A stretch of DNA of 64,000 bases from Palleronia salina (GTDB lineage: Bacteria; Pseudomonadota; Alphaproteobacteria; Rhodobacterales; Rhodobacteraceae), in assembly GCF_900141995.1 (NCBI RefSeq), contig NZ_FQZA01000012.1:48477-112476 (forward strand), written 5' to 3'. The position numbers and the translations under genes were made by a program. Below the pieces are notes generated by a model, which worked only from the letters and a program-made list of their open reading frames with translations, ran no database searches and was not told the DNA's origin. This document shows, piece after piece, positions 1 to 64,000 of the stretch; the first letter of the stretch is position 1, and every line of letters begins with the position of its first letter.

Positions 1-1327
1 CGTCCTTCGCGGCGGCCGCCGCGGCGCTGAGACGGTCCCAGTTCGGATCGTTGGGCTCGATCTCGGAGCCGTCGACGCGGGTGCCCGCGCACATCCGCGC
101 CCAGAGCGCTTCCACCAGCGCCAGCCCCTGCAGGGAGGCACCCTTCCCGAGCGCATCGCGGATGATCGGAAGCAGGAATCCCGTGTGGCGGGACGAGCCG
201 TCGAAGGCCACGCGGCGCACGGTGTCGCGGATCTCGGGGTTGGAATAGCGGCTGTCGATCAGGTCCACGTAATCGGCCGGCGTCATGTCCGGGACCGGTT
301 TAACATGCGGCGCGATTTCGTCCAGGGCCACCTTGCGGAACAGGCCGTGGATCGCGTCATGGGCCATGCAGTCGGCGATGGTCTTGCAACCCAGAAGCTC
401 GCCCGGGTTCGCCACGACCTGGTGGGTGGCGTTCAACAGGCGGATCTTCATCGCCTCGTAATCGTGCACGTCATCGGTGAAGGTCGCGCCGATCCGGTCC
501 CAGTCGGGGCGCCCGGCGCAGAACCGGTCCTCGATCACCCATTGGCGGAAATTCTCGTGGGTGACCGGGGCGTTGTCGTCGATCCCGAACTCGCGGACCA
601 GCTGCAGCTCGGACGGGCCGGTGGCGGGGACGATGCAGTCGACCATGGAATTCGGGAAGGTGCAGTTGGTTTCGATCCAACCGGCAAGGTCGCGATCGGA
701 CAGGCGCGCCAGCCCCAGCACCGTCTGTTTCAGCACGTCGCCATTGCCCTGCAGGTTGTCGCAGCTTTGGCAGGTGAACGGGCCGGTGCCCGCGTCGCGC
801 CGCCGCTTGAGCGCCGCGATCATCGCGCCGAAGGCCGTGCGAGGCGCCTCGGGGTTGGCCGCGTCGTGCTGGATGTCCACGTGCCCTTCGTCGAAGCCAC
901 CATCGGGGGTCACGAAATACCCGCCCTCGGTCACGGTCAGCGACACGATGCGGATCGCCGGGTCGGCCATCCGTTCGATCAGCGGGCCGTTGCCGTCTTC
1001 GACGGGAACGAAGTCGATCATCGCGCCGGTGACCTCGGCCGACCGGCCCTTGGGGTCCAGCTCGATCAGCGTGGTCAGGCAATCCTGGGCCAGCAGACGC
1101 TCGCGCTGTTTCGCGTCGGGCGCACGGACGCCCGCGCCGACGATGGCCCAGTCATGGGCCGCGCCGGTGTCCATCAGGCGGTGCAGATACCATGCCTGGT
1201 GGGCGCGGTGGAAATTGCCGAGGCCGATATGCACGATGCCGGGCGTGAGCGCCGCGCGGTCATAGCCGGGCACGCGGACCCCTTCGGGCAGATCCATCAG
1301 CGTGGCGTTCGACAGGCGGGTGGTCAT
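1..1327 (-). CDS. mtlK: Mannitol 2-dehydrogenase (long-chain polyol dehydrogenase), 3' end outside window
   Basis: NAD-dependent oxidation of D-mannitol to D-fructose in the cytoplasm. About 442 residues are present, read from an ATG at 1327; the reading frame is still open at base 1, so roughly the last 50 residues of a family member of about 490 are missing. The N-terminus has the family's HIGLGNFHRAHQAWYL nucleotide-binding segment near residue 31, and the motif ETNCTFPNSMVD and the segment KIRLLNATHQ are typical of polyol-specific long-chain dehydrogenases. It is the last visible gene of the smo operon, 37 bases after smoS, the same position mtlK has in Rhodobacter sphaeroides. Mannonate or arabinitol dehydrogenases are relatives, but the operon context favours mannitol. 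Confidence 0.93.
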   Translation of the reverse strand, partial: MTTRLSNATLMDLPEGVRVPGYDRAALTPGIVHIGLGNFHRAHQAWYLHRLMDTGAAHDWAIVGAGVRAPDAKQRERLLAQDCLTTLIELDPKGRSAEVTGAMIDFVPVEDGNGPLIERMADPAIRIVSLTVTEGGYFVTPDGGFDEGHVDIQHDAANPEAPRTAFGAMIAALKRRRDAGTGPFTCQSCDNLQGNGDVLKQTVLGLARLSDRDLAGWIETNCTFPNSMVDCIVPATGPSELQLVREFGIDDNAPVTHENFRQWVIEDRFCAGRPDWDRIGATFTDDVHDYEAMKIRLLNATHQVVANPGELLGCKTIADCMAHDAIHGLFRKVALDEIAPHVKPVPDMTPADYVDLIDSRYSNPEIRDTVRRVAFDGSSRHTGFLLPIIRDALGKGASLQGLALVEALWARMCAGTRVDGSEIEPNDPNWDRLSAAAAAAKD

Positions 1328-1364
1328 GAGTGAATCCTTCGCGAAATTCGTCGGGGCGACGGGG

Positions 1365-2134
1365 TCAGCTCATCCACTGGCCGCCGTCGACGTTGTAACA
1401 TTGCGAGACGATGTAGTCCGCCTCGGGCGAGGCCAAGAAAACGGCCATCCCGGTCAGATCGTCGGGCGTGGCGAAACGGCCCGCGGGCACACCGGCCGCG
1501 ACCTCGGCCTTCTTCTGGCCCGGCGGCTTGCCTTCGAGCTTGGCGAACATGCTGGCCACGTGGTCCCAGTGTTCGCCGTCGACCACGCCGGGCGCGATGG
1601 CGTTCACGTTGATGCCGTGGGAGATCAGGTTCAGGCCCGCCGACTGGGTCATCGAGATCACCGCCGCCTTGGTCGAGCAGTAGACCAGCACCAGCGGCTC
1701 GCCCCGGCGCCCGGCCTGCGAAGCCATGTTGATGATCTTGCCGCCATGGCCCTGGGCGATCATCTGCCGCGCGGCGGCCTGCATGGTGAACAGCGTGCCG
1801 GCCACGTTCACCGCGTAAAGCCTGTCATAGCTTTCGCGCGTGATGTCCACCGTCTCGGCCGCGTCGAACAGCGCCGCGTTGTTCACCAGGATGTCCAGCT
1901 TGCCGGCCCGGTCCACCACGGCCGCGATGGCCGCGTCGATGCTGTCCTGTCGCGTCACGTCCAGCTCGACGGCATAGGCCCCCTGCCCCAGTTCCTCGGC
2001 CGCCGCGCGGGCGGCCTCGAGGTTGATGTCGCCGATGGCCACGGTCGCGCCCTCGCGCAGGAAGGCGGCGGCGAAGCCCTTGCCGATTCCGCGCGCCGCG
2101 CCCGTGATCAGGGCGGATTTGCCGTCCAGCCGCC

Positions 2135-2138
<4 letters not shown>
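1365..2138 (-). CDS. smoS: Sorbitol (L-iditol 2-) dehydrogenase, SDR family
   Basis: Classical short-chain dehydrogenase of 257 residues that oxidises D-sorbitol/galactitol-type polyols to the ketose with NAD. Visible motifs: TGAARGIG cofactor loop at residues 12-19, NNAA at 86-89, catalytic Ser140, Tyr153 and Lys157 (YCSTK). The start ATG overlaps the smoK stop (ATGA), so translation is probably coupled. Its position between the importer ATPase and mtlK matches the Rhodobacter smo operon. SDR substrate choice cannot be read from sequence alone; the sorbitol call rests on context and on strong resemblance to SmoS. Confidence 0.92.
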
Positions 2139-3139
<1,001 letters not shown>

Positions 3140-3221
3140 GGAGAGGCTCCTTTTCAATACCCTTCGGCTTGCACGGCTTCAGGGCGCGATCGATGCCCTG
3201 TCGCGTGCGCGGCTTGAGGCG

Positions 3222-4052
3222 TTACTTCACGGCGCCGAAGGTCAGACCCCGGACCAGCTGCTTCTGGCTGAACCAGCCAAGGATGAGGATCGGCGCGATG
3301 GCCATGGTCGAGGCCGCGCTGAGCTTGGCGAAGAACAGGCCCTCGGGCGAGGAATAGCTGGCGATGAAGGCCGTCAGCGGCGCGGCGTTCACCGCCGTCA
3401 GGTTCAGCGTCCAGAACGCCTCGTTCCAGGCGAGGATGAAATTCAGAAGAACCGTCGACGCGATGCCCGGCACCGCCATGGGCGTCAGCACGTAAAGGAT
3501 CTCGTTGCGCAGGGACGCCCCGTCCATCCGCGCGGCTTCCAGGATCTCGCCCGGGATCTCGCGGAAATAGGTGTAAAGCATCCAGACGATGATCGGCAGG
3601 TTGATGAGCATGATGATCACCACCAGTGCCACCCGGTTGTCGAGCACGCCGAGCTCGATGCAGATCAGGTAGATCGGGTAGAGCACGCCCACCGCCGGCA
3701 GCATCTTGGTCGACAGCATCCACAGCAGGATGTCCTTGGTCCGGCGCGACGGGACAAAGGCCATGGACCAGGCCGCCGGCACCGCGATGATGACGCCCAG
3801 GATCGTCGAGAAGCCCGCGATGATGACCGAGTTCCACAGGAAGCGCATGTAGTTCGAGCGCTCCTGCACGATGCGGTAGTTCTCGAGCGTCCAGTCGAAG
3901 CCCAGGAAGATGGGCGGGTCCGCGATGGCCTGTGCCTCGGTCTTGAAGCTGGTCAGGATCGTCCAGAGGATCGGGAAGAAGATCAGCAGTCCGATGGCCC
4001 AGGCCACGGCCGTGTTGATCGCCTTGCGTCTGCTGCTGACTGCGCGTGCCAT
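3222..4052 (-). CDS. smoG: Polyol ABC transporter permease (MalG-like)
   Basis: Inner-membrane permease of 276 residues with about six transmembrane segments, CUT1 family. The cytoplasmic EAA loop that docks on the ATPase is visible as EAARMDGASLRNEIL followed by LTPMAVPG. It starts 13 bases after the smoF stop with a strong GGAGG-type ribosome site, and together with SmoF forms the transmembrane channel of the importer. The C-terminus ends in a QKQLVRGLTFGAVK tail, typical of MalG-like subunits. Confidence 0.94.
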   Translation of the reverse strand: MARAVSSRRKAINTAVAWAIGLLIFFPILWTILTSFKTEAQAIADPPIFLGFDWTLENYRIVQERSNYMRFLWNSVIIAGFSTILGVIIAVPAAWSMAFVPSRRTKDILLWMLSTKMLPAVGVLYPIYLICIELGVLDNRVALVVIIMLINLPIIVWMLYTYFREIPGEILEAARMDGASLRNEILYVLTPMAVPGIASTVLLNFILAWNEAFWTLNLTAVNAAPLTAFIASYSSPEGLFFAKLSAASTMAIAPILILGWFSQKQLVRGLTFGAVK

Positions 4053-4065
4053 GTCCGTCTCCTCC

Positions 4066-4932
4066 TCAGGTGTCCAGGTTCTTGCCGACGATGCGCATCA
4101 GGAAGATGGCGACGATGTTGGCCAGGATGATCGCGTAGACACCGCCCGCCGAACCAAGGCCGATATTCTGGCTTTCCAGCACCCGCTGGAAGATCAGGTA
4201 AGTCAGTGTCCGCGTGCCGAAGGCGCCGCCGGTGGTCACGAAGATCTCGGCGAAGATCGACAGCAGGAAGATGGTCTGGATCAGCAGCACGATGGTGATG
4301 GCCCGGCTCAGGTGCGGCAGGATGATGTACCAGAACCGCTTCAGGTGCGGGGCGCCGTCCATCTCGGCCGCCTCCAGCTGGTCGCTGTCCAGCGACTGGA
4401 TCGCGGTCAGCAGGATTAGGGTGGCGAAGGGAAGCCATTGCCAGCTGACGATCAGCACGATCGAGAACAGCGGCACGTCCGACAGCCACACCACAGGGTC
4501 GGCCCCGAAGAACCGCCACAGGTGGGCCAGAAGCCCGTTCGTGGGATCCATGAACATGTTCTTCCAGACCAGCGCGGACACGGTGGGCATGACGAAGAAG
4601 GGCGCGATGACCAGGATGCGCACGATCCCCTGCCCGAACATCGGCTGGTCCAGAAGCATCGCCAGCAGGATTCCGAAGAAGATGGTTATGACCAGCACGC
4701 CCCCGACGATGATCAGGGTCGAATAGATCGAGGGCCAGAAAGACGAGGATGTGACGAAGCGGACGTAATTGTCCCACCCCGCGAAGCCCAGGTCCCCGCC
4801 CCGAAGCGGCAGGTACTGCCTGAACGAGAACCAGAGCGTCATGCCCAGCGGCACGAGCATCCAGACCAAGAGCACGAAGACGGCGGGCGCCATCATGAGT
4901 CGCGCGGCGGAGCGTGAGTGTTGCGTGGCCAT
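4066..4932 (-). CDS. smoF: Polyol ABC transporter permease (MalF-like)
   Basis: Second inner-membrane permease, 288 residues from the ATG at 4932 (ribosome site GGAGGAC directly upstream; the in-frame ATG at 4947 lacks such a site). The EAA loop reads EAAEMDGAPHLKRFWYIILP. About six hydrophobic segments are visible. It lies 155 bases after smoE, and that gap contains a perfect 12-bp hairpin. Forms a heterodimer with SmoG in the sorbitol/mannitol importer. Confidence 0.94.
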   Translation of the reverse strand: MATQHSRSAARLMMAPAVFVLLVWMLVPLGMTLWFSFRQYLPLRGGDLGFAGWDNYVRFVTSSSFWPSIYSTLIIVGGVLVITIFFGILLAMLLDQPMFGQGIVRILVIAPFFVMPTVSALVWKNMFMDPTNGLLAHLWRFFGADPVVWLSDVPLFSIVLIVSWQWLPFATLILLTAIQSLDSDQLEAAEMDGAPHLKRFWYIILPHLSRAITIVLLIQTIFLLSIFAEIFVTTGGAFGTRTLTYLIFQRVLESQNIGLGSAGGVYAIILANIVAIFLMRIVGKNLDT

Positions 4933-5042
4933 GGTGTCCTCCCTCACGCGGCGCGGCCGCGGACGACTGGCAGAATGTCACGACGATCCGGTCGATGCAG
5001 ACCGCTCCTCCCCCGGGGATCGTCGGACCCGGGAACGGTCGT

Positions 5043-5071
5043 GCGACGGGGCGGGCGCGCCGCCCCGTCGC
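5043..5071 (-). promoter_or_regulatory. Intercistronic stem-loop between smoE and smoF
   Basis: A perfect 12-bp inverted repeat (GCGACGGGGCGG / CCGCCCCGTCGC) with a five-base loop lies just after the smoE stop and before smoF. There is no following T-run, so full termination is unlikely. Stable hairpins in this position after binding-protein genes commonly protect the upstream mRNA or cause partial termination, giving excess binding protein over permease. That role is inferred. Confidence 0.6.
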
Positions 5072-5087
5072 GATTGTTGGTCGTGGC

Positions 5088-6407
5088 TTAGTAGCCCGCG
5101 GCCTCCAGGGCGTCGGTCATGATGGCCTGGCCCTGCTCAAGCGCTTCCTCGACGCTCTGCTGACCGGCATAGGCCGCCGAGAATTCCTGGCTGACCTGGC
5201 CCCACATGCCCGCCCATTCCGGGATCGCGGCGAACTGGACGCCGGTATACGGGACCGGGTCGACCGTCGGGTTGGTGGGATCGGCCGCGTCGATCGACGC
5301 CAGCGTCAGGTCGGCAAAGGGAACGTCGGCATAGTTCTCGTTCTCGTAGAGCGAGGTCCGCGCACCCGGGGGCACGTTGGCCCAGCCTTCGTTCTCGGCA
5401 ACCAGCTCGATATAGTCGGTCGAGGTGGACCACTCGATGAACTGCTTGGCCGCATCGGCCTGCTCGGTGCCGGCCGGGATGGCAAGCGCCCAGGCCCAGA
5501 GCCAGTTGGCCTTCTTGTCGACGCCCTCGGCGCTCGGCGCCAGCGCGAAGCCGACGCTGTCGGCAACCTCGGATTCCTCGGGGTTGGTCACGAAGGACGC
5601 CGCGACGGTCGCGTCGATCCACATGCCGCACTTGCCCTGCTGGAACAGCGACAGGTTCTCGTTGAAGCCGTTGGTGGCGTAACCGGCGGGGCCCGATTCA
5701 GCCATCATCTCGGTAAAGAAGGTCAGCGTTTCGGCCCACGCTTCGCTGTCGAGCTGCGGCTCCCAGTCCTCGTTCACGGGACGTGCGCCGAACGAGTTCG
5801 CCATGGTCATGATGAAGGCACCGCCTTCGCCCCAGCCGGCCTTGCCGCGCAGGCAGATGCCGTTGATGTCGGCGTCGCGGTCGGTCATCGCGGCGGCCGC
5901 TTCGCGGATGAACTGCCAGGTCGGCTCTTCCGGCATCTCGAGGCCGGCCTCTTCCATCAGGTCCGTGCGGTACATGATCATCGAAGACTCGCCGTAGAAC
6001 GGCGCGGCGTAGAGCGTGCCGTTATAGCTGAGACCGGCGCGCATGGCGGGCAGGATGTCCTCGGCGTTGTAGTCGTCGGACAGGTCGTCCAGCGGCACCA
6101 GCCAGTCGTTGGCAGCCCAGATCGGGGCCTCGTACATGCCGATGGTCATGATGTCGAACTGGCCGCCGCCGGTGGTGATGTCGGTCGTGACGCGCTGGCG
6201 CAGGACGTTTTCCTCGAGCGTGACCCACTCGACCCCGATCCCCGTCTCTTCGGTGAATTGGTCGGTGTAGCCCTGCATCCGGACCATGTCGCCGTTGTTG
6301 ACGGTGGCGATGGTGATCGTCGTGTCTTGGGCCATGGCGGTCGCGGCCATGCCAGAGGCAAGGCCAATGCCGGCCACGGTGCCCAGAAGGCGTTGTGTCG
6401 TGGTCAT
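5088..6407 (-). CDS. smoE: Periplasmic polyol-binding protein of the ABC importer
   Basis: Solute-binding protein of 439 residues (family 1, MalE/UgpB type) that captures sorbitol/mannitol in the periplasm and delivers it to SmoFG. It has a clear Sec signal peptide with a likely AMA cleavage site at residues 24-26, then the mature DTTITIATVNNGDM start. The ATG at 6407 has a GGGAGG ribosome site. It is the first structural gene of the operon, 110 bases after the LacI-type regulator, and a candidate operator (TTTAC-4-GTAAA) sits about 20 bases upstream of the start. Confidence 0.94.
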   Translation of the reverse strand: MTTTQRLLGTVAGIGLASGMAATAMAQDTTITIATVNNGDMVRMQGYTDQFTEETGIGVEWVTLEENVLRQRVTTDITTGGGQFDIMTIGMYEAPIWAANDWLVPLDDLSDDYNAEDILPAMRAGLSYNGTLYAAPFYGESSMIMYRTDLMEEAGLEMPEEPTWQFIREAAAAMTDRDADINGICLRGKAGWGEGGAFIMTMANSFGARPVNEDWEPQLDSEAWAETLTFFTEMMAESGPAGYATNGFNENLSLFQQGKCGMWIDATVAASFVTNPEESEVADSVGFALAPSAEGVDKKANWLWAWALAIPAGTEQADAAKQFIEWSTSTDYIELVAENEGWANVPPGARTSLYENENYADVPFADLTLASIDAADPTNPTVDPVPYTGVQFAAIPEWAGMWGQVSQEFSAAYAGQQSVEEALEQGQAIMTDALEAAGY

Positions 6408-6427
6408 GTGTTCCTCCCAGAACGAAA

Positions 6428-6441
6428 TTTACGCAGGTAAA
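6428..6441. promoter_or_regulatory. Candidate LacI-type operator upstream of smoE
   Basis: Inverted repeat TTTAC-GCAG-GTAAA in the gap between the regulator and smoE. The half-sites are the same as those of the longer repeat before the regulator gene, but the spacer is one base shorter. A position just upstream of the ribosome site suits repression of the transport operon. Assignment to the neighbouring LacI-type protein is inferred. Confidence 0.45.
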
Positions 6442-6517
6442 GAGTTAGCGGCGAGCATATGTTCGGTCAACCAAAAGTTTCAAATTCGGATGCGGCAGCG
6501 CAGCATATTTAGCAGGA

Positions 6518-7579
6518 TCACGCGGACTCGCGAAGCTTCAGGACCCCGGGAAACAAGGTTACGGCGTGGTCCGTCAGGGAATTTTCCGCGCGTATCTTCT
6601 TCATCAGACGCGCCACGGCGGCCTGGCCGATGGCGTCCACGTCCTGGCCCACCGTGGTCAGCGACGGCACCAGGAACGGGCACAGCGGATAGTCGTCATG
6701 CCCAGCGATTCGCAGCCCGCCCTTGCGCCGCGCGCCCGGATCCAGCCCGAACCGCGCCGCGGCGCGCAGCGCCCCGATGGCCACGCGGTCGTTCACGCAG
6801 ATGATCGAGCGATCCGTCAGGCGGCCCTCGGCGAACTCCCGACCCAGCGCCAGCTCTCCGTGCGCCTCGTAATGCGCGCCGGGCTCGATCTCCTCGGTGC
6901 CGACGACCTGCGGCTCCAGCCCCAGCTCCTCCATCTTCTCGAGATAGGCGCGCTCGTGGTTCAGCGCGTTGAAATTGACCCGCGGCATGGCCAGGAACAC
7001 CGGCGGATCCCCCACGCGGGCCAGGTATTCGGTCATCAACCCCATGCTTTGAGAATGCTCGGTGCCGATGTAATCCACGTGGCTCAGCGCGCCGGGACGG
7101 CTGTCGACCAGGACGAATGGCAAGCGCCGGTTCAGCCGCTCCATGGCGGCGATATCGCTGTTGTCGCCCAATGGCGCGACGATGGCGCCGTCCACGTTCA
7201 TCGAGATCAGCGTCTCGACCGCGCGCGCCTCGACCTCGGGCGTGGTGTGCGAGCACTGCACGATGACGGTGAACCCCGCCTCCATGGCCGCGAACTCGAT
7301 GGATTGCTGAAGCTTGGTGAAGAACAGGTCGTTCAGGTAGGGGATGATGACGCCGATCATCCCCGTGGATTTGCGATTCATCCGCGTGGCGAAGAAGTTC
7401 GGCACGTATTCGACCCGCTCGAGCCCGCGTGCGATCCGCTCGCGCGAGCTGCGGCTGACGCTGTCGGGATCCTGGAAATACCGCGACAGAGTCGGGCGCG
7501 ACACGCCGATGGCGACCGACAGCTCTTCCATCGTGCGCAGGCGCGGCCGCTCGCCGCCCGCACCGGATCCCTTCGGCAT
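6518..7579 (-). CDS. LacI-family transcriptional regulator of the polyol operon
   Basis: 353 residues: an N-terminal LacI helix-turn-helix (MEELSVAIGVSRPTLSRYF at residues 17-35), the hinge region (YVPNFFATRMNRK) and a periplasmic-binding-protein-like effector domain with the family segment GMIGVIIPYLNDLFF. It lies immediately upstream of smoE on the same strand and probably senses a polyol or its ketose product. A near-perfect palindrome lies 28 bases upstream of its own start, suggesting autoregulation. The effector is not deducible. Confidence 0.9.
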   Translation of the reverse strand: MPKGSGAGGERPRLRTMEELSVAIGVSRPTLSRYFQDPDSVSRSSRERIARGLERVEYVPNFFATRMNRKSTGMIGVIIPYLNDLFFTKLQQSIEFAAMEAGFTVIVQCSHTTPEVEARAVETLISMNVDGAIVAPLGDNSDIAAMERLNRRLPFVLVDSRPGALSHVDYIGTEHSQSMGLMTEYLARVGDPPVFLAMPRVNFNALNHERAYLEKMEELGLEPQVVGTEEIEPGAHYEAHGELALGREFAEGRLTDRSIICVNDRVAIGALRAAARFGLDPGARRKGGLRIAGHDDYPLCPFLVPSLTTVGQDVDAIGQAAVARLMKKIRAENSLTDHAVTLFPGVLKLRESA

Positions 7580-7606
7580 TTTTACCTCCCGCGGGCATTG
7601 CGCCCG

Positions 7607-7631
7607 ATATTTTTACATCACGTAAAAATAT
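7607..7631. promoter_or_regulatory. Candidate LacI-type operator (perfect 10-bp inverted repeat)
   Basis: ATATTTTTAC-ATCAC-GTAAAAATAT: ten-base arms matching perfectly around a five-base spacer, in the divergent gap between the LacI-type gene (start 7579) and the membrane-protein gene (start 7753). It is strikingly AT-rich for this genome. It shares TTTAC/GTAAA half-sites with the repeat before smoE. Most simply the autoregulatory operator of the LacI-type protein; it could also affect the divergent gene. Confidence 0.6.
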
Positions 7632-7669
7632 GCCACCGTGATTGCCCCGCTGACAAGGGGTTAAATGAC

Positions 7670-7685
7670 AAATGGTATGCCATTT
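7670..7685. promoter_or_regulatory. Inverted repeat upstream of the membrane-protein gene
   Basis: AAATGG-TATG-CCATTT, six-base arms with a four-base spacer, 67 bases before the start at 7753. The shape is compatible with a GntR- or similar dimeric-repressor site, but no such regulator is adjacent. Weak assignment. Confidence 0.3.
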
Positions 7686-7752
7686 CACTGGCGCCATCGC
7701 AGGATGCGCTAGGTCGAACGCGACCGCGGAAAGAAGGACAAGGGACAGCCGA

Positions 7753-9159
7753 ATGCAGCACCGCCGTTTGGACCGGGCCGCCGGCGTCGCACTGGCCGCC
7801 ACCCTGATCCTGCGCGCGGCCTTTGAATGGGGCGCGGGCCCGGTCGCGGGGCATGCGGCCAGCCTTTCGGCCGTCGTGGCACTGGCCCTGCTGGCCCGCG
7901 GCGTCGACCGCACGCGGCAAGCCTTCCTTCTGATCGGTCTGGTCCTTGTCGCGGCCGCCTTCGCCACCCTGCCCGACGCCGGGGCCGCCGTGACCCGTGC
8001 CGCCGGCAGCGCGGCGTTCATCGTGGCCTTCTTCACGGCGCTCTCCAGCCTGCGCGGCGCGGCCGTCACCTCGGCCCCCATCGCCGAATGCGGACGCTTC
8101 CTCGCCGATCAGCCGCCCGGCCGCCGTTACCTTGCGCTGACGCTCGGGGGCGGGCTGTTCGGGATCATCCTGCTTTACGGTGCGATCTCGCTGCTGGGTT
8201 CCCTCGCCGTCGAAAGCGCCCGGTCCGAAGCGAATGCCGAGATCCGCGGCCATCGCATCCGCCGCATGCTGGTCGCCATCCAGCGCGGCTTCATCGCCAC
8301 GATCCCGTGGTCGCCGCTGACCTTCGCCATCGCGATCTCGACCACCTTGGTGCCCGGGGCCAGCTGGGGCGGCGCGGTTCTGCCCTGTCTCGTCTCGGGG
8401 CTGATCCTGGCCGGGACGGGCTGGGCGCTGGACACCATCTTCAAGCCACGCCTCACCGGCCCGCGGCCCAGCTACGCCACCCCCGACGGCACCTGGGGCG
8501 CCAAGATGCGGCCGCTTCTGATCCTCCTGGCCGTGCTGGCCGTGTCGATCGCGGGCCTGCACCTGCTGACCGGCATCCGCGTTGTCGGCGTCGTCATGGT
8601 GGTCGTGCCGGTCCTGTCCTTCCTGTGGATCGCCGAGCAGGACGTGCTGGATCACCGCCCCGGGGTCATCCGCGACGTCGCCGGGCGGGCCTGGCGCTTC
8701 GCCTCGGTCGAGATGCCGGCCATGCGGTCCGAGATCGTGCTGCTGGCCATGGCGGGGTTCATAGGGTCGCTCGGTGCGAGCCTCGCCGCCCCCTTCGTGG
8801 CCTCCGCCGGCATCGATGCCAGCGCCCTGCCCCCTGCGCTGCTGCTGGTGGGACTGTTCTGGGTGATCCCGGTGACCGGGCAGTTGGGCATGAACCCGAT
8901 CCTGGCCGCGTCGCTGCTGGTGCCGCTGCTGCCGGCGCCGGCCGTCATGGGCATAGACCCGGCGGCAGCCATCGTCGCCATCACCAGCGGCTGGGCGCTG
9001 TCGGGTGCGACATCGCCCTTCACGGCGTCGGTCATGTTGATCGGCAATTTCGGCGGGGCGCGCCCGACACATGCAGGTCTGGCATGGAACGGCATGTACG
9101 CCGCGTGCTGCGGGCTGCTGCTGACCGGATGGATCCTGGTCGCGGCGTCGATCCTCTGA
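7753..9159 (+). CDS. Polytopic membrane protein, transporter-like, function unknown
   Basis: 468 residues from the ATG at 7753 (purine-rich ribosome site AAGGACAAGGGA upstream), with roughly ten to twelve hydrophobic segments. The two halves carry similar short segments (IPWSPLTFAIAIST and SGATSPFTASVMLIGN), suggesting an internal two-fold repeat such as those in ion-transporter-superfamily carriers; that comparison is inference. It is divergent from the LacI-type regulator. I do not recognise a specific substrate or family. Confidence 0.75.
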   Translation: MQHRRLDRAAGVALAATLILRAAFEWGAGPVAGHAASLSAVVALALLARGVDRTRQAFLLIGLVLVAAAFATLPDAGAAVTRAAGSAAFIVAFFTALSSLRGAAVTSAPIAECGRFLADQPPGRRYLALTLGGGLFGIILLYGAISLLGSLAVESARSEANAEIRGHRIRRMLVAIQRGFIATIPWSPLTFAIAISTTLVPGASWGGAVLPCLVSGLILAGTGWALDTIFKPRLTGPRPSYATPDGTWGAKMRPLLILLAVLAVSIAGLHLLTGIRVVGVVMVVVPVLSFLWIAEQDVLDHRPGVIRDVAGRAWRFASVEMPAMRSEIVLLAMAGFIGSLGASLAAPFVASAGIDASALPPALLLVGLFWVIPVTGQLGMNPILAASLLVPLLPAPAVMGIDPAAAIVAITSGWALSGATSPFTASVMLIGNFGGARPTHAGLAWNGMYAACCGLLLTGWILVAASIL

Positions 9160-9176
9160 GGCATGTTCCGAAGAAA

Positions 9177-9253
9177 TGGCGCGGTTGACGGGGCTCGAAC
9201 CCGCGACCCCCGGCGTGACAGGCCGGTACTCTAACCAACTGAGCTACAACCGC
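9177..9253 (-). tRNA. tRNA-Asp (GTC), copy 1
   Basis: 77-base gene reading GCGGTTGTAGCTCAG at the 5' end, anticodon loop CTGTCAC (anticodon GTC), T-arm GGTTCGAGCC and an encoded 3' CCA. Acceptor stem GCGGTTG pairs with CAACCGC, with G as discriminator base. An identical copy lies 38 bases away. Confidence 0.97.
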
Positions 9254-9291
9254 GCATCTGGCGTGCGGGGTTCGGGTCATCGGGGCAATGG

Positions 9292-9368
9292 TGGCGCGGT
9301 TGACGGGGCTCGAACCCGCGACCCCCGGCGTGACAGGCCGGTACTCTAACCAACTGAGCTACAACCGC
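9292..9368 (-). tRNA. tRNA-Asp (GTC), copy 2
   Basis: Sequence identical to the first copy across all 77 bases, including the encoded CCA. On the minus strand it is transcribed first, and the pair is probably co-transcribed and processed. The 38-base spacer is unrelated to the flanks, so only the tRNA itself is duplicated. Confidence 0.97.
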
Positions 9369-9459
9369 CCATTGCCCGTCCGGACCCGGTCCGAACGTGA
9401 GGGGCGTTCTAGATACGGCCTCGGGGGGCGTCAAGCGCCAACACGGGCGGCAGCGGAAA

Positions 9460-9942
9460 TTATTGGCCCGGCAGGCGCAGCCACAAAACCGGGCGCGTCG
9501 CGGTGGGGTGGCCCAGCACCCGCTCGACCATCCTCGCGCCCTCGTGGCCGCCCTGCGAGACATAGAAGCGGCGCGCGGCGGTGTTACCGTCGATGACCGT
9601 CAGCCAGGCGCGGCCGGCACCCTCGGCCCGCAGCCGTGCGAACCCGGCACGCATCAAGGACGCGCCGATGCCCTGCCCGCGCAGGTCCGGCCGGGTATGA
9701 AGGTTGTCGATATAAGGCCAGCCCTGCCGCGTCTTCAGCCGGATGAATCCCGCCAGCCTGTCGCCGTCGCGCGCGCACAGCACGCCTTCGGGCAGCGTGG
9801 CCCAGCGCTCGGCCATCTCGGGGTCCAATCGGTCCAGCGCTTCGGCGGGAACGAAACGCGCATAGGCATCCGCCCAGCTGGCCGTGTGGAGGTCGCGGAT
9901 CGCGTCGAGGTCGTCGGGTGTGGCGGGCGTGATGTCATGCAT
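9460..9942 (-). CDS. GNAT-family N-acetyltransferase
   Basis: 160 residues; the acetyl-CoA loop RGQGIG lies at residues 88-93 after the beta-strand YIDNLHTRPDL, and the C-terminal N-x-x-A-R-R-F-Y segment (NTAARRFYVSQGG) is typical of motif B. I start at the ATG at 9942, where the sequence resembles family members, rather than an in-frame start at 9978. The substrate is unknown. It stands alone between the tRNA-Asp pair and the MHYT gene. Confidence 0.85.
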   Translation of the reverse strand: MHDITPATPDDLDAIRDLHTASWADAYARFVPAEALDRLDPEMAERWATLPEGVLCARDGDRLAGFIRLKTRQGWPYIDNLHTRPDLRGQGIGASLMRAGFARLRAEGAGRAWLTVIDGNTAARRFYVSQGGHEGARMVERVLGHPTATRPVLWLRLPGQ

Positions 9943-10089
9943 GGCGCCTACATCTCCCCATTCGACCCGGATGCGCAAGCACCGGGAGTCCGTCCGATAC
10001 GGGACCGATCACCGTGCGTTGTTCCGCAGGGCGAAACACCCGGCGCGGACTCGCGCGATTGCCGCCACTGCGTCATCATTTGACCTTTT

Positions 10090-10121
10090 TTGTCGGTGAA
10101 CAGGATCATGAAAAATATAAT
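10090..10121 (+). promoter_or_regulatory. Possible sigma-70 promoter of the MHYT gene
   Basis: A TATAAT box at 10116-10121 sits in an unusually AT-rich stretch 23 bases before the MHYT start. A TTGTCG at 10090-10095 could be the -35 element, but the 20-base spacer is long. The ribosome site AAGGAG follows at about 10131. Confidence 0.3.
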
Positions 10122-10144
10122 ATTCCGAGAAAGGAGCGCATCTC

Positions 10145-10888
10145 ATGTCGATCCCTCTTCTGCTGGGCGGCGTCTTTGATACCAAGACGAACTTCATCCT
10201 CGCCGCCGCTGGCGTCTGCGCGATCATGGCGATCACGCTGATCCTGCTGGGACGCAACATGGACCACGCGACGGACGAGCAGCGCAAGCGCGCCGGATTC
10301 TGGACGGCGCTGGTGGCCGGGGTCGGCGTCTGGGCCACCCATTTCGTCGCGATGCTGGGCTATCGCCCCGATGCCGCGCTGACCTACGACCTCGAAACGA
10401 CGCTTCTGTCGATCCTGGCCGGCTTCGTCTTCGTCGGCTTGCCGCTTGGTGCGGCCCTTCAGACGTGGGCGCAAAAGCACCTTGCCGCGCTCGGCGCGAT
10501 CGCCGGCGCGGGCGTCGCCGTCATGCACCTGACGGGCATGAGCGCGATCGAGAACTGCGTCACCGCGTACAACGCCCCGATCCTGATCGCCGCCGTCTTC
10601 CTCGGAATGGCCGGGTTCGCCTTCGCGCTGCGACAGACCGAAGCGACCTTGCAGTCCTATGCGCTGCGCGGTGCCGGGATCGTCGCCGGCGTCTGCGTGC
10701 TGCACTTCACCGCCATGTCCAGCGCCACGCTGCAACGGACGGTCGCGGGCGGCTCCGGGCTGAGCAACGAGGCGCTTTCGATCATGATCTCGATCACCTC
10801 CATCGCCGTCTTCGCGATCACGGTGAACATGACGTTCCAGCAGCGACGGATCCTGGCCCAGCGCGGATCCGACTCGGCCGCCGCCTAG
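10145..10888 (+). CDS. Stand-alone MHYT-domain integral membrane sensor
   Basis: 247 residues with about seven hydrophobic segments and three MHYT-type motifs in membrane segments: WATHFVAM (63-70), MHLTGM (127-132) and LHFTAM (186-191). MHYT domains are proposed to bind a metal such as copper and to sense diatomic gases or redox state. Most occur fused to GGDEF/EAL or kinase domains, but here the protein ends shortly after the last helix with no output domain. No partner gene is adjacent. AAGGAG ribosome site upstream. Confidence 0.85.
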   Translation: MSIPLLLGGVFDTKTNFILAAAGVCAIMAITLILLGRNMDHATDEQRKRAGFWTALVAGVGVWATHFVAMLGYRPDAALTYDLETTLLSILAGFVFVGLPLGAALQTWAQKHLAALGAIAGAGVAVMHLTGMSAIENCVTAYNAPILIAAVFLGMAGFAFALRQTEATLQSYALRGAGIVAGVCVLHFTAMSSATLQRTVAGGSGLSNEALSIMISITSIAVFAITVNMTFQQRRILAQRGSDSAAA

Positions 10889-10964
10889 AACCGGACGCCT
10901 CGGCGGACCGCCCGTCGCGGACAAAGCCGCGCGGCAAGTGCCGCAATCGCGTCTCGAAAAGGAA

Positions 10965-11003
10965 AGGACCGGTGGGCCGCAGATCAGGCGGCCTGCCGGT
11001 CCT
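10965..11003. terminator. Large compound hairpin between convergent genes
   Basis: Outer arms AGGACCGG/CCGGTCCT and inner arms GGCCGC/GCGGCC are separated by a symmetric two-base bulge (TG/TG), with a seven-base loop. It lies between the MHYT gene and the convergent acetyltransferase and runs into the last codons of the latter. Symmetry and placement suggest a bidirectional terminator; there is no T-run. Confidence 0.5.
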
Positions 11004-11451
11004 CCAGGTCCAACCGCATCATCGCCATGCCCTGCCGGCGCGACATCTCTTCGTAGCCGGCAGACAGGTAAGCATTGAAGGCGGGCGCGTTGTCGACCTC
11101 GACCTTCAGCGTCAGGACAAGCGCATCCAGCGCCAGCGCCGCCTCCTCCACCCGCTCGGTCAACTCGGCCGCGGCCCCGCCACGCGCGTCTTCGGTCAGG
11201 TAGACATAGGTCAGGTGGCGCACTTCGGGACCAACCCCCTCGCGCAGGGCGAAGAAGCCCACGTCCTGCCCGGAGTCGTCTTGCAGGTAGAACGAGACAT
11301 CCTGCGCCTCGCCCAGCCACTTGCGCTGCCATTCCATGTCGTCGAAGGGCACTTTCGCACTGGGGTTGAGCAGCGGGATTTCCTCGTCCGGCAGCATCTC
11401 GGCCAGTGGCTCGAGATCGCGCTCACGGTTGCGACGCAGGGTCAATGGCAT
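10984..11451 (-). CDS. GNAT-like acetyltransferase
   Basis: 155 residues from the ATG at 11451, which has an AAGGAAG ribosome site. The GNAT core is recognisable from VRHLTYVYLTEDARGG and the later NAPAFNAYLSAGYEE segment, but the acetyl-CoA loop is degenerate (RGGAAA instead of R-x-x-G-x-G/A). Substrate unknown; activity is uncertain because of the loop. Its 5' end abuts the acyltransferase remnant on the opposite strand. Confidence 0.75.
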   Translation of the reverse strand: MPLTLRRNRERDLEPLAEMLPDEEIPLLNPSAKVPFDDMEWQRKWLGEAQDVSFYLQDDSGQDVGFFALREGVGPEVRHLTYVYLTEDARGGAAAELTERVEEAALALDALVLTLKVEVDNAPAFNAYLSAGYEEMSRRQGMAMMRLDLEDRQAA

Positions 11452-11531
11452 GGCTTCTTCCTTCAGCTGGGCCCGGCGCCTGGACACCGGGGGGCGATCA
11501 GAAAGGGCCGTGCCTGACACAATCGGCCCGC

Positions 11532-11831
11532 GTGGGTCAACCCGTGGCGCTTCGGACCGTTCCGGATCCCGTGGCGGTGCCGATCCTGTTGCGGCGGTTC
11601 GAGCGCTCATCCAGAGGCGAACAGCCCGTGGCGTTTCTGGCATGGGCGACGGTATCGGATGCGGTCAAGGCCAAATTAGAGGTCGGAGAAACCCTTGAGT
11701 TGGCGGATTGGACCTCTGGCGACAATCTGGTTGTGGCTGACGTCGTCTCGCCGTTCAATCCGGCGGAGGTGTTTGAAAAGCGGTTCCTGGAGGGTGCACG
11801 AGGCCCGATAGGCGGAGGAGAACAAGCATGA
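11532..11831 (+). pseudogene. Truncated RTX-toxin acyltransferase (HlyC-like) remnant
   Basis: The frame encodes about 100 residues matching the C-terminal two thirds of HlyC-type lysine acyltransferases: PVAFLAWATVSDAVKAKL, then LADWTSGDNLVVADVVSPF, which aligns with HlyC's PVAYCSWANLS ... EDWTSGDRKWFIDWIAPF. The N-terminal segment carrying the catalytic His (SPLHR in HlyC) is absent. The frame stays open to the left into sequence antisense to the acetyltransferase gene, with no family resemblance there. No ribosome site is visible near the only plausible start, a GTG near 11532. Its stop overlaps the next gene's ATG (ATGA), as in an operon. Probably the right-hand end of a lost RTX toxin locus. 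Confidence 0.6.
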
Positions 11832-12463
11832 TGATTTACCGGCCAAATACGGCTTGGGAAGAGGTGAATGCGGGCCTCTGGTGGAGCGACAATCCTTATG
11901 AGGACCACGGTCCGTCAAATCCGCATGCAAAAATGGGTTTGGATAGGCTGTCGGCAGAGCCTCTAACCAAAGAGAACTTCGACTTAATCGAGCGGTATTG
12001 AGCCGTTGCGGATGGCAAAATTAACGCGATTGGTGACGTATTTCAAAGTTTCTTAAATAGAGATATCGTCATCAGTCAAAGAGTCGCCAATATCGTCCGC
12101 CAGTTCGAGCCGGACTGGCACGACATCGTCGAGATTCCGCGCATGTGGTCTTTTGGAAGCCAGCAGCGGATCGAGCGTCCGTATTTCTTTATCAACGTTC
12201 ATGTAACCGCGCGTACTGTTGATATGGAGCGGTCAAATATTACCCGAACTCGCGTCAAGAAAACCAACAACGAGATATTGAGTCTTGGGAGCGTTCAGCC
12301 GAAGGAGAACGTATTTGTTTACGCAGAAGCTTCGGATGACCGCCACCTTTGGCGTGACGACCGTACGCTCGCGACTTTCATGTCCGAAGACCTCGTTCAA
12401 GCGCTGAAAGCCGCCGACGTCCGCGGGTTCGATTTCATGGAATGCACCGTCATTACGCATTAA
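11828..12463 (+). pseudogene. imm11-like (DUF1629) immunity protein gene with in-frame stop
   Basis: One continuous frame from the ATG at 11828 (good AGGAG site) to the TAA at 12463, interrupted only by a TGA at 11999-12001. Before it come 57 residues ending NFDLIERY; after it about 153 residues including VISQRVANIVRQFEPDWHDIVEI, RPYFFINVHV and MSEDLVQALKAADVRGFDF, the order seen in imm11-type immunity proteins. Base composition is visibly lower in GC than the surroundings and codon use is less biased. The stop could be a real lesion or a base-call error. A separate start at 12143 could express the last 106 residues. Confidence 0.55.
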
Positions 12464-12603
12464 TTTCTGTTGTCGGCCGATTTGCTGGCGCGCTTGCGAG
12501 CGGAGCTGCCAATCTCCTCGACACATCCGGTTCACCGAACCCACGCGCGTTTCGCAGACAAGCGAACATGCTCGCTGATTTCATTGCACATCAATGATTT
12601 GCG
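12464..12603. other. Short lower-GC stretch without a gene
   Basis: 140 bases between the imm11-like gene and tRNA-Val. No reading frame with coding character, no hairpin with a T-run and no direct repeat of the tRNA 3' end is apparent. Confidence 0.5.
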
Positions 12604-12679
<76 letters not shown>

Positions 12680-12779
12680 GTGCGCCGGTCTTATACGCGC
12701 CCGCGCCGCGTCCGCAAGTGGCGCCGTCACCCGGGATCGGCTAGCCTTCCGACGGGATCAATCGCGACGGGGGCGCAGG

Positions 12780-13997
12780 ATGCACAGCGAACGGATCACT
12801 TTTGCCGGGGCCAACGGGGCGGACCTGGCCGCGCGGCTCGACCTGCCGGACGGACCGACCCGCGCCGTCGCGCTGTTCGCGCATTGCTTCACCTGCTCGA
12901 AGGACATTCCGGCCGCACGCCGCATCGCGGGCCGGCTGGCCGCCGCGGGCATCGCGGTGCTGCGCTTCGATTTCACGGGTCTGGGACACTCGGACGGGGA
13001 GTTCGCCAACACCCATTTCTCGTCGAACGTGGAGGACCTTCTGGCGGCGGCGGCCTACCTGGACGGCCGCGGCATGGCACCCTCGCTGCTGATCGGCCAC
13101 TCGCTGGGCGGGGCGGCGGTGCTGAAGGCGGCGGGAGGGATCGACAGCGCCCGCGCGGTGGTCACCATCGGCGCGCCATTCGATCCCGGCCATGTCACCC
13201 ACAATTTCGCGGGCAGCCTGGACGACATCGCGCGCGACGGCGCGGCCCAGGTCGATCTGGGCGGCCGGCCCTTCACGATCCGCCAAAGCTTCGTGGACGA
13301 CGTGTCGGCGCAGGAACTCGCGCCCGCGATCTCGCACCTCAAGCGGGCATTGCTGGTGTTGCACGCGCCGCGCGACACGGTGGTGGGCATCGACAACGCC
13401 ACCAGCATTTTCACCGCCGCGAAACACCCGAAAAGCTTCGTATCGCTGGACGATGCCGATCACCTGGTGACCCGCCCCGACGACGCCGAATACGCGGCGG
13501 GCGTCATCGCAGCCTGGGCCGCGCGCTACCTGGATCTGGGCCTGCCCGCCCACGAGGATCCGCCCGAGGGCGTCGTGCGCGTGTCCGAGGCGGCATCGGA
13601 CGGCTACCTGCAGGACATCGCCGCGGGGCGCCACGCGCTGTCGGCGGACGAGCCGGTGTCGGTGGGCGGCACCGATCGCGGCCCCACGCCCTATGACCTG
13701 ATGGCGGCGGCCCTGGGGGCCTGCACCACCATGACACTGCGGATGTATGCCCGCCACAAGGGGCTGGACATGGGGCGCGTGCGCGTGGACGTGACCCACG
13801 CGCGGACCCACGCCAGCGACGCCGCGCCGGAGGATGGCGATCCGCCCAGCCCGCAGATCGACCTGTTCACGCGGACCATCGCCCTGCCCGGCGGGCTCGA
13901 CCCGGACACGCGTCAACGGTTGCTGGAGATCGCCGACAAGTGCCCCGTGCACCGCACCCTGTCGCGCGTCTCGAAAATCGACACGCGGCTGGCCTGA
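12780..13997 (+). CDS. Alpha/beta hydrolase-OsmC fusion protein
   Basis: 405 residues with two domains. Residues 1 to about 250 form a serine hydrolase with nucleophile elbow GHSLGG (Ser108), oxyanion region AHCFTCSKD and a DADH segment near the catalytic His. Residues about 270-405 form an OsmC/Ohr-type domain with RGPTPYDLMAAALGACTTMTL and DKCPVHRTL, carrying the two family cysteines. OsmC proteins reduce organic hydroperoxides. The pairing suggests hydrolysis of an ester or acyl compound and peroxide detoxification, but the natural substrate is unknown. The fusion is a recurrent architecture in proteobacteria. Confidence 0.9.
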   Translation: MHSERITFAGANGADLAARLDLPDGPTRAVALFAHCFTCSKDIPAARRIAGRLAAAGIAVLRFDFTGLGHSDGEFANTHFSSNVEDLLAAAAYLDGRGMAPSLLIGHSLGGAAVLKAAGGIDSARAVVTIGAPFDPGHVTHNFAGSLDDIARDGAAQVDLGGRPFTIRQSFVDDVSAQELAPAISHLKRALLVLHAPRDTVVGIDNATSIFTAAKHPKSFVSLDDADHLVTRPDDAEYAAGVIAAWAARYLDLGLPAHEDPPEGVVRVSEAASDGYLQDIAAGRHALSADEPVSVGGTDRGPTPYDLMAAALGACTTMTLRMYARHKGLDMGRVRVDVTHARTHASDAAPEDGDPPSPQIDLFTRTIALPGGLDPDTRQRLLEIADKCPVHRTLSRVSKIDTRLA

Positions 13998-14091
13998 CCG
14001 CAACGCCCCGGTGGCGCACCGCTGGATGTCGGGGTGACTGCTTGGTGACAGATGAAACCTGAGTCCCGCGCCGGTTGCCGCCGGACGCGCC

Positions 14092-14586
14092 TCAGCGGCC
14101 CAGCTTGGTGATCAGCGCGCGTTCCACCGCGGCGGGCACGAAATGGCTGACATCGCCGCCGAGGCGCGCGATCTCCTTCACCAGCTTGCTGGCCACGGCC
14201 TGATGCTCGGTATCGGCCATGAGGAAGACGGTCTCGACGCTGTCATCCAGCGCGCGGTTCATGCCGACCATCTGGAACTCGTACTCGAAATCGGCGACCG
14301 CGCGCAGGCCGCGGATGATCATCTGGGCGCCCACGTCGCGGGCGCAATCGATCAACAGGTTCTCGAACGGATGCGCGCGGATCTTCACGCCGGTCTTCTC
14401 GGCCAGGGGCCGGCATTCGGCCTCGATCATCGCGACGCGTTCGTCCAGCGAGAACAGCGGCCCCTTGTCGCGGTTGATCGCGACGCCGATGACCAGTTCG
14501 TCCACCAGCGTTATCGCCCGCCGGATGATGTCCATATGGCCCAGCGTGACCGGATCGAACGTGCCGGGGTAAAGTCCTGTCCGCAT
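14092..14586 (-). CDS. coaD: Phosphopantetheine adenylyltransferase
   Basis: 164 residues, the usual family length. Transfers AMP from ATP to 4'-phosphopantetheine, the penultimate step of coenzyme A synthesis. The nucleotidyltransferase motif PGTFDPVTLGHMD lies at residues 7-19 (T/HxGH signature), and the C-terminal DVSHFVPAAVERAL matches CoaD. I prefer the ATG at 14586, giving MRTGLYPGTFDP, over an in-frame start at 14613. It follows the CBS-domain gene on the same strand after 66 bases. Confidence 0.96.
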   Translation of the reverse strand: MRTGLYPGTFDPVTLGHMDIIRRAITLVDELVIGVAINRDKGPLFSLDERVAMIEAECRPLAEKTGVKIRAHPFENLLIDCARDVGAQMIIRGLRAVADFEYEFQMVGMNRALDDSVETVFLMADTEHQAVASKLVKEIARLGGDVSHFVPAAVERALITKLGR

Positions 14587-14652
14587 GGCGCCCTCCGCGT
14601 ATCGTCGCGCCACGCAACATTATTGCGCCGGTTTTTGCAAGGCCCCGACGGG

Positions 14653-15087
14653 TCAGTGCCCCCGCACCATCCCCTCGAGCGCGTCGCGCTCCATCTTCAG
14701 CTCTGACAGGCGGGCCTTGACCACGTCACCGATCGAGATCAGCCCGACCATCTTGCCGTCCTCGAGCACGGGCATGTGGCGAAAGCGGCCGTCGGTCATC
14801 TGGGTCAGCACGAGCTCGGCATCGTCGCCCCGGGCGCAGCTGACGAGATTCACGGTCATCAGGCTGTCGATCTTGTCCTCCATGCATTCGGCGCCCCGGC
14901 GGCCCAGGTCGCGCACGATGTCGCGTTCGGACAAGATGCCGGCGGGCGTCACGCCGTCCGACGAGACGATGACCGCGCCGATCTTCTTCTCCGACAGAAG
15001 CCGCGCCGCATCGGCGACCTTCGAGCCGGGCTTGACCGTGGCCACCCCGGCGACGCCCTTGGAGTTCAGGATCTGATCGACTTTCAT
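14653..15087 (-). CDS. CBS-domain pair protein
   Basis: 144 residues consisting almost entirely of two CBS repeats (each with a G-x-x-S-x-x-D-I/V pattern: GILSERDIVRDL and GLISIGDVVKARL). Such stand-alone pairs bind adenosine nucleotides and regulate partner proteins. Start at the ATG at 15087 with a GGGAGG ribosome site. It lies between the LysR gene and coaD on the same strand. Partner unknown. Confidence 0.9.
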   Translation of the reverse strand: MKVDQILNSKGVAGVATVKPGSKVADAARLLSEKKIGAVIVSSDGVTPAGILSERDIVRDLGRRGAECMEDKIDSLMTVNLVSCARGDDAELVLTQMTDGRFRHMPVLEDGKMVGLISIGDVVKARLSELKMERDALEGMVRGH

Positions 15088-15140
15088 GGCGTGCCTCCCG
15101 ATTGCCTCGGGTTCAGCGTCGGGCCTGAAAGGTCGTCGTG

Positions 15141-16031
15141 TCAAGGGTTTGCCGCGGCCTGCGCCTCGCGCCGATGAATCTCGCCGCGCAGCCCGGACAC
15201 CAGGGCGGCGGCGATCCCGTCCAGCCGCGCCGCGCGCAGGTCGTCCTCGGGGCGCACCAGCCAGAAGGCGCGCGTCAGGTGAAACCGGCCGGGCATCACC
15301 CGGCGCACGCCGGGCGCCTGCGGCAGCATGAAGTCGTGGACGATGCCAAGACCCAACGCCTGGGCGATCCACTGGAACTGCACCACCACGGAGGATGAGG
15401 CGAGGTCGACCCCGCCCACCCCGATCTCGCCCAGGTAATCCAGCTCGGGGTCGAAGATCATGTCGGGGACGTAGCCGACGATGCGATGCCCGGCGAGATC
15501 GTCCAGGTCGGTGACGGGATGCTGCGCCAGGTAGTCTTCGTGCGCCGCGAGGCTCAGCCGGTAATCGGCGATCTTCTGCACCGTCACACGGCCCGAGACG
15601 GGCCGCGAGACGCCGATGGCCATGTCGGCCTCGCGCCGGTTCAGGTTGAAGACGCGCGGCAGGGCCACGATCTCGATTTCCAGCCCCGGGTTGCGCGCCG
15701 CCAGGTCCGCCGTGACCTGCGGCAGAAGGTAGGTGGCGCAGCCATCCGGCGCGCCGATCCGCACCGCGCCGGACAGCGCGCCCGACACCTCGGCCTCGGC
15801 GCTGCGCATGGCGCGTTCGGCGGCCTCAGCGTGATCCATCAGCCGCGCCCCGGCCTCGGTCAGGCGATAGCCCGCGGGGCTTTTCACGAAAAGCGGAACG
15901 CCCAGCGTCTCTTCCAGCCGCGCCACCCGGCGGCCCAGCGTGGCGGGATCGGCGCGCAGCTCCTGCGCGGCGCGGCTCAGCCCCTCGGCCCGCGCCACGG
16001 ACAGGAAAAAACGCATGTCATCCCAGTGCAT
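15141..16031 (-). CDS. LysR-family transcriptional regulator
   Basis: 296 residues: N-terminal winged helix (MRFFLSVARAEGLSRAAQELRADPATLGRRVARLEETLGVPLF) and a substrate-binding domain of the subclass resembling GcvA/DsdC-like activators. Divergent from mmsA with only 110 bases between the starts, so it probably controls the valine-catabolism genes. A near-perfect 18-bp palindrome lies between them. I place the start at the ATG at 16031 because the conserved HTH begins immediately after it. The co-inducer is unknown. Confidence 0.92.
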   Translation of the reverse strand: MHWDDMRFFLSVARAEGLSRAAQELRADPATLGRRVARLEETLGVPLFVKSPAGYRLTEAGARLMDHAEAAERAMRSAEAEVSGALSGAVRIGAPDGCATYLLPQVTADLAARNPGLEIEIVALPRVFNLNRREADMAIGVSRPVSGRVTVQKIADYRLSLAAHEDYLAQHPVTDLDDLAGHRIVGYVPDMIFDPELDYLGEIGVGGVDLASSSVVVQFQWIAQALGLGIVHDFMLPQAPGVRRVMPGRFHLTRAFWLVRPEDDLRAARLDGIAAALVSGLRGEIHRREAQAAANP

Positions 16032-16053
16032 CACCGCCCTGTCCCTGCATTTC

Positions 16054-16071
16054 TGCAAAATCGATTTGGCA
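16054..16071. promoter_or_regulatory. Candidate LysR operator
   Basis: TGCAAAATCGATTTGGCA is an 18-base palindrome with one mismatched pair and a perfect AAATCGATTT core, located 23 bases from the LysR start and 71 bases from mmsA. It contains the T-N11-A spacing typical of LysR sites. The assignment is inferred from position. Confidence 0.5.
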
Positions 16072-16141
16072 AACTGGCGCTTTGCCCCACCCCTTCGCAA
16101 GCCTAATCTCGCACGCAACACGCAACGCGGGAGGACACAGC

Positions 16142-17644
16142 ATGACCACGGAACTCAGCCACTGGATCAACGGGCAGCACGTGAAGGGCGGCTCGGGCCG
16201 CTTTGCCGACGTGTTCAACCCCGCCACGGGCGAGGTGCAGGCCAAGGTGCCGCTGGCCAGCAAGGACGAGCTGGACGCCGCCGTCGCCAAGGCCGCCGAG
16301 GCGCAGCCGGCCTGGGCCGCCACCAACCCGCAGCGCCGCGCGCGGGTGATGATGGAATTCGTGCGCCTTCTGAACCGCGACATGGACAAGCTGGCCGAGG
16401 CCCTGTCGAAAGAGCATGGCAAGACCTTCGTGGACGCCAAGGGCGACGTGCAGCGCGGTCTCGAGGTGGTCGAGTTCTGCATCGGCGCGCCGCACCTGCT
16501 GAAAGGCGAATACACCGACGGCGCGGGCCCCGGCATCGACATGTATTCCATGCGCCAGGCGCTGGGCGTCGTGGCGGGCATCACCCCGTTCAACTTCCCC
16601 GCCATGATCCCGATGTGGAAATTCGCGCCCGCCATTTCCTGCGGCAACGCCTTCATCCTGAAGCCCAGCGAGCGCGACCCCTCGGTGCCGCTGATGCTGG
16701 CCGAGCTGATGCAGGAGGCCGGTTTGCCCGACGGCATTCTCCAGGTGGTCAACGGCGACAAGGAGTCGGTCGACGCCATCCTCGACAACGAGACCATCCA
16801 GGCGGTGGGCTTCGTCGGCTCCACCCCGATCGCGGCCTATATCTACGAACGCGGCTGCGCCAACGGCAAGCGCGTGCAGTGCTTCGGCGGCGCCAAGAAC
16901 CACATGATCGTCATGCCCGACGCCGACATGGACCAGGCGGCCGACGCGCTGGTGGGCGCGGGCTATGGCGCGGCGGGCGAACGATGCATGGCGATCTCGG
17001 TCGCGGTGCCCGTGGGCGACGAGACCGCCGATCGCCTGATCGAGAAGCTGGTGCCGCGGGTCGAGAAGCTGAAGGTCGGGCCATGGTCCGACGAAGCGGC
17101 CGACTACGGCCCCGTGGTCACCGCCGCCGCCCGCGAGAACATCAACCGACTGGTGCAGACGGGTATCGACGCGGGCGCCGAACTGGTCGTGGACGGGCGC
17201 GGCATGGCCGCGCCGCAGGGTTACGAGGACGGGTTCTGGGTCGGCCCGCACCTGTTCGACCGCGTGACGCCCGACATGGACATCTACCGCAAGGAGATCT
17301 TCGGCCCGGTCCTTTCGACCGTGCGCGCGGCCAGCTACGAAGAGGCCCTCGGCCTTGCCATGGACCACGAATACGGCAACGGCACCGCGATCTTCACCCG
17401 CGACGGGGACGCCGCGCGCGACTTCGCCAGCCGGATCAATATCGGCATGGTGGGCATCAACGTGCCGATCCCGGTGCCGCTGGCCTATCACACCTTCGGC
17501 GGCTGGAAGAAGTCTGGCTTCGGCGATCTGAACCAGCATGGACCGGACTCCTTCCGCTTCTACACCCGCACCAAGACGGTCACGGCGCGTTGGCCGTCGG
17601 GCATCAAGGAAGGCGCGGCGTTCAACTTCAAGGCCATGGACTGA
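16142..17644 (+). CDS. mmsA: Methylmalonate-semialdehyde dehydrogenase (CoA-acylating)
   Basis: 500 residues; converts methylmalonate semialdehyde with NAD and CoA to propionyl-CoA, the last step of valine degradation. Aldehyde-dehydrogenase fold with ITPFNFP near residue 150, catalytic Cys282 in GAAGERCMA, and FGGAKNH in place of the usual FGG-Glu region, the hallmark of the CoA-dependent subfamily. The ATG at 16142 gives MTTELSHWINGQ, the conserved family N-terminus. First gene of the cluster, divergent from the LysR regulator. Confidence 0.96.
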   Translation: MTTELSHWINGQHVKGGSGRFADVFNPATGEVQAKVPLASKDELDAAVAKAAEAQPAWAATNPQRRARVMMEFVRLLNRDMDKLAEALSKEHGKTFVDAKGDVQRGLEVVEFCIGAPHLLKGEYTDGAGPGIDMYSMRQALGVVAGITPFNFPAMIPMWKFAPAISCGNAFILKPSERDPSVPLMLAELMQEAGLPDGILQVVNGDKESVDAILDNETIQAVGFVGSTPIAAYIYERGCANGKRVQCFGGAKNHMIVMPDADMDQAADALVGAGYGAAGERCMAISVAVPVGDETADRLIEKLVPRVEKLKVGPWSDEAADYGPVVTAAARENINRLVQTGIDAGAELVVDGRGMAAPQGYEDGFWVGPHLFDRVTPDMDIYRKEIFGPVLSTVRAASYEEALGLAMDHEYGNGTAIFTRDGDAARDFASRINIGMVGINVPIPVPLAYHTFGGWKKSGFGDLNQHGPDSFRFYTRTKTVTARWPSGIKEGAAFNFKAMD

Positions 17645-17653
17645 CCGCCCGGC

Positions 17654-17678
17654 GCGGCGGGGCGCCCTGCCCCGCCGC
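17654..17678 (+). terminator. GC-rich hairpin after mmsA
   Basis: Perfect 10-bp stem GCGGCGGGGC/GCCCCGCCGC with a five-base loop, ten bases after the mmsA stop, followed only by CGCTTGAG. It may end or attenuate transcription between mmsA and the downstream genes. No strong T-run. Confidence 0.45.
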
Positions 17679-17742
17679 CGCTTGAGCCGCGCGCCTGGCC
17701 CGCCTAGCATCGGCGCCAGCGTGCAAGCCGCGAGGGCCGAGG

Positions 17743-18873
17743 ATGACCGAAGACCCGCCGTTCAGCATCGGCATCGAAGAGGAATACCTTCTCGTCGATG
17801 CCGAGACCCATCGCCTGAGCGACGCCCCCGAGGCGCTGATGGAGGCCGCGACCGAGGCGCTTGGCGACCAGGTCGCGCCCGAGTTCCTGCGCTGCCAGAT
17901 CGAGGTCGGGACCAAGGTCTGCGAAACGATCACCGACGCGCGCGAGGACCTGTCGCATCTGCGCCGCACCATCGCGCGGCTCGCGGGCGAGTTCGGGCTG
18001 CGCCCCATCGCCGCCGCCTGTCATCCGACGGCCGACTGGGCCGACCAGACCACGCAGGACAAGGACCGCTACCGCGCGCTGAAGAAGGACCTGCAGGGCG
18101 TCGGGCGGCGCATGCTGATCTGCGGCATGCATGTCCACGTGGGCATCCCCGACGAGGATGCGCGCATCGACCTGATGAACCAATTCAAGTATTTCCTCCC
18201 GCACCTGCTGGCCCTGTCGGCCTCGTCCCCGTTCTGGCAGGGCAAGGATTCGGGGCTGGCCTCGTATCGCATAGGGGTCTTCGACAACCTGCCGCGCACC
18301 GGGCTGCCGCCCCGGCTGGAAAGCTGGGGGGACTATCGCCGCTCGGTCGACACGATCGTGGCCAGCGGGATCATCGAGGACGCGTCGAAGATCTGGTGGG
18401 ACCTGCGGCCCTCGGCCAACTTTCCGACGCTGGAAACCCGGATCTGCGACGTGATCCCGCGCCTGTCGCACACCCTGTCCATCGCGGCGACCATCCAATG
18501 CGTGCACCGGATGCTGTGGCGGCTGAAATGCCAGAACCAGCGCTGGCGCATCTACGAGAATTTCCTGATCGACGAGAACCGCTGGCGCGCCCAGCGCTAT
18601 GGCACCGAGAAGGGCCTGATCGACCTGGGGCGCGGCGCGGTCGTGCCCTTTCCCGAACTGATCGGCGAACTGGTCGCCCTGATCTCCGACGACGCCCGCG
18701 CGCTGGGTTGTCTCGACGAGGTCGAGGCGCTGCGCGACATCGTCGCGGACGGCAACTCGGCCACCCGGCAGCGCGCCGTCTTCTCGGCGGCCAGGGACGA
18801 CGGCGCGTCCGAGCCCGAGGCACTCAGCGCCGTGGTCGCGGCGCTGGCCGATGAATTCACCCAGGACACGTGA
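17743..18873 (+). CDS. Carboxylate-amine ligase, YbdK / GCS2 family
   Basis: 376 residues resembling the YbdK-type weak glutamate-cysteine ligases: N-terminal [13 protein letters not shown] (metal/ATP-binding acidic cluster), CGMHVHVGI in the centre, and [19 protein letters not shown]. Such enzymes join an amino acid to glutamate or a similar carboxylate with ATP; the physiological product is unknown. It sits between mmsA and the acyl-CoA dehydrogenase, nine bases before the latter, so it is probably co-transcribed with valine-catabolism genes although no role there is known. Confidence 0.92.
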
Positions 18874-18882
18874 GGAACTGAC

Positions 18883-20022
18883 ATGGATTTCGGCCTGAGC
18901 GAGGAGCAGACCGCCATTTTCGACATGGCGAAGGATTTCGGCACGACCGAGATCGCGCCCAACGCGCAGCAATGGGAACGCGACGGCACCATCCCGCGCG
19001 ACCTGTGGCCCAAGGCGGCCGAACTGGGGATGGGCGGTCTCTACGTCAGCGAGGACAGCGGCGGCGTCGGCCTGTCGCGGCTGGACGCCACGCTGGTCTT
19101 CGAGGCGCTCAGCATGTCCTGCCCGTCCGTCGCGTCCTTCCTGTCGATCCACAACATGTGCGCGGCGATGCTCGACCGCTACGGATCGGACGATCTGAAG
19201 GATCGCATCCTCGCGCCGGCCATCACCATGGAAAAGGTGCTGAGCTATTGCCTGACCGAACCCGGCTCGGGTTCGGACGCGGCGGCGCTGAAGACCAAGG
19301 CCGCGCGCACGAACGAGGGCTACGCGCTGACGGGGACCAAGGCGTTCATCTCGGGCGGGGGCTATTCCGACGCCTATATCGTCATGGCCCGCACTGGCGA
19401 GGACGGCCCCCGCGGCATCAGCGCCCTGGTGGTCGAGGATGGCGCAGACGGGCTGTCCTTCGGCGGGCTCGAGGACAAGATGGGCTGGCGGTCGCAACCC
19501 ACGCGGCAGGTGCAATTGGACAATTGCAACATTCCGGCCAGCAATCTGCTGGGCGAAGAGGGCAAGGGTTTCAGATATGCGATGTCGGGGCTTGACGGCG
19601 GGCGGCTGAACATCTCGGCCTGCTCGCTCGGTGCGGCGCAGGCCGCGCTCGACATGACCATCGCCTACATGCGCGACCGCGGCGCCTTCGGGCAGAAGCT
19701 GACCGACTTCCAGGCCCTGCAATTCCGCCTGGCCGATCTCGAGATCGAGCTTCAGGCCGCGCGCACGTTCCTGCGGCAGGCCGCCTGGATGCTCGACCAG
19801 GGCGACCCGCGCGCCACGAAGCATTGCGCCATGGCCAAGAAATTCGTGACCGAGGCCGGCAGCCGCATCGTCGACCAGTGCCTGCAACTCCACGGCGGCT
19901 ACGGCTACCTGGCCGATTACGGGATCGAGAAGCTGGTCCGCGACCTGCGGGTGCACCAGATCCTCGAAGGCACGAACGAGATAATGCGCCTGATCACCGC
20001 CCGGAGCCTCATCGCCCAATGA
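18883..20022 (+). CDS. Acyl-CoA dehydrogenase, probably isobutyryl-CoA dehydrogenase
   Basis: 379 residues, FAD flavoprotein that oxidises isobutyryl-CoA to methacrylyl-CoA in valine degradation. Visible motifs: YCLTEPGSGSDA (FAD/substrate signature), DRGAFGQKLTDFQALQF, and the catalytic base Glu362 in ILEGTNEIMR. Isobutyryl specificity is inferred from the next two genes (hydrolase and mmsB) and from mmsA; short/branched-chain relatives cannot be excluded. The stop overlaps the next start by four bases (ATGA). Confidence 0.9.
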   Translation: MDFGLSEEQTAIFDMAKDFGTTEIAPNAQQWERDGTIPRDLWPKAAELGMGGLYVSEDSGGVGLSRLDATLVFEALSMSCPSVASFLSIHNMCAAMLDRYGSDDLKDRILAPAITMEKVLSYCLTEPGSGSDAAALKTKAARTNEGYALTGTKAFISGGGYSDAYIVMARTGEDGPRGISALVVEDGADGLSFGGLEDKMGWRSQPTRQVQLDNCNIPASNLLGEEGKGFRYAMSGLDGGRLNISACSLGAAQAALDMTIAYMRDRGAFGQKLTDFQALQFRLADLEIELQAARTFLRQAAWMLDQGDPRATKHCAMAKKFVTEAGSRIVDQCLQLHGGYGYLADYGIEKLVRDLRVHQILEGTNEIMRLITARSLIAQ

Positions 20023-21053
20023 CCGACACACTGATCCGCAAAACGGGCCGCGCGGGCCGCATCACCCTGAACCGGCCCAAGGCGCTGAACGCCCTGACCC
20101 ACGAGCAGGTGCTGTCGATCGAGGACGCGCTGGACGCATGGGCGACCGACCCCGAGGTGCGGCTGGTCGTGATCGACGCGGCGGGCGAAAAGGCGTTCTG
20201 CGCGGGGGGCGACATCACCGCTCTCTACGACGCCGGGCGCGCGGGCGACCTCGAGGGCCCCCGCCGGTTCTGGCGCGAGGAATACCGCCTGAACGCGAAG
20301 ATGGCGACATATGCGAAGCCCATCGTCACCTTCATGCAGGGCTTCACCATGGGCGGCGGCGTGGGCATCGGCTGCCACGCGAGCCATCGGGTCGTGGGCG
20401 ACGGCAGCCGCATCGCCATGCCCGAATGCGGCATCGGCCTTGTGCCGGACGTGGGCGGATCGTTCCTGTTGGCGCGCGGGCCGGGCTTCCTGGGCGAATA
20501 CCTGGGCACGACCGCGCACCGCATGGGCCCTGCCTGCGCCATCCGCGCGACCTTTGCCGACCATTACATCCCCGAAGACCAGTGGCCCGAACTCATCGCG
20601 GGGCTGGAGGAAGACGGCATCGTCCAACTGGTCGCCGACCGCGCACGGGACCCGGGCGAAAGCCCTCTGACCGCGCTGCAGGACCGGATCTACGCGCATT
20701 TCGGCAAGGACAGCATGGCCGAGATCGCATCGAGCCTCGAATCCGAGGACAGCGATTTCGCCCGCGATGCGCTGAAGGCGCTCTCTCGCGTCTCGCCCCT
20801 GTCGGCCTGCGTGACCATCGACCTGGTGCGCGCGGTGCGGGCGAAGCTGACGATCCACCATGCGCTGGAGATGGAATACCGCTTTACCCACCGCGCGGTG
20901 GAAAAAGGCGATTTCCTCGAAGGCATCCGCGCCGCCGTGATCGACAAGGACCGCAATCCGCGCTGGCAGCACGACGGCATCGCCGATGTCGCGCAGGCGC
21001 GGATCGACGAAATGCTCGCGCCCCTCGGCGCATCGGAGGAGGAAACCACATGA
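20019..21053 (+). CDS. 3-Hydroxyisobutyryl-CoA hydrolase (crotonase superfamily)
   Basis: 344 residues, longer than ordinary enoyl-CoA hydratases (about 260) and the right size for the hydrolase. Oxyanion-hole segments FCAGGD (60-65) and FTMGGGVGIG (109-118), then PECGIGLVPDVGGSFLLARGPG with Glu136 and Asp144 as the expected catalytic acids; the C-terminal EGIRAAVIDKDRNPRW is characteristic of the hydrolase. Releases free 3-hydroxyisobutyrate for MmsB. Start overlaps the previous stop and its own stop overlaps mmsB, giving a tightly coupled trio. Confidence 0.92.
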   Translation: MTDTLIRKTGRAGRITLNRPKALNALTHEQVLSIEDALDAWATDPEVRLVVIDAAGEKAFCAGGDITALYDAGRAGDLEGPRRFWREEYRLNAKMATYAKPIVTFMQGFTMGGGVGIGCHASHRVVGDGSRIAMPECGIGLVPDVGGSFLLARGPGFLGEYLGTTAHRMGPACAIRATFADHYIPEDQWPELIAGLEEDGIVQLVADRARDPGESPLTALQDRIYAHFGKDSMAEIASSLESEDSDFARDALKALSRVSPLSACVTIDLVRAVRAKLTIHHALEMEYRFTHRAVEKGDFLEGIRAAVIDKDRNPRWQHDGIADVAQARIDEMLAPLGASEEETT

Positions 21054-21922
21054 AGATCGCGTTCATCGGATTGGGCAACATGGGCTTGCCCATGGCCCTG
21101 AACCTGGCCCGCGCAGGCCACGACGTCACCGGCTTCGACGTGGCGGGCGTCACCTCGGACGCCTTCGCCAGCGCCGCTTCGGCGGCCGAGGCGGCCCGGG
21201 GCACGGCGGTGGTCATCACGATGCTGCCCAATGGCGACATCCTGCGCGCCGTCGCGGACGAGGTCATTCCGGCGATGGACCAGGGCGCCGTGCTCCTGGA
21301 CTGCTCGACCGTCGACGTGGCCTCGGCCCGCGACGTGGCCGAGCGGGCGCGCGCGGCGAGGCTGGGCGCGCTCGACGCGCCGGTGTCGGGCGGCACGGGC
21401 GGCGCCGAGGCCGGCACGCTGACCTTCATGGTGGGCGGCGACGCGGACGCCTTCGAGACCGCCAAGCCGCTGTTCGAGATCATGGGCCAGAAGGCCGTGC
21501 ATTGCGGCGCGTCGGGCAACGGCCAGGCGGCCAAGATCTGCAACAACATGATCCTCGGCATCACCATGATCGGCACCTGCGAGGCCTTCGCGCTGGCCGA
21601 CAAGCTGGGGCTGGACCGGCAGGCGATGTTCGACGTGGTCAGCACGTCCTCGGGGCAATCGTGGTCCATGAACACCTATTGCCCCGCCCCCGGCGTCGGC
21701 CCGAAAAGCCCCGCCGACAACGACTACAAGCCCGGCTTCGCGGCCGACCTGATGCTGAAGGACCTGCGGCTGGCCCAGCAGGCGGCCGAGCAGGCGGATG
21801 CCGACACGCCGCTGGGGGCGGCGGCGCGGGACCTTTACGCCGCTTTCGTGGACACCGAGGATGGCGCCGGTCGCGACTTTTCGGCGATGCTTCCACGCTT
21901 CGAGGGGCGCGGCCGCGGATGA
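21050..21922 (+). CDS. mmsB: 3-Hydroxyisobutyrate dehydrogenase
   Basis: 290 residues; NAD-dependent oxidation of 3-hydroxyisobutyrate to methylmalonate semialdehyde, the substrate of MmsA. Rossmann motif GLGNMG at 7-12, substrate-binding DAPVSGGTGGAEAGTL, and catalytic Lys162 in GNGQAAKICNN. The ATG overlaps the upstream stop (ATGA). The stop codon lies at the foot of a terminator-like hairpin. Confidence 0.95.
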   Translation: MKIAFIGLGNMGLPMALNLARAGHDVTGFDVAGVTSDAFASAASAAEAARGTAVVITMLPNGDILRAVADEVIPAMDQGAVLLDCSTVDVASARDVAERARAARLGALDAPVSGGTGGAEAGTLTFMVGGDADAFETAKPLFEIMGQKAVHCGASGNGQAAKICNNMILGITMIGTCEAFALADKLGLDRQAMFDVVSTSSGQSWSMNTYCPAPGVGPKSPADNDYKPGFAADLMLKDLRLAQQAAEQADADTPLGAAARDLYAAFVDTEDGAGRDFSAMLPRFEGRGRG

Positions 21923-21986
21923 GGGGGCGCCGCCCCCTCTTGGCCTGACGGCCAATTCACCCCCGGAGGTATTTGCGGAAAGATGA
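21921..21986 (+). terminator. Hairpin plus Rhodobacterales-type intergenic repeat after mmsB
   Basis: Starting inside the mmsB stop codon: stem GAGGGGGC/GCCCCCTC with a three-base loop (21921-21939), then a second small stem TTGGCC/GGCCAA (21940-21955), then CCCCCGGAGGTATTTGCGG and AAAGATGAAG. I recognise the last part as an intergenic sequence that recurs in many Rhodobacterales genomes after genes (CCCGGAGTATTT...AAAGATGAAG). Probably a terminator. Confidence 0.55.
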
Positions 21987-22066
21987 AGTCGGGGGACGCG
22001 ATACTGGCCCTTGGGACGGCGCTGGGGTAAGAGGCGCGAAAATCACCCTGACCGGAGCAGCCTCTC

Positions 22067-23794
22067 ATGGAGCGCATCCTGATCACCTCGGCGATCCCTT
22101 ATATCAACGGGATCAAGCACCTGGGCAATCTCGTCGGCAGCCAGCTGCCCGCCGATCTTTTCGCCCGCTACAACCGCGCGCGCGGGCGCGAGGTGATGTT
22201 CCTCTGCGCCACCGACGAACACGGCACCCCCGCCGAGCTGGCGGCGGCCAAGGCCGGCAAGCCGGTGGACGAATACTGCGCCGAGATGTGGCAGGTGCAG
22301 AAGGACCTGAGCGACGGCTTCGGGCTGAGCTTCGACAAGTTCGGCCGGTCGTCGTCGGAGCAGAACAAGGCGCTGACCCAGTATTTCGCAGGCCGCCTGT
22401 TCGAGGCCGGGCTGATCGAGGAACGCTCGGAAACGCAGGTCTATTCCCATGCCGACGGCCGCTTCCTGCCCGACCGCTATATCGAGGGCACCTGCCCCAA
22501 TTGCGGCTACGACCGCGCGCGCGGCGACCAGTGCGAGAACTGCACCAAGCAGCTCGACCCCACGGACCTGATCGACCCGCGCAGCGCGATCTCGGGTTCG
22601 ACCGAGCTCGAGCAGCGCGAGACCAAGCACCTCTACCTTTTGCAAAGCCGGATGCGCGACCAGCTGCGCGACTGGATCACCTCCAAGACCGACTGGCCGG
22701 TGCTGACCACGTCCATCGCGAAGAAATGGCTCGACGACGGCGACGGGTTGCAGGACCGCGGCATCACCCGTGACCTGGACTGGGGCGTGCCCGTGAAGCG
22801 CGGGACCGAGGACTGGCCCGGCATGGAAGGCAAGGTCTTCTATGTCTGGTTCGATGCACCCATCGAGTACATCGCCGCCGCCCACGAATGGGCCGACGCG
22901 CGGGGATTGTCGCAAAAGGACTGGTATCGCTGGTGGCGCACCGACCGGGGCGCCGAGGATGTCCGGTACGTGCAGTTCATGGGTAAGGACAACGTGCCGT
23001 TCCACACCCTCAGCTTCCCCACGACGATCATGGGGACGAACGGCGTCGGGCACGAGACCTGGAAGCTGGTCGATTACATCAAGTCTTTCAACTACCTGAA
23101 CTACGATGGCGGCCAGTTCTCGACCAGCCAGGGCCGCGGCGTGTTCATGGACCAGGCCCTGTCGATCCTGCCCGCCGATTACTGGCGCTGGTGGCTGCTG
23201 CGCAATGCGCCCGAAACATCGGACGCCGAGTTCACTTGGGAAAGCTTCCAGGGCGCGGTGAACAAGGACCTCGCCGACGTGCTGGGCAACCTCGTCAGCC
23301 GCGTGACCAAGTTCTGCCGCTCGAAATTCGGCGAGGAGGTGCCGTCGGGCGGCGTCAACGGCGAGGCCGAGGCGCGGTTGATCGGCGACCTGCAAACCCG
23401 GGTCGAAACCTATACCCGCCACATGGAAGATATCGAGATCCGCAAGGCCGCGTCCGAGCTGCGCGCGATCTGGGTGGCCGGAAACGAGTACCTGCAATCC
23501 ACAGCACCCTGGGCCGCCTACAAGGAAGACCCCGAGCGGGCGGCGGGGATCATCCGGCTGTCGCTGAACCTGATCCGGCTCTACGCCGTTCTGTCGGCGC
23601 CGTTCATCCCGAACGCGTCGAAGACCATGCTCGAGGCGCTGAATACAGACGACGCCTGGCCCGACGACGTGGCCGCGGCCCTCACCCACCTGCCCGAGGG
23701 CCACGCCTTCACGGTGCCCGAGAACCTGTTCGCCAAGATCACAGACGACCAGCGCGACGCGTGGGCCACGCAATTCGCGGGCCAGCGCGGCTAG
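22067..23794 (+). CDS. metG: Methionyl-tRNA synthetase
   Basis: 575 residues; charges tRNA-Met in the cytoplasm. HIGH-like motif HLGN at 18-21, zinc-knuckle cysteines in [26 protein letters not shown] in the active-site region, and the KMSKS equivalent FSTSQ at 351-355, a variant found in a recognised MetG subgroup. It lacks the C-terminal tRNA-binding (EMAP-like) extension. Ribosome site GGAG upstream. Convergent with the SecA-like gene after 88 bases. Confidence 0.96.
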
Positions 23795-23882
23795 ACCGGG
23801 TCGACCGCGACAAATCCATAGCGACCCACGCGCAGGCGGCGCATCGGGGCATGGCGAAGGCGAGGGCCATGGCCCCACGCGA

Positions 23883-25895
23883 TCAGCCGTGTTCGGGGCT
23901 GGCGATGGCCGACAGGCGCGCGACGTCGCGTTCCGCCTCGAATTGCTGGCGCCGGCTGGCCGCCGATTGCGATTCCGCCCGCGCCTGCATCGCCCGGCGG
24001 AGCAACCGCGCGGCCAGCGGCCCCGGCAGCCCCTGCGCCAGGCGCGATACCAGCGGTGCAAACCGGAGATAGAGGGGGTCGTCGCGCGCGACGATGTCCT
24101 CGCAGGATCCGGGATCGTCCTGGCGTCCCGAGCGCCCGTAGAGCTGACGGTCGACCCGGCGACTCTCGTGGTGTTCCGTCAGGATGACATGCAGCCCCCC
24201 CGCCGCCCGCGCGGCGGCGTCGGGCACGATGTCGGTGCCGCGCCCGGCCATGTTGGTGGCCACGGTCACCGCACCCGACCGGCCCGCATCGGCGACCAGC
24301 GCGGCCTCGTCCGCATCCTGGCGTGCGTTGAGAACCGTGTGCCCGATGCCCGCCCGCGTCAGCGCCGCGGCCACGGCCTCGGACGCCGCGACCGTGCGCG
24401 TCCCGATCAGCACGGGTCGTCCCCGGGCCACCATCTCGCGCGTGGACGCCACGATCGCCTCGTATTTCGCCGGTGCCGTCGCGCACAGCCGCACGCCCAG
24501 GAAGCGGCGGCGCGACCGGCGGTGCGGGGGCACCGCCACGGTGGCCAGGTCGAAGAAGCTGCGCATTTCGGCGGCGATTTCCTGGCCGGTGCCGGTCATC
24601 CCCGACATGCGCAGGTACTGGCGATAGAAGCGCTGGTAGGTGATACGCGCGATGGTAACCCGCAAGGCCGTGGGCGGCAGGCCCTCTTTCACCTCGATGC
24701 ACTGGTGCAGGCCGCCCTCCCAACTGCGATCGGGCATGGGGCGGCCGGTGGCCTCGTCCACGATGACGACCTTGGGCGTTCCATCCTCGGGGTCGGTCCC
24801 GAGGATATAGTCCCGGTCGCGCTGGTAGAGATGCAGGGCCTGCAGCGCCTGGCGGACGCGCTCCTCGCGCGCCGCTGCGACCTGCCACAATCCGCCCAGG
24901 GGGCGCGCCCGCTCACCCAGGGTCGCACGCCCTTCGCCGGTCAGGCGCACCCGCCGGCTTTGCGCCTCGATGAACCAATGGGTCTCGTCGACCAATCCGC
25001 GCGCCAGTCGCAGCGCGGCCACGTAGGGCGCGGGATCGGGCGGCGCATCCTCGGACGCCGAGATGATCAGGGGGGTCGATGCCTCGTCGGCGAGCACGCC
25101 GTCTGCCTCGTCCACGATGACGAAATGCAGCCCGCCCAGGATGGTCCGCGCCGGCGGGCGGGCTCCGGGCGCACCTATGGCGCGCCGCAACAGCCGCCGG
25201 GCATGGCTGCGGACCGGACCCATCGCGACCACGTCCTTGAGATAGTCGAACGCGATCTCGGTGTTGTTGGCGTATAGCACGTCGCAGGCGTATTGCGCCG
25301 GCCGCGCCTCGGGCGCCGTGTCGCCGGTCACCAGCCCCAGTGTCAGCCCCAGCCGGGAGAACAACGGGCGGGCCGTTTCCGCGTCGCGCGCGGCGAGATA
25401 GTCGTTCACGGTCGCAACATGGGGTCGCATGCCGGCCAGCGCGGCGGCGCCCGCGGCCAGGGCGGCGGTGAACGTCTTGCCCTCGCCCGTCGCCATTTCC
25501 AGCATGGTGCCGCGCAACAGAAGGATCGCGCCCGAGACCTGCACCGGGCGCGGGCGCATGTCGCGTTCGTGCATGGCGGCGGCGGCGACCACCGCGATGG
25601 CCGCATCCAGGTGATCGGGGCGCAATCCGTCGGCGGCAATGGCGCGCCGGATCTCGTCGGCCCGAGCGCGCAGGTCCGCCGGCGACAGCCCCGCGGCGGC
25701 GTCCAGCAAACGGTAGACCCGGTCGATGCGGCGGCGGTGACGCAGGCGCCGGGGGCCCGCGGCGGCCAACCGGCCGCGCAGCGCGCGCAGGCTGCGATCG
25801 GTCCAGTTCATCCTGGGCACCGCGCGCTGCGGGTACGGGCGCAGGATCCGCTCGGCCGGGGGCGCGATGCGGGTCTTCGACAGCATCGCGATCAC
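23883..25895 (-). CDS. SecA-like translocase ATPase, short accessory form
   Basis: 670 residues against about 900 for housekeeping SecA. DEAD-motor motifs are intact: Walker A MATGEGKT (134-141), NDYLAARD (164-171), VDEADGVLADEASTPLIIS (from 261), VDEATGRPMPDRSWEGGLHQ, MSGMTGTGQE, VATNMAGRGTDI and YGRSGRQDDPGS. The C-terminal zinc-binding tail and most of the helical scaffold/wing region after the second motor domain are missing; the sequence ends soon after ARAESQSAASRRQQFEAERDVARL. The N-terminus is Arg-rich. A GTG start at 25895 overlaps the upstream stop (GTGA); an ATG at 25886 is the alternative. Last gene of the giant-protein operon, so I infer it powers export of that protein. Confidence 0.9.
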   Translation of the reverse strand: MIAMLSKTRIAPPAERILRPYPQRAVPRMNWTDRSLRALRGRLAAAGPRRLRHRRRIDRVYRLLDAAAGLSPADLRARADEIRRAIAADGLRPDHLDAAIAVVAAAAMHERDMRPRPVQVSGAILLLRGTMLEMATGEGKTFTAALAAGAAALAGMRPHVATVNDYLAARDAETARPLFSRLGLTLGLVTGDTAPEARPAQYACDVLYANNTEIAFDYLKDVVAMGPVRSHARRLLRRAIGAPGARPPARTILGGLHFVIVDEADGVLADEASTPLIISASEDAPPDPAPYVAALRLARGLVDETHWFIEAQSRRVRLTGEGRATLGERARPLGGLWQVAAAREERVRQALQALHLYQRDRDYILGTDPEDGTPKVVIVDEATGRPMPDRSWEGGLHQCIEVKEGLPPTALRVTIARITYQRFYRQYLRMSGMTGTGQEIAAEMRSFFDLATVAVPPHRRSRRRFLGVRLCATAPAKYEAIVASTREMVARGRPVLIGTRTVAASEAVAAALTRAGIGHTVLNARQDADEAALVADAGRSGAVTVATNMAGRGTDIVPDAAARAAGGLHVILTEHHESRRVDRQLYGRSGRQDDPGSCEDIVARDDPLYLRFAPLVSRLAQGLPGPLAARLLRRAMQARAESQSAASRRQQFEAERDVARLSAIASPEHG

Positions 25896-28048
25896 AGCAC
25901 GATCCGCCCCGACAGCGCCCGGCGGGCCGCGTCGATCCAGCGGGGCGCCAGGGGGCGCCAGGGATGGACCAGCTTGACCTGCGCGCGGCCGCCGATCGGC
26001 GCGTCGAGATCGGGCGGCAGGCGGGCGTCGTAGACGAAGATCCGCTCGGTCGGGCGCAGCGATTGGCCCTCGGGCACGGCCGGGACCGGTCCGCCCATGG
26101 AGCGGGCCAGAAGGGGCGACGGCAAGTCGAACCCACCCGTTGACACCCGACCGGCGAAACGCGCCGCGTGGGTCTCGGTCCGACCGGGCATGCGGATTTC
26201 GACCCGCGTCACGCCGCGTTCGATGGCGGCCGCCTGTGCCTGGAGCGCCACCAGGCGCACGGTGTTGGCACTGCCCGGCAAGACGTGACCCAGGAGGGTG
26301 CCGCGCTGCACGTGGCGGCCCACCAGGTCACGCGGCGGCCGCAGGGGGCGGAACCGGCCGTCGACGCCCGCGCGCAGGGTCCGGTCCGCCTCGGAGGCGC
26401 GTTCGCGATCCAGCGCCGCGCGGGCATCATCCCGTCCGATCTCGGCCAGCCGCGCGGCGCCCGGCCCCTCGAGCCGGGCCTGCGTCAGGATCAGCGCCGC
26501 TTCGTCCAGCCGCGCCTCGAGCGCCCGGGCACGGGCCTGCTCGAGCGGATCGGCGAGCGACATCAGCGGCGCACCGGCCGCGACCGTGGCCCCGGCCTCG
26601 GCGTGGACCGCTTCGATCCGGCCTTCGGCCGAGGCGACGATCGCCGCGCCCTCGGGCGGGCGGACGACACCCTGCGTCCAGCTGGCATGGGGCAGAGGGA
26701 CCAGCGTGAGGAACAGCGCCACCGCCGCGGCCCCGCCCAGGGTCAGCCCCAGCGCGCGGGCCCGGGTCCGGCGCAACAGGGGCGAGCGGTAGACATGCCA
26801 AAGCCCCTTGCCCACCGGACGCAGCAGCGACAGCGTCAGAGACCACAGCGCCAGCACCAGCCCCAGCAGGAAGAAATGCGAGGCGACGTAGAGCCCGATC
26901 CACAGCGACAGAAGCACGCGATAGATGAACGCCGCCGGGGCGTAGACCGCGAAGGCCAGCGCCTCGCCCCGGCTGATCCTGCGATTCGGCAGATCGCGCG
27001 CGCCGAAAACATGCCGGTTCACCCAGTCGCCCCAGGCCCGGTTCGCCCGCTGCGCCAGGTTGGGCAGGCCCAGCAGATCGGTCATCACGAAGTAGCCGTC
27101 GAATTTCAGCAACGGGTTGCCGTTGACCAGCACGGTCGAGACGCCCCCGACCAGCATCACGTTGAACAGCAGGGCCCGCCACGGACCGGGATCGGCCTCG
27201 CGCCACAGCAGGAACGCAACGGCGGCCAGCGCCGTCTCGACGATGATGCCGGCCGCCGAGACAGACGCCCGCGCCCAGCGGCTGTCGAGCTTCGCGGTCT
27301 CGGTCGCGTCGACATAGGGGACCGGCATGAACACCAGCAGCATGATCCCGAATTCGGGGATGGCCACGCCGTGGCGTCTTGCGACCCAGCCATGGCCCAG
27401 CTCGTGCAATGCCTTCATCAGAACGTAGGTACCGGCAACCGTGGCGATGCTTCCGGCAGTCCAGACCTGGTCGCTGATCGCGCCGGCGATGGCGGCGCTG
27501 TCGGCCAGCGCCAGGGCGCCCGCGTAGACCAGAAGCGCCAGCCACAGACACAGGCCGACCGGTCCCAACAGCGGGCGCACCAGCGGCTGGGTCAGCGCCA
27601 GCATCGGCGTGGGATCGAACAGCGGGATCCGTGTGGAAAGCGGCCCCATGAGGTTCTGCTTCAGCAGCTTGCGGTCCAGCTTGCCGCGCCGCTCGGCCCG
27701 TTCGGCGATGTCGGGGGCGATGTCGGCCTGGACCAGGTCCTGCCCGTGCAGTTGGCTGAGCAGGCGAACCGTCTCGTCCTGGGTCGGCGCGGCCTCGCCC
27801 ATGCTGTCGACCAGCGCACGCCATGTCTCGTCCAGCGGTGTCTGCCCGTCGAAGCCCTGCACGAGCCGCATGGCCGCGACGCTCAGCCGGTGGGACCGCC
27901 CCGTCAGCGGATCGAAAACCAGGTAATGCGACCCGCCCGGACCGCGCCGCCGTTCGATCCGCAGATGCGGTGACAAGCGCGGCGCCAGCTGCGAGACGCG
28001 ATACCATTGGTCCGACAGGAACGGACGGTCTGCGGTCATGCCCGCCAT
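25892..28048 (-). CDS. PqqD-like / M50 site-2-type protease / HlyD fusion membrane protein
   Basis: 718 residues. Residues about 20-110 look like a PqqD-type peptide-binding winged domain (FDPLTGRSHRLSVAAMRLVQ). The membrane part carries the M50 zinc motif HELGH (215-219) and the third-ligand motif NPLLKFDG (311-318, Asp317), within several hydrophobic helices. After a further helix near 430-450 comes a HlyD-like adaptor region with a biotinyl/lipoyl-like hammerhead (GRIEAVHAEAGATVAAGAPL), coiled-coil and barrel parts. It starts one base after the GAF-HlyD stop and overlaps the SecA-like gene. Inferred role: inner-membrane protease and adaptor in export or maturation of the giant protein. Confidence 0.9.
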   Translation of the reverse strand: MAGMTADRPFLSDQWYRVSQLAPRLSPHLRIERRRGPGGSHYLVFDPLTGRSHRLSVAAMRLVQGFDGQTPLDETWRALVDSMGEAAPTQDETVRLLSQLHGQDLVQADIAPDIAERAERRGKLDRKLLKQNLMGPLSTRIPLFDPTPMLALTQPLVRPLLGPVGLCLWLALLVYAGALALADSAAIAGAISDQVWTAGSIATVAGTYVLMKALHELGHGWVARRHGVAIPEFGIMLLVFMPVPYVDATETAKLDSRWARASVSAAGIIVETALAAVAFLLWREADPGPWRALLFNVMLVGGVSTVLVNGNPLLKFDGYFVMTDLLGLPNLAQRANRAWGDWVNRHVFGARDLPNRRISRGEALAFAVYAPAAFIYRVLLSLWIGLYVASHFFLLGLVLALWSLTLSLLRPVGKGLWHVYRSPLLRRTRARALGLTLGGAAAVALFLTLVPLPHASWTQGVVRPPEGAAIVASAEGRIEAVHAEAGATVAAGAPLMSLADPLEQARARALEARLDEAALILTQARLEGPGAARLAEIGRDDARAALDRERASEADRTLRAGVDGRFRPLRPPRDLVGRHVQRGTLLGHVLPGSANTVRLVALQAQAAAIERGVTRVEIRMPGRTETHAARFAGRVSTGGFDLPSPLLARSMGGPVPAVPEGQSLRPTERIFVYDARLPPDLDAPIGGRAQVKLVHPWRPLAPRWIDAARRALSGRIVL

Positions 28049-28049
28049 G

Positions 28050-29894
28050 TCAGGGCCGCCAGCGCCAGGCCTGCAGCGACAGCCAGTCGCGCGCCCGCCG
28101 GGTCCAGAGCGACCAGAGCGACCGCTCGCCCGCCTCGATCCGCGCGAAGCCCTCCATGCCCGGAACCAACCCCTCGGGCACGGGGCCCGTCAGCTGCGCT
28201 TCGGCGTTGAACAGGCGCCGGCCCTCGCGCTCTTCGGCGACGGGCGTGACGGCGGTGACCGTCAGGGGCAGGCGCAGACCCGGCGCCCCCGACAGGGCAA
28301 GCCGCCCGTCCATGCCCGGCGCGACCAGCGATAGGTCCCGCTCGTCGATCCCGAGCGAGACCTCCAGCCGGTCGCCCTGCGCGATCTCGTGCAGAAGTTC
28401 GCCCGCCTCGACCGGCGCGCCGAGGCGACGCCGGTGATCGCCCGAGACTATGGTGCCCGACACGGGCGCGGTCACGCGCACCCGTTCGAGCTGCGCCAGC
28501 GCCAGCGCCAGTTCCGCCTCGGCCGCTTCGAGCCGGGCGGCCGTCAGGGCGCGGCCCGGCGCGTCCCGGTCGGCCAGCGCCTGGCGCGCCTCCTGCCGCA
28601 GGCGCCGCGTCTCGCCCGACAGCCGTTCGGCCTCGAGCGCGAGATCGCGGTCGTCGAAGGCCAGCAACAGGTCGCCCTCTTCCACCTCCTGCCCGGGCCG
28701 GATATCCGCCCGCGCGATGAAGCCCGGCACGGTCGCGACCACCGCCCGCTCCTCGGCGCCGCGCAGGGTGGCATCGGTTTCGATCCGCAAGGGGGCTTGC
28801 AGGATGGCGGGCAGGATCGCGGCCAGCAGCACGAGGACCGCGGCCACGCGGAACGACGGTCGATGCGCGGCGGTCAGGGCTCGCAGGCCGCGCCCGGTCA
28901 TCTGCGGCACCCGGCCCGCGATCCAGGCATTGTCGCGCTGTTTCAGGGCCAGCAGCGGCGCGGCCAGCGCCGCCACGGTTTCCAGACGCAGCAGGTCCTC
29001 GTCGCGCGGCGTCACGTCGAACTCGGCCGTGATGGCGCCGACGGTGCCCTCGTCCGCGAACAGCGGGACAGTGGCCGCGGCGATTCCGCCCGTCTGGTCC
29101 AGAAGGGCCGCGTGGGCCACATCGACCATCCGGGCGCGGCCCTCGGGACCGGGGTGGCAGACGGTGCCGTCCTGGTCCAGCGCCTCGCCCATGGCATCTT
29201 CCAGCGCGCGGGCGACCGGGGCCGATCGCCGGAACCACGCGCCGCCCGACAGCGCCGTCAGCCGCGGGGCCGCGCCGGGCCGGCGGCAGATCCCGACGGC
29301 CACGCGTGTCGCCGGCAGCCACAGCGCCAATTCGGACGCCAAGGCCAGGGCCGCGGGCTTCACCCCGCGCTGCTCGGCCGTGGCGGCCATGAGATCCAGC
29401 GCGCCGAAGCCGCGGTCGAAGCGGGCGCGCTCGGTCTCGATCCGTCGCTGCCACAGGCGCGCGGCCACCCAGCCCGTCGCAAGGGTCAGCGCGCGTCGGG
29501 CGTCGGCCTCCGATCCGATGGTGGTCAGCGCGGCGACCGCCACCACCCGGTCGCCGTCGCGCAGGGCCATGGCCAATTGCGACCGGCCGTCGTCGCTGCG
29601 GCCGCGCACGATCCCCTGTCGCGCCACGGCATCGCCCACGCGCGGGGCAAGGCCTTCGAGCACCGTGTCACCGTCTTCCGGCAGGACCCCCACCGGTCGC
29701 AGCGCATCGGCGCCCGGTTCTTCAACGAACAGGGCGACTTCCTGGATTCCGGGCGCGGCACGGCGCAGCGCGTCGAGCCATCCGGCCACGAACCGGGCCT
29801 GCTCGGCGCTGTCGTGCCAACCGTCGCTTTCTCGCGACCGCGCCGTCGCGGCACGGTCGGGGTCGGGCCGCAGGGCCTGTGCGTCCTGGCTCAT
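28050..29894 (-). CDS. GAF-domain / HlyD fusion, membrane-anchored adaptor
   Basis: 614 residues. About 340 N-terminal cytoplasmic residues include a GAF-like sensor region (roughly 170-320: LDLMAATAEQRGVKPAAL, later TGGIAAATVPLFADEGTVGAI). A single transmembrane segment follows at about 346-365 (FRVAAVLVLLAAILPAIL), then a HlyD-type periplasmic part with hammerhead (GFIARADIRPGQEVEEGDLL), coiled coil and the segment VTAPVSGTIVSGD. The ATG overlaps the giant gene's stop (ATGA), and the next gene begins one base after its stop. Adaptors of this family bridge inner-membrane pumps to outer-membrane channels; the GAF part suggests ligand-gated export. The ligand is unknown. Confidence 0.9.
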   Translation of the reverse strand: MSQDAQALRPDPDRAATARSRESDGWHDSAEQARFVAGWLDALRRAAPGIQEVALFVEEPGADALRPVGVLPEDGDTVLEGLAPRVGDAVARQGIVRGRSDDGRSQLAMALRDGDRVVAVAALTTIGSEADARRALTLATGWVAARLWQRRIETERARFDRGFGALDLMAATAEQRGVKPAALALASELALWLPATRVAVGICRRPGAAPRLTALSGGAWFRRSAPVARALEDAMGEALDQDGTVCHPGPEGRARMVDVAHAALLDQTGGIAAATVPLFADEGTVGAITAEFDVTPRDEDLLRLETVAALAAPLLALKQRDNAWIAGRVPQMTGRGLRALTAAHRPSFRVAAVLVLLAAILPAILQAPLRIETDATLRGAEERAVVATVPGFIARADIRPGQEVEEGDLLLAFDDRDLALEAERLSGETRRLRQEARQALADRDAPGRALTAARLEAAEAELALALAQLERVRVTAPVSGTIVSGDHRRRLGAPVEAGELLHEIAQGDRLEVSLGIDERDLSLVAPGMDGRLALSGAPGLRLPLTVTAVTPVAEEREGRRLFNAEAQLTGPVPEGLVPGMEGFARIEAGERSLWSLWTRRARDWLSLQAWRWRP

Positions 29895-32800
29895 GTCTCG
29901 GGACGACCGGGCAGCGGGATCCTCAGAATGGCCGCGCGTCCGCCAAGCGCTGGCCGCTCGGGGCTGTCGGGATTGACCGCTGCGCTGGCCCGGCGGTTCG
30001 GCTTTCGGCCCCTGTCGGCGGTCAGCGACAGCGCCCCCGCCAGGGCCGACACCGGTGCCAGCGCCGCCAATGCAGCGCGGGGCGCGGGTTCCGCCGACGA
30101 TGCGACCGCCGTCTCACCGGTGGTGATCGACAGGGTATCGCCCAGCTCCGACGCATCGAACCAGACGCGCGCGGTCGACCCGCTTCCGATCACGGGCAGG
30201 CCGGCATGGGACGTTCCGCCGTCCACCATCTGGGGCGCAACCGGTCGCGTGTCCGTCTCGGCCGAGATCGCGACGGCCTTGGCGTCGGCGCGCAGCGGCA
30301 CGCCCAGAAGCCGGCCCCGCCGCTCGACCGCGCCCGCCAGGGCCAGGCCCGTGCCCAGCCGCAGGCGGGGCAGCGGATCCGCCTCGGCCCGGACGTCCAG
30401 CTCGAAGATCGCCTGGTATGCCCCACCCGGCGTGCCGTTCGCATCGCCGTCGATGGCGCAGCCCACCAGGTCCAGGACACCCGCGGCGGTTCCTTCGATG
30501 ACCAGGGACAGGGGGCCGGTCGGCGTTTCCGCGATGACGAGTGTCAGCTGCCGCCGGTCGTCGGACAGGATGGTGCGGATCGAGACTGGACGTCCCGCGC
30601 CATCGACCAGCCTCAGCGTGCCATCCTCCAGCGTGGCGGGATCGATGGCCCGCGAGAAGGTCACGACGATCCGCCCGCCGCGCATCTCGGCCGAAACGAC
30701 CCGGACCGGATCGAGCGTGCCGACGGAGACGAGTTGCGTGACCCGTTCCACCCCGACCGCATCCTGCAGGATGAACGTGATGCGCTTCAGCCCTTCGTCC
30801 TCGTAGCTGTGGGTGATATCGCGCGCGCCCTCGGGGATCTCGACCACGGTGCCATCGCCCCAGTCGATGCTGAGCCCCGCCGGCGCCCCGTCCGAGATCA
30901 CGAGCGTGAAGCGGTGACCGGGCTCGATCACACCGGGCATCACCGCCACGCGCCCGCCGATGATCGTGGCGGTGTTCACGCGGCAGAGCTCGGCGCTGCC
31001 GCCCCCTCCGCCGCCGCCGCGCCGGCCCGGTGTCGAATAAAGGTCGTCGGTGCCGGTGTTGCCCATCGAAACCCGGACAAGGCGCGGACCGGTCGTCAAT
31101 GTCGCCACGCTTCCCGGGTCCCCGACAAGGGTCGGGCCGTCGCGGGGCGGATCGGCTACGACGGGCGTGGGCGTGTCCGGGGTCTCGGGCCGCTCCGGCG
31201 GATCCTCGGGACCGTCGATCGGCGCGACGTCGATGGTGACATCCACCGGATCCGAAGACGCCTGGCCATCGGTGGCGCGATAGCGGAACCGGTCGGTGCC
31301 GGCGAAGCCCGCCTTGGGCGTGTAGAGAATTCGCCCGTCGGGCAGGATCGAGACGTCGCCATTGGCCGGATCGTCCACCATGTCCACCGACAGGGCGTCG
31401 CCGCCCGGATCGGTGTCATTGGCCAGGACGTCCAGTTGCACGGCCTCGCCGGCGTTGGTCCGCGCGCTGTCGGGCCGGGCCACCGGCACCGAGGTGCCGG
31501 CGCGCACCCGCAGGTCGAGCACCGCGTCGCCGCCTTCGGCGCCGTCGTCATCGCCGTCGAGCCGCAGCCCACCGGCCCCCGGTCGCGCCCGCCAGCTGTC
31601 GTCGATGCGCAGCACGTAGTCGCCCGTCGGCAACGGCCGGGACGGGGTGAAGACCAGTTGCAGCCCGTCACCCGACAGCGCGACCGCCCCGGCGATGACC
31701 CGACCGCCTGCGGCGCTCAGCGTGACCGCGCCATCCGGCAGATCCCCCATGGGCCGGTCCATGGTGACGGTCAGCACGGTGCGCGTGGGCTCGAAGTCGG
31801 TGACGCGCGGGGCATCGCTGTCCACGGGCGGCGCGTTGACGCGCACGGCGGTGTCGGGCCCGGCAAAGCGGCCATCCTCGTTCACCACCGTGACCGCGAT
31901 CTCGAAGCGGCCGTCGCGGTCGAAGACATGACTGGCCGCGCGGGCGTCGCCCGGCAGCGTGGACGAACTGCCATCGCCCCAGTCGATGATGATGGCGCTG
32001 ATGGTGTCGGCGCCGGGATCGGTGATCGCCAGGGCCAGATCGAACGCAGCACCGCGCGTCACTTCGGCGGCACCGGTCACGATGATGCGGGGGCGCGCGT
32101 CGGCCACGTCGACCGCCACGCGGCGCTCGGCCATGCGCCCTGCCCCGTCTTCCAGCGCGACGATCAGTTCGACCCGGTCCGGACCGTCGGGCGCCTGCCA
32201 GCTCAGCTGACCCGTCACCGGATCGAGTGTCGCACCGGTGGGACCCGAGACAAGGGTCCAGGACAGGCTTCCTGTACCGCCCGCGTCGATGCCCACAAGC
32301 TCGACGCTCAGCCGGTCGCCCTCGATCACGGCAAGGCTGCCCGGATCGGCGATGACGGGTCCGGCCGTCTCGGCGGCCACGTCGATGGTGACGGTGGCAG
32401 GTTCGCTGTCCCGTTCGCCGTCCGACACCACGTAGGTGAAGCTGTCCTGCCCCGAGAAGCCGTCATCGGGGGTGTAGACGAAGGTGCCGTTCACGATCTC
32501 GATCTGGCCATTGGTCGGCGCGCCCGCGATGCGTGGGACCAACGGCGCCGCTTCGGGATCGCTGTCATTGGCCAGCGCGTCGATGGTCACCGGCGTCTCG
32601 AAGGCGGTGCCGACGCTGTCATCGACGGCCACGGGGGCGAGGTTCACCGGCCCGTCGCGCAGCAGCCGCACGTCGTCCACCGCCACCTGCGCGGCGCGGC
32701 TGCCAAAGCCCAGAAGATCGACAGACAGGCGATAGGCGGTTCCGGCGGTGGCGGCGTCCAGTGGCACGCGAAGGGTGATCGGCTGGGTCAGATCATACGA

Positions 32801-35800
32801 ACCGTCGGCCAGACGGGTGCCCTCGATCTCGACACCCGGTGCGACCAGGACGCGCCCGTCCGCCTGGATCGACAGCAGCGCGTCGGTCCCGGCCAACGCT
32901 TGCAGCTGCGCCAGCGGCACGCCGGTTTCCTCGGCGCGCAGCGCGACCTCGATCGCGTCCGGCACGCGGCGCGGATCGGCGTCGAGGCGGATTCCCGACA
33001 GGGTGAGCTCAAGCGCGCTGGCGGTGCCGTCGTTCAGGAAGGCCTGCGTCACGCCCGAGAAGACATCGGCGCCCTCGGCGATCAGTGCCCGTCCGCCGGT
33101 CACGCCGGCGTCGCCCACGAAGGTCCACCCGACCCCGGGATCGGGCGCGGCATCGAAGGTGCCGTTCACGATATCGGTGTTCGTCGGCGGCGTCGCGGCG
33201 GCCTGGGCCGGTGTCGTGTTGCGCGTGGCCGGCCCCGCGGGCGTGCCGTCGGCGCGCGGGACGGCGCGCAGCACCTGCGAAAGCCGCAGCACCCCATCGC
33301 GCGTCGGTTCGCCGGCGGTTGCCAGGTCGGCGGCCTGCGGCAGCCGCCGTTCGCCGGGCGCCAGCGTGCCGGTCATCAAGGTGGGTGCCGTGCCCCCCGC
33401 GCCCGGCAGATCCTCGAGCCCGAGGCTATGGCCCATCTCGTGCGCGATGACCGTCAGCAGGTCCACGCCGCGCAGGGCCGCGTTCTGCAACTGCCAATCC
33501 CCTGCGCCCGGCACGGCCCAGCCGTGGCCCGCCGCGTCATCGTCCAGCGTGATCTTGTTTCCGTCGAAGAGCGCAAGGACGGTCCCGCCCAGGTCCCGGA
33601 TCTCGACCTGGAGGGTCTGAAGCTGGGCGCGTTGCGCGTCGGTGAGCGCGCCCGTGCTTTCCCACAGGGTGCGCGCCGCGTCCGCCACGCATTCCGCGCG
33701 TTCGGCATCCAGCGCGGCCAGCGGCGTGTCGGGCGCGACCTCGGCCGTGACCTCCTGCGCGACCCCGGTGCCGGGGTCGGTCGCCTGGAGCCGGATATTG
33801 TCCAGCAGGTAGGTCTGGCTCAGCGCCGATGCGGCGGGGCTGAAGCTGTCTGGCAGGTTCAGGAAGAATCGTTCGATGGACCCGTCGGTGCCCGACACGT
33901 CCGGCGGGGTCAGGTCCACGTCGGAAGCCTGCGTATCCAGCCCCACGTTGCGCAGCATCAGCTTGACCTGCTTGCCCTTCAGCTCGGACGGGATCGCGAC
34001 GCTGTGGGTCGTGCGCTCGAAGAAGCCCTCGGGCAGCGGCAACACCGCGCGATGCAGGATGTTGGGGCTGCCGTCCAGAACATCGGCGCCCTCGGTCGTC
34101 TCGCCGCGCAGGAACAGCACCTCGACGCCGCTGTCGGTGCCGATGGCCATGGGGGCCAGGGTTTCGAAGGTCAGGTAATTCGCCCCGCTTTCGGGGATCC
34201 AGAACCGGTTGTGCACCAGCGCGTCGAAATCGGTCAGCTCGTCGATGATGTCGGCCAGGAAATCGCCCATGGCGCCGGCACCGCCCACGAAGCCGAAGGC
34301 ACCCTCGACAAGCTCGGTCAGCGCCTCGGAGCCCCCCATGAGGATGGCATTGTCGGCCTTGGCCGGATCCTTGCCGAAGAAGGTGAATTTCAGCGCGGCC
34401 TTCACGAAGGCGGTCAGGCTTTTCTGCTGCGAGGGGTCGATGACGCCGTTGGTCTGGACCTTGAGCCAGCCCTCGATGGATTGCGGTTTGCCGTCCGCCC
34501 CGGTGCCGAAGATGTCGGGCTCCACCGACTTGACGTGGTTCCACACCGCGTCGGACAGCAGCACACCCTTCAGCCAGTCGACCTGCTTGTGCAGGCCCGC
34601 GACTTCGCCATAAAGGCGCGCGCGCTCGTCGTAGGTGTCCAGCCGCTCCTTCGCGCGGTCGCGCGCCTCGCGCCGGCGTTCCAGTTCCGGCGAAGGCAGC
34701 GTCGGGTTCAGAAGCTCGTAAAGGCGGAATTCCTCCTCGGCCTTGCGATACTCCTCTTCGTATTGCGCCTTCAGCGCCTTGGCCGCGGATTCCTTCTGCG
34801 GCGTGTAGTCCGCGATGGCGTCGACCTTCTTCTGGTAGTTCCGGTATCCCTCGTTGGCGGCGATGGTCTCGTTGCCCTGCAAGACCTTGGCGACCAGGTA
34901 TTTCGAGACCGCGTCGGTGATCTTCTTGGCGTACATGTCGAACACCTTGTCGAAGACCTCGACGAAGACGCCCGTCGGGTTGGTGTTCATCACGAACAGT
35001 CCCGCGATATCCGAGCGGAACGACCCCAGCCCGGCCGAGAAGCCTTCGCCGCCATGGAAGGCCCAGCCCGGCAGCTCGTAGCTGAATGGGAAGCGGCCGA
35101 AGCCGGTGACCTGCCCGCTGAAAAGCGCCTTGATCGAGTCCTTGCCGAACAGTTTCTGCTTGGCCGATTTCGGCTGCTGCGTCGCGTCGCCGGGTTTCTC
35201 GGCGAGCTTGTCGATATAGGCCCCCACATCCATCATCGACGCGATCATGTTCACCAGGCTCTGCCGGGTGCCATGCTCGAAATTGCCGTTGAAGATCTCG
35301 GGCACCGCGCCCTCGTCGGCCCAGGCCCCCTGTTCGGAATTGTCGGTGAAGGACTGCGTGACCTTGCGGTCGCCCTGGAGTGGCTTGTGCGGGTCGCCGC
35401 CGCCACCGGTGCTCCAGAACCATCCCTGGCCCACGCCTTCGCGGATGATGCCGGGCCGATTGATCTCGTATTTCGTCAGCACGTCGCGCTGCGCGTCGCC
35501 GCCTTTTACCAGCGTGATCGGTTGCGCGCCGTACCACCCCTTCTTGTCGAAGATATTCGACTGCAGCAGGTTGCGGATGACGGCATCCGCGGTCGAGTCC
35601 TTGTAGGGGTTGATGTCCAGGCCGATATCGCCCGCCCGCCGCCAGAGCGGCACGTCGTAGAAGGCTTCGAGCTCGGCATCGATCGTCCCGGCATACCAGG
35701 CGAGCGTGCGTTCGGTGGGGTTGTTCAGGCCGAAACGGAACCCGATGGCATCGGATTGGAAATCATCGATGTCGAACCCCGTCGCCTTGGCGGACAGGTC

Positions 35801-38800
35801 GATCTCGTAATCCGCGAAGTCCTTCAGCGACCGGCCGTTCGCACTGAAGGTGAACGGTCCCGGAAGGCCGAGCCCAAGGTCGAACTTGGCCTTCACGGCC
35901 TCGTATTGAAGCCGCTTCGTGGTGGTCCACTCTCCGGGCGCCTGCAGGATCGCGTCGAGCGCCTTCTTCGCGTCGTCGGTGGTCAGGAACTCGATGTCGA
36001 AGAACTCGGCCAGCTCGTTCGTGACGTCCGAGCCGTCCTTCTTCCCCTTGGCCGCCGTCTGGAAATAGTTGTCGTGGAAGCCGACATTTTCCCAGCGCTT
36101 GACGTCCGGATCCTTGAAATCGTCCCACTTGATGACACCGACGTCGATGCCCAGGGCCTGGGCGACCTCGAACACCTTGTTGATCGCCTTTTCGAGCGCC
36201 CCCTGGGCCGCCAGGGTCGACATGGTCGGAACGGCATCGATGGCCAGGGACGAGCCGCCCGAGGCGATCGCCCCGGCCACCGATTTCGCGACATTGACGG
36301 CGGCGGCCAGGCGGTTGGTCCAGCGCACCATCAGGAGCATGTCCTGCAAGGGGACCTGCAGCGTCTCCTGCGACTGGTCGAACGGGTCCAGCGTGGTGAC
36401 GTGGACATCGCTCACGTCGGGCCGGAACCGGGCCAGGCGCTGCGCGATCTCGGAATTGACCGACGCCCCGCGGTTATGGCCGATCATGTGCATGGGCGCG
36501 TTGAGCAGCCTGCCCTCGGTATCGGCATCGAGCGCCATGATGGACGCGAACAGCGCATCCGCCGCCGCCTCGGAGAAGCCTTCGTCGGTAATGTCGCTTT
36601 CGGTGACCCAGTCGGACACCAGCACCACGCCGCGCCCGGGCTCGATGCCCTCGGCGCCGGTGCGGTTGGTCTCGGGGTTCACCCACTGCCCCGTCCGCTT
36701 GTCGTACAGCAGGACCGCCGAGCCGCCCGTCGCCTCCGAGATCTCGCGCGCCATGTGCAGCAGCGGCTCGGGCTGTCCGTATCCCACGGACCAAGTGCCG
36801 TTCAGCACCGACATGAAGGGCTGGAACCCGTGGGTCAGCAGCGTGACCCCGGCGATGGCGTCGCCCTGCGACGCGCGCGCCGCGACCTGCACCGACGACG
36901 CGGCCCGGGCGCCGGCCGTGCCGAACTGAACGCCCCAGTACACGGTCGATCCGGCCGTCAGGATCTCGACGAAGTCGGGCGAGAAGGTGACGTTCACGTT
37001 GTCGTTCTCGTCGGCCGCGCCGATATCCTGGATCGTCCCGTCGACGGCAACCTCGTAGGCGCGCCCCAGCACGAAGGCGAAGTCACGAGGCGGCGTCCAG
37101 ACGCGGCCGGGGTTGTAGTCGCCCTTGAAGGCCTTGAGCGCTTCATCGTCGAGATTATCGTGCAGTGGCGGGTCGGTCGGGAACAGGCCCAGCCCCGGCG
37201 CACGGGTCGAGAGGTAAAGCTTCACCCGGTCCGATCCGGCCGGCGGGGTCTCGGCGTCCCAGCCGAAGATCAGCCGCAGCTGGCTCTTGTTCTCGCCCCA
37301 GTTGACGATGGGTTCGGTCACCGGCTCGAGCCGCAGGTCGCCCGCCGCGCCGAAAGCGATGGCCGAGGGACGGCGCACGTCGATGCCGGGGCGGTTCACG
37401 TTGGTGGTGTCGTAAAGGTCGATGGGATAGCGGCTGGGGTCGTCGTCGGTGTCCTTCTCGGCGGTTTGCATGGCGAAGGCGCGTTCCAGCAGGGCCGAGG
37501 TGTCGTAACCCAGCACCGTGTCCGAGTGCCAGAGCGTCGCCACGAGCCGGGTGCCCGTGACATCCAGCGCGATATCCTTGATCTCCTGCCCCGGGAACAC
37601 GGCGGTCGTGCCCAGGAAACGCGGGTTCGCGCCCAGCGGATTGGCGATCACACCGATCTTGGTGCCGATACTCGTGCGGTTCTCGATCCGCGCCAGAAGC
37701 CCGCGGTCCGGCGTGCTCCGGTCGCCGGTGTCGATGACGTAGGCAAAGGCGCCGGACGGATCCAGCAGGACCTCGCCCGCGGTCTGGATGTCCATGTCCC
37801 AGGCCTGCAGGGACGTCCCGATCTGCTTGCGCAGCAGCGGGTACTTGTAGACCGTCAGACCGCCGGCATCGATATAGGTCTCGCCGACATTGTAACCCCA
37901 GGGGTTGTACGCATTGCGCGTCATGCCCAGGCTTTCGGCGTAGGCCGGGTCGAAGCCGCGCCACTGTTCCTGCGTGGCGTCGAGATAGCGCATCCTGATG
38001 TCGAACGCGTCGGGGTCGTCGGACGCGGTCTCCAGGACCGACACGCCGTTGCCGAAGGCACCCTTGTGGGTGACCATCATGACGCCCGGCCGCGGGGACG
38101 CGACCAGGTCGCGGGCGTCGTATTTCACGATCCAGCGCCCATCGACCGAGAACAGGGGCCGGTCGGGGTTGGCCCGGTCGCCCGCCCGCTCGACCGGGGC
38201 ACCGATCTTGGCGCCGTAGAGCGAGATATCGGCGGTGACGCGCTCCATCTGGGGGCGGCCGTCGTCCCGGAAGACGGGGTCGCCGTCCTCGTCGACGGCC
38301 TGGCGCCAGACCTCGCGGTCGCCGCGCACGTCCCGCAGCGCCGGATCCACGTCGATCACGTGCATCTCGGACCGCCAGAAGCGCGAGCTTTCGCGGAACT
38401 TCATGTGCGACCGGCCGAGCTGTCGCAGGTCACGCTCGCCCCACGGCGTCAGGGCGTAAAGCCGGCGACCATCCTCGGACAGCTCAAGCGCGTGGATGAT
38501 GTTGTAGGCCGAATCCTCGCCGCCCACGTTCAGCGTGCCCGACGGATCCCAGACCTCGACGTCCAGCGTGGTCAGCTTGCGGGCCTGCATGAAGAACTCG
38601 GCCCCCTGGCTCAGGTCGATCTCGTAGATCGACGCCTTGGCCGAGACGAACAGCCGCTGGCCGTCGGGCGACAGCACCATGTCGGTGATCGGCCCCTCGG
38701 GGATCGGGATGCCGCGCAGATGTGGCGCGACGTAGATGTTGTCGGGATCGGCCGCCGAGAAGTCGACGAAGCGCTGGGCGATGGTATCGAACACCTCGAC

Positions 38801-41800
38801 CGCACCCACCGTGGCGACATACATGGCCGAGCCGTCCGGCGCGGCGGCGATCTCGACCCCGACATCGAGGAAGTCGCGCGGCAGCGGCACGCGGCGCAGC
38901 AGCGTATCCGCCTCCTGCGAGCCCAGCGGTGCGGGCTCGTACACCTCGAGGAACCCGCGATCGGGCTGCCCACCGTCGCCGAAGGTGCGCGACGTTACGT
39001 AAAGGCGGCGCTGCTTGTTGGTGAAGCCGATGGGCTGAGACGTCACGAATTCCGCGTCCGCGGGCCAGTCGGCGAAGCCGTAGTTGCGCGGAATGATCGG
39101 CCGTTCGACGAAGATCTGCGTCGCGCCGAGCAGGACGTATTGCGGGACGTCGAAGATGATTTCCTGCTGGTACAGCCCCGCCTCGGCACCGGGTTTCAGC
39201 ACGACATCGACGAAATCGGTGCCGTCGACGTAGAAATCCTGCCCGTTGAAGCTCAGCCGGATGCGCGAGGCCCGCACGTCCTCGACACCGAATTCGTCGA
39301 AGATATCCAGCGTCAGGTCGGTATCGGTGAACAGGAAGCCTTCCAGCTTGACCCGGGTCGTGTCCTCGGTCACCTCGACGATCTCGGTTCCGGTGATGAC
39401 CGGGCGATCCGCGATCCCCGCATAGGCGGCCGAGACCGATCCCGGTATCACGCGCGGCGGCGGCGCGTCGCCCTCGTAACGAAGCTCGATGTCCTCGAAG
39501 GTCAGTTCTGTATCGAGCGGGACCTCGTAATTCAGCGACCGAACTTCGCCATCCCGCGCCTTTTCGAAGGCCTCCAGCCGCAGCGACACGGCATCCTTCG
39601 GCATCACCGCATTGATCGAGAAGGTGATCGACATGGCGGCAGCGTATCCCAGGAGCCCGGCCAGGCCCCCGGTCGCCCCGGCCAGCAGCGCGCCACCGAA
39701 CAGCAGCCCGCCCAGCGCCGCCTGGGTCGCATAGTCGATGGTGATGACCTTCGACGGGAAGCCGACCCGCGCGGCCAGCACCTGCCCGCGGTCGGTCAGC
39801 CCCGGGAACGGCGGCGAGGCGGTCCGCGCCAGGCCTTCGCCATCCACGGTGCCCGTATCGAACAGCGCCCAGTGCCATTCAAGCGCACCGTCCGCGCCGG
39901 TGGGCAGTTCGATCCGGCGGAAGAACGCGACCGTGTCGCCCTCCTCCGCGGCCCCGTCCACCGGCAGGGCGATCTGCATCGGCGACTCGGTCTCGGTGGT
40001 CGGTCGGCTCATCTCGAGATCGAAGGCGCCGAGGAAGCCCCAGGTGGCGTCGGGCTCGGTGCCGAGCCCGTCGAGTTTCGCGTCGAGATCCGAAAGCTCC
40101 AGGTCGCGCATCGACACCCGGGTGCCATCGGGCAGCGATCCGGGCGCGATGGCCAGCCGCGCCCCGCCATCGGTCTGCACGATCGCGCCGTCCGTCCCCA
40201 CGGTCGCATCCGCCGTGCCGGGCGCGTCCAGAACCTTGACCGCAATGGTCTCTTCGCCGAAGGCATGCAGCACGGTGACGGTCGTCTCGCCGGGCGCCAC
40301 GGCGCGGATCAGCCCGTCTTCGTCCACGGTCGCGATCCGCCGATCGGCCACGACGTAGCGCGTGCCCTGCTCGGCCTTGCCGCGGAAATGCTTCCCGAGA
40401 CTGCCCAGGGTGGTGACGATGCGCCGCGCCTCTGTGCCCTGCAACACCGTCACCGCGTCAGGATAGGCGTCGATCCCGCCGGCCAGCGTCAGCGCCTCGT
40501 CCAGCGTCTGGGCCTTCGCGACGCCCGCCACCGTCGCGGCCGAGATATCGCCACGGGTCGCGGTGATGACCACGTGGCCCGGCGCCTCGCCCACCAGGCG
40601 TCCGTCGCGGGTGATGCGCACGATTTCGGGATCCGAGCTGGTGATCCCGCCCCACCACAGCGGCACGGCCACGTCCTCGGCATCCTCGAAATCCGCCACG
40701 AGCTGAAGCGGAACGTCCATGCCGGGCGTGGACATGACCTGCGCACGGCCCACGAAATCAAGCGATACCAACGCCGCATCCGAGATCTGCACCGGGATGC
40801 GGATCGGCTCCGACAGCGTCCAGCCGTCGTCGCCCCGAACGATCAATGCCGCCTCGCCGGACACGCCGGGCGTCGGCGTGAAGAATGCCCTGTCGCCCAG
40901 GATGAACGCCGTTCCGTTCTCGGCGCCCACCACCGAATAGCGCGCTTCGTCGCCCTCGGCATCGGGCAGCAGCGCGGCCAGGTCGACCTCGATCGGCACG
41001 TCCACATGGGTGCGCTGCGTGGGAATATCCGCGACGGGGCGCGGCGGCAGGTTGGGTCTGAGTCCGAAATTGGCGTTGAACAGCGCGCGGTCCGACAGGT
41101 CCGCGTCGCCGTCTCCGTCCACATCGGCGCCCGCGCCGAACAAAGCGGCGTCGTCGGCATCCACATCCGCGTCGCCGTCCAGATCGCCCACGGCGTCCAG
41201 CCTGACCGTGTGACTGCCGGTGCCCGTGATCTCGAGCGCCAGCAGCCCCGGCCGATCCACCGGGAAGACCAGGCTGCGCCCGTCCGCGGACGCGGCAAGC
41301 GGCGCCAGACCGTCCAGGGTGGCGCCCGTCACGTCGCCCGAGAGCGAAACCCGCAGGTGCAGGCGCCCCGACGCGGCCGACGCGATTTCCGACGGCCGCA
41401 CCGCCAGCGCATGGACCACGCGGCCATCCGGCCCGAAATCGACCGGGTCCGTTGCGGTGCCCCATCCGGTCAGGGTGGACAGATCGGCGCCGAAGCCCAC
41501 TTCGTCGATCCCGTCATAGGCACGGCCGCCGCCGGCCACGGTGACCACGCGCAGCCGACCGTCACCGTCGTGGCCCAGGCGCTCGGTCTCGCCGGTGGTC
41601 AGGTCGCGGACCAGTTGCAGCTGCCCGTCGCGGCCGACGCGGTAGCTCAGGTCGAGACCTTCGCCCTGCACCCGGGTGATGCGGCCCTGCGGATCCCGCT
41701 CGAACCGCAGCGCGGTGCCGTCCCGCCCGACCAGCCCGCTGTCGGACACGTGCAGCACGCCGCCATCGGCCGTCACGATACGGGTCAGGCCACGCTGGGC

Positions 41801-44800
41801 GTCCACCGCGTAGACGCGGCCATCCGGCCCGGTCACGCGGTAATCGTCGCCGGTGCCCCCGGCGGCGCCGGGATTGTACGGCGCCGCGGCCGCCACGGTG
41901 TACCAGCGGCCGCCGACGCGAACGAGCTCGGCATCCGCGGTGGCAAGCTGCCAGCCCAGGTCGGGATCGTCCGGCACCCATGCCGGACGCGCGAAACTGC
42001 GCCCGTTCTCGACGACCGATTGCGGGCGGAAGGTGAAGGCCGCCGTGCCGCCGTCGGGCAGGCGAACACGGGCCCGTTCGCCGGTGCGCAACGCCGCCTC
42101 GAGACCCGCACCCGCCGTATTGGCCAGCGCGCGGGTCGTCTCGACCGTCATGTCGAGCGTCGCGAAACGCCAGCCTTGCGCCAGGTGGCCCCGCGGCGCC
42201 GTCCCGGCGGCAAATCCGTCGAAGCGGCGCAGCAGCTCCAGCGAAACGCCGCCCAGCGTGACCGTGGCGTCCAGCGTCTCGACCAGCTGCCGGTCGGTCT
42301 TCTCGGGGGCCGCGATCTCAACCAGGTGGTCGCGCAGGGACCGGCGTCCGCCCATGTCCACGGCTTCGACCCGCAGGACGAACCAGCCATCGGGCAGCTT
42401 GGCCGGATCCAGCTCGGCCAGCACGCCATCGGCCGGCGCGGTGCCACTGGCCAGTTCGATGGGCGGACGGCGGCCCTGTCGATCCAGAAGCACGGCGCGC
42501 CAGCTGTCGAGGTTGGTATCCGCGATGGTGCCGGCGATGGTCACGGGATCGCGCAGCGGCCCGTCCGGAAGGTCGGCCAACGTCAGGGCCGGCGCGTCCC
42601 GGTCGGCCGGATCGCGGACCTTCAGGTCCTGCCGCGCTTCGGCCCTGTTGCCGTCGGCATCCTCGACCGTCACGACGATCTCGAACCGACCCGGCGCGGT
42701 CGGCGTGAACGCGAACCGTCCCGCCGCATCCCGCGCGACCGCCTGGCCGTCGACGCTCAGCCGCAGGTCGACCAGCGGCGCGGCGGCGTCCACCACGGCG
42801 CGGATCAGGACGGGCTGGCCGGGCACCGCGGGGAAGTCGGGCGTCGTCTCGATCCGGATCTGCGGGGTGACCGGGAGATCGCGCACGGTCCAGAGCGCGG
42901 CCACCCGCGACGTGGCCTCGCCGTCGCCCACCCGCAGGACGATCAGGTGGTCGCCCGTCTGGCCGGGCCGCGGCGTCCAGGACAGCACGCCGAATTCGTC
43001 CACCGAGACGCCATCGGGCGCCTCGACCAGGGTGAAGTCCAGCGCATCGCCATCGGCATCGGCCGCCACGGCGGTCACGGTCTTGGGCACGCCGATGACG
43101 AAGCCGGCATCCTCGAGCTGCAGCTGCGGCGCACGGTTCACGTCGACGACGCGAATTTCGATGGTCTGCTCGCTGCTGTTGCCCGCGCCGTCCTGCGCCA
43201 CAACGCGCACGGTATGAAGTCCCGCATCGCCGTAGCCGGGCTGCCAGCGCGCGACACCGAGAACGGGATCGAACACCATCTCGGCCGGGGCATCCTCGAG
43301 CGAGAGATATACCTCGCCGCGTTCCGGATCGCGCGCGCCTACCGCGACGACAAGCTCGTCGCCCTCGCGCACCAGCTGCGGGCCCACGGGATCGAAGACG
43401 GGCGCGCGGTCGGGCAGATCGACCCGCAACGCGATCGTCTCGGTCGCGCTGGCGGCACCGTCGCTGACCCGCAGCACGACGTTATCGCGTCCCAGCTGTC
43501 CCGGACGCGGGGTCCATTCCAGCCGGCCGGTCAGCGGATCCAGCGTCGCGCCGGGCGGCAGCCCCTCGGCGCTGTAATACAGGGCGTCACCGTCCAGGTC
43601 GCGCCCCCGCAGGTCGATCACCAGCATGCCGCCCGGCGGCACGGTCCGGTCGCCCACGGGGTCGAGCCGCGGCGCCGCGTTGTCGGCCCGCACGGTCAAC
43701 TGGAAGCTGTCGGTCACGGTGACCGGCGTATCGCCGCCACCGCCCTGGTCCGTCGCCCGGATCGACACGTCGTGGCGGCCCAGGTCGCCCGCCCCCGGCC
43801 GGAACGACAGCGCCCACAGCCCCGCGGTGCCCGACGGCGCGAAATCGATCAGGCCGGGCAGGCCGGTGACCTGGGTCTCCAGCGTTTCGCCATCCAGGTC
43901 GGACAACGGCACGAGGATCGTCTGCGCCTGGTCGGCCAGGGCGACCGCGTCGAAGAGCGGACCCAGCACCGGCGGCTCGTTCTCCGATGTGGCGCGAAGG
44001 CTGAAGCCCAGCACGTCCTGCCCGCCATCCGCATCGGTCGCGGTGACGATCAGGCCGTAATCGCCGCGGTCGCCCGCCCCCGGCGCGATCGTAAGGGTCC
44101 CGGTGCCGTCACCGTTGTCGGTGAAGGTGACGAAGCGCGGCAAGGACGGGTCCGGCCCGTCGGTTTCGAGACGCAGCGCCGGCGCGTCGCCATCGGCGTC
44201 GCTGGCCGAGATGGTCAGGGTCCGCGTCTCGCCGCGGGCCACCTCGACCGGATCCAGCGGCGCGAGGATCGGGTCGGTATTCGCGGGCAGGACCGTGATC
44301 GTCAGCGTGTCGCGCACGGTGATCGGTGTGCCGCCCACCACGCCGCCGCCGTCATCCGTCGTCTCGACGACGATCTCGTATTCGCCGGCCGCATCGGGAC
44401 CGGGGATCCACGACAGCTCGGTCGTGTCGGGATCGTAGGTGGCCCCCGGCGGCAGCCCCGAGACGATCCGCGTGGTCGTCGTCAGCGGCTGCGGCGCAAG
44501 GTCCAGCGTGCCGTCGGGCAGCCGCACCGGTGGCCGGGCGAAGGGCGCGTCCGCGTCGTAGGGGAACAGGGCCAGGTTCAGCGACCGGCCCTCGTAGACC
44601 TGCCACCCGTCCAGCCCGAAGAAGACCGGCGCGGCGTTGGCGGCCGCCACGGTGATCCGGACGTCGCGTTCGATCCGGCTGATGCCGTCGGTCATCGCCA
44701 CCGTTGCATCCCAGGTGCCCGCTTGGTCATAGCCCGGGGTCCAGCTGAGCGTGCCGGTCCGCGCGTCGATCTGCGCGCCGGGCGGCAGGGTGGCGCGATC

Positions 44801-47800
44801 CGCTTCGAACCGGACCGCGCGGCCCTCGGCGCCGCCGCTGCCCTCGAACCGCAACACCAGCCGGCCGCCTTCGGCGACCGACGCCTCGTCCGGGCCCCTC
44901 AGCTCGAGCGGAAGGGCCCCGGTTTCGACCACGACCGGCAGGAAGGCCACGCTGCGTGCCGTGCCGTCATCGGCGATCAGGCGCAGGTCGGGCCAGACGC
45001 CGGTCTGGCCGGGCTGGGGCACCCAGCGCAGGATCCGCGTTTCCGGATCGAACTGCGCCCCCGGCGGAAGGCCGTCGGCGAAGACCGCGAAGGTGGCGTC
45101 GTCGCTGTCGGAGACCTGCACGCGCAGCTCGATGGGCTGGCCCACCCGGGCGCGCAACTCGGCCGGCAGGTTGGAGAACTCGGGCGCCGCGTTGCCGCCT
45201 TGCAGATCGAGCGTGAAGCGCTGGATGCGCGCCGCGCCCAGCGGATCGAAGGCCTGCGCGGTCACGGTGACCCGGGCGGGGGCGTCATCGGGTGGCGTCC
45301 AGGAAATGGTTCCGGTGACGGCATCGATGGTCATGCCGTCGGGCCCGTCCAGCAGCCCGAACAGCACCGTGTCGCCATCGGGATCGCTCGCCTGCAGATC
45401 GAAGCTCCAGGGCGTGCCGGGCACCAGCTCGGCCAGGTCGGGAAGAACATCGAATTCGGGCGCCTTGTTGGGGCCCGCATCGCCCGCGGCGCCCAGCAGC
45501 AGGTCGGCCCGTGCCCGGCCCTCGGCATTCAGCTGCAGCGTGCGGCCGGTGGTGGTGGCGCCCGCCCCAAGGATGCCGTCCTGCGGCAGCAGGCCGGACA
45601 GGTCGATGGTCCAGAACCCGTCGCCGATGGCGTCGGCCGCGCTGGCGGGGGCGCCCAGCCCACCCTCGGCGTCGAGCGTCAACAGCACCGGCAGCTTGAT
45701 GGCCCGGTCGGAGGTGTTCGACAGCGCGATGTCGAAGCTGACCTCGCCCGTGGACCGGTCGAAGCGGGTTGCCGAGATTTCCAGGTCGAGGATCGAACTC
45801 AGGTCGGTGATGAGGGTGAAATCCACCTCGAAGGCGTCCTGCAGCGGCACGCCATACGCGTTGGCCGCGCCGTCGGCAATCAGCGTCCAGTCGCCGCCGG
45901 GCAGCGCACCGAAGCCCAGGAAGGCGGTGCGCGTCTCGGCCGAGTAGACGACGAATTCCGGGATCTCGGTCGTGCCGTCGGCCCGGCGCAGGGCGTAGTT
46001 GGCCGGGTCGCGAACCGATCCCGGCACGCCCGGCTCGGCGTCGAGCATCCGCTGGTCGAACCGGATCTCCAGCAGCGGCAGCGGCGCGACGCGCACGTCG
46101 TCCGCGGCGGGCGTCGTCGCCTCGACCTCGGGCGCGAAGACCGGCAGCACGGCGTCGACGCTGCCACCCTGCGCCACCAGCACGCGCCCGTCCGAGGTCG
46201 TGGCGATCCCCTCGCCGCGCAGGCCGTCCCGCGCGATCTCGACCGCGTCGCCGGACCCCGGATCGATCAGGGTCAACACGCCCCCTGCCCCCGCGCCGGT
46301 GCCCTCGGGCGTGCCTTCCGAGGCGACCGACGAGACGAACAGCAGGTTCTCCAGCGCGGTCCCCTTGCGGCCGAAGGCCAGGCTGTCGATGGCGTGGGGC
46401 GAGACATGGACCGTCTCCAGTCGCCCGGTCTCGTCCATCCGCACCACGCGGTCACGGCCGGGCCAGCTCACCCCCCACAGCACGCCCGCATCGTCGAAGG
46501 CCAGCGCGCCCAGCCGCAGGTCACGGTCGCGGCCAAGCGGCGTGAACTGTCCCGTGGCGGGGTCGAACTGGGCGGCCCCCGCGACGCCGGCCACCACGAT
46601 GGTGCCGTCCACGGGCGAGACGGCCACCGCGGTGCCCACGGCCGAGCCATGGCGTGCGATCACCGCGCCGCTGGTACGGTCGAGCTCCAGCAGGGCCCCG
46701 CCGCCGGTCGCGGCCCAGACGCGGCCATCCGGGCCCTGCGCCAGCCCGTGGATCGGCGCGTCGAGCGTGGCCAGGGGGGTCTGCACGGCCGCGCCGTCGT
46801 TCTCGAGATCGAGTTGCCACAGGTCGGCCCGCGCCGGACCGCCCGTCACCCAGACCCGCCCGTCGGCAAGCTCCAGCACGGCAAGGGCGCCGATGCCGCC
46901 GGCCGAGGCCGGGATGTCCGTGGCGAAGGCTTCGCCCGCGAACGGGGTCCCCAGCCGACCGAAGGCCGACGGCGCGACATCGGCGGCGAAGGGCGAGACG
47001 GTATCGGCCAGCGCGGCCAAGAACAGCGGGTTCGTCGGCGCCGGCCCGGGTCGCGCCGCGGGCGGGTCGGACGGCGTGGTCCGCGCGTCGGGCGGCGCGC
47101 CCAGGTCGACGGGCGGCCCGTCGGCGGGCAGCTCGGTCACGAAGGCGGGACGCTCCACGTTGCCCGCAAGATCGGTCGCCACGGCGAGGAACCTGGTTCC
47201 GGGCGCCACGTCCTCGGCCAGGAAGCTTCCGGTCGCGCCCTCGACCCGGCGCGCCAGGATCCGCCACGGCGCATCCGGGGCGGCGGCATAGAGCGTGACA
47301 TGCCGCACCGCAATGTCGTCCGAGGCCTGCCAGTCCAGCGCGACGCGCCCAGCGCCCAGGTCGGTCACCTCGAGCGCGGTCGCCGGCGCGCGCAGGTCCA
47401 GCCGCGCGACGGCACTGGCCGCCTCCTCGGGCGGCAGATCGTCCATCAGCACCACCGCGCGCGCCGTGACCTCGGGACCCGACACCGGCGCATCCGCCCC
47501 CGACACGCGCCAGCCAAGCTCGGCCGTCTCACCGGGGCGCAGAAGGCCCTGCGGCCCTGCGGCAAGTGCCAGGCCCGTGGCCGGATCGATGGCCTCGATC
47601 AACCAGGTGGCCGTGGGCGCCGGGGCCAGCAGGTCGATCCCGGCCGAAACGCGCAGCACGAAGCCACGCGATGCCCTGAGGTCGATCTCGGTCTGGAACC
47701 GTTGCGCCCCCGCGGGCACGTCGATGCCGATCTCGCCCAGGCGGATATCCGAAAGTCGCAGGCTCGCCGGATCGAGATCGGGGTCCAGCGGCACCGTCGC

Positions 47801-50800
47801 GCGCAGGCTGCGCACCGCATCGCCGCTTTCGGGGGCCGCCACGCCAAGGGTGAAGGGCAGATCGGTATCGAAGGGAAGCCAGCCGTCGGTCTCGGACGTA
47901 TCGGGCCCCACCAGGGTCGCCCGCCCGGACGACCGTCCCGCGTCGATCAGGTACTGCCGCAGGTCCAGCGCCTGCTGACCCTGCCCGCCGATGGCATCGG
48001 GGCCCAGCGCCCGCAGGAGCTGTTCGGGCGACGAGGAGGCGCCCACCTCCGCGCCGATGGTGTCGCCGTAGGGGACCATGAACAGGCGCAGCTGTCGCGA
48101 CGCCGTCTCGGCCGCGAAGCCCTGGTCGAACAATTCGGCGGGCAGCGTCGGCACCCGCGGCGAGCCATCGTGCTCGGGCAGTTGGACCGGATCGAGACCC
48201 ATCATCGCCGCCTGCACCCCGCTTTCGCCCGCGTAGAGCGCCGTCAGTGCTTCGAACAGGCCGCGCGCCCCGCCCTCGCCGGTGGCGGCTCCCCCCAGCG
48301 GTCCGGCGATTGCGCCCTGCGCCAGGGTCGACAGCATCGTCGCGATCAGGGGCCGCTCTCGCACCGGCGGCACCTCGGCGTCGGGCCGCAGCAGGCCCGC
48401 CTCTTCCAGCGCGCCGATGAACAGGTCGCCCCAGACCTCGCCATCCGCCGCCAGCGCGAACAGCTGCGGCGCCGCATCGGGGTCGGCCAGAACCGCCTGT
48501 CGCAAGGCCTCGGCCAGTTCGCGCTGGTAGTCGACGAATTCGGCCCGGGTCATGGGCGTTGCGGCCACCGCCACCGCGGTGTCGTAGGGCATCGCCCTGA
48601 TTTCCTCGGGCGACGGGTCGATCACGCCCGGGTAGACATGCAGCGCCATGTCGGCGCGGGCCTGCACGCCCGGCCCCAGGCCGAAGGCGAAGCCCGTCGA
48701 GACATGGCGCCCGCCCACCAGGCTGGTGGGGTCCAGCACCTCGAACGGGCCCGCCCCTGACAGCGCATCGCCCTGCGCCATGATCGCGTCGCCGTAGCGC
48801 GCGCTCCTGCCCGACACGTCGTCGAAGACCAGTATGTTCTCGCCCATCTCGGGGATGAAACTGCGGAAGTGGACATAGGCCGCGTCGAGGTTCGATGCGT
48901 TGCGCAGGGCCACGCCGATGGGATGCACGCTGTTCCATTTCGGCATGATGCGGTCCGCGTCCAGCGCGACCTCGATCTGCGCGGCGCGCGGGGGGTCGAT
49001 CATCACCCGGTAAGGCAGGATCGCGGTGCTGCCATCGGGATTGGTCACCGATACGTCGTAGAGCCCGCGCTCGGCGCCGGTCAGGTCGAAGCTGGCCAGG
49101 ATGCGGCCCGAGTCGACCACGCGCCAGGCCGCCGGCTCGTGCGCCGCGAAGCCCGGTCGCGACAGGCGCACGGTGGCGCCCTCGGCGAATTGCGCGCCGC
49201 GGATCTCGGTCGTGACCCAGGCCCCGGCGCCCAGCCGGTCGACGCTCACGTCGTCGATGGACAGCGGAACCAGTTGGGTTTCGAGCCGGACGCGCGTGGC
49301 GCCCCCTTCGAGCCCGCGCAGACGGATGTAGTGATCGCCCGGTTGCGTGCCCGGCACGATGGCTACGGACTGGCCCGCCGCACGGGCGGTGTCGGCGGCA
49401 AGCGGATCGGTCGGATCGGGTGGATCGAGATAGCCCACCATCAGGTCGCCCGCCGGCGCGCCCAGCGGACCCTCGAGCGCGGTGAGGCTGGCGCGCAGGG
49501 TCTGGCCGAGCGGCACCTCGACCTTCACCAGCCGTTCGACCCCGGGTGCGAGCTCGAACTCGACGGGCTCGGACAGGGACACCCGCGGCACGGTCACGGT
49601 GACGACGCGCGGCGTGACGACGGTGTTCGTTGCCTCGCCCGCCCCCTCGGCCACCTCGTCCAGAAGATCGGTCCGCAGCAGGACGCGCCACTCGCCCTCG
49701 GCCAGGGCGGGCACACGAATGCGGAGATTGCGGCTCAGGCTTTCGCCCGCGGCCAGCGCGCCTTCGTTGCGCGCCCGAACCAGCAGCACGTCATCGGCGT
49801 CGAGCGTTCCGTCCTGGCTGAGGTAGATGGCATCCGACCAGACCGGCCCGGTGGCATTCTCCCCGGCGTTCACGACCTCCCAGGCGATGTCGATCTCGTC
49901 GCCCGCGACCAGCCCCGCGGGCAGGCCAACGCCGACCGGCACCAGGTCCGCGGGCGGCGGCGCGTCGATCTGGACCGGAACCAGCGTCAGGTTGTTCGCC
50001 TCGCCCGCAGCGCCTTCCAGGACGAACCCGTTCGGCGCGCCCATGCCGGGCACGTCGACCTCGACCGCGATCCGCCATGCGCCGGGCTCCAGCCCCGGCG
50101 GCACGCGGAAACGCACGGTCTGGCTCTCGCTCGCGTCCGCATCCAGTTGCAGCGGGCCGAAGCCTCCCGTCAAAGGCTTGTCGTCGACACTCAGAACCTC
50201 GTCCCGGGTCAGCCAGAGACGGTAGCTCCAGCTGTCCTGCTCGGCCGGAAGCGGGCCGCCGCGATTGCGCAACGTGACCTCGGCTTCGGCGTACTCGCCC
50301 GAGACCAGCCGGGGGGCCAGCGACAGATCGGCCACGATGTCGGGCGCTTCGGCCGGCGTGACGCGCAGGGCGTGCACGAAGACGTTGTTGCCCTCGGCGC
50401 TGTACTCGTCGACCTGTCCGGTGGTGGTGTAGCGCAGCTCGTTCAGGGGCTCGCCGTCCACCGGGGGCCCGGTAAAGCGCAGCAGGTCGCCGGTACCGAG
50501 GCCCCGGCTCAGCGGCAGGAAGCCCTGGTCCCGGCCGCTGGTGCCCAGATGCGCGGCGTCCGCGATGGCCAGAAGCGACAGCTCGCCTTCGGCGGCGTGG
50601 GGAATGTAGACGCTGAACGTCGCGGTGTAGGACTCGCCGGGCGCGAGGACCCTGGGCCCTGCTGGGTCGCTTGCCAGGCTGAACCGGGATGGATCGCCGC
50701 CCGCACGCCCCGACAGCGCGATATCCGTCGCGTCGAGCGTGGTGTCGATGGACAGTGCGAGCAGATCCGACCAGCGGTCGACCCGCGTGGCCCGGCCGCC

Positions 50801-51481
50801 CCGGTTCTCGATCTCGACCGTGACATCGATGGTGCTTCCGGCCTGCGCTGCATCGGGGGCACTGACCGAGGTCACGACAAGGTCCGCCTCGGCGACGCCC
50901 ACCGCGATGGCGGCCGAGCCGATGTTGTTGTCCGAGAAGGGTTCGTAGACACGCCCGCGATAGGGACCGCCCAAGGCGGTGCTGATCCGGTCGTCCGGCC
51001 GGTCAGGGAACTGTTCGTAGGTCGGATAGCGCGGGTAGTATCCCCCGTCCCGGTTCGCGATGACCGAGACGTGGTAGTCGCCCGCCAGCATCGGCGGCAG
51101 CGTGTACTGCACCGTTCGGGTATAGCTTTCACCGGCGCCCAGCGGCGTATCCAGCGGCTGGCGCTGGATCGACAGCGGGCGGGCGCGCTGCTGGTTGTCG
51201 GGCAGCGGGAAATCGGCGGTAAGCCAGATCTCGTCGGTGACGGTCTCGGTCCCCGGCCACAGCACCGTCGCCCCGACATTGGTCACGGTGTAGGTGACCT
51301 CGATCGTGTCGCCCACCAGCGCAGACGGGGCCACCGTCACGTCGGTGACGGCCAGGTCGTTCGGCGTCTCTTCGACCTGCCAAAGTCCGAAGGCGCTGTT
51401 GTCGGTCAGCTCGGCCTCGGCGGCGTCGTAGAACTTGGGATTGATGCCCGCCTGCGCAACCACGTAGGCGCCGTCGGCATG
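29891..51481 (-). CDS. Giant protein, segment 4: CARDB, PPC, propellers, Ig arrays, RHS-like, lipase-like, metzincin, C-terminus
   Basis: 7,196 residues. In order: four more CARDB-like units (to about 49600); a PPC-like unit; a beta-propeller (about 47000-46150); nine Ig/cadherin-like units (45465-42880); an RHS-like section (about 42290-41540); a dockerin-like double EF-hand (about 41200-41060, GDLDGDADVDADDAALF); a Big-2-like unit; a YVTN-type propeller (about 39060-37300); a lipase-like domain (about 36870-36000) with GHNRG instead of GHSRG; a long helical stretch; a metzincin motif HEMGHSLGLED (33410-33442); and Ig/PKD-like units around a poly-Gly linker near 31010. The frame also stays open upstream to 52066, but that part is out-of-sense. 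Confidence 0.78.
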   Translation of the reverse strand, partial: HADGAYVVAQAGINPKFYDAAEAELTDNSAFGLWQVEETPNDLAVTDVTVAPSALVGDTIEVTYTVTNVGATVLWPGTETVTDEIWLTADFPLPDNQQRARPLSIQRQPLDTPLGAGESYTRTVQYTLPPMLAGDYHVSVIANRDGGYYPRYPTYEQFPDRPDDRISTALGGPYRGRVYEPFSDNNIGSAAIAVGVAEADLVVTSVSAPDAAQAGSTIDVTVEIENRGGRATRVDRWSDLLALSIDTTLDATDIALSGRAGGDPSRFSLASDPAGPRVLAPGESYTATFSVYIPHAAEGELSLLAIADAAHLGTSGRDQGFLPLSRGLGTGDLLRFTGPPVDGEPLNELRYTTTGQVDEYSAEGNNVFVHALRVTPAEAPDIVADLSLAPRLVSGEYAEAEVTLRNRGGPLPAEQDSWSYRLWLTRDEVLSVDDKPLTGGFGPLQLDADASESQTVRFRVPPGLEPGAWRIAVEVDVPGMGAPNGFVLEGAAGEANNLTLVPVQIDAPPPADLVPVGVGLPAGLVAGDEIDIAWEVVNAGENATGPVWSDAIYLSQDGTLDADDVLLVRARNEGALAAGESLSRNLRIRVPALAEGEWRVLLRTDLLDEVAEGAGEATNTVVTPRVVTVTVPRVSLSEPVEFELAPGVERLVKVEVPLGQTLRASLTALEGPLGAPAGDLMVGYLDPPDPTDPLAADTARAAGQSVAIVPGTQPGDHYIRLRGLEGGATRVRLETQLVPLSIDDVSVDRLGAGAWVTTEIRGAQFAEGATVRLSRPGFAAHEPAAWRVVDSGRILASFDLTGAERGLYDVSVTNPDGSTAILPYRVMIDPPRAAQIEVALDADRIMPKWNSVHPIGVALRNASNLDAAYVHFRSFIPEMGENILVFDDVSGRSARYGDAIMAQGDALSGAGPFEVLDPTSLVGGRHVSTGFAFGLGPGVQARADMALHVYPGVIDPSPEEIRAMPYDTAVAVAATPMTRAEFVDYQRELAEALRQAVLADPDAAPQLFALAADGEVWGDLFIGALEEAGLLRPDAEVPPVRERPLIATMLSTLAQGAIAGPLGGAATGEGGARGLFEALTALYAGESGVQAAMMGLDPVQLPEHDGSPRVPTLPAELFDQGFAAETASRQLRLFMVPYGDTIGAEVGASSSPEQLLRALGPDAIGGQGQQALDLRQYLIDAGRSSGRATLVGPDTSETDGWLPFDTDLPFTLGVAAPESGDAVRSLRATVPLDPDLDPASLRLSDIRLGEIGIDVPAGAQRFQTEIDLRASRGFVLRVSAGIDLLAPAPTATWLIEAIDPATGLALAAGPQGLLRPGETAELGWRVSGADAPVSGPEVTARAVVLMDDLPPEEAASAVARLDLRAPATALEVTDLGAGRVALDWQASDDIAVRHVTLYAAAPDAPWRILARRVEGATGSFLAEDVAPGTRFLAVATDLAGNVERPAFVTELPADGPPVDLGAPPDARTTPSDPPAARPGPAPTNPLFLAALADTVSPFAADVAPSAFGRLGTPFAGEAFATDIPASAGGIGALAVLELADGRVWVTGGPARADLWQLDLENDGAAVQTPLATLDAPIHGLAQGPDGRVWAATGGGALLELDRTSGAVIARHGSAVGTAVAVSPVDGTIVVAGVAGAAQFDPATGQFTPLGRDRDLRLGALAFDDAGVLWGVSWPGRDRVVRMDETGRLETVHVSPHAIDSLAFGRKGTALENLLFVSSVASEGTPEGTGAGAGGVLTLIDPGSGDAVEIARDGLRGEGIATTSDGRVLVAQGGSVDAVLPVFAPEVEATTPAADDVRVAPLPLLEIRFDQRMLDAEPGVPGSVRDPANYALRRADGTTEIPEFVVYSAETRTAFLGFGALPGGDWTLIADGAANAYGVPLQDAFEVDFTLITDLSSILDLEISATRFDRSTGEVSFDIALSNTSDRAIKLPVLLTLDAEGGLGAPASAADAIGDGFWTIDLSGLLPQDGILGAGATTTGRTLQLNAEGRARADLLLGAAGDAGPNKAPEFDVLPDLAELVPGTPWSFDLQASDPDGDTVLFGLLDGPDGMTIDAVTGTISWTPPDDAPARVTVTAQAFDPLGAARIQRFTLDLQGGNAAPEFSNLPAELRARVGQPIELRVQVSDSDDATFAVFADGLPPGAQFDPETRILRWVPQPGQTGVWPDLRLIADDGTARSVAFLPVVVETGALPLELRGPDEASVAEGGRLVLRFEGSGGAEGRAVRFEADRATLPPGAQIDARTGTLSWTPGYDQAGTWDATVAMTDGISRIERDVRITVAAANAAPVFFGLDGWQVYEGRSLNLALFPYDADAPFARPPVRLPDGTLDLAPQPLTTTTRIVSGLPPGATYDPDTTELSWIPGPDAAGEYEIVVETTDDGGGVVGGTPITVRDTLTITVLPANTDPILAPLDPVEVARGETRTLTISASDADGDAPALRLETDGPDPSLPRFVTFTDNGDGTGTLTIAPGAGDRGDYGLIVTATDADGGQDVLGFSLRATSENEPPVLGPLFDAVALADQAQTILVPLSDLDGETLETQVTGLPGLIDFAPSGTAGLWALSFRPGAGDLGRHDVSIRATDQGGGGDTPVTVTDSFQLTVRADNAAPRLDPVGDRTVPPGGMLVIDLRGRDLDGDALYYSAEGLPPGATLDPLTGRLEWTPRPGQLGRDNVVLRVSDGAASATETIALRVDLPDRAPVFDPVGPQLVREGDELVVAVGARDPERGEVYLSLEDAPAEMVFDPVLGVARWQPGYGDAGLHTVRVVAQDGAGNSSEQTIEIRVVDVNRAPQLQLEDAGFVIGVPKTVTAVAADADGDALDFTLVEAPDGVSVDEFGVLSWTPRPGQTGDHLIVLRVGDGEATSRVAALWTVRDLPVTPQIRIETTPDFPAVPGQPVLIRAVVDAAAPLVDLRLSVDGQAVARDAAGRFAFTPTAPGRFEIVVTVEDADGNRAEARQDLKVRDPADRDAPALTLADLPDGPLRDPVTIAGTIADTNLDSWRAVLLDRQGRRPPIELASGTAPADGVLAELDPAKLPDGWFVLRVEAVDMGGRRSLRDHLVEIAAPEKTDRQLVETLDATVTLGGVSLELLRRFDGFAAGTAPRGHLAQGWRFATLDMTVETTRALANTAGAGLEAALRTGERARVRLPDGGTAAFTFRPQSVVENGRSFARPAWVPDDPDLGWQLATADAELVRVGGRWYTVAAAAPYNPGAAGGTGDDYRVTGPDGRVYAVDAQRGLTRIVTADGGVLHVSDSGLVGRDGTALRFERDPQGRITRVQGEGLDLSYRVGRDGQLQLVRDLTTGETERLGHDGDGRLRVVTVAGGGRAYDGIDEVGFGADLSTLTGWGTATDPVDFGPDGRVVHALAVRPSEIASAASGRLHLRVSLSGDVTGATLDGLAPLAASADGRSLVFPVDRPGLLALEITGTGSHTVRLDAVGDLDGDADVDADDAALFGAGADVDGDGDADLSDRALFNANFGLRPNLPPRPVADIPTQRTHVDVPIEVDLAALLPDAEGDEARYSVVGAENGTAFILGDRAFFTPTPGVSGEAALIVRGDDGWTLSEPIRIPVQISDAALVSLDFVGRAQVMSTPGMDVPLQLVADFEDAEDVAVPLWWGGITSSDPEIVRITRDGRLVGEAPGHVVITATRGDISAATVAGVAKAQTLDEALTLAGGIDAYPDAVTVLQGTEARRIVTTLGSLGKHFRGKAEQGTRYVVADRRIATVDEDGLIRAVAPGETTVTVLHAFGEETIAVKVLDAPGTADATVGTDGAIVQTDGGARLAIAPGSLPDGTRVSMRDLELSDLDAKLDGLGTEPDATWGFLGAFDLEMSRPTTETESPMQIALPVDGAAEEGDTVAFFRRIELPTGADGALEWHWALFDTGTVDGEGLARTASPPFPGLTDRGQVLAARVGFPSKVITIDYATQAALGGLLFGGALLAGATGGLAGLLGYAAAMSITFSINAVMPKDAVSLRLEAFEKARDGEVRSLNYEVPLDTELTFEDIELRYEGDAPPPRVIPGSVSAAYAGIADRPVITGTEIVEVTEDTTRVKLEGFLFTDTDLTLDIFDEFGVEDVRASRIRLSFNGQDFYVDGTDFVDVVLKPGAEAGLYQQEIIFDVPQYVLLGATQIFVERPIIPRNYGFADWPADAEFVTSQPIGFTNKQRRLYVTSRTFGDGGQPDRGFLEVYEPAPLGSQEADTLLRRVPLPRDFLDVGVEIAAAPDGSAMYVATVGAVEVFDTIAQRFVDFSAADPDNIYVAPHLRGIPIPEGPITDMVLSPDGQRLFVSAKASIYEIDLSQGAEFFMQARKLTTLDVEVWDPSGTLNVGGEDSAYNIIHALELSEDGRRLYALTPWGERDLRQLGRSHMKFRESSRFWRSEMHVIDVDPALRDVRGDREVWRQAVDEDGDPVFRDDGRPQMERVTADISLYGAKIGAPVERAGDRANPDRPLFSVDGRWIVKYDARDLVASPRPGVMMVTHKGAFGNGVSVLETASDDPDAFDIRMRYLDATQEQWRGFDPAYAESLGMTRNAYNPWGYNVGETYIDAGGLTVYKYPLLRKQIGTSLQAWDMDIQTAGEVLLDPSGAFAYVIDTGDRSTPDRGLLARIENRTSIGTKIGVIANPLGANPRFLGTTAVFPGQEIKDIALDVTGTRLVATLWHSDTVLGYDTSALLERAFAMQTAEKDTDDDPSRYPIDLYDTTNVNRPGIDVRRPSAIAFGAAGDLRLEPVTEPIVNWGENKSQLRLIFGWDAETPPAGSDRVKLYLSTRAPGLGLFPTDPPLHDNLDDEALKAFKGDYNPGRVWTPPRDFAFVLGRAYEVAVDGTIQDIGAADENDNVNVTFSPDFVEILTAGSTVYWGVQFGTAGARAASSVQVAARASQGDAIAGVTLLTHGFQPFMSVLNGTWSVGYGQPEPLLHMAREISEATGGSAVLLYDKRTGQWVNPETNRTGAEGIEPGRGVVLVSDWVTESDITDEGFSEAAADALFASIMALDADTEGRLLNAPMHMIGHNRGASVNSEIAQRLARFRPDVSDVHVTTLDPFDQSQETLQVPLQDMLLMVRWTNRLAAAVNVAKSVAGAIASGGSSLAIDAVPTMSTLAAQGALEKAINKVFEVAQALGIDVGVIKWDDFKDPDVKRWENVGFHDNYFQTAAKGKKDGSDVTNELAEFFDIEFLTTDDAKKALDAILQAPGEWTTTKRLQYEAVKAKFDLGLGLPGPFTFSANGRSLKDFADYEIDLSAKATGFDIDDFQSDAIGFRFGLNNPTERTLAWYAGTIDAELEAFYDVPLWRRAGDIGLDINPYKDSTADAVIRNLLQSNIFDKKGWYGAQPITLVKGGDAQRDVLTKYEINRPGIIREGVGQGWFWSTGGGGDPHKPLQGDRKVTQSFTDNSEQGAWADEGAVPEIFNGNFEHGTRQSLVNMIASMMDVGAYIDKLAEKPGDATQQPKSAKQKLFGKDSIKALFSGQVTGFGRFPFSYELPGWAFHGGEGFSAGLGSFRSDIAGLFVMNTNPTGVFVEVFDKVFDMYAKKITDAVSKYLVAKVLQGNETIAANEGYRNYQKKVDAIADYTPQKESAAKALKAQYEEEYRKAEEEFRLYELLNPTLPSPELERRREARDRAKERLDTYDERARLYGEVAGLHKQVDWLKGVLLSDAVWNHVKSVEPDIFGTGADGKPQSIEGWLKVQTNGVIDPSQQKSLTAFVKAALKFTFFGKDPAKADNAILMGGSEALTELVEGAFGFVGGAGAMGDFLADIIDELTDFDALVHNRFWIPESGANYLTFETLAPMAIGTDSGVEVLFLRGETTEGADVLDGSPNILHRAVLPLPEGFFERTTHSVAIPSELKGKQVKLMLRNVGLDTQASDVDLTPPDVSGTDGSIERFFLNLPDSFSPAASALSQTYLLDNIRLQATDPGTGVAQEVTAEVAPDTPLAALDAERAECVADAARTLWESTGALTDAQRAQLQTLQVEIRDLGGTVLALFDGNKITLDDDAAGHGWAVPGAGDWQLQNAALRGVDLLTVIAHEMGHSLGLEDLPGAGGTAPTLMTGTLAPGERRLPQAADLATAGEPTRDGVLRLSQVLRAVPRADGTPAGPATRNTTPAQAAATPPTNTDIVNGTFDAAPDPGVGWTFVGDAGVTGGRALIAEGADVFSGVTQAFLNDGTASALELTLSGIRLDADPRRVPDAIEVALRAEETGVPLAQLQALAGTDALLSIQADGRVLVAPGVEIEGTRLADGSYDLTQPITLRVPLDAATAGTAYRLSVDLLGFGSRAAQVAVDDVRLLRDGPVNLAPVAVDDSVGTAFETPVTIDALANDSDPEAAPLVPRIAGAPTNGQIEIVNGTFVYTPDDGFSGQDSFTYVVSDGERDSEPATVTIDVAAETAGPVIADPGSLAVIEGDRLSVELVGIDAGGTGSLSWTLVSGPTGATLDPVTGQLSWQAPDGPDRVELIVALEDGAGRMAERRVAVDVADARPRIIVTGAAEVTRGAAFDLALAITDPGADTISAIIIDWGDGSSSTLPGDARAASHVFDRDGRFEIAVTVVNEDGRFAGPDTAVRVNAPPVDSDAPRVTDFEPTRTVLTVTMDRPMGDLPDGAVTLSAAGGRVIAGAVALSGDGLQLVFTPSRPLPTGDYVLRIDDSWRARPGAGGLRLDGDDDGAEGGDAVLDLRVRAGTSVPVARPDSARTNAGEAVQLDVLANDTDPGGDALSVDMVDDPANGDVSILPDGRILYTPKAGFAGTDRFRYRATDGQASSDPVDVTIDVAPIDGPEDPPERPETPDTPTPVVADPPRDGPTLVGDPGSVATLTTGPRLVRVSMGNTGTDDLYSTPGRRGGGGGGGSAELCRVNTATIIGGRVAVMPGVIEPGHRFTLVISDGAPAGLSIDWGDGTVVEIPEGARDITHSYEDEGLKRITFILQDAVGVERVTQLVSVGTLDPVRVVSAEMRGGRIVVTFSRAIDPATLEDGTLRLVDGAGRPVSIRTILSDDRRQLTLVIAETPTGPLSLVIEGTAAGVLDLVGCAIDGDANGTPGGAYQAIFELDVRAEADPLPRLRLGTGLALAGAVERRGRLLGVPLRADAKAVAISAETDTRPVAPQMVDGGTSHAGLPVIGSGSTARVWFDASELGDTLSITTGETAVASSAEPAPRAALAALAPVSALAGALSLTADRGRKPNRRASAAVNPDSPERPALGGRAAILRIPLPGRPET
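42880..45465 (-). repeat. Array of nine Ig/cadherin-like (He_PIG-type) repeats
   Basis: Units open with N-x-A/P-P (NKAPEFDVLPDLAE, NAAPEFSNLP, NEPPVLGPLF, NRAPQLQLED) and close with a PGA-x-x-DP-x-T-x-x-L-x-W-x-P phrase (for example GATYDPDTTELSWIP). Asp-rich DADGD turns are typical of calcium-binding cadherin-like folds. They form a rod-like section between the first propeller and the RHS-like section. Confidence 0.75.
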
Positions 51482-54400
51482 GGGGCCGGGATGAGGGTCA
51501 GCACAACCGCCCGCTCGCCGACCAACCCTTCGGGCAAGGCGACGATCTCGCGCCGCTCCTGCGTGGTGCCCGGCGGCAGGGTTCCCTGCTCGGTCCCGCT
51601 CCACAGGACCCGGCCGGTGGCCTCGTCGCTGATCGCGACGCGCCAGGTGCCGTCGGCCACGCCCGGCCCGGTGGACCGCACGGTCCAGCCGAACTCGACG
51701 AAGCCTCCCTCGTCGGCGGCGGGATCGACTTCGAAGGCATCGACCGCCAGGTTGGGAAGCGGGCGCCCCGCGATGGTCAGCGCGCGCGCCAGGCGGTTGT
51801 TGGCCAGGGCTGTGTGCTCGTAGACCCGGCCTTCGGGATCGGTCCGGACCACGATCTCGTAATCCCCGTCGGCATAGTCCGGCAGGGTCAGGGTCTCGAC
51901 CCGCTCGACCGCGTCGCCGGGAGCAAGCTGGCCGAAGCGATCGACCGACCGCGAGGTCAGCAGCGCCCCGTCCGAGACGCGCCGCACCTCGATCCGGTCC
52001 CTGACGGCAGTGCGACCCCCGGGATTGAGCGGGGCGGATTCGTCGCCGACATTCTCGATCCGCCACCCCACGGTGATGGTGTCGCCGCCCGACGCGCTCT
52101 CGGGTGCATCGACCCGGGTGACGGCAAGGTCCGCGTAGGGCCGCGCGGCAAAGCCGACCGGCGTGCCGGCCACGTTCGCGCCCGCGCCGTCCTCGTAAAG
52201 CGTGTCATCCACGTCCGTGGCGACTTCGACCCGCCAGTCGCCCGACAGGTTCTGCACGGTGAAGGACGCGGTCTCGGTGTAGCCCTCCCCCGGCGCCGGC
52301 GGCCCGGTCCGGGTGAAGGTGCCGAGCGGCACGATCCGCCCGCTGCCGGCTTCGACCAGCCGCACCGCGTCGGTATAGGCCGCGCCGGTGCCCGTGCCGG
52401 TGCCGCGGTTCTCGACCCGCCAGGACACCTCGAACGTGGCGATGGCCCCGTAGACCAGCGGCGGCGCGGTAACCTCGGCGACGACGAGGTCCGGCTGGGC
52501 GATGGCCGTGATCTCGATCGGGGTGATGGCGTGGTCGGGCGGTCCGCCCGCCTCGGTCAGGCTGGCGTCGTCGTTGACCCCGAGGATCAGGCGCAGGGGG
52601 CCGGCCATGTCGGCGGGCAGCGTCACGCGGCGGGCCACCGCCAGGCTTTCGCCGGGCGCCAGTCCGCCCGCGTCGGTCACGACCTCGGCAAGCAGGCGTC
52701 CGTCGGCGGGATCGTCGGTCGGCGAAAGCCAGATGCGATCGACGAAGCTGCCGATGGCCGGCCGCGCGCCGTCGTTGGTGATCGTCCAGTCGAGCGTGAT
52801 CTCCTGCCCCGCCCGGGCCGTCGCCGGTCCGGACACCGCGACGGACAGATCGGGCGCACCCGCGGGCAGCGGCGTGCCGTCCTCGACGTTCGAGGCCTCG
52901 AGCCCCGCTTCGAACACCGCGTCCTCCACATCGGCGATGACGCGCAGCAACACCGGCCCGTCGCGCAGAAGCCGTGGCGGCGTGATCCGCACCTCGGCGC
53001 GGTAGCTTTCGCCCGGCGCAAGCGACGCGTCGCGCCGGAAGGTCCCCAGGTCGCCCAGGCTCTGGCCCGTCGCGGGATCGATCAGCTGGATCCGGTCGCG
53101 CCACGGGCCCAGCGCGGCGACGCTGCCCGCGTTGCGCACCGTGTAGGACAGGTCGAAGGGCACCCCCGCCGTCAGCCCGTCCGGGCGGAGCACATCGCTC
53201 ACCACCAGGTCGGCGGCCGCCCGGCTGGCGACGGCCAGTTCGGTCGGAGCCTCGGCGGTATTGTTGTCGGCGCCGTTCGGGCCCTCGCCCACCCGGCCGT
53301 CGGCGTTGGTCACCACGAACAATGTCAGGGCGCCGGACAGGCCGCCCGGCAACGTCACGTTGCGGCTGCGCAAGATCGAGTCACCGGCCGCCAACGGGGC
53401 TTGCGACGCGATCTCGGCCAGCAGGACGGCATCCGCGATATCGCCCGTGGCGCTGATCAGGATGCGGTCCAGGCTTCCCGCGGGGGCGGCATCGGGCCCG
53501 GCATTCGTCACCCGCCAGCCGACCTCCAGTTGTTCGCCCGCGAAAAGCCGCGTGCGCGAGACCGACACGTCGCCCACCGACAGGTCCGCTGCCGGGGCCG
53601 ACAGGACGATCGCGGTTGCGGGCGAGATGTTGTCGCCGCGGGTCCCGGGCTCGTCCAGCGCGGCGTCGGCGTCGGTGATGACCACGAGCTGCCAGTCCCC
53701 GCCGCCCGCCTGCGGCACGACCACCTCGGCCGCGGCCTGGTAGGTGCCCCCGGCGCCCAGCGCCCCGGCGCGCGGCACCCGCGCCAGCAGGATGTCGTCG
53801 GGGTCGCCCGGCGTCGCGTCCCGGCTGAGCCAGAGTTCGTCCACCCAGGCGTCGCTGCGGGTTTCGACCGGGCCCGCGTTCTCGACCTGCCAGGACACGT
53901 CGATCGTATCGCCCACGCTGGCCGTCGGCGGCGCCACCGGCGCGTCCAGGCGCAGGTCGGCGCGGAGCGGGGGCAAGGCCACCCGGTCCAGCCGGGCGCT
54001 GTTCGTCTCGTGGCGTTCGCTCGAGTTGACCGTCACCTCGGTCACGGCGGGCGTGCCCGCGTTGGTGACCACGCGGACCCGCATCTCGCGCGGGTCGGCG
54101 CCCACGGGCAGATCCAGCGTGACACGGTTCTGCGCCTGTGCATCAGGGGCCAGGCCGTCGCGCGAAACCGTGGCCGTCACCAGCGGCGACGAGACAGCGT
54201 TGCGATAGGATATCTCGACCCGGTCCAGGTGCGCGCCCGCCGGCAGGGTGCCCACGTTCGATGTGGTCCACTCGACCACGACGGGCTCGCCCACCCGCAG
54301 CGCCCCGTCGATCCGCAGCCCGGTAACGGTCAGATCGGGCGCGGCGACGAAGCGCAGCAGGTCGGTATTGTCGCTCTCGGCATCGACGGCGTCCGCGCGT

Positions 54401-55085
54401 TCGTCCACCACGTCCGCGGTGTCGAGGCTCAGCGACAGCTCGAAGCCCGAGATCGCGGCGTCCGGCACCACAAGCGCCACCTGCCGCGTGGCGCTGGCGC
54501 CCGCGTCGAGCCGCTCGGTCACCGCCACGTCGATGCTGCGCACGATCTGCCCGGTCACGCGGTCGAGCAGCGACAGGCGCTCGGTCCAGCCCGGCTCGGC
54601 CGCGGCATCGCCTGTATTGCCCACCGTGTAGGACAGGTTGACGGTCTGGCCGGGCTGCCAGAGGTCGAAATCGGGACCGGAAAGCTGCTCGACCACGAGG
54701 TTGGGGAAGGACGGGACGGTCGCGACGGCAGCGATGTTCGCGACGTTGTTGGTTTCGGCCGTGCCGTCGCTGTTGCGTTCCTCCAGCGCCTGTCCCGCGT
54801 CGGTCGTCACGCGCACCGTGATGTCGCCCTGCAGGTCGGCGGGCAGCGTGATCTCGGCGCTGCGCGCCCGGGCGGCGCCGGCGGCCAGCGGGCTGGCCGA
54901 CAGGTCCAGCGGCACCGCAAGTGTGGCGCGGACGGCTCCGCCCGCATCGAGGATCTCGACCCGCTCGGACAGTTGGCCCACGGCCGGTTCGGTCCCGAGA
55001 TTGGCGCTGCGCCAAGTGATCTCGAGCGGCGCGCCCGACAGGGCGTCCCCCGTGATCGCGAGATCCCGCACCGACAGGTCCGGGC
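49595..55085 (-). repeat. Array of 14 CARDB-like protein repeats
   Basis: Fourteen consecutive units in the giant protein, each beginning D-L-x-V and containing a T-V-x-N-x-G-type strand (for example DTIDVSWQVENAG, VPFDLSYTVRNAG, DTIEVTYTVTNVG). Ten lie before and four after the homopolymer frame break at 51481-51485. CARDB is a cell-adhesion-related Ig-like module of bacterial surface proteins. The units are diverged at DNA level, so the array does not look like a recent expansion. Confidence 0.75.
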
Positions 55086-58000
55086 CATCGCCCTGGCGGC
55101 TGATGGGAATGGGGCGGTCCGGGTCCGTCAGGTCCAGGTGGCCCGTCAGGGTGTAGCTGCGCACACCGCCCGCCGCCTGGGCATCGCCGCGCACCACCAG
55201 CAGGTAGCGTCCGGTCTCGGACAAGGTGACCTCGCCCGAGGCGCCGCTGGCCGACAGCAGCGCGATCCGTTCGCCCGCCGGAGACCACAGAAAGGCGCGG
55301 GTGTCGCGCTGGGACTCGTCGAAGGTGAACGAGACGGCCTGCCCCGCGGTCCCGTCGAAGCTGTAGAGATCGGCCAGGCTGCCGGGATCGAGCCGTCCCT
55401 CCACGCGCCCGTCATCGGTCAGCGCCACCGCGTTGGCCGTGTCCAGCACGCGCAGCGCGATCTGGCCCTGCACGGGCGGCGGGTTGAAGCCTGTGTTAGG
55501 CTCGGCCGTGACGACGACCCGCCAGGTGCCGGGCCCCAGGACCAGCGGCGATTCCTCCAGCGTGCCGAAGGACGAGGCGTCCAGGTCCCAGGTCGCGCGG
55601 GTGGTGCCGTCGGGACCGATCAGCGCCACCTCGGCCCGCACCCCCGCCAGCAGGGTGTCTATGACGACGCGGGTGCTGTCATCGGTCAGGGTGAAGGCCG
55701 TCTCGCGCACCTGTCCGGCCCCGTCGAAGGCCATTTCCACCCGTTCGCCCAGGGCGATCGGCAGGGTCTGCGGCACGGTCCGCAGCCGCAGCTCGGCCGT
55801 CTCGGTCGCGTCGGGCGCATCGACGATCAGGTGATAGGTCCCGGTCGCACCGATATCGATCCGGCGGGCGGGGGCGGGCCCGACGCCAGATGACACGATC
55901 CGGCCGGCGTCATCGGTCAGCCACCACCGGGCATCCTCCTGCGACAGGCCCTCGATGGTGTAGCCCTGGCCGTCCTGCAGCGCGACACGCGCGCGCAGCG
56001 CGGCGCCTTCGGCCGCGGCGGTCAGGGCTTGGGCCACGTCGGGCTCCAACGCGGGCGCGTCGGTCATGTTGGCCAGGACGAATTCCAGCCGCTCGGCCGT
56101 GCGGGCGTCCCGCACGATTTCGAGCACGTAATCCCCGGGGCCGAGCGCGGCGAGCGGCTGCGCGTTGGCGGTTGCGGTCCCCTCGGCCCGCAGCGCGCCA
56201 TCGGCGTCGAAAATGCGCCAGCTGTGTTCGGCCCCGCCGGACAGGGTGTCGAAATGCAGCAGGCTCTCCTGGGCGAGCGTGAAGCCGTGGCGCGACCGAG
56301 CGGCCGGGGCAAGCGCGGGACCGGTGGTCGTCCCCCCCAGCGCCAGCGCGCCGCCGCCGGCTGTCAGGTCGTGGACGACCGCGGTCAGGCTGTGGGGTTC
56401 CGTGGTCCCGTCGGTGCGGTCCCACAGGACCGCGTAGGTGCCCGCACGCTCGGCCACCAGCCGGTGGAACGCCATGTCCCCCCTGTTGCGGGCCACGACC
56501 GACCCGTCCGGCCCGATCACAACCGCCGAGACGTCGCGGGTCAGCGCGCCGTCCGTGACCTCGATCCCGAAGGGCTGCCCCGCCGCCAGGTCGAAAGTCA
56601 CACCGCCGGCCCGCGCGCCGGGGTCGAGCGTGACATTGCTGGCGGCGCCCAGCCCGGCCTGCGGCAGCGCCGACAGGTCCACCAGGCGGAAGCTGTGATC
56701 GGTCGTGCCGAACCGGTTCGTCGTGGCGATCAGCTCGTACCGGCCGGGCGACAGGCGCAGGGCCGGCGGATCCGGCTCGCCCGACACGAAACTGGTCGAG
56801 ACCGGGTCGAGCGGCCGCGCCAGCCGGTCGGGCTCGCCCTGTTTCTTCAGGTAGTAGGTCGCCGTGCCCGAAATGCGGTCCAGGAACACGGTGGTGTCGG
56901 CGTCCACCCCGAAGGTCCACCGGCTCAACGCCTCGCCGCCGGGATGCGACAGCACGGTATCGCCCAGCGGCAGATCGGCCCCGGTCCAGTCGCTGCGGGC
57001 CACGCGGATGGCGGCGATGTCGTGGTTCGCCGTGGCGCTGCCCACGCGCGCGCCGAAGGCCAGCCGCAGGTCCTCGATCACGAAGCCCGGCAAGGCGTGC
57101 CCGTCGATCAGCACGACACTGTCCGCCCCCTGTCCCAGCGACAGGGTCAGCCGAGCCCCGTCGCCATCGGCCGCCAGCACGGCGTCGAGCTGCCGGAAGG
57201 CCGCGACCGACAGGTCGGCGGTGGCCGCGGGAATGTCGAAGGCGTCGACACGGGTGTCGACAGTGGTGCTGCCGGGCTGCCGTCGCAGGTGGGTGACTTC
57301 GATGCGGTTGCGCGCCATGTCGATTTCGAGCGTCAGGCGACCGGCGCTGCGCGGCGCCTGCGCCCGGTCGGCCAGCAGCGCCTCGGGCACGACGCCCCCC
57401 GCACCCGCCGCCGCCAGCGGAAGCCACGCCATGACGAAGGTGCCGCCCGCCGCATCGGTGACCGACGGCTCGGCCCGCCAGTCCAGGCTCACCTCGTGAC
57501 GGTCGAGCCGGCCTTCCATGGCGAAAGCGGGCAGGATCCACGTCTCGGTGTCGGTGTCGGTGTCGGCCAGTCCGGCCAGGCGATAGACGTCCTGGCCATC
57601 CACCTGAACCACGCGGCCATCGGTGCCGCGGACGGTCTGGGTCGCGAAATCCCAGCCCGGCGTGGTGAAGTCGATCTCGGCGGCGCCCGGGTCGGCGGCG
57701 CGGGTCAGATCGGTGAGCTGAAGGGCGTAATTTTCGGTGCCGGGATTGCGCAGCGGATCGGCGCTGACATTGCCGTCGATCCGGATGACGTATCGCCCGG
57801 CCGTGGGCAGCACGACCACCGGTCCGTCCGAGTTGCCGCCCCCCGACCACATCTCCGAGCCGTCGGGCCCGAGGATCGTCGCGATGCCCGAGAAGTCCGG
57901 CGCGCCGCCCGGCCGCACCCATTGGGGCCGCACGACCGCCGGCGCGTCCAGATCCACCACGTGCAGAACGGCGCCGTGGCCCTCGTCGGGCACCTCGCCC

Positions 58001-59220
58001 TGCATGACCGCGCCAAGGACGGTCGGCGCCTCCTCGAGCCGCAGCGCGTAGCTGACCTCGAGCGGCGTGGTCCCGAACGGCTGCCAGGTCTCGACGATCC
58101 ATGTGCCCGCGCTGGCACGCCAGGGACCGGGCGCATCCCGGAAGGTCGAGGCGTTGAAATCCGACCAATTGCCCTCGTGGATGACGGTGCCGTCGGGGTC
58201 GACAAGACGCATCCGCAACCCGCTGTCGGCCGCGATGGCGTCCGGCGCGATCCAGCCATCGGCTGCGACCTCGAACCGGTCGCGCAGCAGCGTGCCGTCC
58301 GTGCCGGGACTGCGCGTCACCAGCGTTCCGGGGGCGACGTCGGCGGTCACGATGGGCGGTTCGGGCCGCGCGCCCTGCGCGGGGATCGGGGTCAGCGAGC
58401 TTTCGGTGCCCGGCGCAAGGAAGGCGATCACGTCACCGGCGATTGCCGCGGGGTCCGAGCGCGACGCCTCGCCCAGCAGATTGCCATCGGCATCGATGCG
58501 CCAGAGCGCCGTCGGCGTCACCTCGCGCGTGCCGTCGAAGAAACGGGCCTGTTGACCCACGGCAAGCGCCAGCCGGACGAACCGCCCCCGGTCGGTGTCG
58601 GGCAGCACGGTCCGTTCCAGCATGGTGAGACGGGGAATATCCGCCAGGGGCTGCACCACCATGGACGCCTCGGTCGTGCGGGTCCAACGCAGCGTCCAGT
58701 CGCCCGCCGAAAGCTGCAGCAGGTTCTCGTTCGAGTTGATCTGGCGGACCGTTCCGTCGGGCGCGACAAGCTCGAGCCGGCCGTTGCCCAGCCCTTCGAC
58801 CGCGACGACAGCGGCGGCGTCCAGCGACAGGACATGCACGGCCGGATCGTCCTGGAAATCGGTCGTCGCGCGCAGCACGCCGTCGCCGTCGGCGGCCATC
58901 GTCGTATCCGGACGCGCGCCCAGGCGAAGCCGCAGCCTGTCACCGGCTTCGGGCGGCAGGACACGCACCACCTGTGGCCCGGCCGTGTCCACGGTCCAGC
59001 GCCCGTCCGCATCGGGCAGAGCCACGCCATCCGCACCGAAGATCGCGGTCGCTGAGGACGGTGTCGTGGTGTCGATGGCGACCCGCGCCCCGGCCGGTGC
59101 CGCGGCACGGTAGAGCCGCCCGTCATTCCAGGCCCGGGCCAGCGTGGCGTCCGCGTCCAGCGCGGGCAGATCCTGCAGGCGGCGCAGGTGGAAGGATCGC
59201 GCCGCGTCGGACTCGATCAC
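51406..59220 (-). CDS. Giant protein, segment 3: PPC-like units then ten CARDB-like repeats
   Basis: About 2,580 genuine residues. The sense resumes with GDWTAVIESDAARSFHL once a missing G is restored. The first half holds many PPC-like beta domains (phrases such as LSAGDWTLRW, LSPGRYELIATTN, LGPGDYVLEIVRD). From about 55085 it turns into CARDB-like units of about 120-130 residues, each opening with P/A-D-L-x-V and a WxVxNxG core (for example GEQLEVGWRVTNAG). The last approximately 25 residues before the stop at 51406 are out of frame. Confidence 0.75.
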   Translation of the reverse strand: MIESDAARSFHLRRLQDLPALDADATLARAWNDGRLYRAAAPAGARVAIDTTTPSSATAIFGADGVALPDADGRWTVDTAGPQVVRVLPPEAGDRLRLRLGARPDTTMAADGDGVLRATTDFQDDPAVHVLSLDAAAVVAVEGLGNGRLELVAPDGTVRQINSNENLLQLSAGDWTLRWTRTTEASMVVQPLADIPRLTMLERTVLPDTDRGRFVRLALAVGQQARFFDGTREVTPTALWRIDADGNLLGEASRSDPAAIAGDVIAFLAPGTESSLTPIPAQGARPEPPIVTADVAPGTLVTRSPGTDGTLLRDRFEVAADGWIAPDAIAADSGLRMRLVDPDGTVIHEGNWSDFNASTFRDAPGPWRASAGTWIVETWQPFGTTPLEVSYALRLEEAPTVLGAVMQGEVPDEGHGAVLHVVDLDAPAVVRPQWVRPGGAPDFSGIATILGPDGSEMWSGGGNSDGPVVVLPTAGRYVIRIDGNVSADPLRNPGTENYALQLTDLTRAADPGAAEIDFTTPGWDFATQTVRGTDGRVVQVDGQDVYRLAGLADTDTDTETWILPAFAMEGRLDRHEVSLDWRAEPSVTDAAGGTFVMAWLPLAAAGAGGVVPEALLADRAQAPRSAGRLTLEIDMARNRIEVTHLRRQPGSTTVDTRVDAFDIPAATADLSVAAFRQLDAVLAADGDGARLTLSLGQGADSVVLIDGHALPGFVIEDLRLAFGARVGSATANHDIAAIRVARSDWTGADLPLGDTVLSHPGGEALSRWTFGVDADTTVFLDRISGTATYYLKKQGEPDRLARPLDPVSTSFVSGEPDPPALRLSPGRYELIATTNRFGTTDHSFRLVDLSALPQAGLGAASNVTLDPGARAGGVTFDLAAGQPFGIEVTDGALTRDVSAVVIGPDGSVVARNRGDMAFHRLVAERAGTYAVLWDRTDGTTEPHSLTAVVHDLTAGGGALALGGTTTGPALAPAARSRHGFTLAQESLLHFDTLSGGAEHSWRIFDADGALRAEGTATANAQPLAALGPGDYVLEIVRDARTAERLEFVLANMTDAPALEPDVAQALTAAAEGAALRARVALQDGQGYTIEGLSQEDARWWLTDDAGRIVSSGVGPAPARRIDIGATGTYHLIVDAPDATETAELRLRTVPQTLPIALGERVEMAFDGAGQVRETAFTLTDDSTRVVIDTLLAGVRAEVALIGPDGTTRATWDLDASSFGTLEESPLVLGPGTWRVVVTAEPNTGFNPPPVQGQIALRVLDTANAVALTDDGRVEGRLDPGSLADLYSFDGTAGQAVSFTFDESQRDTRAFLWSPAGERIALLSASGASGEVTLSETGRYLLVVRGDAQAAGGVRSYTLTGHLDLTDPDRPIPISRQGDGPDLSVRDLAITGDALSGAPLEITWRSANLGTEPAVGQLSERVEILDAGGAVRATLAVPLDLSASPLAAGAARARSAEITLPADLQGDITVRVTTDAGQALEERNSDGTAETNNVANIAAVATVPSFPNLVVEQLSGPDFDLWQPGQTVNLSYTVGNTGDAAAEPGWTERLSLLDRVTGQIVRSIDVAVTERLDAGASATRQVALVVPDAAISGFELSLSLDTADVVDERADAVDAESDNTDLLRFVAAPDLTVTGLRIDGALRVGEPVVVEWTTSNVGTLPAGAHLDRVEISYRNAVSSPLVTATVSRDGLAPDAQAQNRVTLDLPVGADPREMRVRVVTNAGTPAVTEVTVNSSERHETNSARLDRVALPPLRADLRLDAPVAPPTASVGDTIDVSWQVENAGPVETRSDAWVDELWLSRDATPGDPDDILLARVPRAGALGAGGTYQAAAEVVVPQAGGGDWQLVVITDADAALDEPGTRGDNISPATAIVLSAPAADLSVGDVSVSRTRLFAGEQLEVGWRVTNAGPDAAPAGSLDRILISATGDIADAVLLAEIASQAPLAAGDSILRSRNVTLPGGLSGALTLFVVTNADGRVGEGPNGADNNTAEAPTELAVASRAAADLVVSDVLRPDGLTAGVPFDLSYTVRNAGSVAALGPWRDRIQLIDPATGQSLGDLGTFRRDASLAPGESYRAEVRITPPRLLRDGPVLLRVIADVEDAVFEAGLEASNVEDGTPLPAGAPDLSVAVSGPATARAGQEITLDWTITNDGARPAIGSFVDRIWLSPTDDPADGRLLAEVVTDAGGLAPGESLAVARRVTLPADMAGPLRLILGVNDDASLTEAGGPPDHAITPIEITAIAQPDLVVAEVTAPPLVYGAIATFEVSWRVENRGTGTGTGAAYTDAVRLVEAGSGRIVPLGTFTRTGPPAPGEGYTETASFTVQNLSGDWRVEVATDVDDTLYEDGAGANVAGTPVGFAARPYADLAVTRVDAPESASGGDTITVGWRIENVGDESAPLNPGGRTAVRDRIEVRRVSDGALLTSRSVDRFGQLAPGDAVERVETLTLPDYADGDYEIVVRTDPEGRVYEHTALANNRLARALTIAGRPLPNLAVDAFEVDPAADEGGFVEFGWTVRSTGPGVADGTWRVAISDEATGRVLWSGTEQGTLPPGTTQERREIVALPEGLVGERAVVLTLIPAPMPTAPTWLRRRASIPSSTTPPRPS

Positions 59221-61742
59221 CGCGGTCCAGTCGCCGGCCCCAGGGTCACACCTGCGGCGCCCTGGACGATGTCGACCCTTTGTTCCGCACCGTCCGGGGT
59301 GCTGAAAACCACGGTCGCGCTGTCACCCGGGCGCCAGTCCGACAACGCGTCCAGCCACAGGGATGTCTCTTCGGCAAGGGCGAAGCGGTGGCGCACCTCG
59401 ACCGCACCGCCCCCGACCGGATCGGACAGGAGCGGCGCGGCAGAGATGCGCGAGGCCAGCGTGACATCCGCCCCGCTCCGGGCCGTGCCCGGCAGCGCGC
59501 CTTCGAAGTCCAGGTCCAGCAACAGGTCCGCGGCATCGGCGGCCGGCGGCGTGGTGACCAGCGCCGCAATGGCCGCGTCGTCCAGCGCGGCGCCCCATAT
59601 CCGCAGGTCGTCCATGGCACCGGCGGCCCCGGCGCCGATCCGCGGCGCGGCGGTGGCCCCGGGCAACGCGCCCAGGGTCACGGATCGCTGCAGGCTTCCA
59701 TCGACGAAAAGCGCCGCTGTCCCGTCGGCCGTGATGCGCACGGCCACGTGGTGCCAGTCGCCCGGGGTCCGGCGGGTGAAGTCCGACAGCTCCCGCGTGC
59801 CCGCGCCATCGGCGATCTCGACCTCGAACCGGTCCGCGCTCACGGTCAGCTCGATGCCTCCGATCGCCAGGAGGCTGCCCCGTGTCGAATCGTCGAACCT
59901 CACCCAGGCCTCGACGGTGCGCGCGCCGTTGGGGGCCGGTGCGCCGTCCACGGCGGCGCCGATCCCGTCCAGGCGCAGGACCTGACCGCCGCGCTCGGCC
60001 AGCCGTTCGGCCGGCGCGCCGGTGCCGGTCGTCACGTCGATGTCGACGGTCCGGATCTCCACCGGCGTGAGCGTGGCGATCGTGTTGCGGAAGCTGCTGC
60101 TCGCGTCCGTGGAGACCACCGCCATCTCGGGCAGACCGGGCGCCAGTCGCTGTCGCGGGTCCTCCGGCAGGTCGAGCCGCGCGCCAGTCGCCACGTCGTA
60201 GAACGCCACCGCGTCGGCATTGGACAGGGCGAAATCGACGGGCGCGTCGCCGGTCGCCGGCACCCGAGCCACGAAGATGTTGCCGGAGCCAAGATCGGTT
60301 TCGCCGGCCGCCAGCAAGGGCGCCGTCGCGAAAGACTGCCAGCGCACGATGTTGGTGCGATCGAAGCGCGGGGGCGGCGCCACGATCCGCCAGGTGCCTT
60401 CGCCCAGCACGGCGACGGCCGTGTCGTCGCGCGACCAGTCGTCCGGTCCGAGCAGGACACTGCCATCTGGCGCGATCAGCGTCGCGTCCTGCAGGTTCCC
60501 GACGGACATGAGATGCGGGCCCGGCGCGGTCACCGGGATATCCCACACGACACCCGCCCCGGCGACCGTCGACACGGTGTGAGCGATGTCCGGCGGAAGA
60601 CTGGACGTCTGCGGTGGGGTCAGCGCCACGGTCACCGGGGACGTGCCGTCGTTGTCCCGCGTGCTGTAGGCCAGGACGGTGGCCTGCCCGCCCTGCCCCG
60701 CAAGCGGCATCCACGCGTCGCCGCGCACGACACCTGTCGGGTCGATAATGACGGCTGCGACCGGGAAACTCCGCGCGACGTCCAGGGTCTCGTAATCGGT
60801 GACCTCGATCGTGCCGATCAGCGGCGCGGCGCCCTCGGCCGTCGATACATCGACCGTCTGCCCATCGCTCAACGCCTGGGCCGTGCCCAGGTCGAACAGT
60901 CGCACCGACCAGTCGTCGGGTTGCGCCCAGAGCCGCAGGGTCGTCGCGCCCGCCGGCAACGTGAGCGCCGGATCGTCGACGCGGTTGCCGACGTCCAGCA
61001 AGGCCAGCCCACCGGACCACAGGACTTCCCCGTCCGCCCCGATCAGCGCCGCCGATCCGCTGCCCGAGGTCTCGAAGATGGCGGGGGTCTCGGCGTCGAG
61101 ATCGATCGCCACGTCGAACACCTGTCCGTCCTCGGGCGCGGTGCCGACGATGGTGCCGCCCAATGCCAGCGCGCCGGTGCCCCCCACCTGCGGGCTGCCC
61201 AGCTCGAAGCTGTAATTCAGCGCCGTGCCCGCCGCGCCACGCCCCGCGAAGACCACGGTATAGCGGCCGGTCTGCGCGGCGGTGCCCAGAATCCGGTCCT
61301 CGTATTGCGAAATCGCCACGCGCGATCCGCCGGGATCGTAGATCGCAACGGTCGCCGCGTCGGGGTCGGCGTCATCGAGAATGTCGATCAGGATCGATTG
61401 GCCCGCCTGGAGGGTCAGGCTGTGCAGGGCCGTCGCGCTGGCATCCGCAAGCTCGCCCGAAACGGCACCGTCCGGTGCGTCCTCGGCCTGGGCCAGGTCC
61501 CGCAGGGCAAAGCGGACGGGCCCGGGCGCGCGGCCCCCTTCGATCTCGACCCGGTAGTCGCCGGGCGTCAGCGTCAGCGGCTCGTAGTCCACCAGATCCG
61601 ACGCACGCCGGTCCGTGACCTCGCCATCCGGCCCGAAGAGTGTCAGGCGCGCCGAGTCCGGGGCCTCGACCAGGTCGAGCAGGATCTGCCGCTGCTCGTC
61701 CAGCGTAAAGGTCCACGCCTCGCGCTCGTGCGGGGTGTCGAG
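59217..61742 (-). CDS. Giant protein, segment 2: PPC-like units and LamG-like domain
   Basis: About 840 residues. It continues the sense of segment 1 once a 26-bp copy is removed (TFTLDEQRQILLDLVEAPD). It begins with repeated PPC-like beta units marked by TPGDYRVEIEGG-type phrases, then from about 60070 to 59510 a LamG/concanavalin-like jelly roll (TVEAWVRFDDSTRGSLLAIGG, DWHHVAVRITADGTAALFVDGS, MDDLRIWGAALDD), then another PPC-like unit. It stops at a TGA (59217-59219) that overlaps a GTG of the next frame. If translated alone, the first usual start would be near 61592. Confidence 0.75.
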   Translation of the reverse strand, partial: LDTPHEREAWTFTLDEQRQILLDLVEAPDSARLTLFGPDGEVTDRRASDLVDYEPLTLTPGDYRVEIEGGRAPGPVRFALRDLAQAEDAPDGAVSGELADASATALHSLTLQAGQSILIDILDDADPDAATVAIYDPGGSRVAISQYEDRILGTAAQTGRYTVVFAGRGAAGTALNYSFELGSPQVGGTGALALGGTIVGTAPEDGQVFDVAIDLDAETPAIFETSGSGSAALIGADGEVLWSGGLALLDVGNRVDDPALTLPAGATTLRLWAQPDDWSVRLFDLGTAQALSDGQTVDVSTAEGAAPLIGTIEVTDYETLDVARSFPVAAVIIDPTGVVRGDAWMPLAGQGGQATVLAYSTRDNDGTSPVTVALTPPQTSSLPPDIAHTVSTVAGAGVVWDIPVTAPGPHLMSVGNLQDATLIAPDGSVLLGPDDWSRDDTAVAVLGEGTWRIVAPPPRFDRTNIVRWQSFATAPLLAAGETDLGSGNIFVARVPATGDAPVDFALSNADAVAFYDVATGARLDLPEDPRQRLAPGLPEMAVVSTDASSSFRNTIATLTPVEIRTVDIDVTTGTGAPAERLAERGGQVLRLDGIGAAVDGAPAPNGARTVEAWVRFDDSTRGSLLAIGGIELTVSADRFEVEIADGAGTRELSDFTRRTPGDWHHVAVRITADGTAALFVDGSLQRSVTLGALPGATAAPRIGAGAAGAMDDLRIWGAALDDAAIAALVTTPPAADAADLLLDLDFEGALPGTARSGADVTLASRISAAPLLSDPVGGGAVEVRHRFALAEETSLWLDALSDWRPGDSATVVFSTPDGAEQRVDIVQGAAGVTLGPATGPR

Positions 61743-61954
61743 GCCTCGCGCTCGTGCGGGGTGTCGAGCTGCGCCGTGACGGGGGCGAAGTCCGCCGAAA
61801 GCAGGATCCGGTCCTCGAACGTCTCGAGCTCGGTCTGCGTCGGATCGACGATATGATCGGAAGTCCGCGCGGTTCCCAGAAGCCGACCCATGGCGGCCGC
61901 GATTCGCTTTTTGCGGGACTGGTCGGCCCCGGGGGCCGAGTGACGACGCTTCAA
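61643..61954 (-). CDS. Giant protein, segment 1: LEPR-XLL-like N-terminus
   Basis: About 70 genuine residues before the frame break: a basic leader (RKKRIAAAMGRLL) then ELETFEDRILLSADFAPV at about residues 42-59. This matches the LEPR-XLL pattern (LE-x-L-EPRILLSAD), an N-terminal motif seen on extraordinarily long bacterial proteins and thought to be an export or sorting signal. Pro of LEPR is replaced by Asp. There is no classical Sec signal peptide. Past about 61743 the frame reads nonsense created by the 26-bp duplication and stops at 61643. Confidence 0.7.
   Translation of the reverse strand: MKRRHSAPGADQSRKKRIAAAMGRLLGTARTSDHIVDPTQTELETFEDRILLSADFAPVTAQLDTPHEREASTPRTSARRGPLRWTSSGRSCSTWSRPRTRRA
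61717..61768. repeat. Perfect 26-bp tandem duplication inside the giant gene
   Basis: Two adjacent identical 26-base copies (61717-61742 and 61743-61768), each beginning GCCTCGCGCTCG and ending GGTGTCGAG. Since 26 is not a multiple of three, the second copy shifts the frame. Deleting exactly one copy joins segment 1 to segment 2 in a frame that reads sensibly. Confidence 0.95.
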
Positions 61955-62051
61955 TATTACCTCAAAATATTACAGGATTTCACCATGGTACGGATCACAG
62001 CGAGTCGACGAAACTAAATCACTCAATGCGGTGAGGTTAAGGACGGATGCG
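61955..62051. promoter_or_regulatory. Divergent AT-rich promoter region of the giant operon and adaptor gene
   Basis: 97 bases between the giant gene's TTG and the adaptor's ATG, markedly AT-richer than its surroundings. It includes a direct repeat AATATTAC at 61953-61960 and 61966-61973. The adaptor's ribosome site AAGGACGG lies at about 62039. The placement suggests joint control of the two transcripts. I cannot name a regulator. Confidence 0.45.
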
Positions 62052-62873
62052 ATGGAAAGTCAACGCAGCGGATTGATCCCGTGGATCGTGTTTTTCGTGG
62101 TCTCGTCGGGGGGATCGGCCTGGGCGCAAACGGCCGAGGATTGCCTGCTCGAGCCATCGGCCGAGCTGCGCCTGGCCGTGCGGACACCCGGCGTGGTCGC
62201 CAGCGTTCATGCCGCGCGCGGTGATGCCGTCGGCGCGGGCGATGTCCTGCTGACACAGGTCGATGAAGTCGAGCGGGCCCGACTGAACGTCGCGCGCGGG
62301 CGTGCCGAGGATCGCGCCACGCTGGACGGGATCGTCGCGCGGCTGGACGTGGCGCGCGCCCAGCGGGACCGCATCAGCGCGCTGGCCGAAGGTGACCTGG
62401 TCACGCAGGAACGGCTGGACGCCGCCGAACAGGACGTGCTGAGCCTGTTGCAGGAGCGTGCCGCGGCCGAATCCACGTTGCGCAGCGCCGCGCTCGAGGC
62501 CGAGGCGGCCCGCGCCGCACTGGATCAACTGGTTCTGCGGGCGCCGCAGGCCGGCGTGGTGACCGAACGGGGCCTGGACCCGGGCGAATTCGCCGACCAG
62601 CAGAGCCCGGCCTTCACCGTGGTCACCCTGGACCCGCTGCACGTGCAGGCGTGGATCCCGGCCCGCTACTGGGGCGGCGTCGCCCGCGGGGACGTGGCGC
62701 AGCTTTCGGTGCCGGCCCGCGGCGACGGGCGATTAGAGGCGGACGTGATCGCCGTGGACCCGATCCTCGAAACGGTGTCCGAGACGTTCCGCGTGACCCT
62801 GGCCTTGCCCAACCCCGACAGCCGCCTGCCCGCCGGCCTTCCGTGTACGCTCTACCTTCCGATCGGTGGCTGA
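62052..62873 (+). CDS. Small exported HlyD/RND-type periplasmic adaptor
   Basis: 273 residues from the ATG at 62052 (AAGGACGG site upstream; an in-frame GTG at 62031 is less likely). Sec signal peptide with a probable AWA cleavage site, then a short adaptor: hammerhead halves (VRTPGVVASVHAARGDAVGAGDVLL and LRAPQAGVVTERGLDPGEF), an alpha-hairpin between them, and a truncated barrel domain ending LPAGLPCTLYLPIGG. Shorter than usual adaptors (about 350-400). Divergent from the giant gene, so probably part of its export apparatus, perhaps the link to a TolC-type channel encoded elsewhere. Confidence 0.85.
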   Translation: MESQRSGLIPWIVFFVVSSGGSAWAQTAEDCLLEPSAELRLAVRTPGVVASVHAARGDAVGAGDVLLTQVDEVERARLNVARGRAEDRATLDGIVARLDVARAQRDRISALAEGDLVTQERLDAAEQDVLSLLQERAAAESTLRSAALEAEAARAALDQLVLRAPQAGVVTERGLDPGEFADQQSPAFTVVTLDPLHVQAWIPARYWGGVARGDVAQLSVPARGDGRLEADVIAVDPILETVSETFRVTLALPNPDSRLPAGLPCTLYLPIGG

Positions 62874-63694
62874 CCGGCACGCCCTTCCGGCCGCGTTTCG
62901 CCGCCGGACGCGCGCGCATTGCCGATGGCGGGCCGTGTCATCGGCCGGGACCGTCCGCGCCGGGACGATCGCAGACGGGCGGCAGCGTTGCATCTCTCGA
63001 CGACGACCTGCCTCGATGCTGCGGGACGGGGCCGCTCGGTATCTTTCCGCGCGCCGGATCGGTCAGGAATGACTCGGCCCCGAGACCTCGGCGTTGGCCC
63101 GTTTCGACACTCGGACCGCAGCTGCCGGACGATTTCCGCAGGTGCTGAGTGGAAGGGGTCGGCGACGGCTTTCCGGGGGGCGCACAGGCGACGACCTTGA
63201 TCGCCGCGCGCGGGTCTAGCCGTTTCATCCAGCACGGCGAAAATACCGGCGCATGCGACACCGGCTGGTGCGGCCATCGGTTGCCGATATCCAAGGCCCA
63301 GAGAAGGGGACCCGTCGCTTCCGGCCTGGTGTTCCCCGGCCATCGGCTCCGGGCTGCCAAGACCTTGGGACGGGCATGAACTCGCCTGCAGCGCGCGGGC
63401 CCGACCGTCTCTGCGACAAAGGTGCCACCACGCCTGCCACGCGATCTCAGGCGACCCCGGGCTTCGGGTCGGCGGGCGCGTCCCAATCCAGACCCTTTGC
63501 CGTTCAGCCCCTCCCGCCGCCTGCCCGGGCCGGATGGCCGAGGCCGTAGAGGCGATCTGTGGCGCATCTCCAGAAACCGGGGTGCTCCTGAGACACCCCC
63601 GATCCGCGAGGGCTGTCTGTCCCGTCGCCGTCGCATCCGTAACGGCCGCCGAACCGAGCGCCCGACGCAGACCGGTCGCGCGGGCACCCCCGCC
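62874..63694. other. 821-base region without a convincing gene
   Basis: Several overlapping open frames exist on both strands, as expected at this GC content, but none shows a recognisable family segment, a good ribosome site with matching start, or consistent codon use. No strong hairpin or repeat was seen. It separates the adaptor gene from the RTX-protein gene, which converges on it. Confidence 0.6.
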
Positions 63695-64000
63695 CTACAC
63701 GATCGCGAGCTCCCAGATGGTCACGTCCATGTCGTCGAAGCGGAAATACTCCACGTTCGCCAGGCTGTCGGTGCCGTCGGGGCCGCTCACGGTGACCTCC
63801 GTGCCCGAGCTCCGCGTCAGCGTGTAGCTCGCCCGGTCGCCGTCGAAGAGCGCGTAGTCCGAGCCCGCCCCGCCGTTGATCGTGTCGTCGCCCAAGCCCC
63901 CCTTCAGGTAGTCGATCCCGCCATAGCCGAAGAGGAAATCATCCCCCCCAAGCCCGTTGAGCTGGTTGCGCGCCTCCGACCCCGTCAGACGGTCGTCGAA
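63695..64000 (-). CDS. RTX (hemolysin-type calcium-binding repeat) protein, C-terminal part
   Basis: 101 C-terminal residues, open at the right window edge. RTX nonapeptide-like turns are visible (LNGLGGDDFLFGYGG, LKGGLGDDTINGGAGSDYA), followed by the common C-terminal block (FDGDRASYTLTRSS ... DSLANVEYFRFDDMDVTI) found after RTX repeats in Rhodobacterales exoproteins. Such proteins usually leave by type I secretion with a C-terminal signal and fold on binding calcium. The catalytic or effector part lies outside the window. Confidence 0.88.
   Translation of the reverse strand, partial: FDDRLTGSEARNQLNGLGGDDFLFGYGGIDYLKGGLGDDTINGGAGSDYALFDGDRASYTLTRSSGTEVTVSGPDGTDSLANVEYFRFDDMDVTIWELAIV

Follow-up and report, generated by a model that had tools for sequence, protein, structure and literature searches.

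What route might carry the product of a giant gene out of the cell when the genes coupled to it encode a short SecA, a protease fused to an adaptor and further HlyD-type proteins? The locus that raises this question lies in the window, the whole 64,000-nucleotide stretch of Palleronia salina DNA that was analysed (contig C12, 48477-112476), whose right end is also the end of the contig. On the minus strand, the operon runs from the giant gene through GAF-HlyD and a PqqD/M50/HlyD fusion to the short SecA, with an adaptor gene divergent from it (Table 1). The original prediction had proposed these genes from the letters of the DNA, and Pfam and NCBIfam profiles recovered the three accessory genes and the plus-strand adaptor at the coordinates listed; the tight junctions it described were likewise found: the end of the giant gene overlaps GAF-HlyD by ATGA, a single base separates GAF-HlyD from M50, and M50 and SecA overlap by GTGA. 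Its remark that the window holds no TolC-like gene held as well (0 OEP/TolC matches there), and the four OEP/TolC matches of the genome fall on contigs C24 (three) and C7 (one). Given the observed genes, domains and coupling, and the observed recurrence with giants that carry the LEPR-XLL signature, we consider it probable that the operon combines a giant LEPR-XLL gene with its own candidate dedicated exporter, consisting of SecA, M50-HlyD, GAF-HlyD, adaptor and a TolC-type channel.

Table 1 Features of the giant-gene locus in the window
Feature	Position	Strand	Details
Short SecA-like ATPase	23883..25895	minus	670 aa
PqqD-like domain + M50 site-2-type protease + HlyD/MFP fusion	25892..28048	minus	718 aa
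GAF-HlyD	28050..29894	minus	Pfam: HlyD_3 58 bits, HlyD_D23 44 bits, GAF 22.0 bits
Giant protein, C-terminal reading frame, 7391 aa	29891..52066	minus	CARDB, Ig-like, cadherin-like and PKD repeats
Giant protein, second large reading frame, 2604 aa	51406..59220	minus	Five CARDB stretches; frame lost near 51.45 kb
Giant protein, N-terminal large reading frame	59217..61716	minus	Laminin_G_3; ORF caller starts at GTG 61592
Giant protein, N-terminal leader frame with LEPR-XLL signature LETFEDRILLSAD	61646..61954	minus	NF012209 23.8 bits
LEPR-XLL signature within the leader frame of the giant	61769-61828	minus	
Exact 26-bp tandem duplication just past the LEPR-XLL signature	61717..61768		Frame-shifting
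Divergent periplasmic adaptor, 280 aa	62031..62873	plus	HlyD_D23 65.6 bits, RND_mfp 110.6 bits

The prediction of one giant gene stood as to the giant but not as to a single frame, since the assembly, analysed as it stands and without mending, divides it into four frames (roughly 61954-61717, 61716-59217, 59220-51406 and 52066-29891). The three breaks lie at the 26-bp tandem duplication (61717-61768), near 59.2 kb and near 51.45 kb; each piece remains open as far as the point at which its successor continues, and the 51.45-kb break has CARDB matches on either side. Assembly error or recent damage is a possible cause of the breaks, and because the giant is broken, the copy in the window may not work. 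The leader frame belongs to the LEPR-XLL family by its match to NCBIfam NF012209 (23.8 bits, cut-off 17). A second module, with an LEPR-XLL giant and matches to GAF-HlyD, M50, SecA and adaptor, occurs on contig C16 of the same genome, where the LEPR-XLL frame is unbroken for 9861 aa, which brings the modules and the LEPR-XLL giants of this genome to two each.

The module has been known since 2015, and what is new here is the substrate link to LEPR-XLL giants, together with the leader. As described in the parts of Kamneva, Poudel and Ward (2015) covered here (PMC4452313), which also deal with its spread, the module consists of a SecA_DEAD protein without the wing-scaffold domain, M50-HlyD, GAF-HlyD and HlyD, sometimes with an OEP and with no ABC transporter, and a type I-like system was suggested in which SecA would be the ATPase and M50 the pore. 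Those four genes are common to the window, where a SecA_DEAD protein lacking most of SecA_SW is accompanied by adjacent M50-HlyD, GAF-HlyD and HlyD/biotin_lipoyl genes (GAF just under cut-off). No substrate is named in the main text of that paper, from which the terms ‘giant’, ‘large protein’, ‘LEPR’ and ‘adhesin’ are absent; compared with those parts of it, the present analysis adds LEPR-XLL giants as partner, the basic leader, a SecA-less form, pseudo-SecAs, plasmid copies and SapC and DUF3467 neighbours. In the excerpts of other literature that were seen, LEPR-XLL is mentioned in passing, for a Vibrio giant of ~8000 aa and a Limnohabitans protein, and a full-text search of openly licensed literature (few subscription journals, no preprints) returned no text linking LEPR-XLL to the SecA module.

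Recurrence was surveyed with a profile from 12 M50-HlyD proteins, and the best 80 of at least 502 confirmed loci were taken; these best 80 span Alpha-, Beta- and Gammaproteobacteria, Desulfobacterota and Nitrospira. GAF-HlyD was present in 77/80, SecA in 77/80 and all three genes in 74/80 of these best-scoring loci, and in each of the six that miss GAF-HlyD or SecA a contig end lies no more than 0.5 kb away. The 77 SecAs of this best-80 set include two pseudo-SecAs and two that are cut off, at locus L044 the SecA lies on the opposite strand, and a separate adaptor was recognised in 52 of the 80. Giants were counted only at the 42 of these loci that are flanked by 4.5 kb or more on each side, and at 39 of them a same-strand frame of at least 1750 aa lies within 2.5 kb of the module; in a control of 40 placements in 20 arbitrary regions, frames of at least 1750 aa were near none and frames of at least 1000 aa near six. 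The exceptions are L065, which has a 907-aa gene with the LEPR signature, L068 and L072. The genome of L072 has an LEPR giant on its contig C7, ~0.8 kb beyond the stretch examined if C7 is the same contig. Module neighbours also include SapC and DUF3467 genes. Two clusters of flanking genes were set aside by eye, cluster 6 with eight of nine members on the opposite strand to the module, and cluster 7 with one member that suggests a sugar-type ABC ATPase. The recurrence check that accompanied the original prediction thus came out in its favour, in that the accessory genes adjoin giants in 39/42 loci and LEPR-XLL giants co-occur with them, and since the same gene set adjoins giants in many unrelated bacteria, it is likely to be a dedicated, predicted export machine for very large proteins.

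Across 292 Rhodobacterales genomes of 112 genera, LEPR-XLL (E 0.01) was found in 21 genomes (17/112 genera), M50-HlyD (E 1e-40) in 28 (23/112 genera) and both together in 19 (Fisher 4e-21, uncorrected for kinship). LEPR-XLL occurs in 15 of the 17 Rhodobacterales genomes with a strong M50 match (>400 bits); the other two are G671, in which a 7,351-base contig ends beside the module, and G538, where a frame of 2117 aa or more lies upstream. The two genomes with LEPR and no M50 (G517 and G562) have weak LEPR matches of ~20 bits. LEPR and M50 lie on one contig in 21 pairs; 1.8-4.1 kb separate them in 19 of these, and five of the 21 are on opposite strands. The pairs outside that range are the broken gene of the window itself and the G484 pair, at 14.5 kb. 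Outside Rhodobacterales, 31 of the best 80 of at least 502 M50 loci led to 30 searched genomes, 28 of which contain LEPR-XLL, in frames that reach 14,839 aa, and 0/14 control genomes contain it. A class-wide sample of 385 Alphaproteobacteria speaks against the link between LEPR and M50, in that 18 of its 23 M50 genomes (E 1e-40) have no LEPR match; it yielded LEPR-XLL in nine genomes and both in five, with weak matches (E 0.001-0.01) in the four that have LEPR and no M50, and 21/23 of its M50 genes are of the weaker kind (≤320 bits). Some genomes are common to these sets, which are not fully independent.

Type I secretion proceeds through HlyB-HlyD-TolC, and LapBCE serves giant adhesins. The module resembles type I secretion in its HlyD adaptors, in TolC in some operons, in very large repeat proteins and in the lack of a Sec signal, but it has no ABC transporter, its signature is N-terminal, and it includes M50 and PqqD-like parts. 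A type I ABC exporter encoded elsewhere in the genome might nonetheless export the giants, with the module merely processing, timing or anchoring them. LssB-type exporters do occur over cut-off in 62/292 Rhodobacterales genomes, and the SecA-less locus G475 (L210) lies near a protein with both ABC transporter domains. We regard this alternative as quite unlikely, however, because LEPR-XLL is independent of LssB (5/21 LEPR genomes, p 0.78), so that the idea of LEPR-XLL following LssB-type exporters was set aside, and because the genome of the window has no LssB-type exporter over cut-off, both by the one ABC model searched. With none among the module genes either, the prediction that no type I ABC exporter is involved fits as far as that single model reaches.

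The M50 genes of Rhodobacterales split by score (≥435 bits versus ≤311 bits), and the high-scoring ones (type A) are those with the short SecA, whereas type B modules have no SecA within the stretch examined around the module (11 Rhodobacterales genomes; G411 counted as A). Because the SecA-less module occurs together with LEPR-XLL (4/11 Rhodobacterales type B genomes), some members of the family do without SecA, and the notion that every M50-HlyD/LEPR locus requires it was discarded. In a search of 38 whole genomes (17 type A, 16 type B or LEPR-only, five chosen for lacking both), the short SecA was found in 17/17 type A genomes (in G411 as a pseudo-SecA only), whereas only SecA of housekeeping size was found in 15/16 type B or LEPR-only genomes, the sixteenth being G050, a fragmented assembly, and in 5/5 of those lacking both. 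An OEP/TolC gene stands alongside 9/18 type B loci (14 from Rhodobacterales, four from the class sample), as against 1/20 type A stretches in Rhodobacterales and 3/80 of the best 80 of at least 502 loci, one of them weak, by a profile built from type B and own-genome sequences that may miss distant TolCs. LEPR frames in type A genomes, the broken one of the window left out, measure 5,186-12,980 aa in 16/18, the other two being fragments of 144 and 1,114 aa in fragmented assemblies, versus 530-4,570 aa for nine type B or LEPR-only frames (p 4.5e-4), although some frames may end at contig ends. The split is not clean, as LEPR frames below 4,600 aa also occur in SecA-type genomes outside Rhodobacterales. 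Leaders of type A (n = 16) are longer (p 1.8e-4) and more basic (p 1.6e-3) than the other nine. These patterns suggest that SecA may be an added motor for longer giants.

The short SecA matches Pfam SecA_DEAD (258 bits), P-loop_SecA and SecA_PP_bind. Aligned with the 920-aa housekeeping SecA of the genome, it comprises NBD1, the preprotein cross-linking domain and NBD2, retains the Walker A, DEAD, MTGT, motif V and arginine-finger regions, and stops where the scaffold helix begins, with no wing, two-helix finger or C-tail; most of its relatives have a LAFSGxxE-like tail in common, which the copy in the window does not have. Its structure model is SecA-like (pLDDT 89.2, pTM 0.88), with 1tf5 as best PDB match (E 1.5e-48). 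Pseudo-SecAs without Walker A, Walker B or motif V occur at four loci, each with a giant (G503:C41, G411:C4, L048 and L057, of which the first two bear the locus names L192 and L196), and a second, intact SecA module is present in G503 and in the L048 strain. Three further loci flagged by a strict motif check as Walker A-less pseudo-SecAs (L079, L198 and L199) were rejected, since all three retain DEAD and motif V, and GSGKT can be read in two of them (L079 and L199; the part of L198 that was read lies outside Walker A). A role of the short SecA as export motor is a candidate one, and the pseudo-SecA loci, like the SecA-less modules beside shorter giants, speak against a simple motor model.

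In the accessory Sec system of Gram-positive bacteria (SecA2/SecY2), a second SecA is devoted to large surface proteins, as the short SecA may be here, but that of the module is shorter, and the module has no Sec-type signal and has HlyD/TolC partners. The original prediction drew on this analogy. On such a route the short SecA would be a SecA2 that feeds the giant to SecYEG, with HlyD and TolC serving the outer membrane only. Its fold, intact up to the scaffold helix and resembling a SecY-engaged SecA (6itc_A, TMq 0.76), would suit that role, as would matches to NCBIfam SecA2 models at 304.9-411.1 bits, though all fall below the cut-offs of 725-1100 bits; the protein lacks, however, the wing, the two-helix finger and the remainder of the scaffold, the parts in which the SecY contacts of canonical SecA presumably lie. 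Among the recurring flank clusters, none was recognised as SecY. The leaders were compared as 47 clean cases from 62 loci, type B included and the leader of the window not among them; for each, the ATG lying furthest upstream within 130 codons served as the start. They have a median of 51 aa and are mostly basic (K+R 11 versus D+E 4), and none of the 47 has a Sec-type hydrophobic core, defined as a 15-residue Kyte-Doolittle mean of at least 1.6 (highest 1.26); the single positive control in this test was the signal of the adaptor (1.71). The analogy finds no support in the N-termini of the giants or in the SecA, which stops just as the scaffold helix begins, and we consider export through SecYEG unlikely. 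Basic leaders without a Sec core and a SecA lacking most of the scaffold-wing instead favour a SecYEG-independent, HlyD/TolC-docked route.

The M50 protein contains PqqD-like (18-102), RseP-like (196-327) and MexA-like (450-713) regions and has the HExxH, the second conserved motif and the RseP-like fold of a site-2 protease, although the second-motif pattern is not matched in 9/80 (best 80 of at least 502), 2/19 and 2/18 loci. A VIA comparison of M50-HlyD gave mainly MFP folds, with no PqqD entry among the 50 matches listed; the PqqD-like part was found by sequence profile. The protein scores 145.8 bits against the daptide HExxH model (cut-off 300). In GAF-HlyD, an N-terminal half that is GAF-like (a weak match, 22.0 bits, just below the cut-off of 22.4) precedes a likely membrane helix near residue 350, placed from sequence, and a C-terminal HlyD part, and the hydrophobic N-terminus of the adaptor is a predicted Sec signal (15-residue Kyte-Doolittle mean 1.71).

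PqqD-type domains bind the leader peptides of RiPP precursors. The module shares with RiPP leader proteolysis a PqqD-like domain fused to an M50-type protease, but this protease is also fused to HlyD, and what it seems to act on is a giant protein instead of a small peptide. By that likeness, the PqqD-like domain of the M50 protein may bind the leader of the giant, whose basic, non-hydrophobic stretch ending in LEPR-XLL would be the signal for export and processing, and M50 would cleave the leader within or at the membrane. The truncated SecA, which lacks what we take to be the SecY-facing domains, would act on the inner-membrane M50-HlyD and GAF-HlyD complex instead of SecYEG and push the unfolded giant chain through it. 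That complex would dock, together with the separate adaptor, onto a TolC-type outer-membrane channel, with the three HlyD-type proteins bridging to TolC and the GAF half perhaps tuning activity. The same parts could also be arranged for regulated retention, with M50 and GAF sensing a signal, cutting the leader and thereby releasing an already exported giant or keeping it at the surface, and SecA serving in quality control. The conserved M50 active site and GAF half agree with this, and so does the expression reported in Kamneva 2015 for the four-gene operon of M. extorquens AM1, where exponentially growing cells express the GAF gene but show low or no expression of the other genes (PMC4452313). 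Three HlyD-type proteins, with TolC in some operons, point to transport, however, and the leader sits at the N-terminus, so we judge regulated retention to be highly improbable.

Whole sets are also carried by plasmids. A search of 72,556 plasmid records with the M50 protein gave three matches at E 1e-60, each of which has the giant, GAF-HlyD, M50, SecA and adaptor together: Methylosinus pMSC49a (giant of 26,544 bp, with DUF3467 and TolC in addition), Pseudosulfitobacter pDSM107133_a (38,757 bp, with SapC) and Pontibrevibacter unnamed2 (31,812 bp, with DUF3467). The LEPR-XLL signature is present in the leaders of all three giants, and the short SecAs score 890-937 bits with the SecA profile of the module. 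PLSDB types all three plasmids as non-mobilizable, and their short SecAs are annotated as ‘prepilin peptidase’ (two) and ‘DEAD/DEAH box helicase’ (one). TolC in the pMSC49a operon and near some other loci rules out that TolC is always absent.

Beyond dedicated export as such, there is a reasonable, if somewhat less than even, chance that the module is a distinct system, SecYEG-independent, SecA-powered and TolC-docked, in which a PqqD-like receptor on a protease-adaptor reads the LEPR-XLL leader of giants of up to ~14,800 residues, with a SecA-less sister for shorter giants and SecA as the length motor. The export of proteins of 5,000 to 15,000 residues without a type I exporter is poorly known, and a module published as an orphan in 2015 here gains a likely substrate family, while the LEPR-XLL signature, hitherto just a named domain, gains a likely role. 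Should the short SecA prove to work without SecYEG, the SecA motor would have gained a new use, and there would be grounds for adding a numbered secretion system.

At four loci, the gene at the position that the short SecA ordinarily holds within the module encodes a homologue that has lost all three of its Walker A, Walker B and motif V sequences, and a second, intact SecA module is present in genome G503 and in the strain of L048. The sister loci that have no short SecA carry a TolC gene in 9 of 18 cases, and some of them also SapC or a LEPR-XLL giant of less than 4,600 aa. Where the short SecA is present on the three plasmid records, public annotation labels it 'prepilin peptidase' or 'DEAD/DEAH box helicase'.

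SapC and DUF3467 genes lie repeatedly inside or adjoining the module (flank clusters of 17 and 15 loci, respectively, identified from scanned representatives). Contig G484:C3 has two giants at one module: the LEPR-XLL gene is 14.5 kb away from the M50 gene, and the module is bordered by a different long frame of at least 2026 aa. In the window's giant gene, the 26-bp duplication may have arisen through slippage, switching or assembly error. The Matrixin match in the giant is sub-threshold; a serralysin domain is likewise present in a published LEPR-XLL giant of Vibrio.

Features of the giant gene, the module and its variants
Feature	Location	Remark
Tandem duplication, 26 bp, exact	window 61717-61768	directly after LEPR-XLL signature
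Matrixin (Peptidase_M10) match, weak	window 29894-37066	in giant; 23.1 bits, cut-off 24
Pseudo-SecA	L192 (G503:C41), L196 (G411:C4), L048, L057	homologous; ATPase motifs gone
SecA-less sister loci	L205-L218, L222-L225	M50-HlyD and HlyD proteins
Short SecA genes	L277:22204-24120; L278:23062-25086; L279:22133-24118	public annotation compared
SapC (PF07277)	L046:12236-13090 and 16 further loci	domain scan of representative
DUF3467 (PF11950)	L020:7678-8079 and 14 further loci	domain scan of representative
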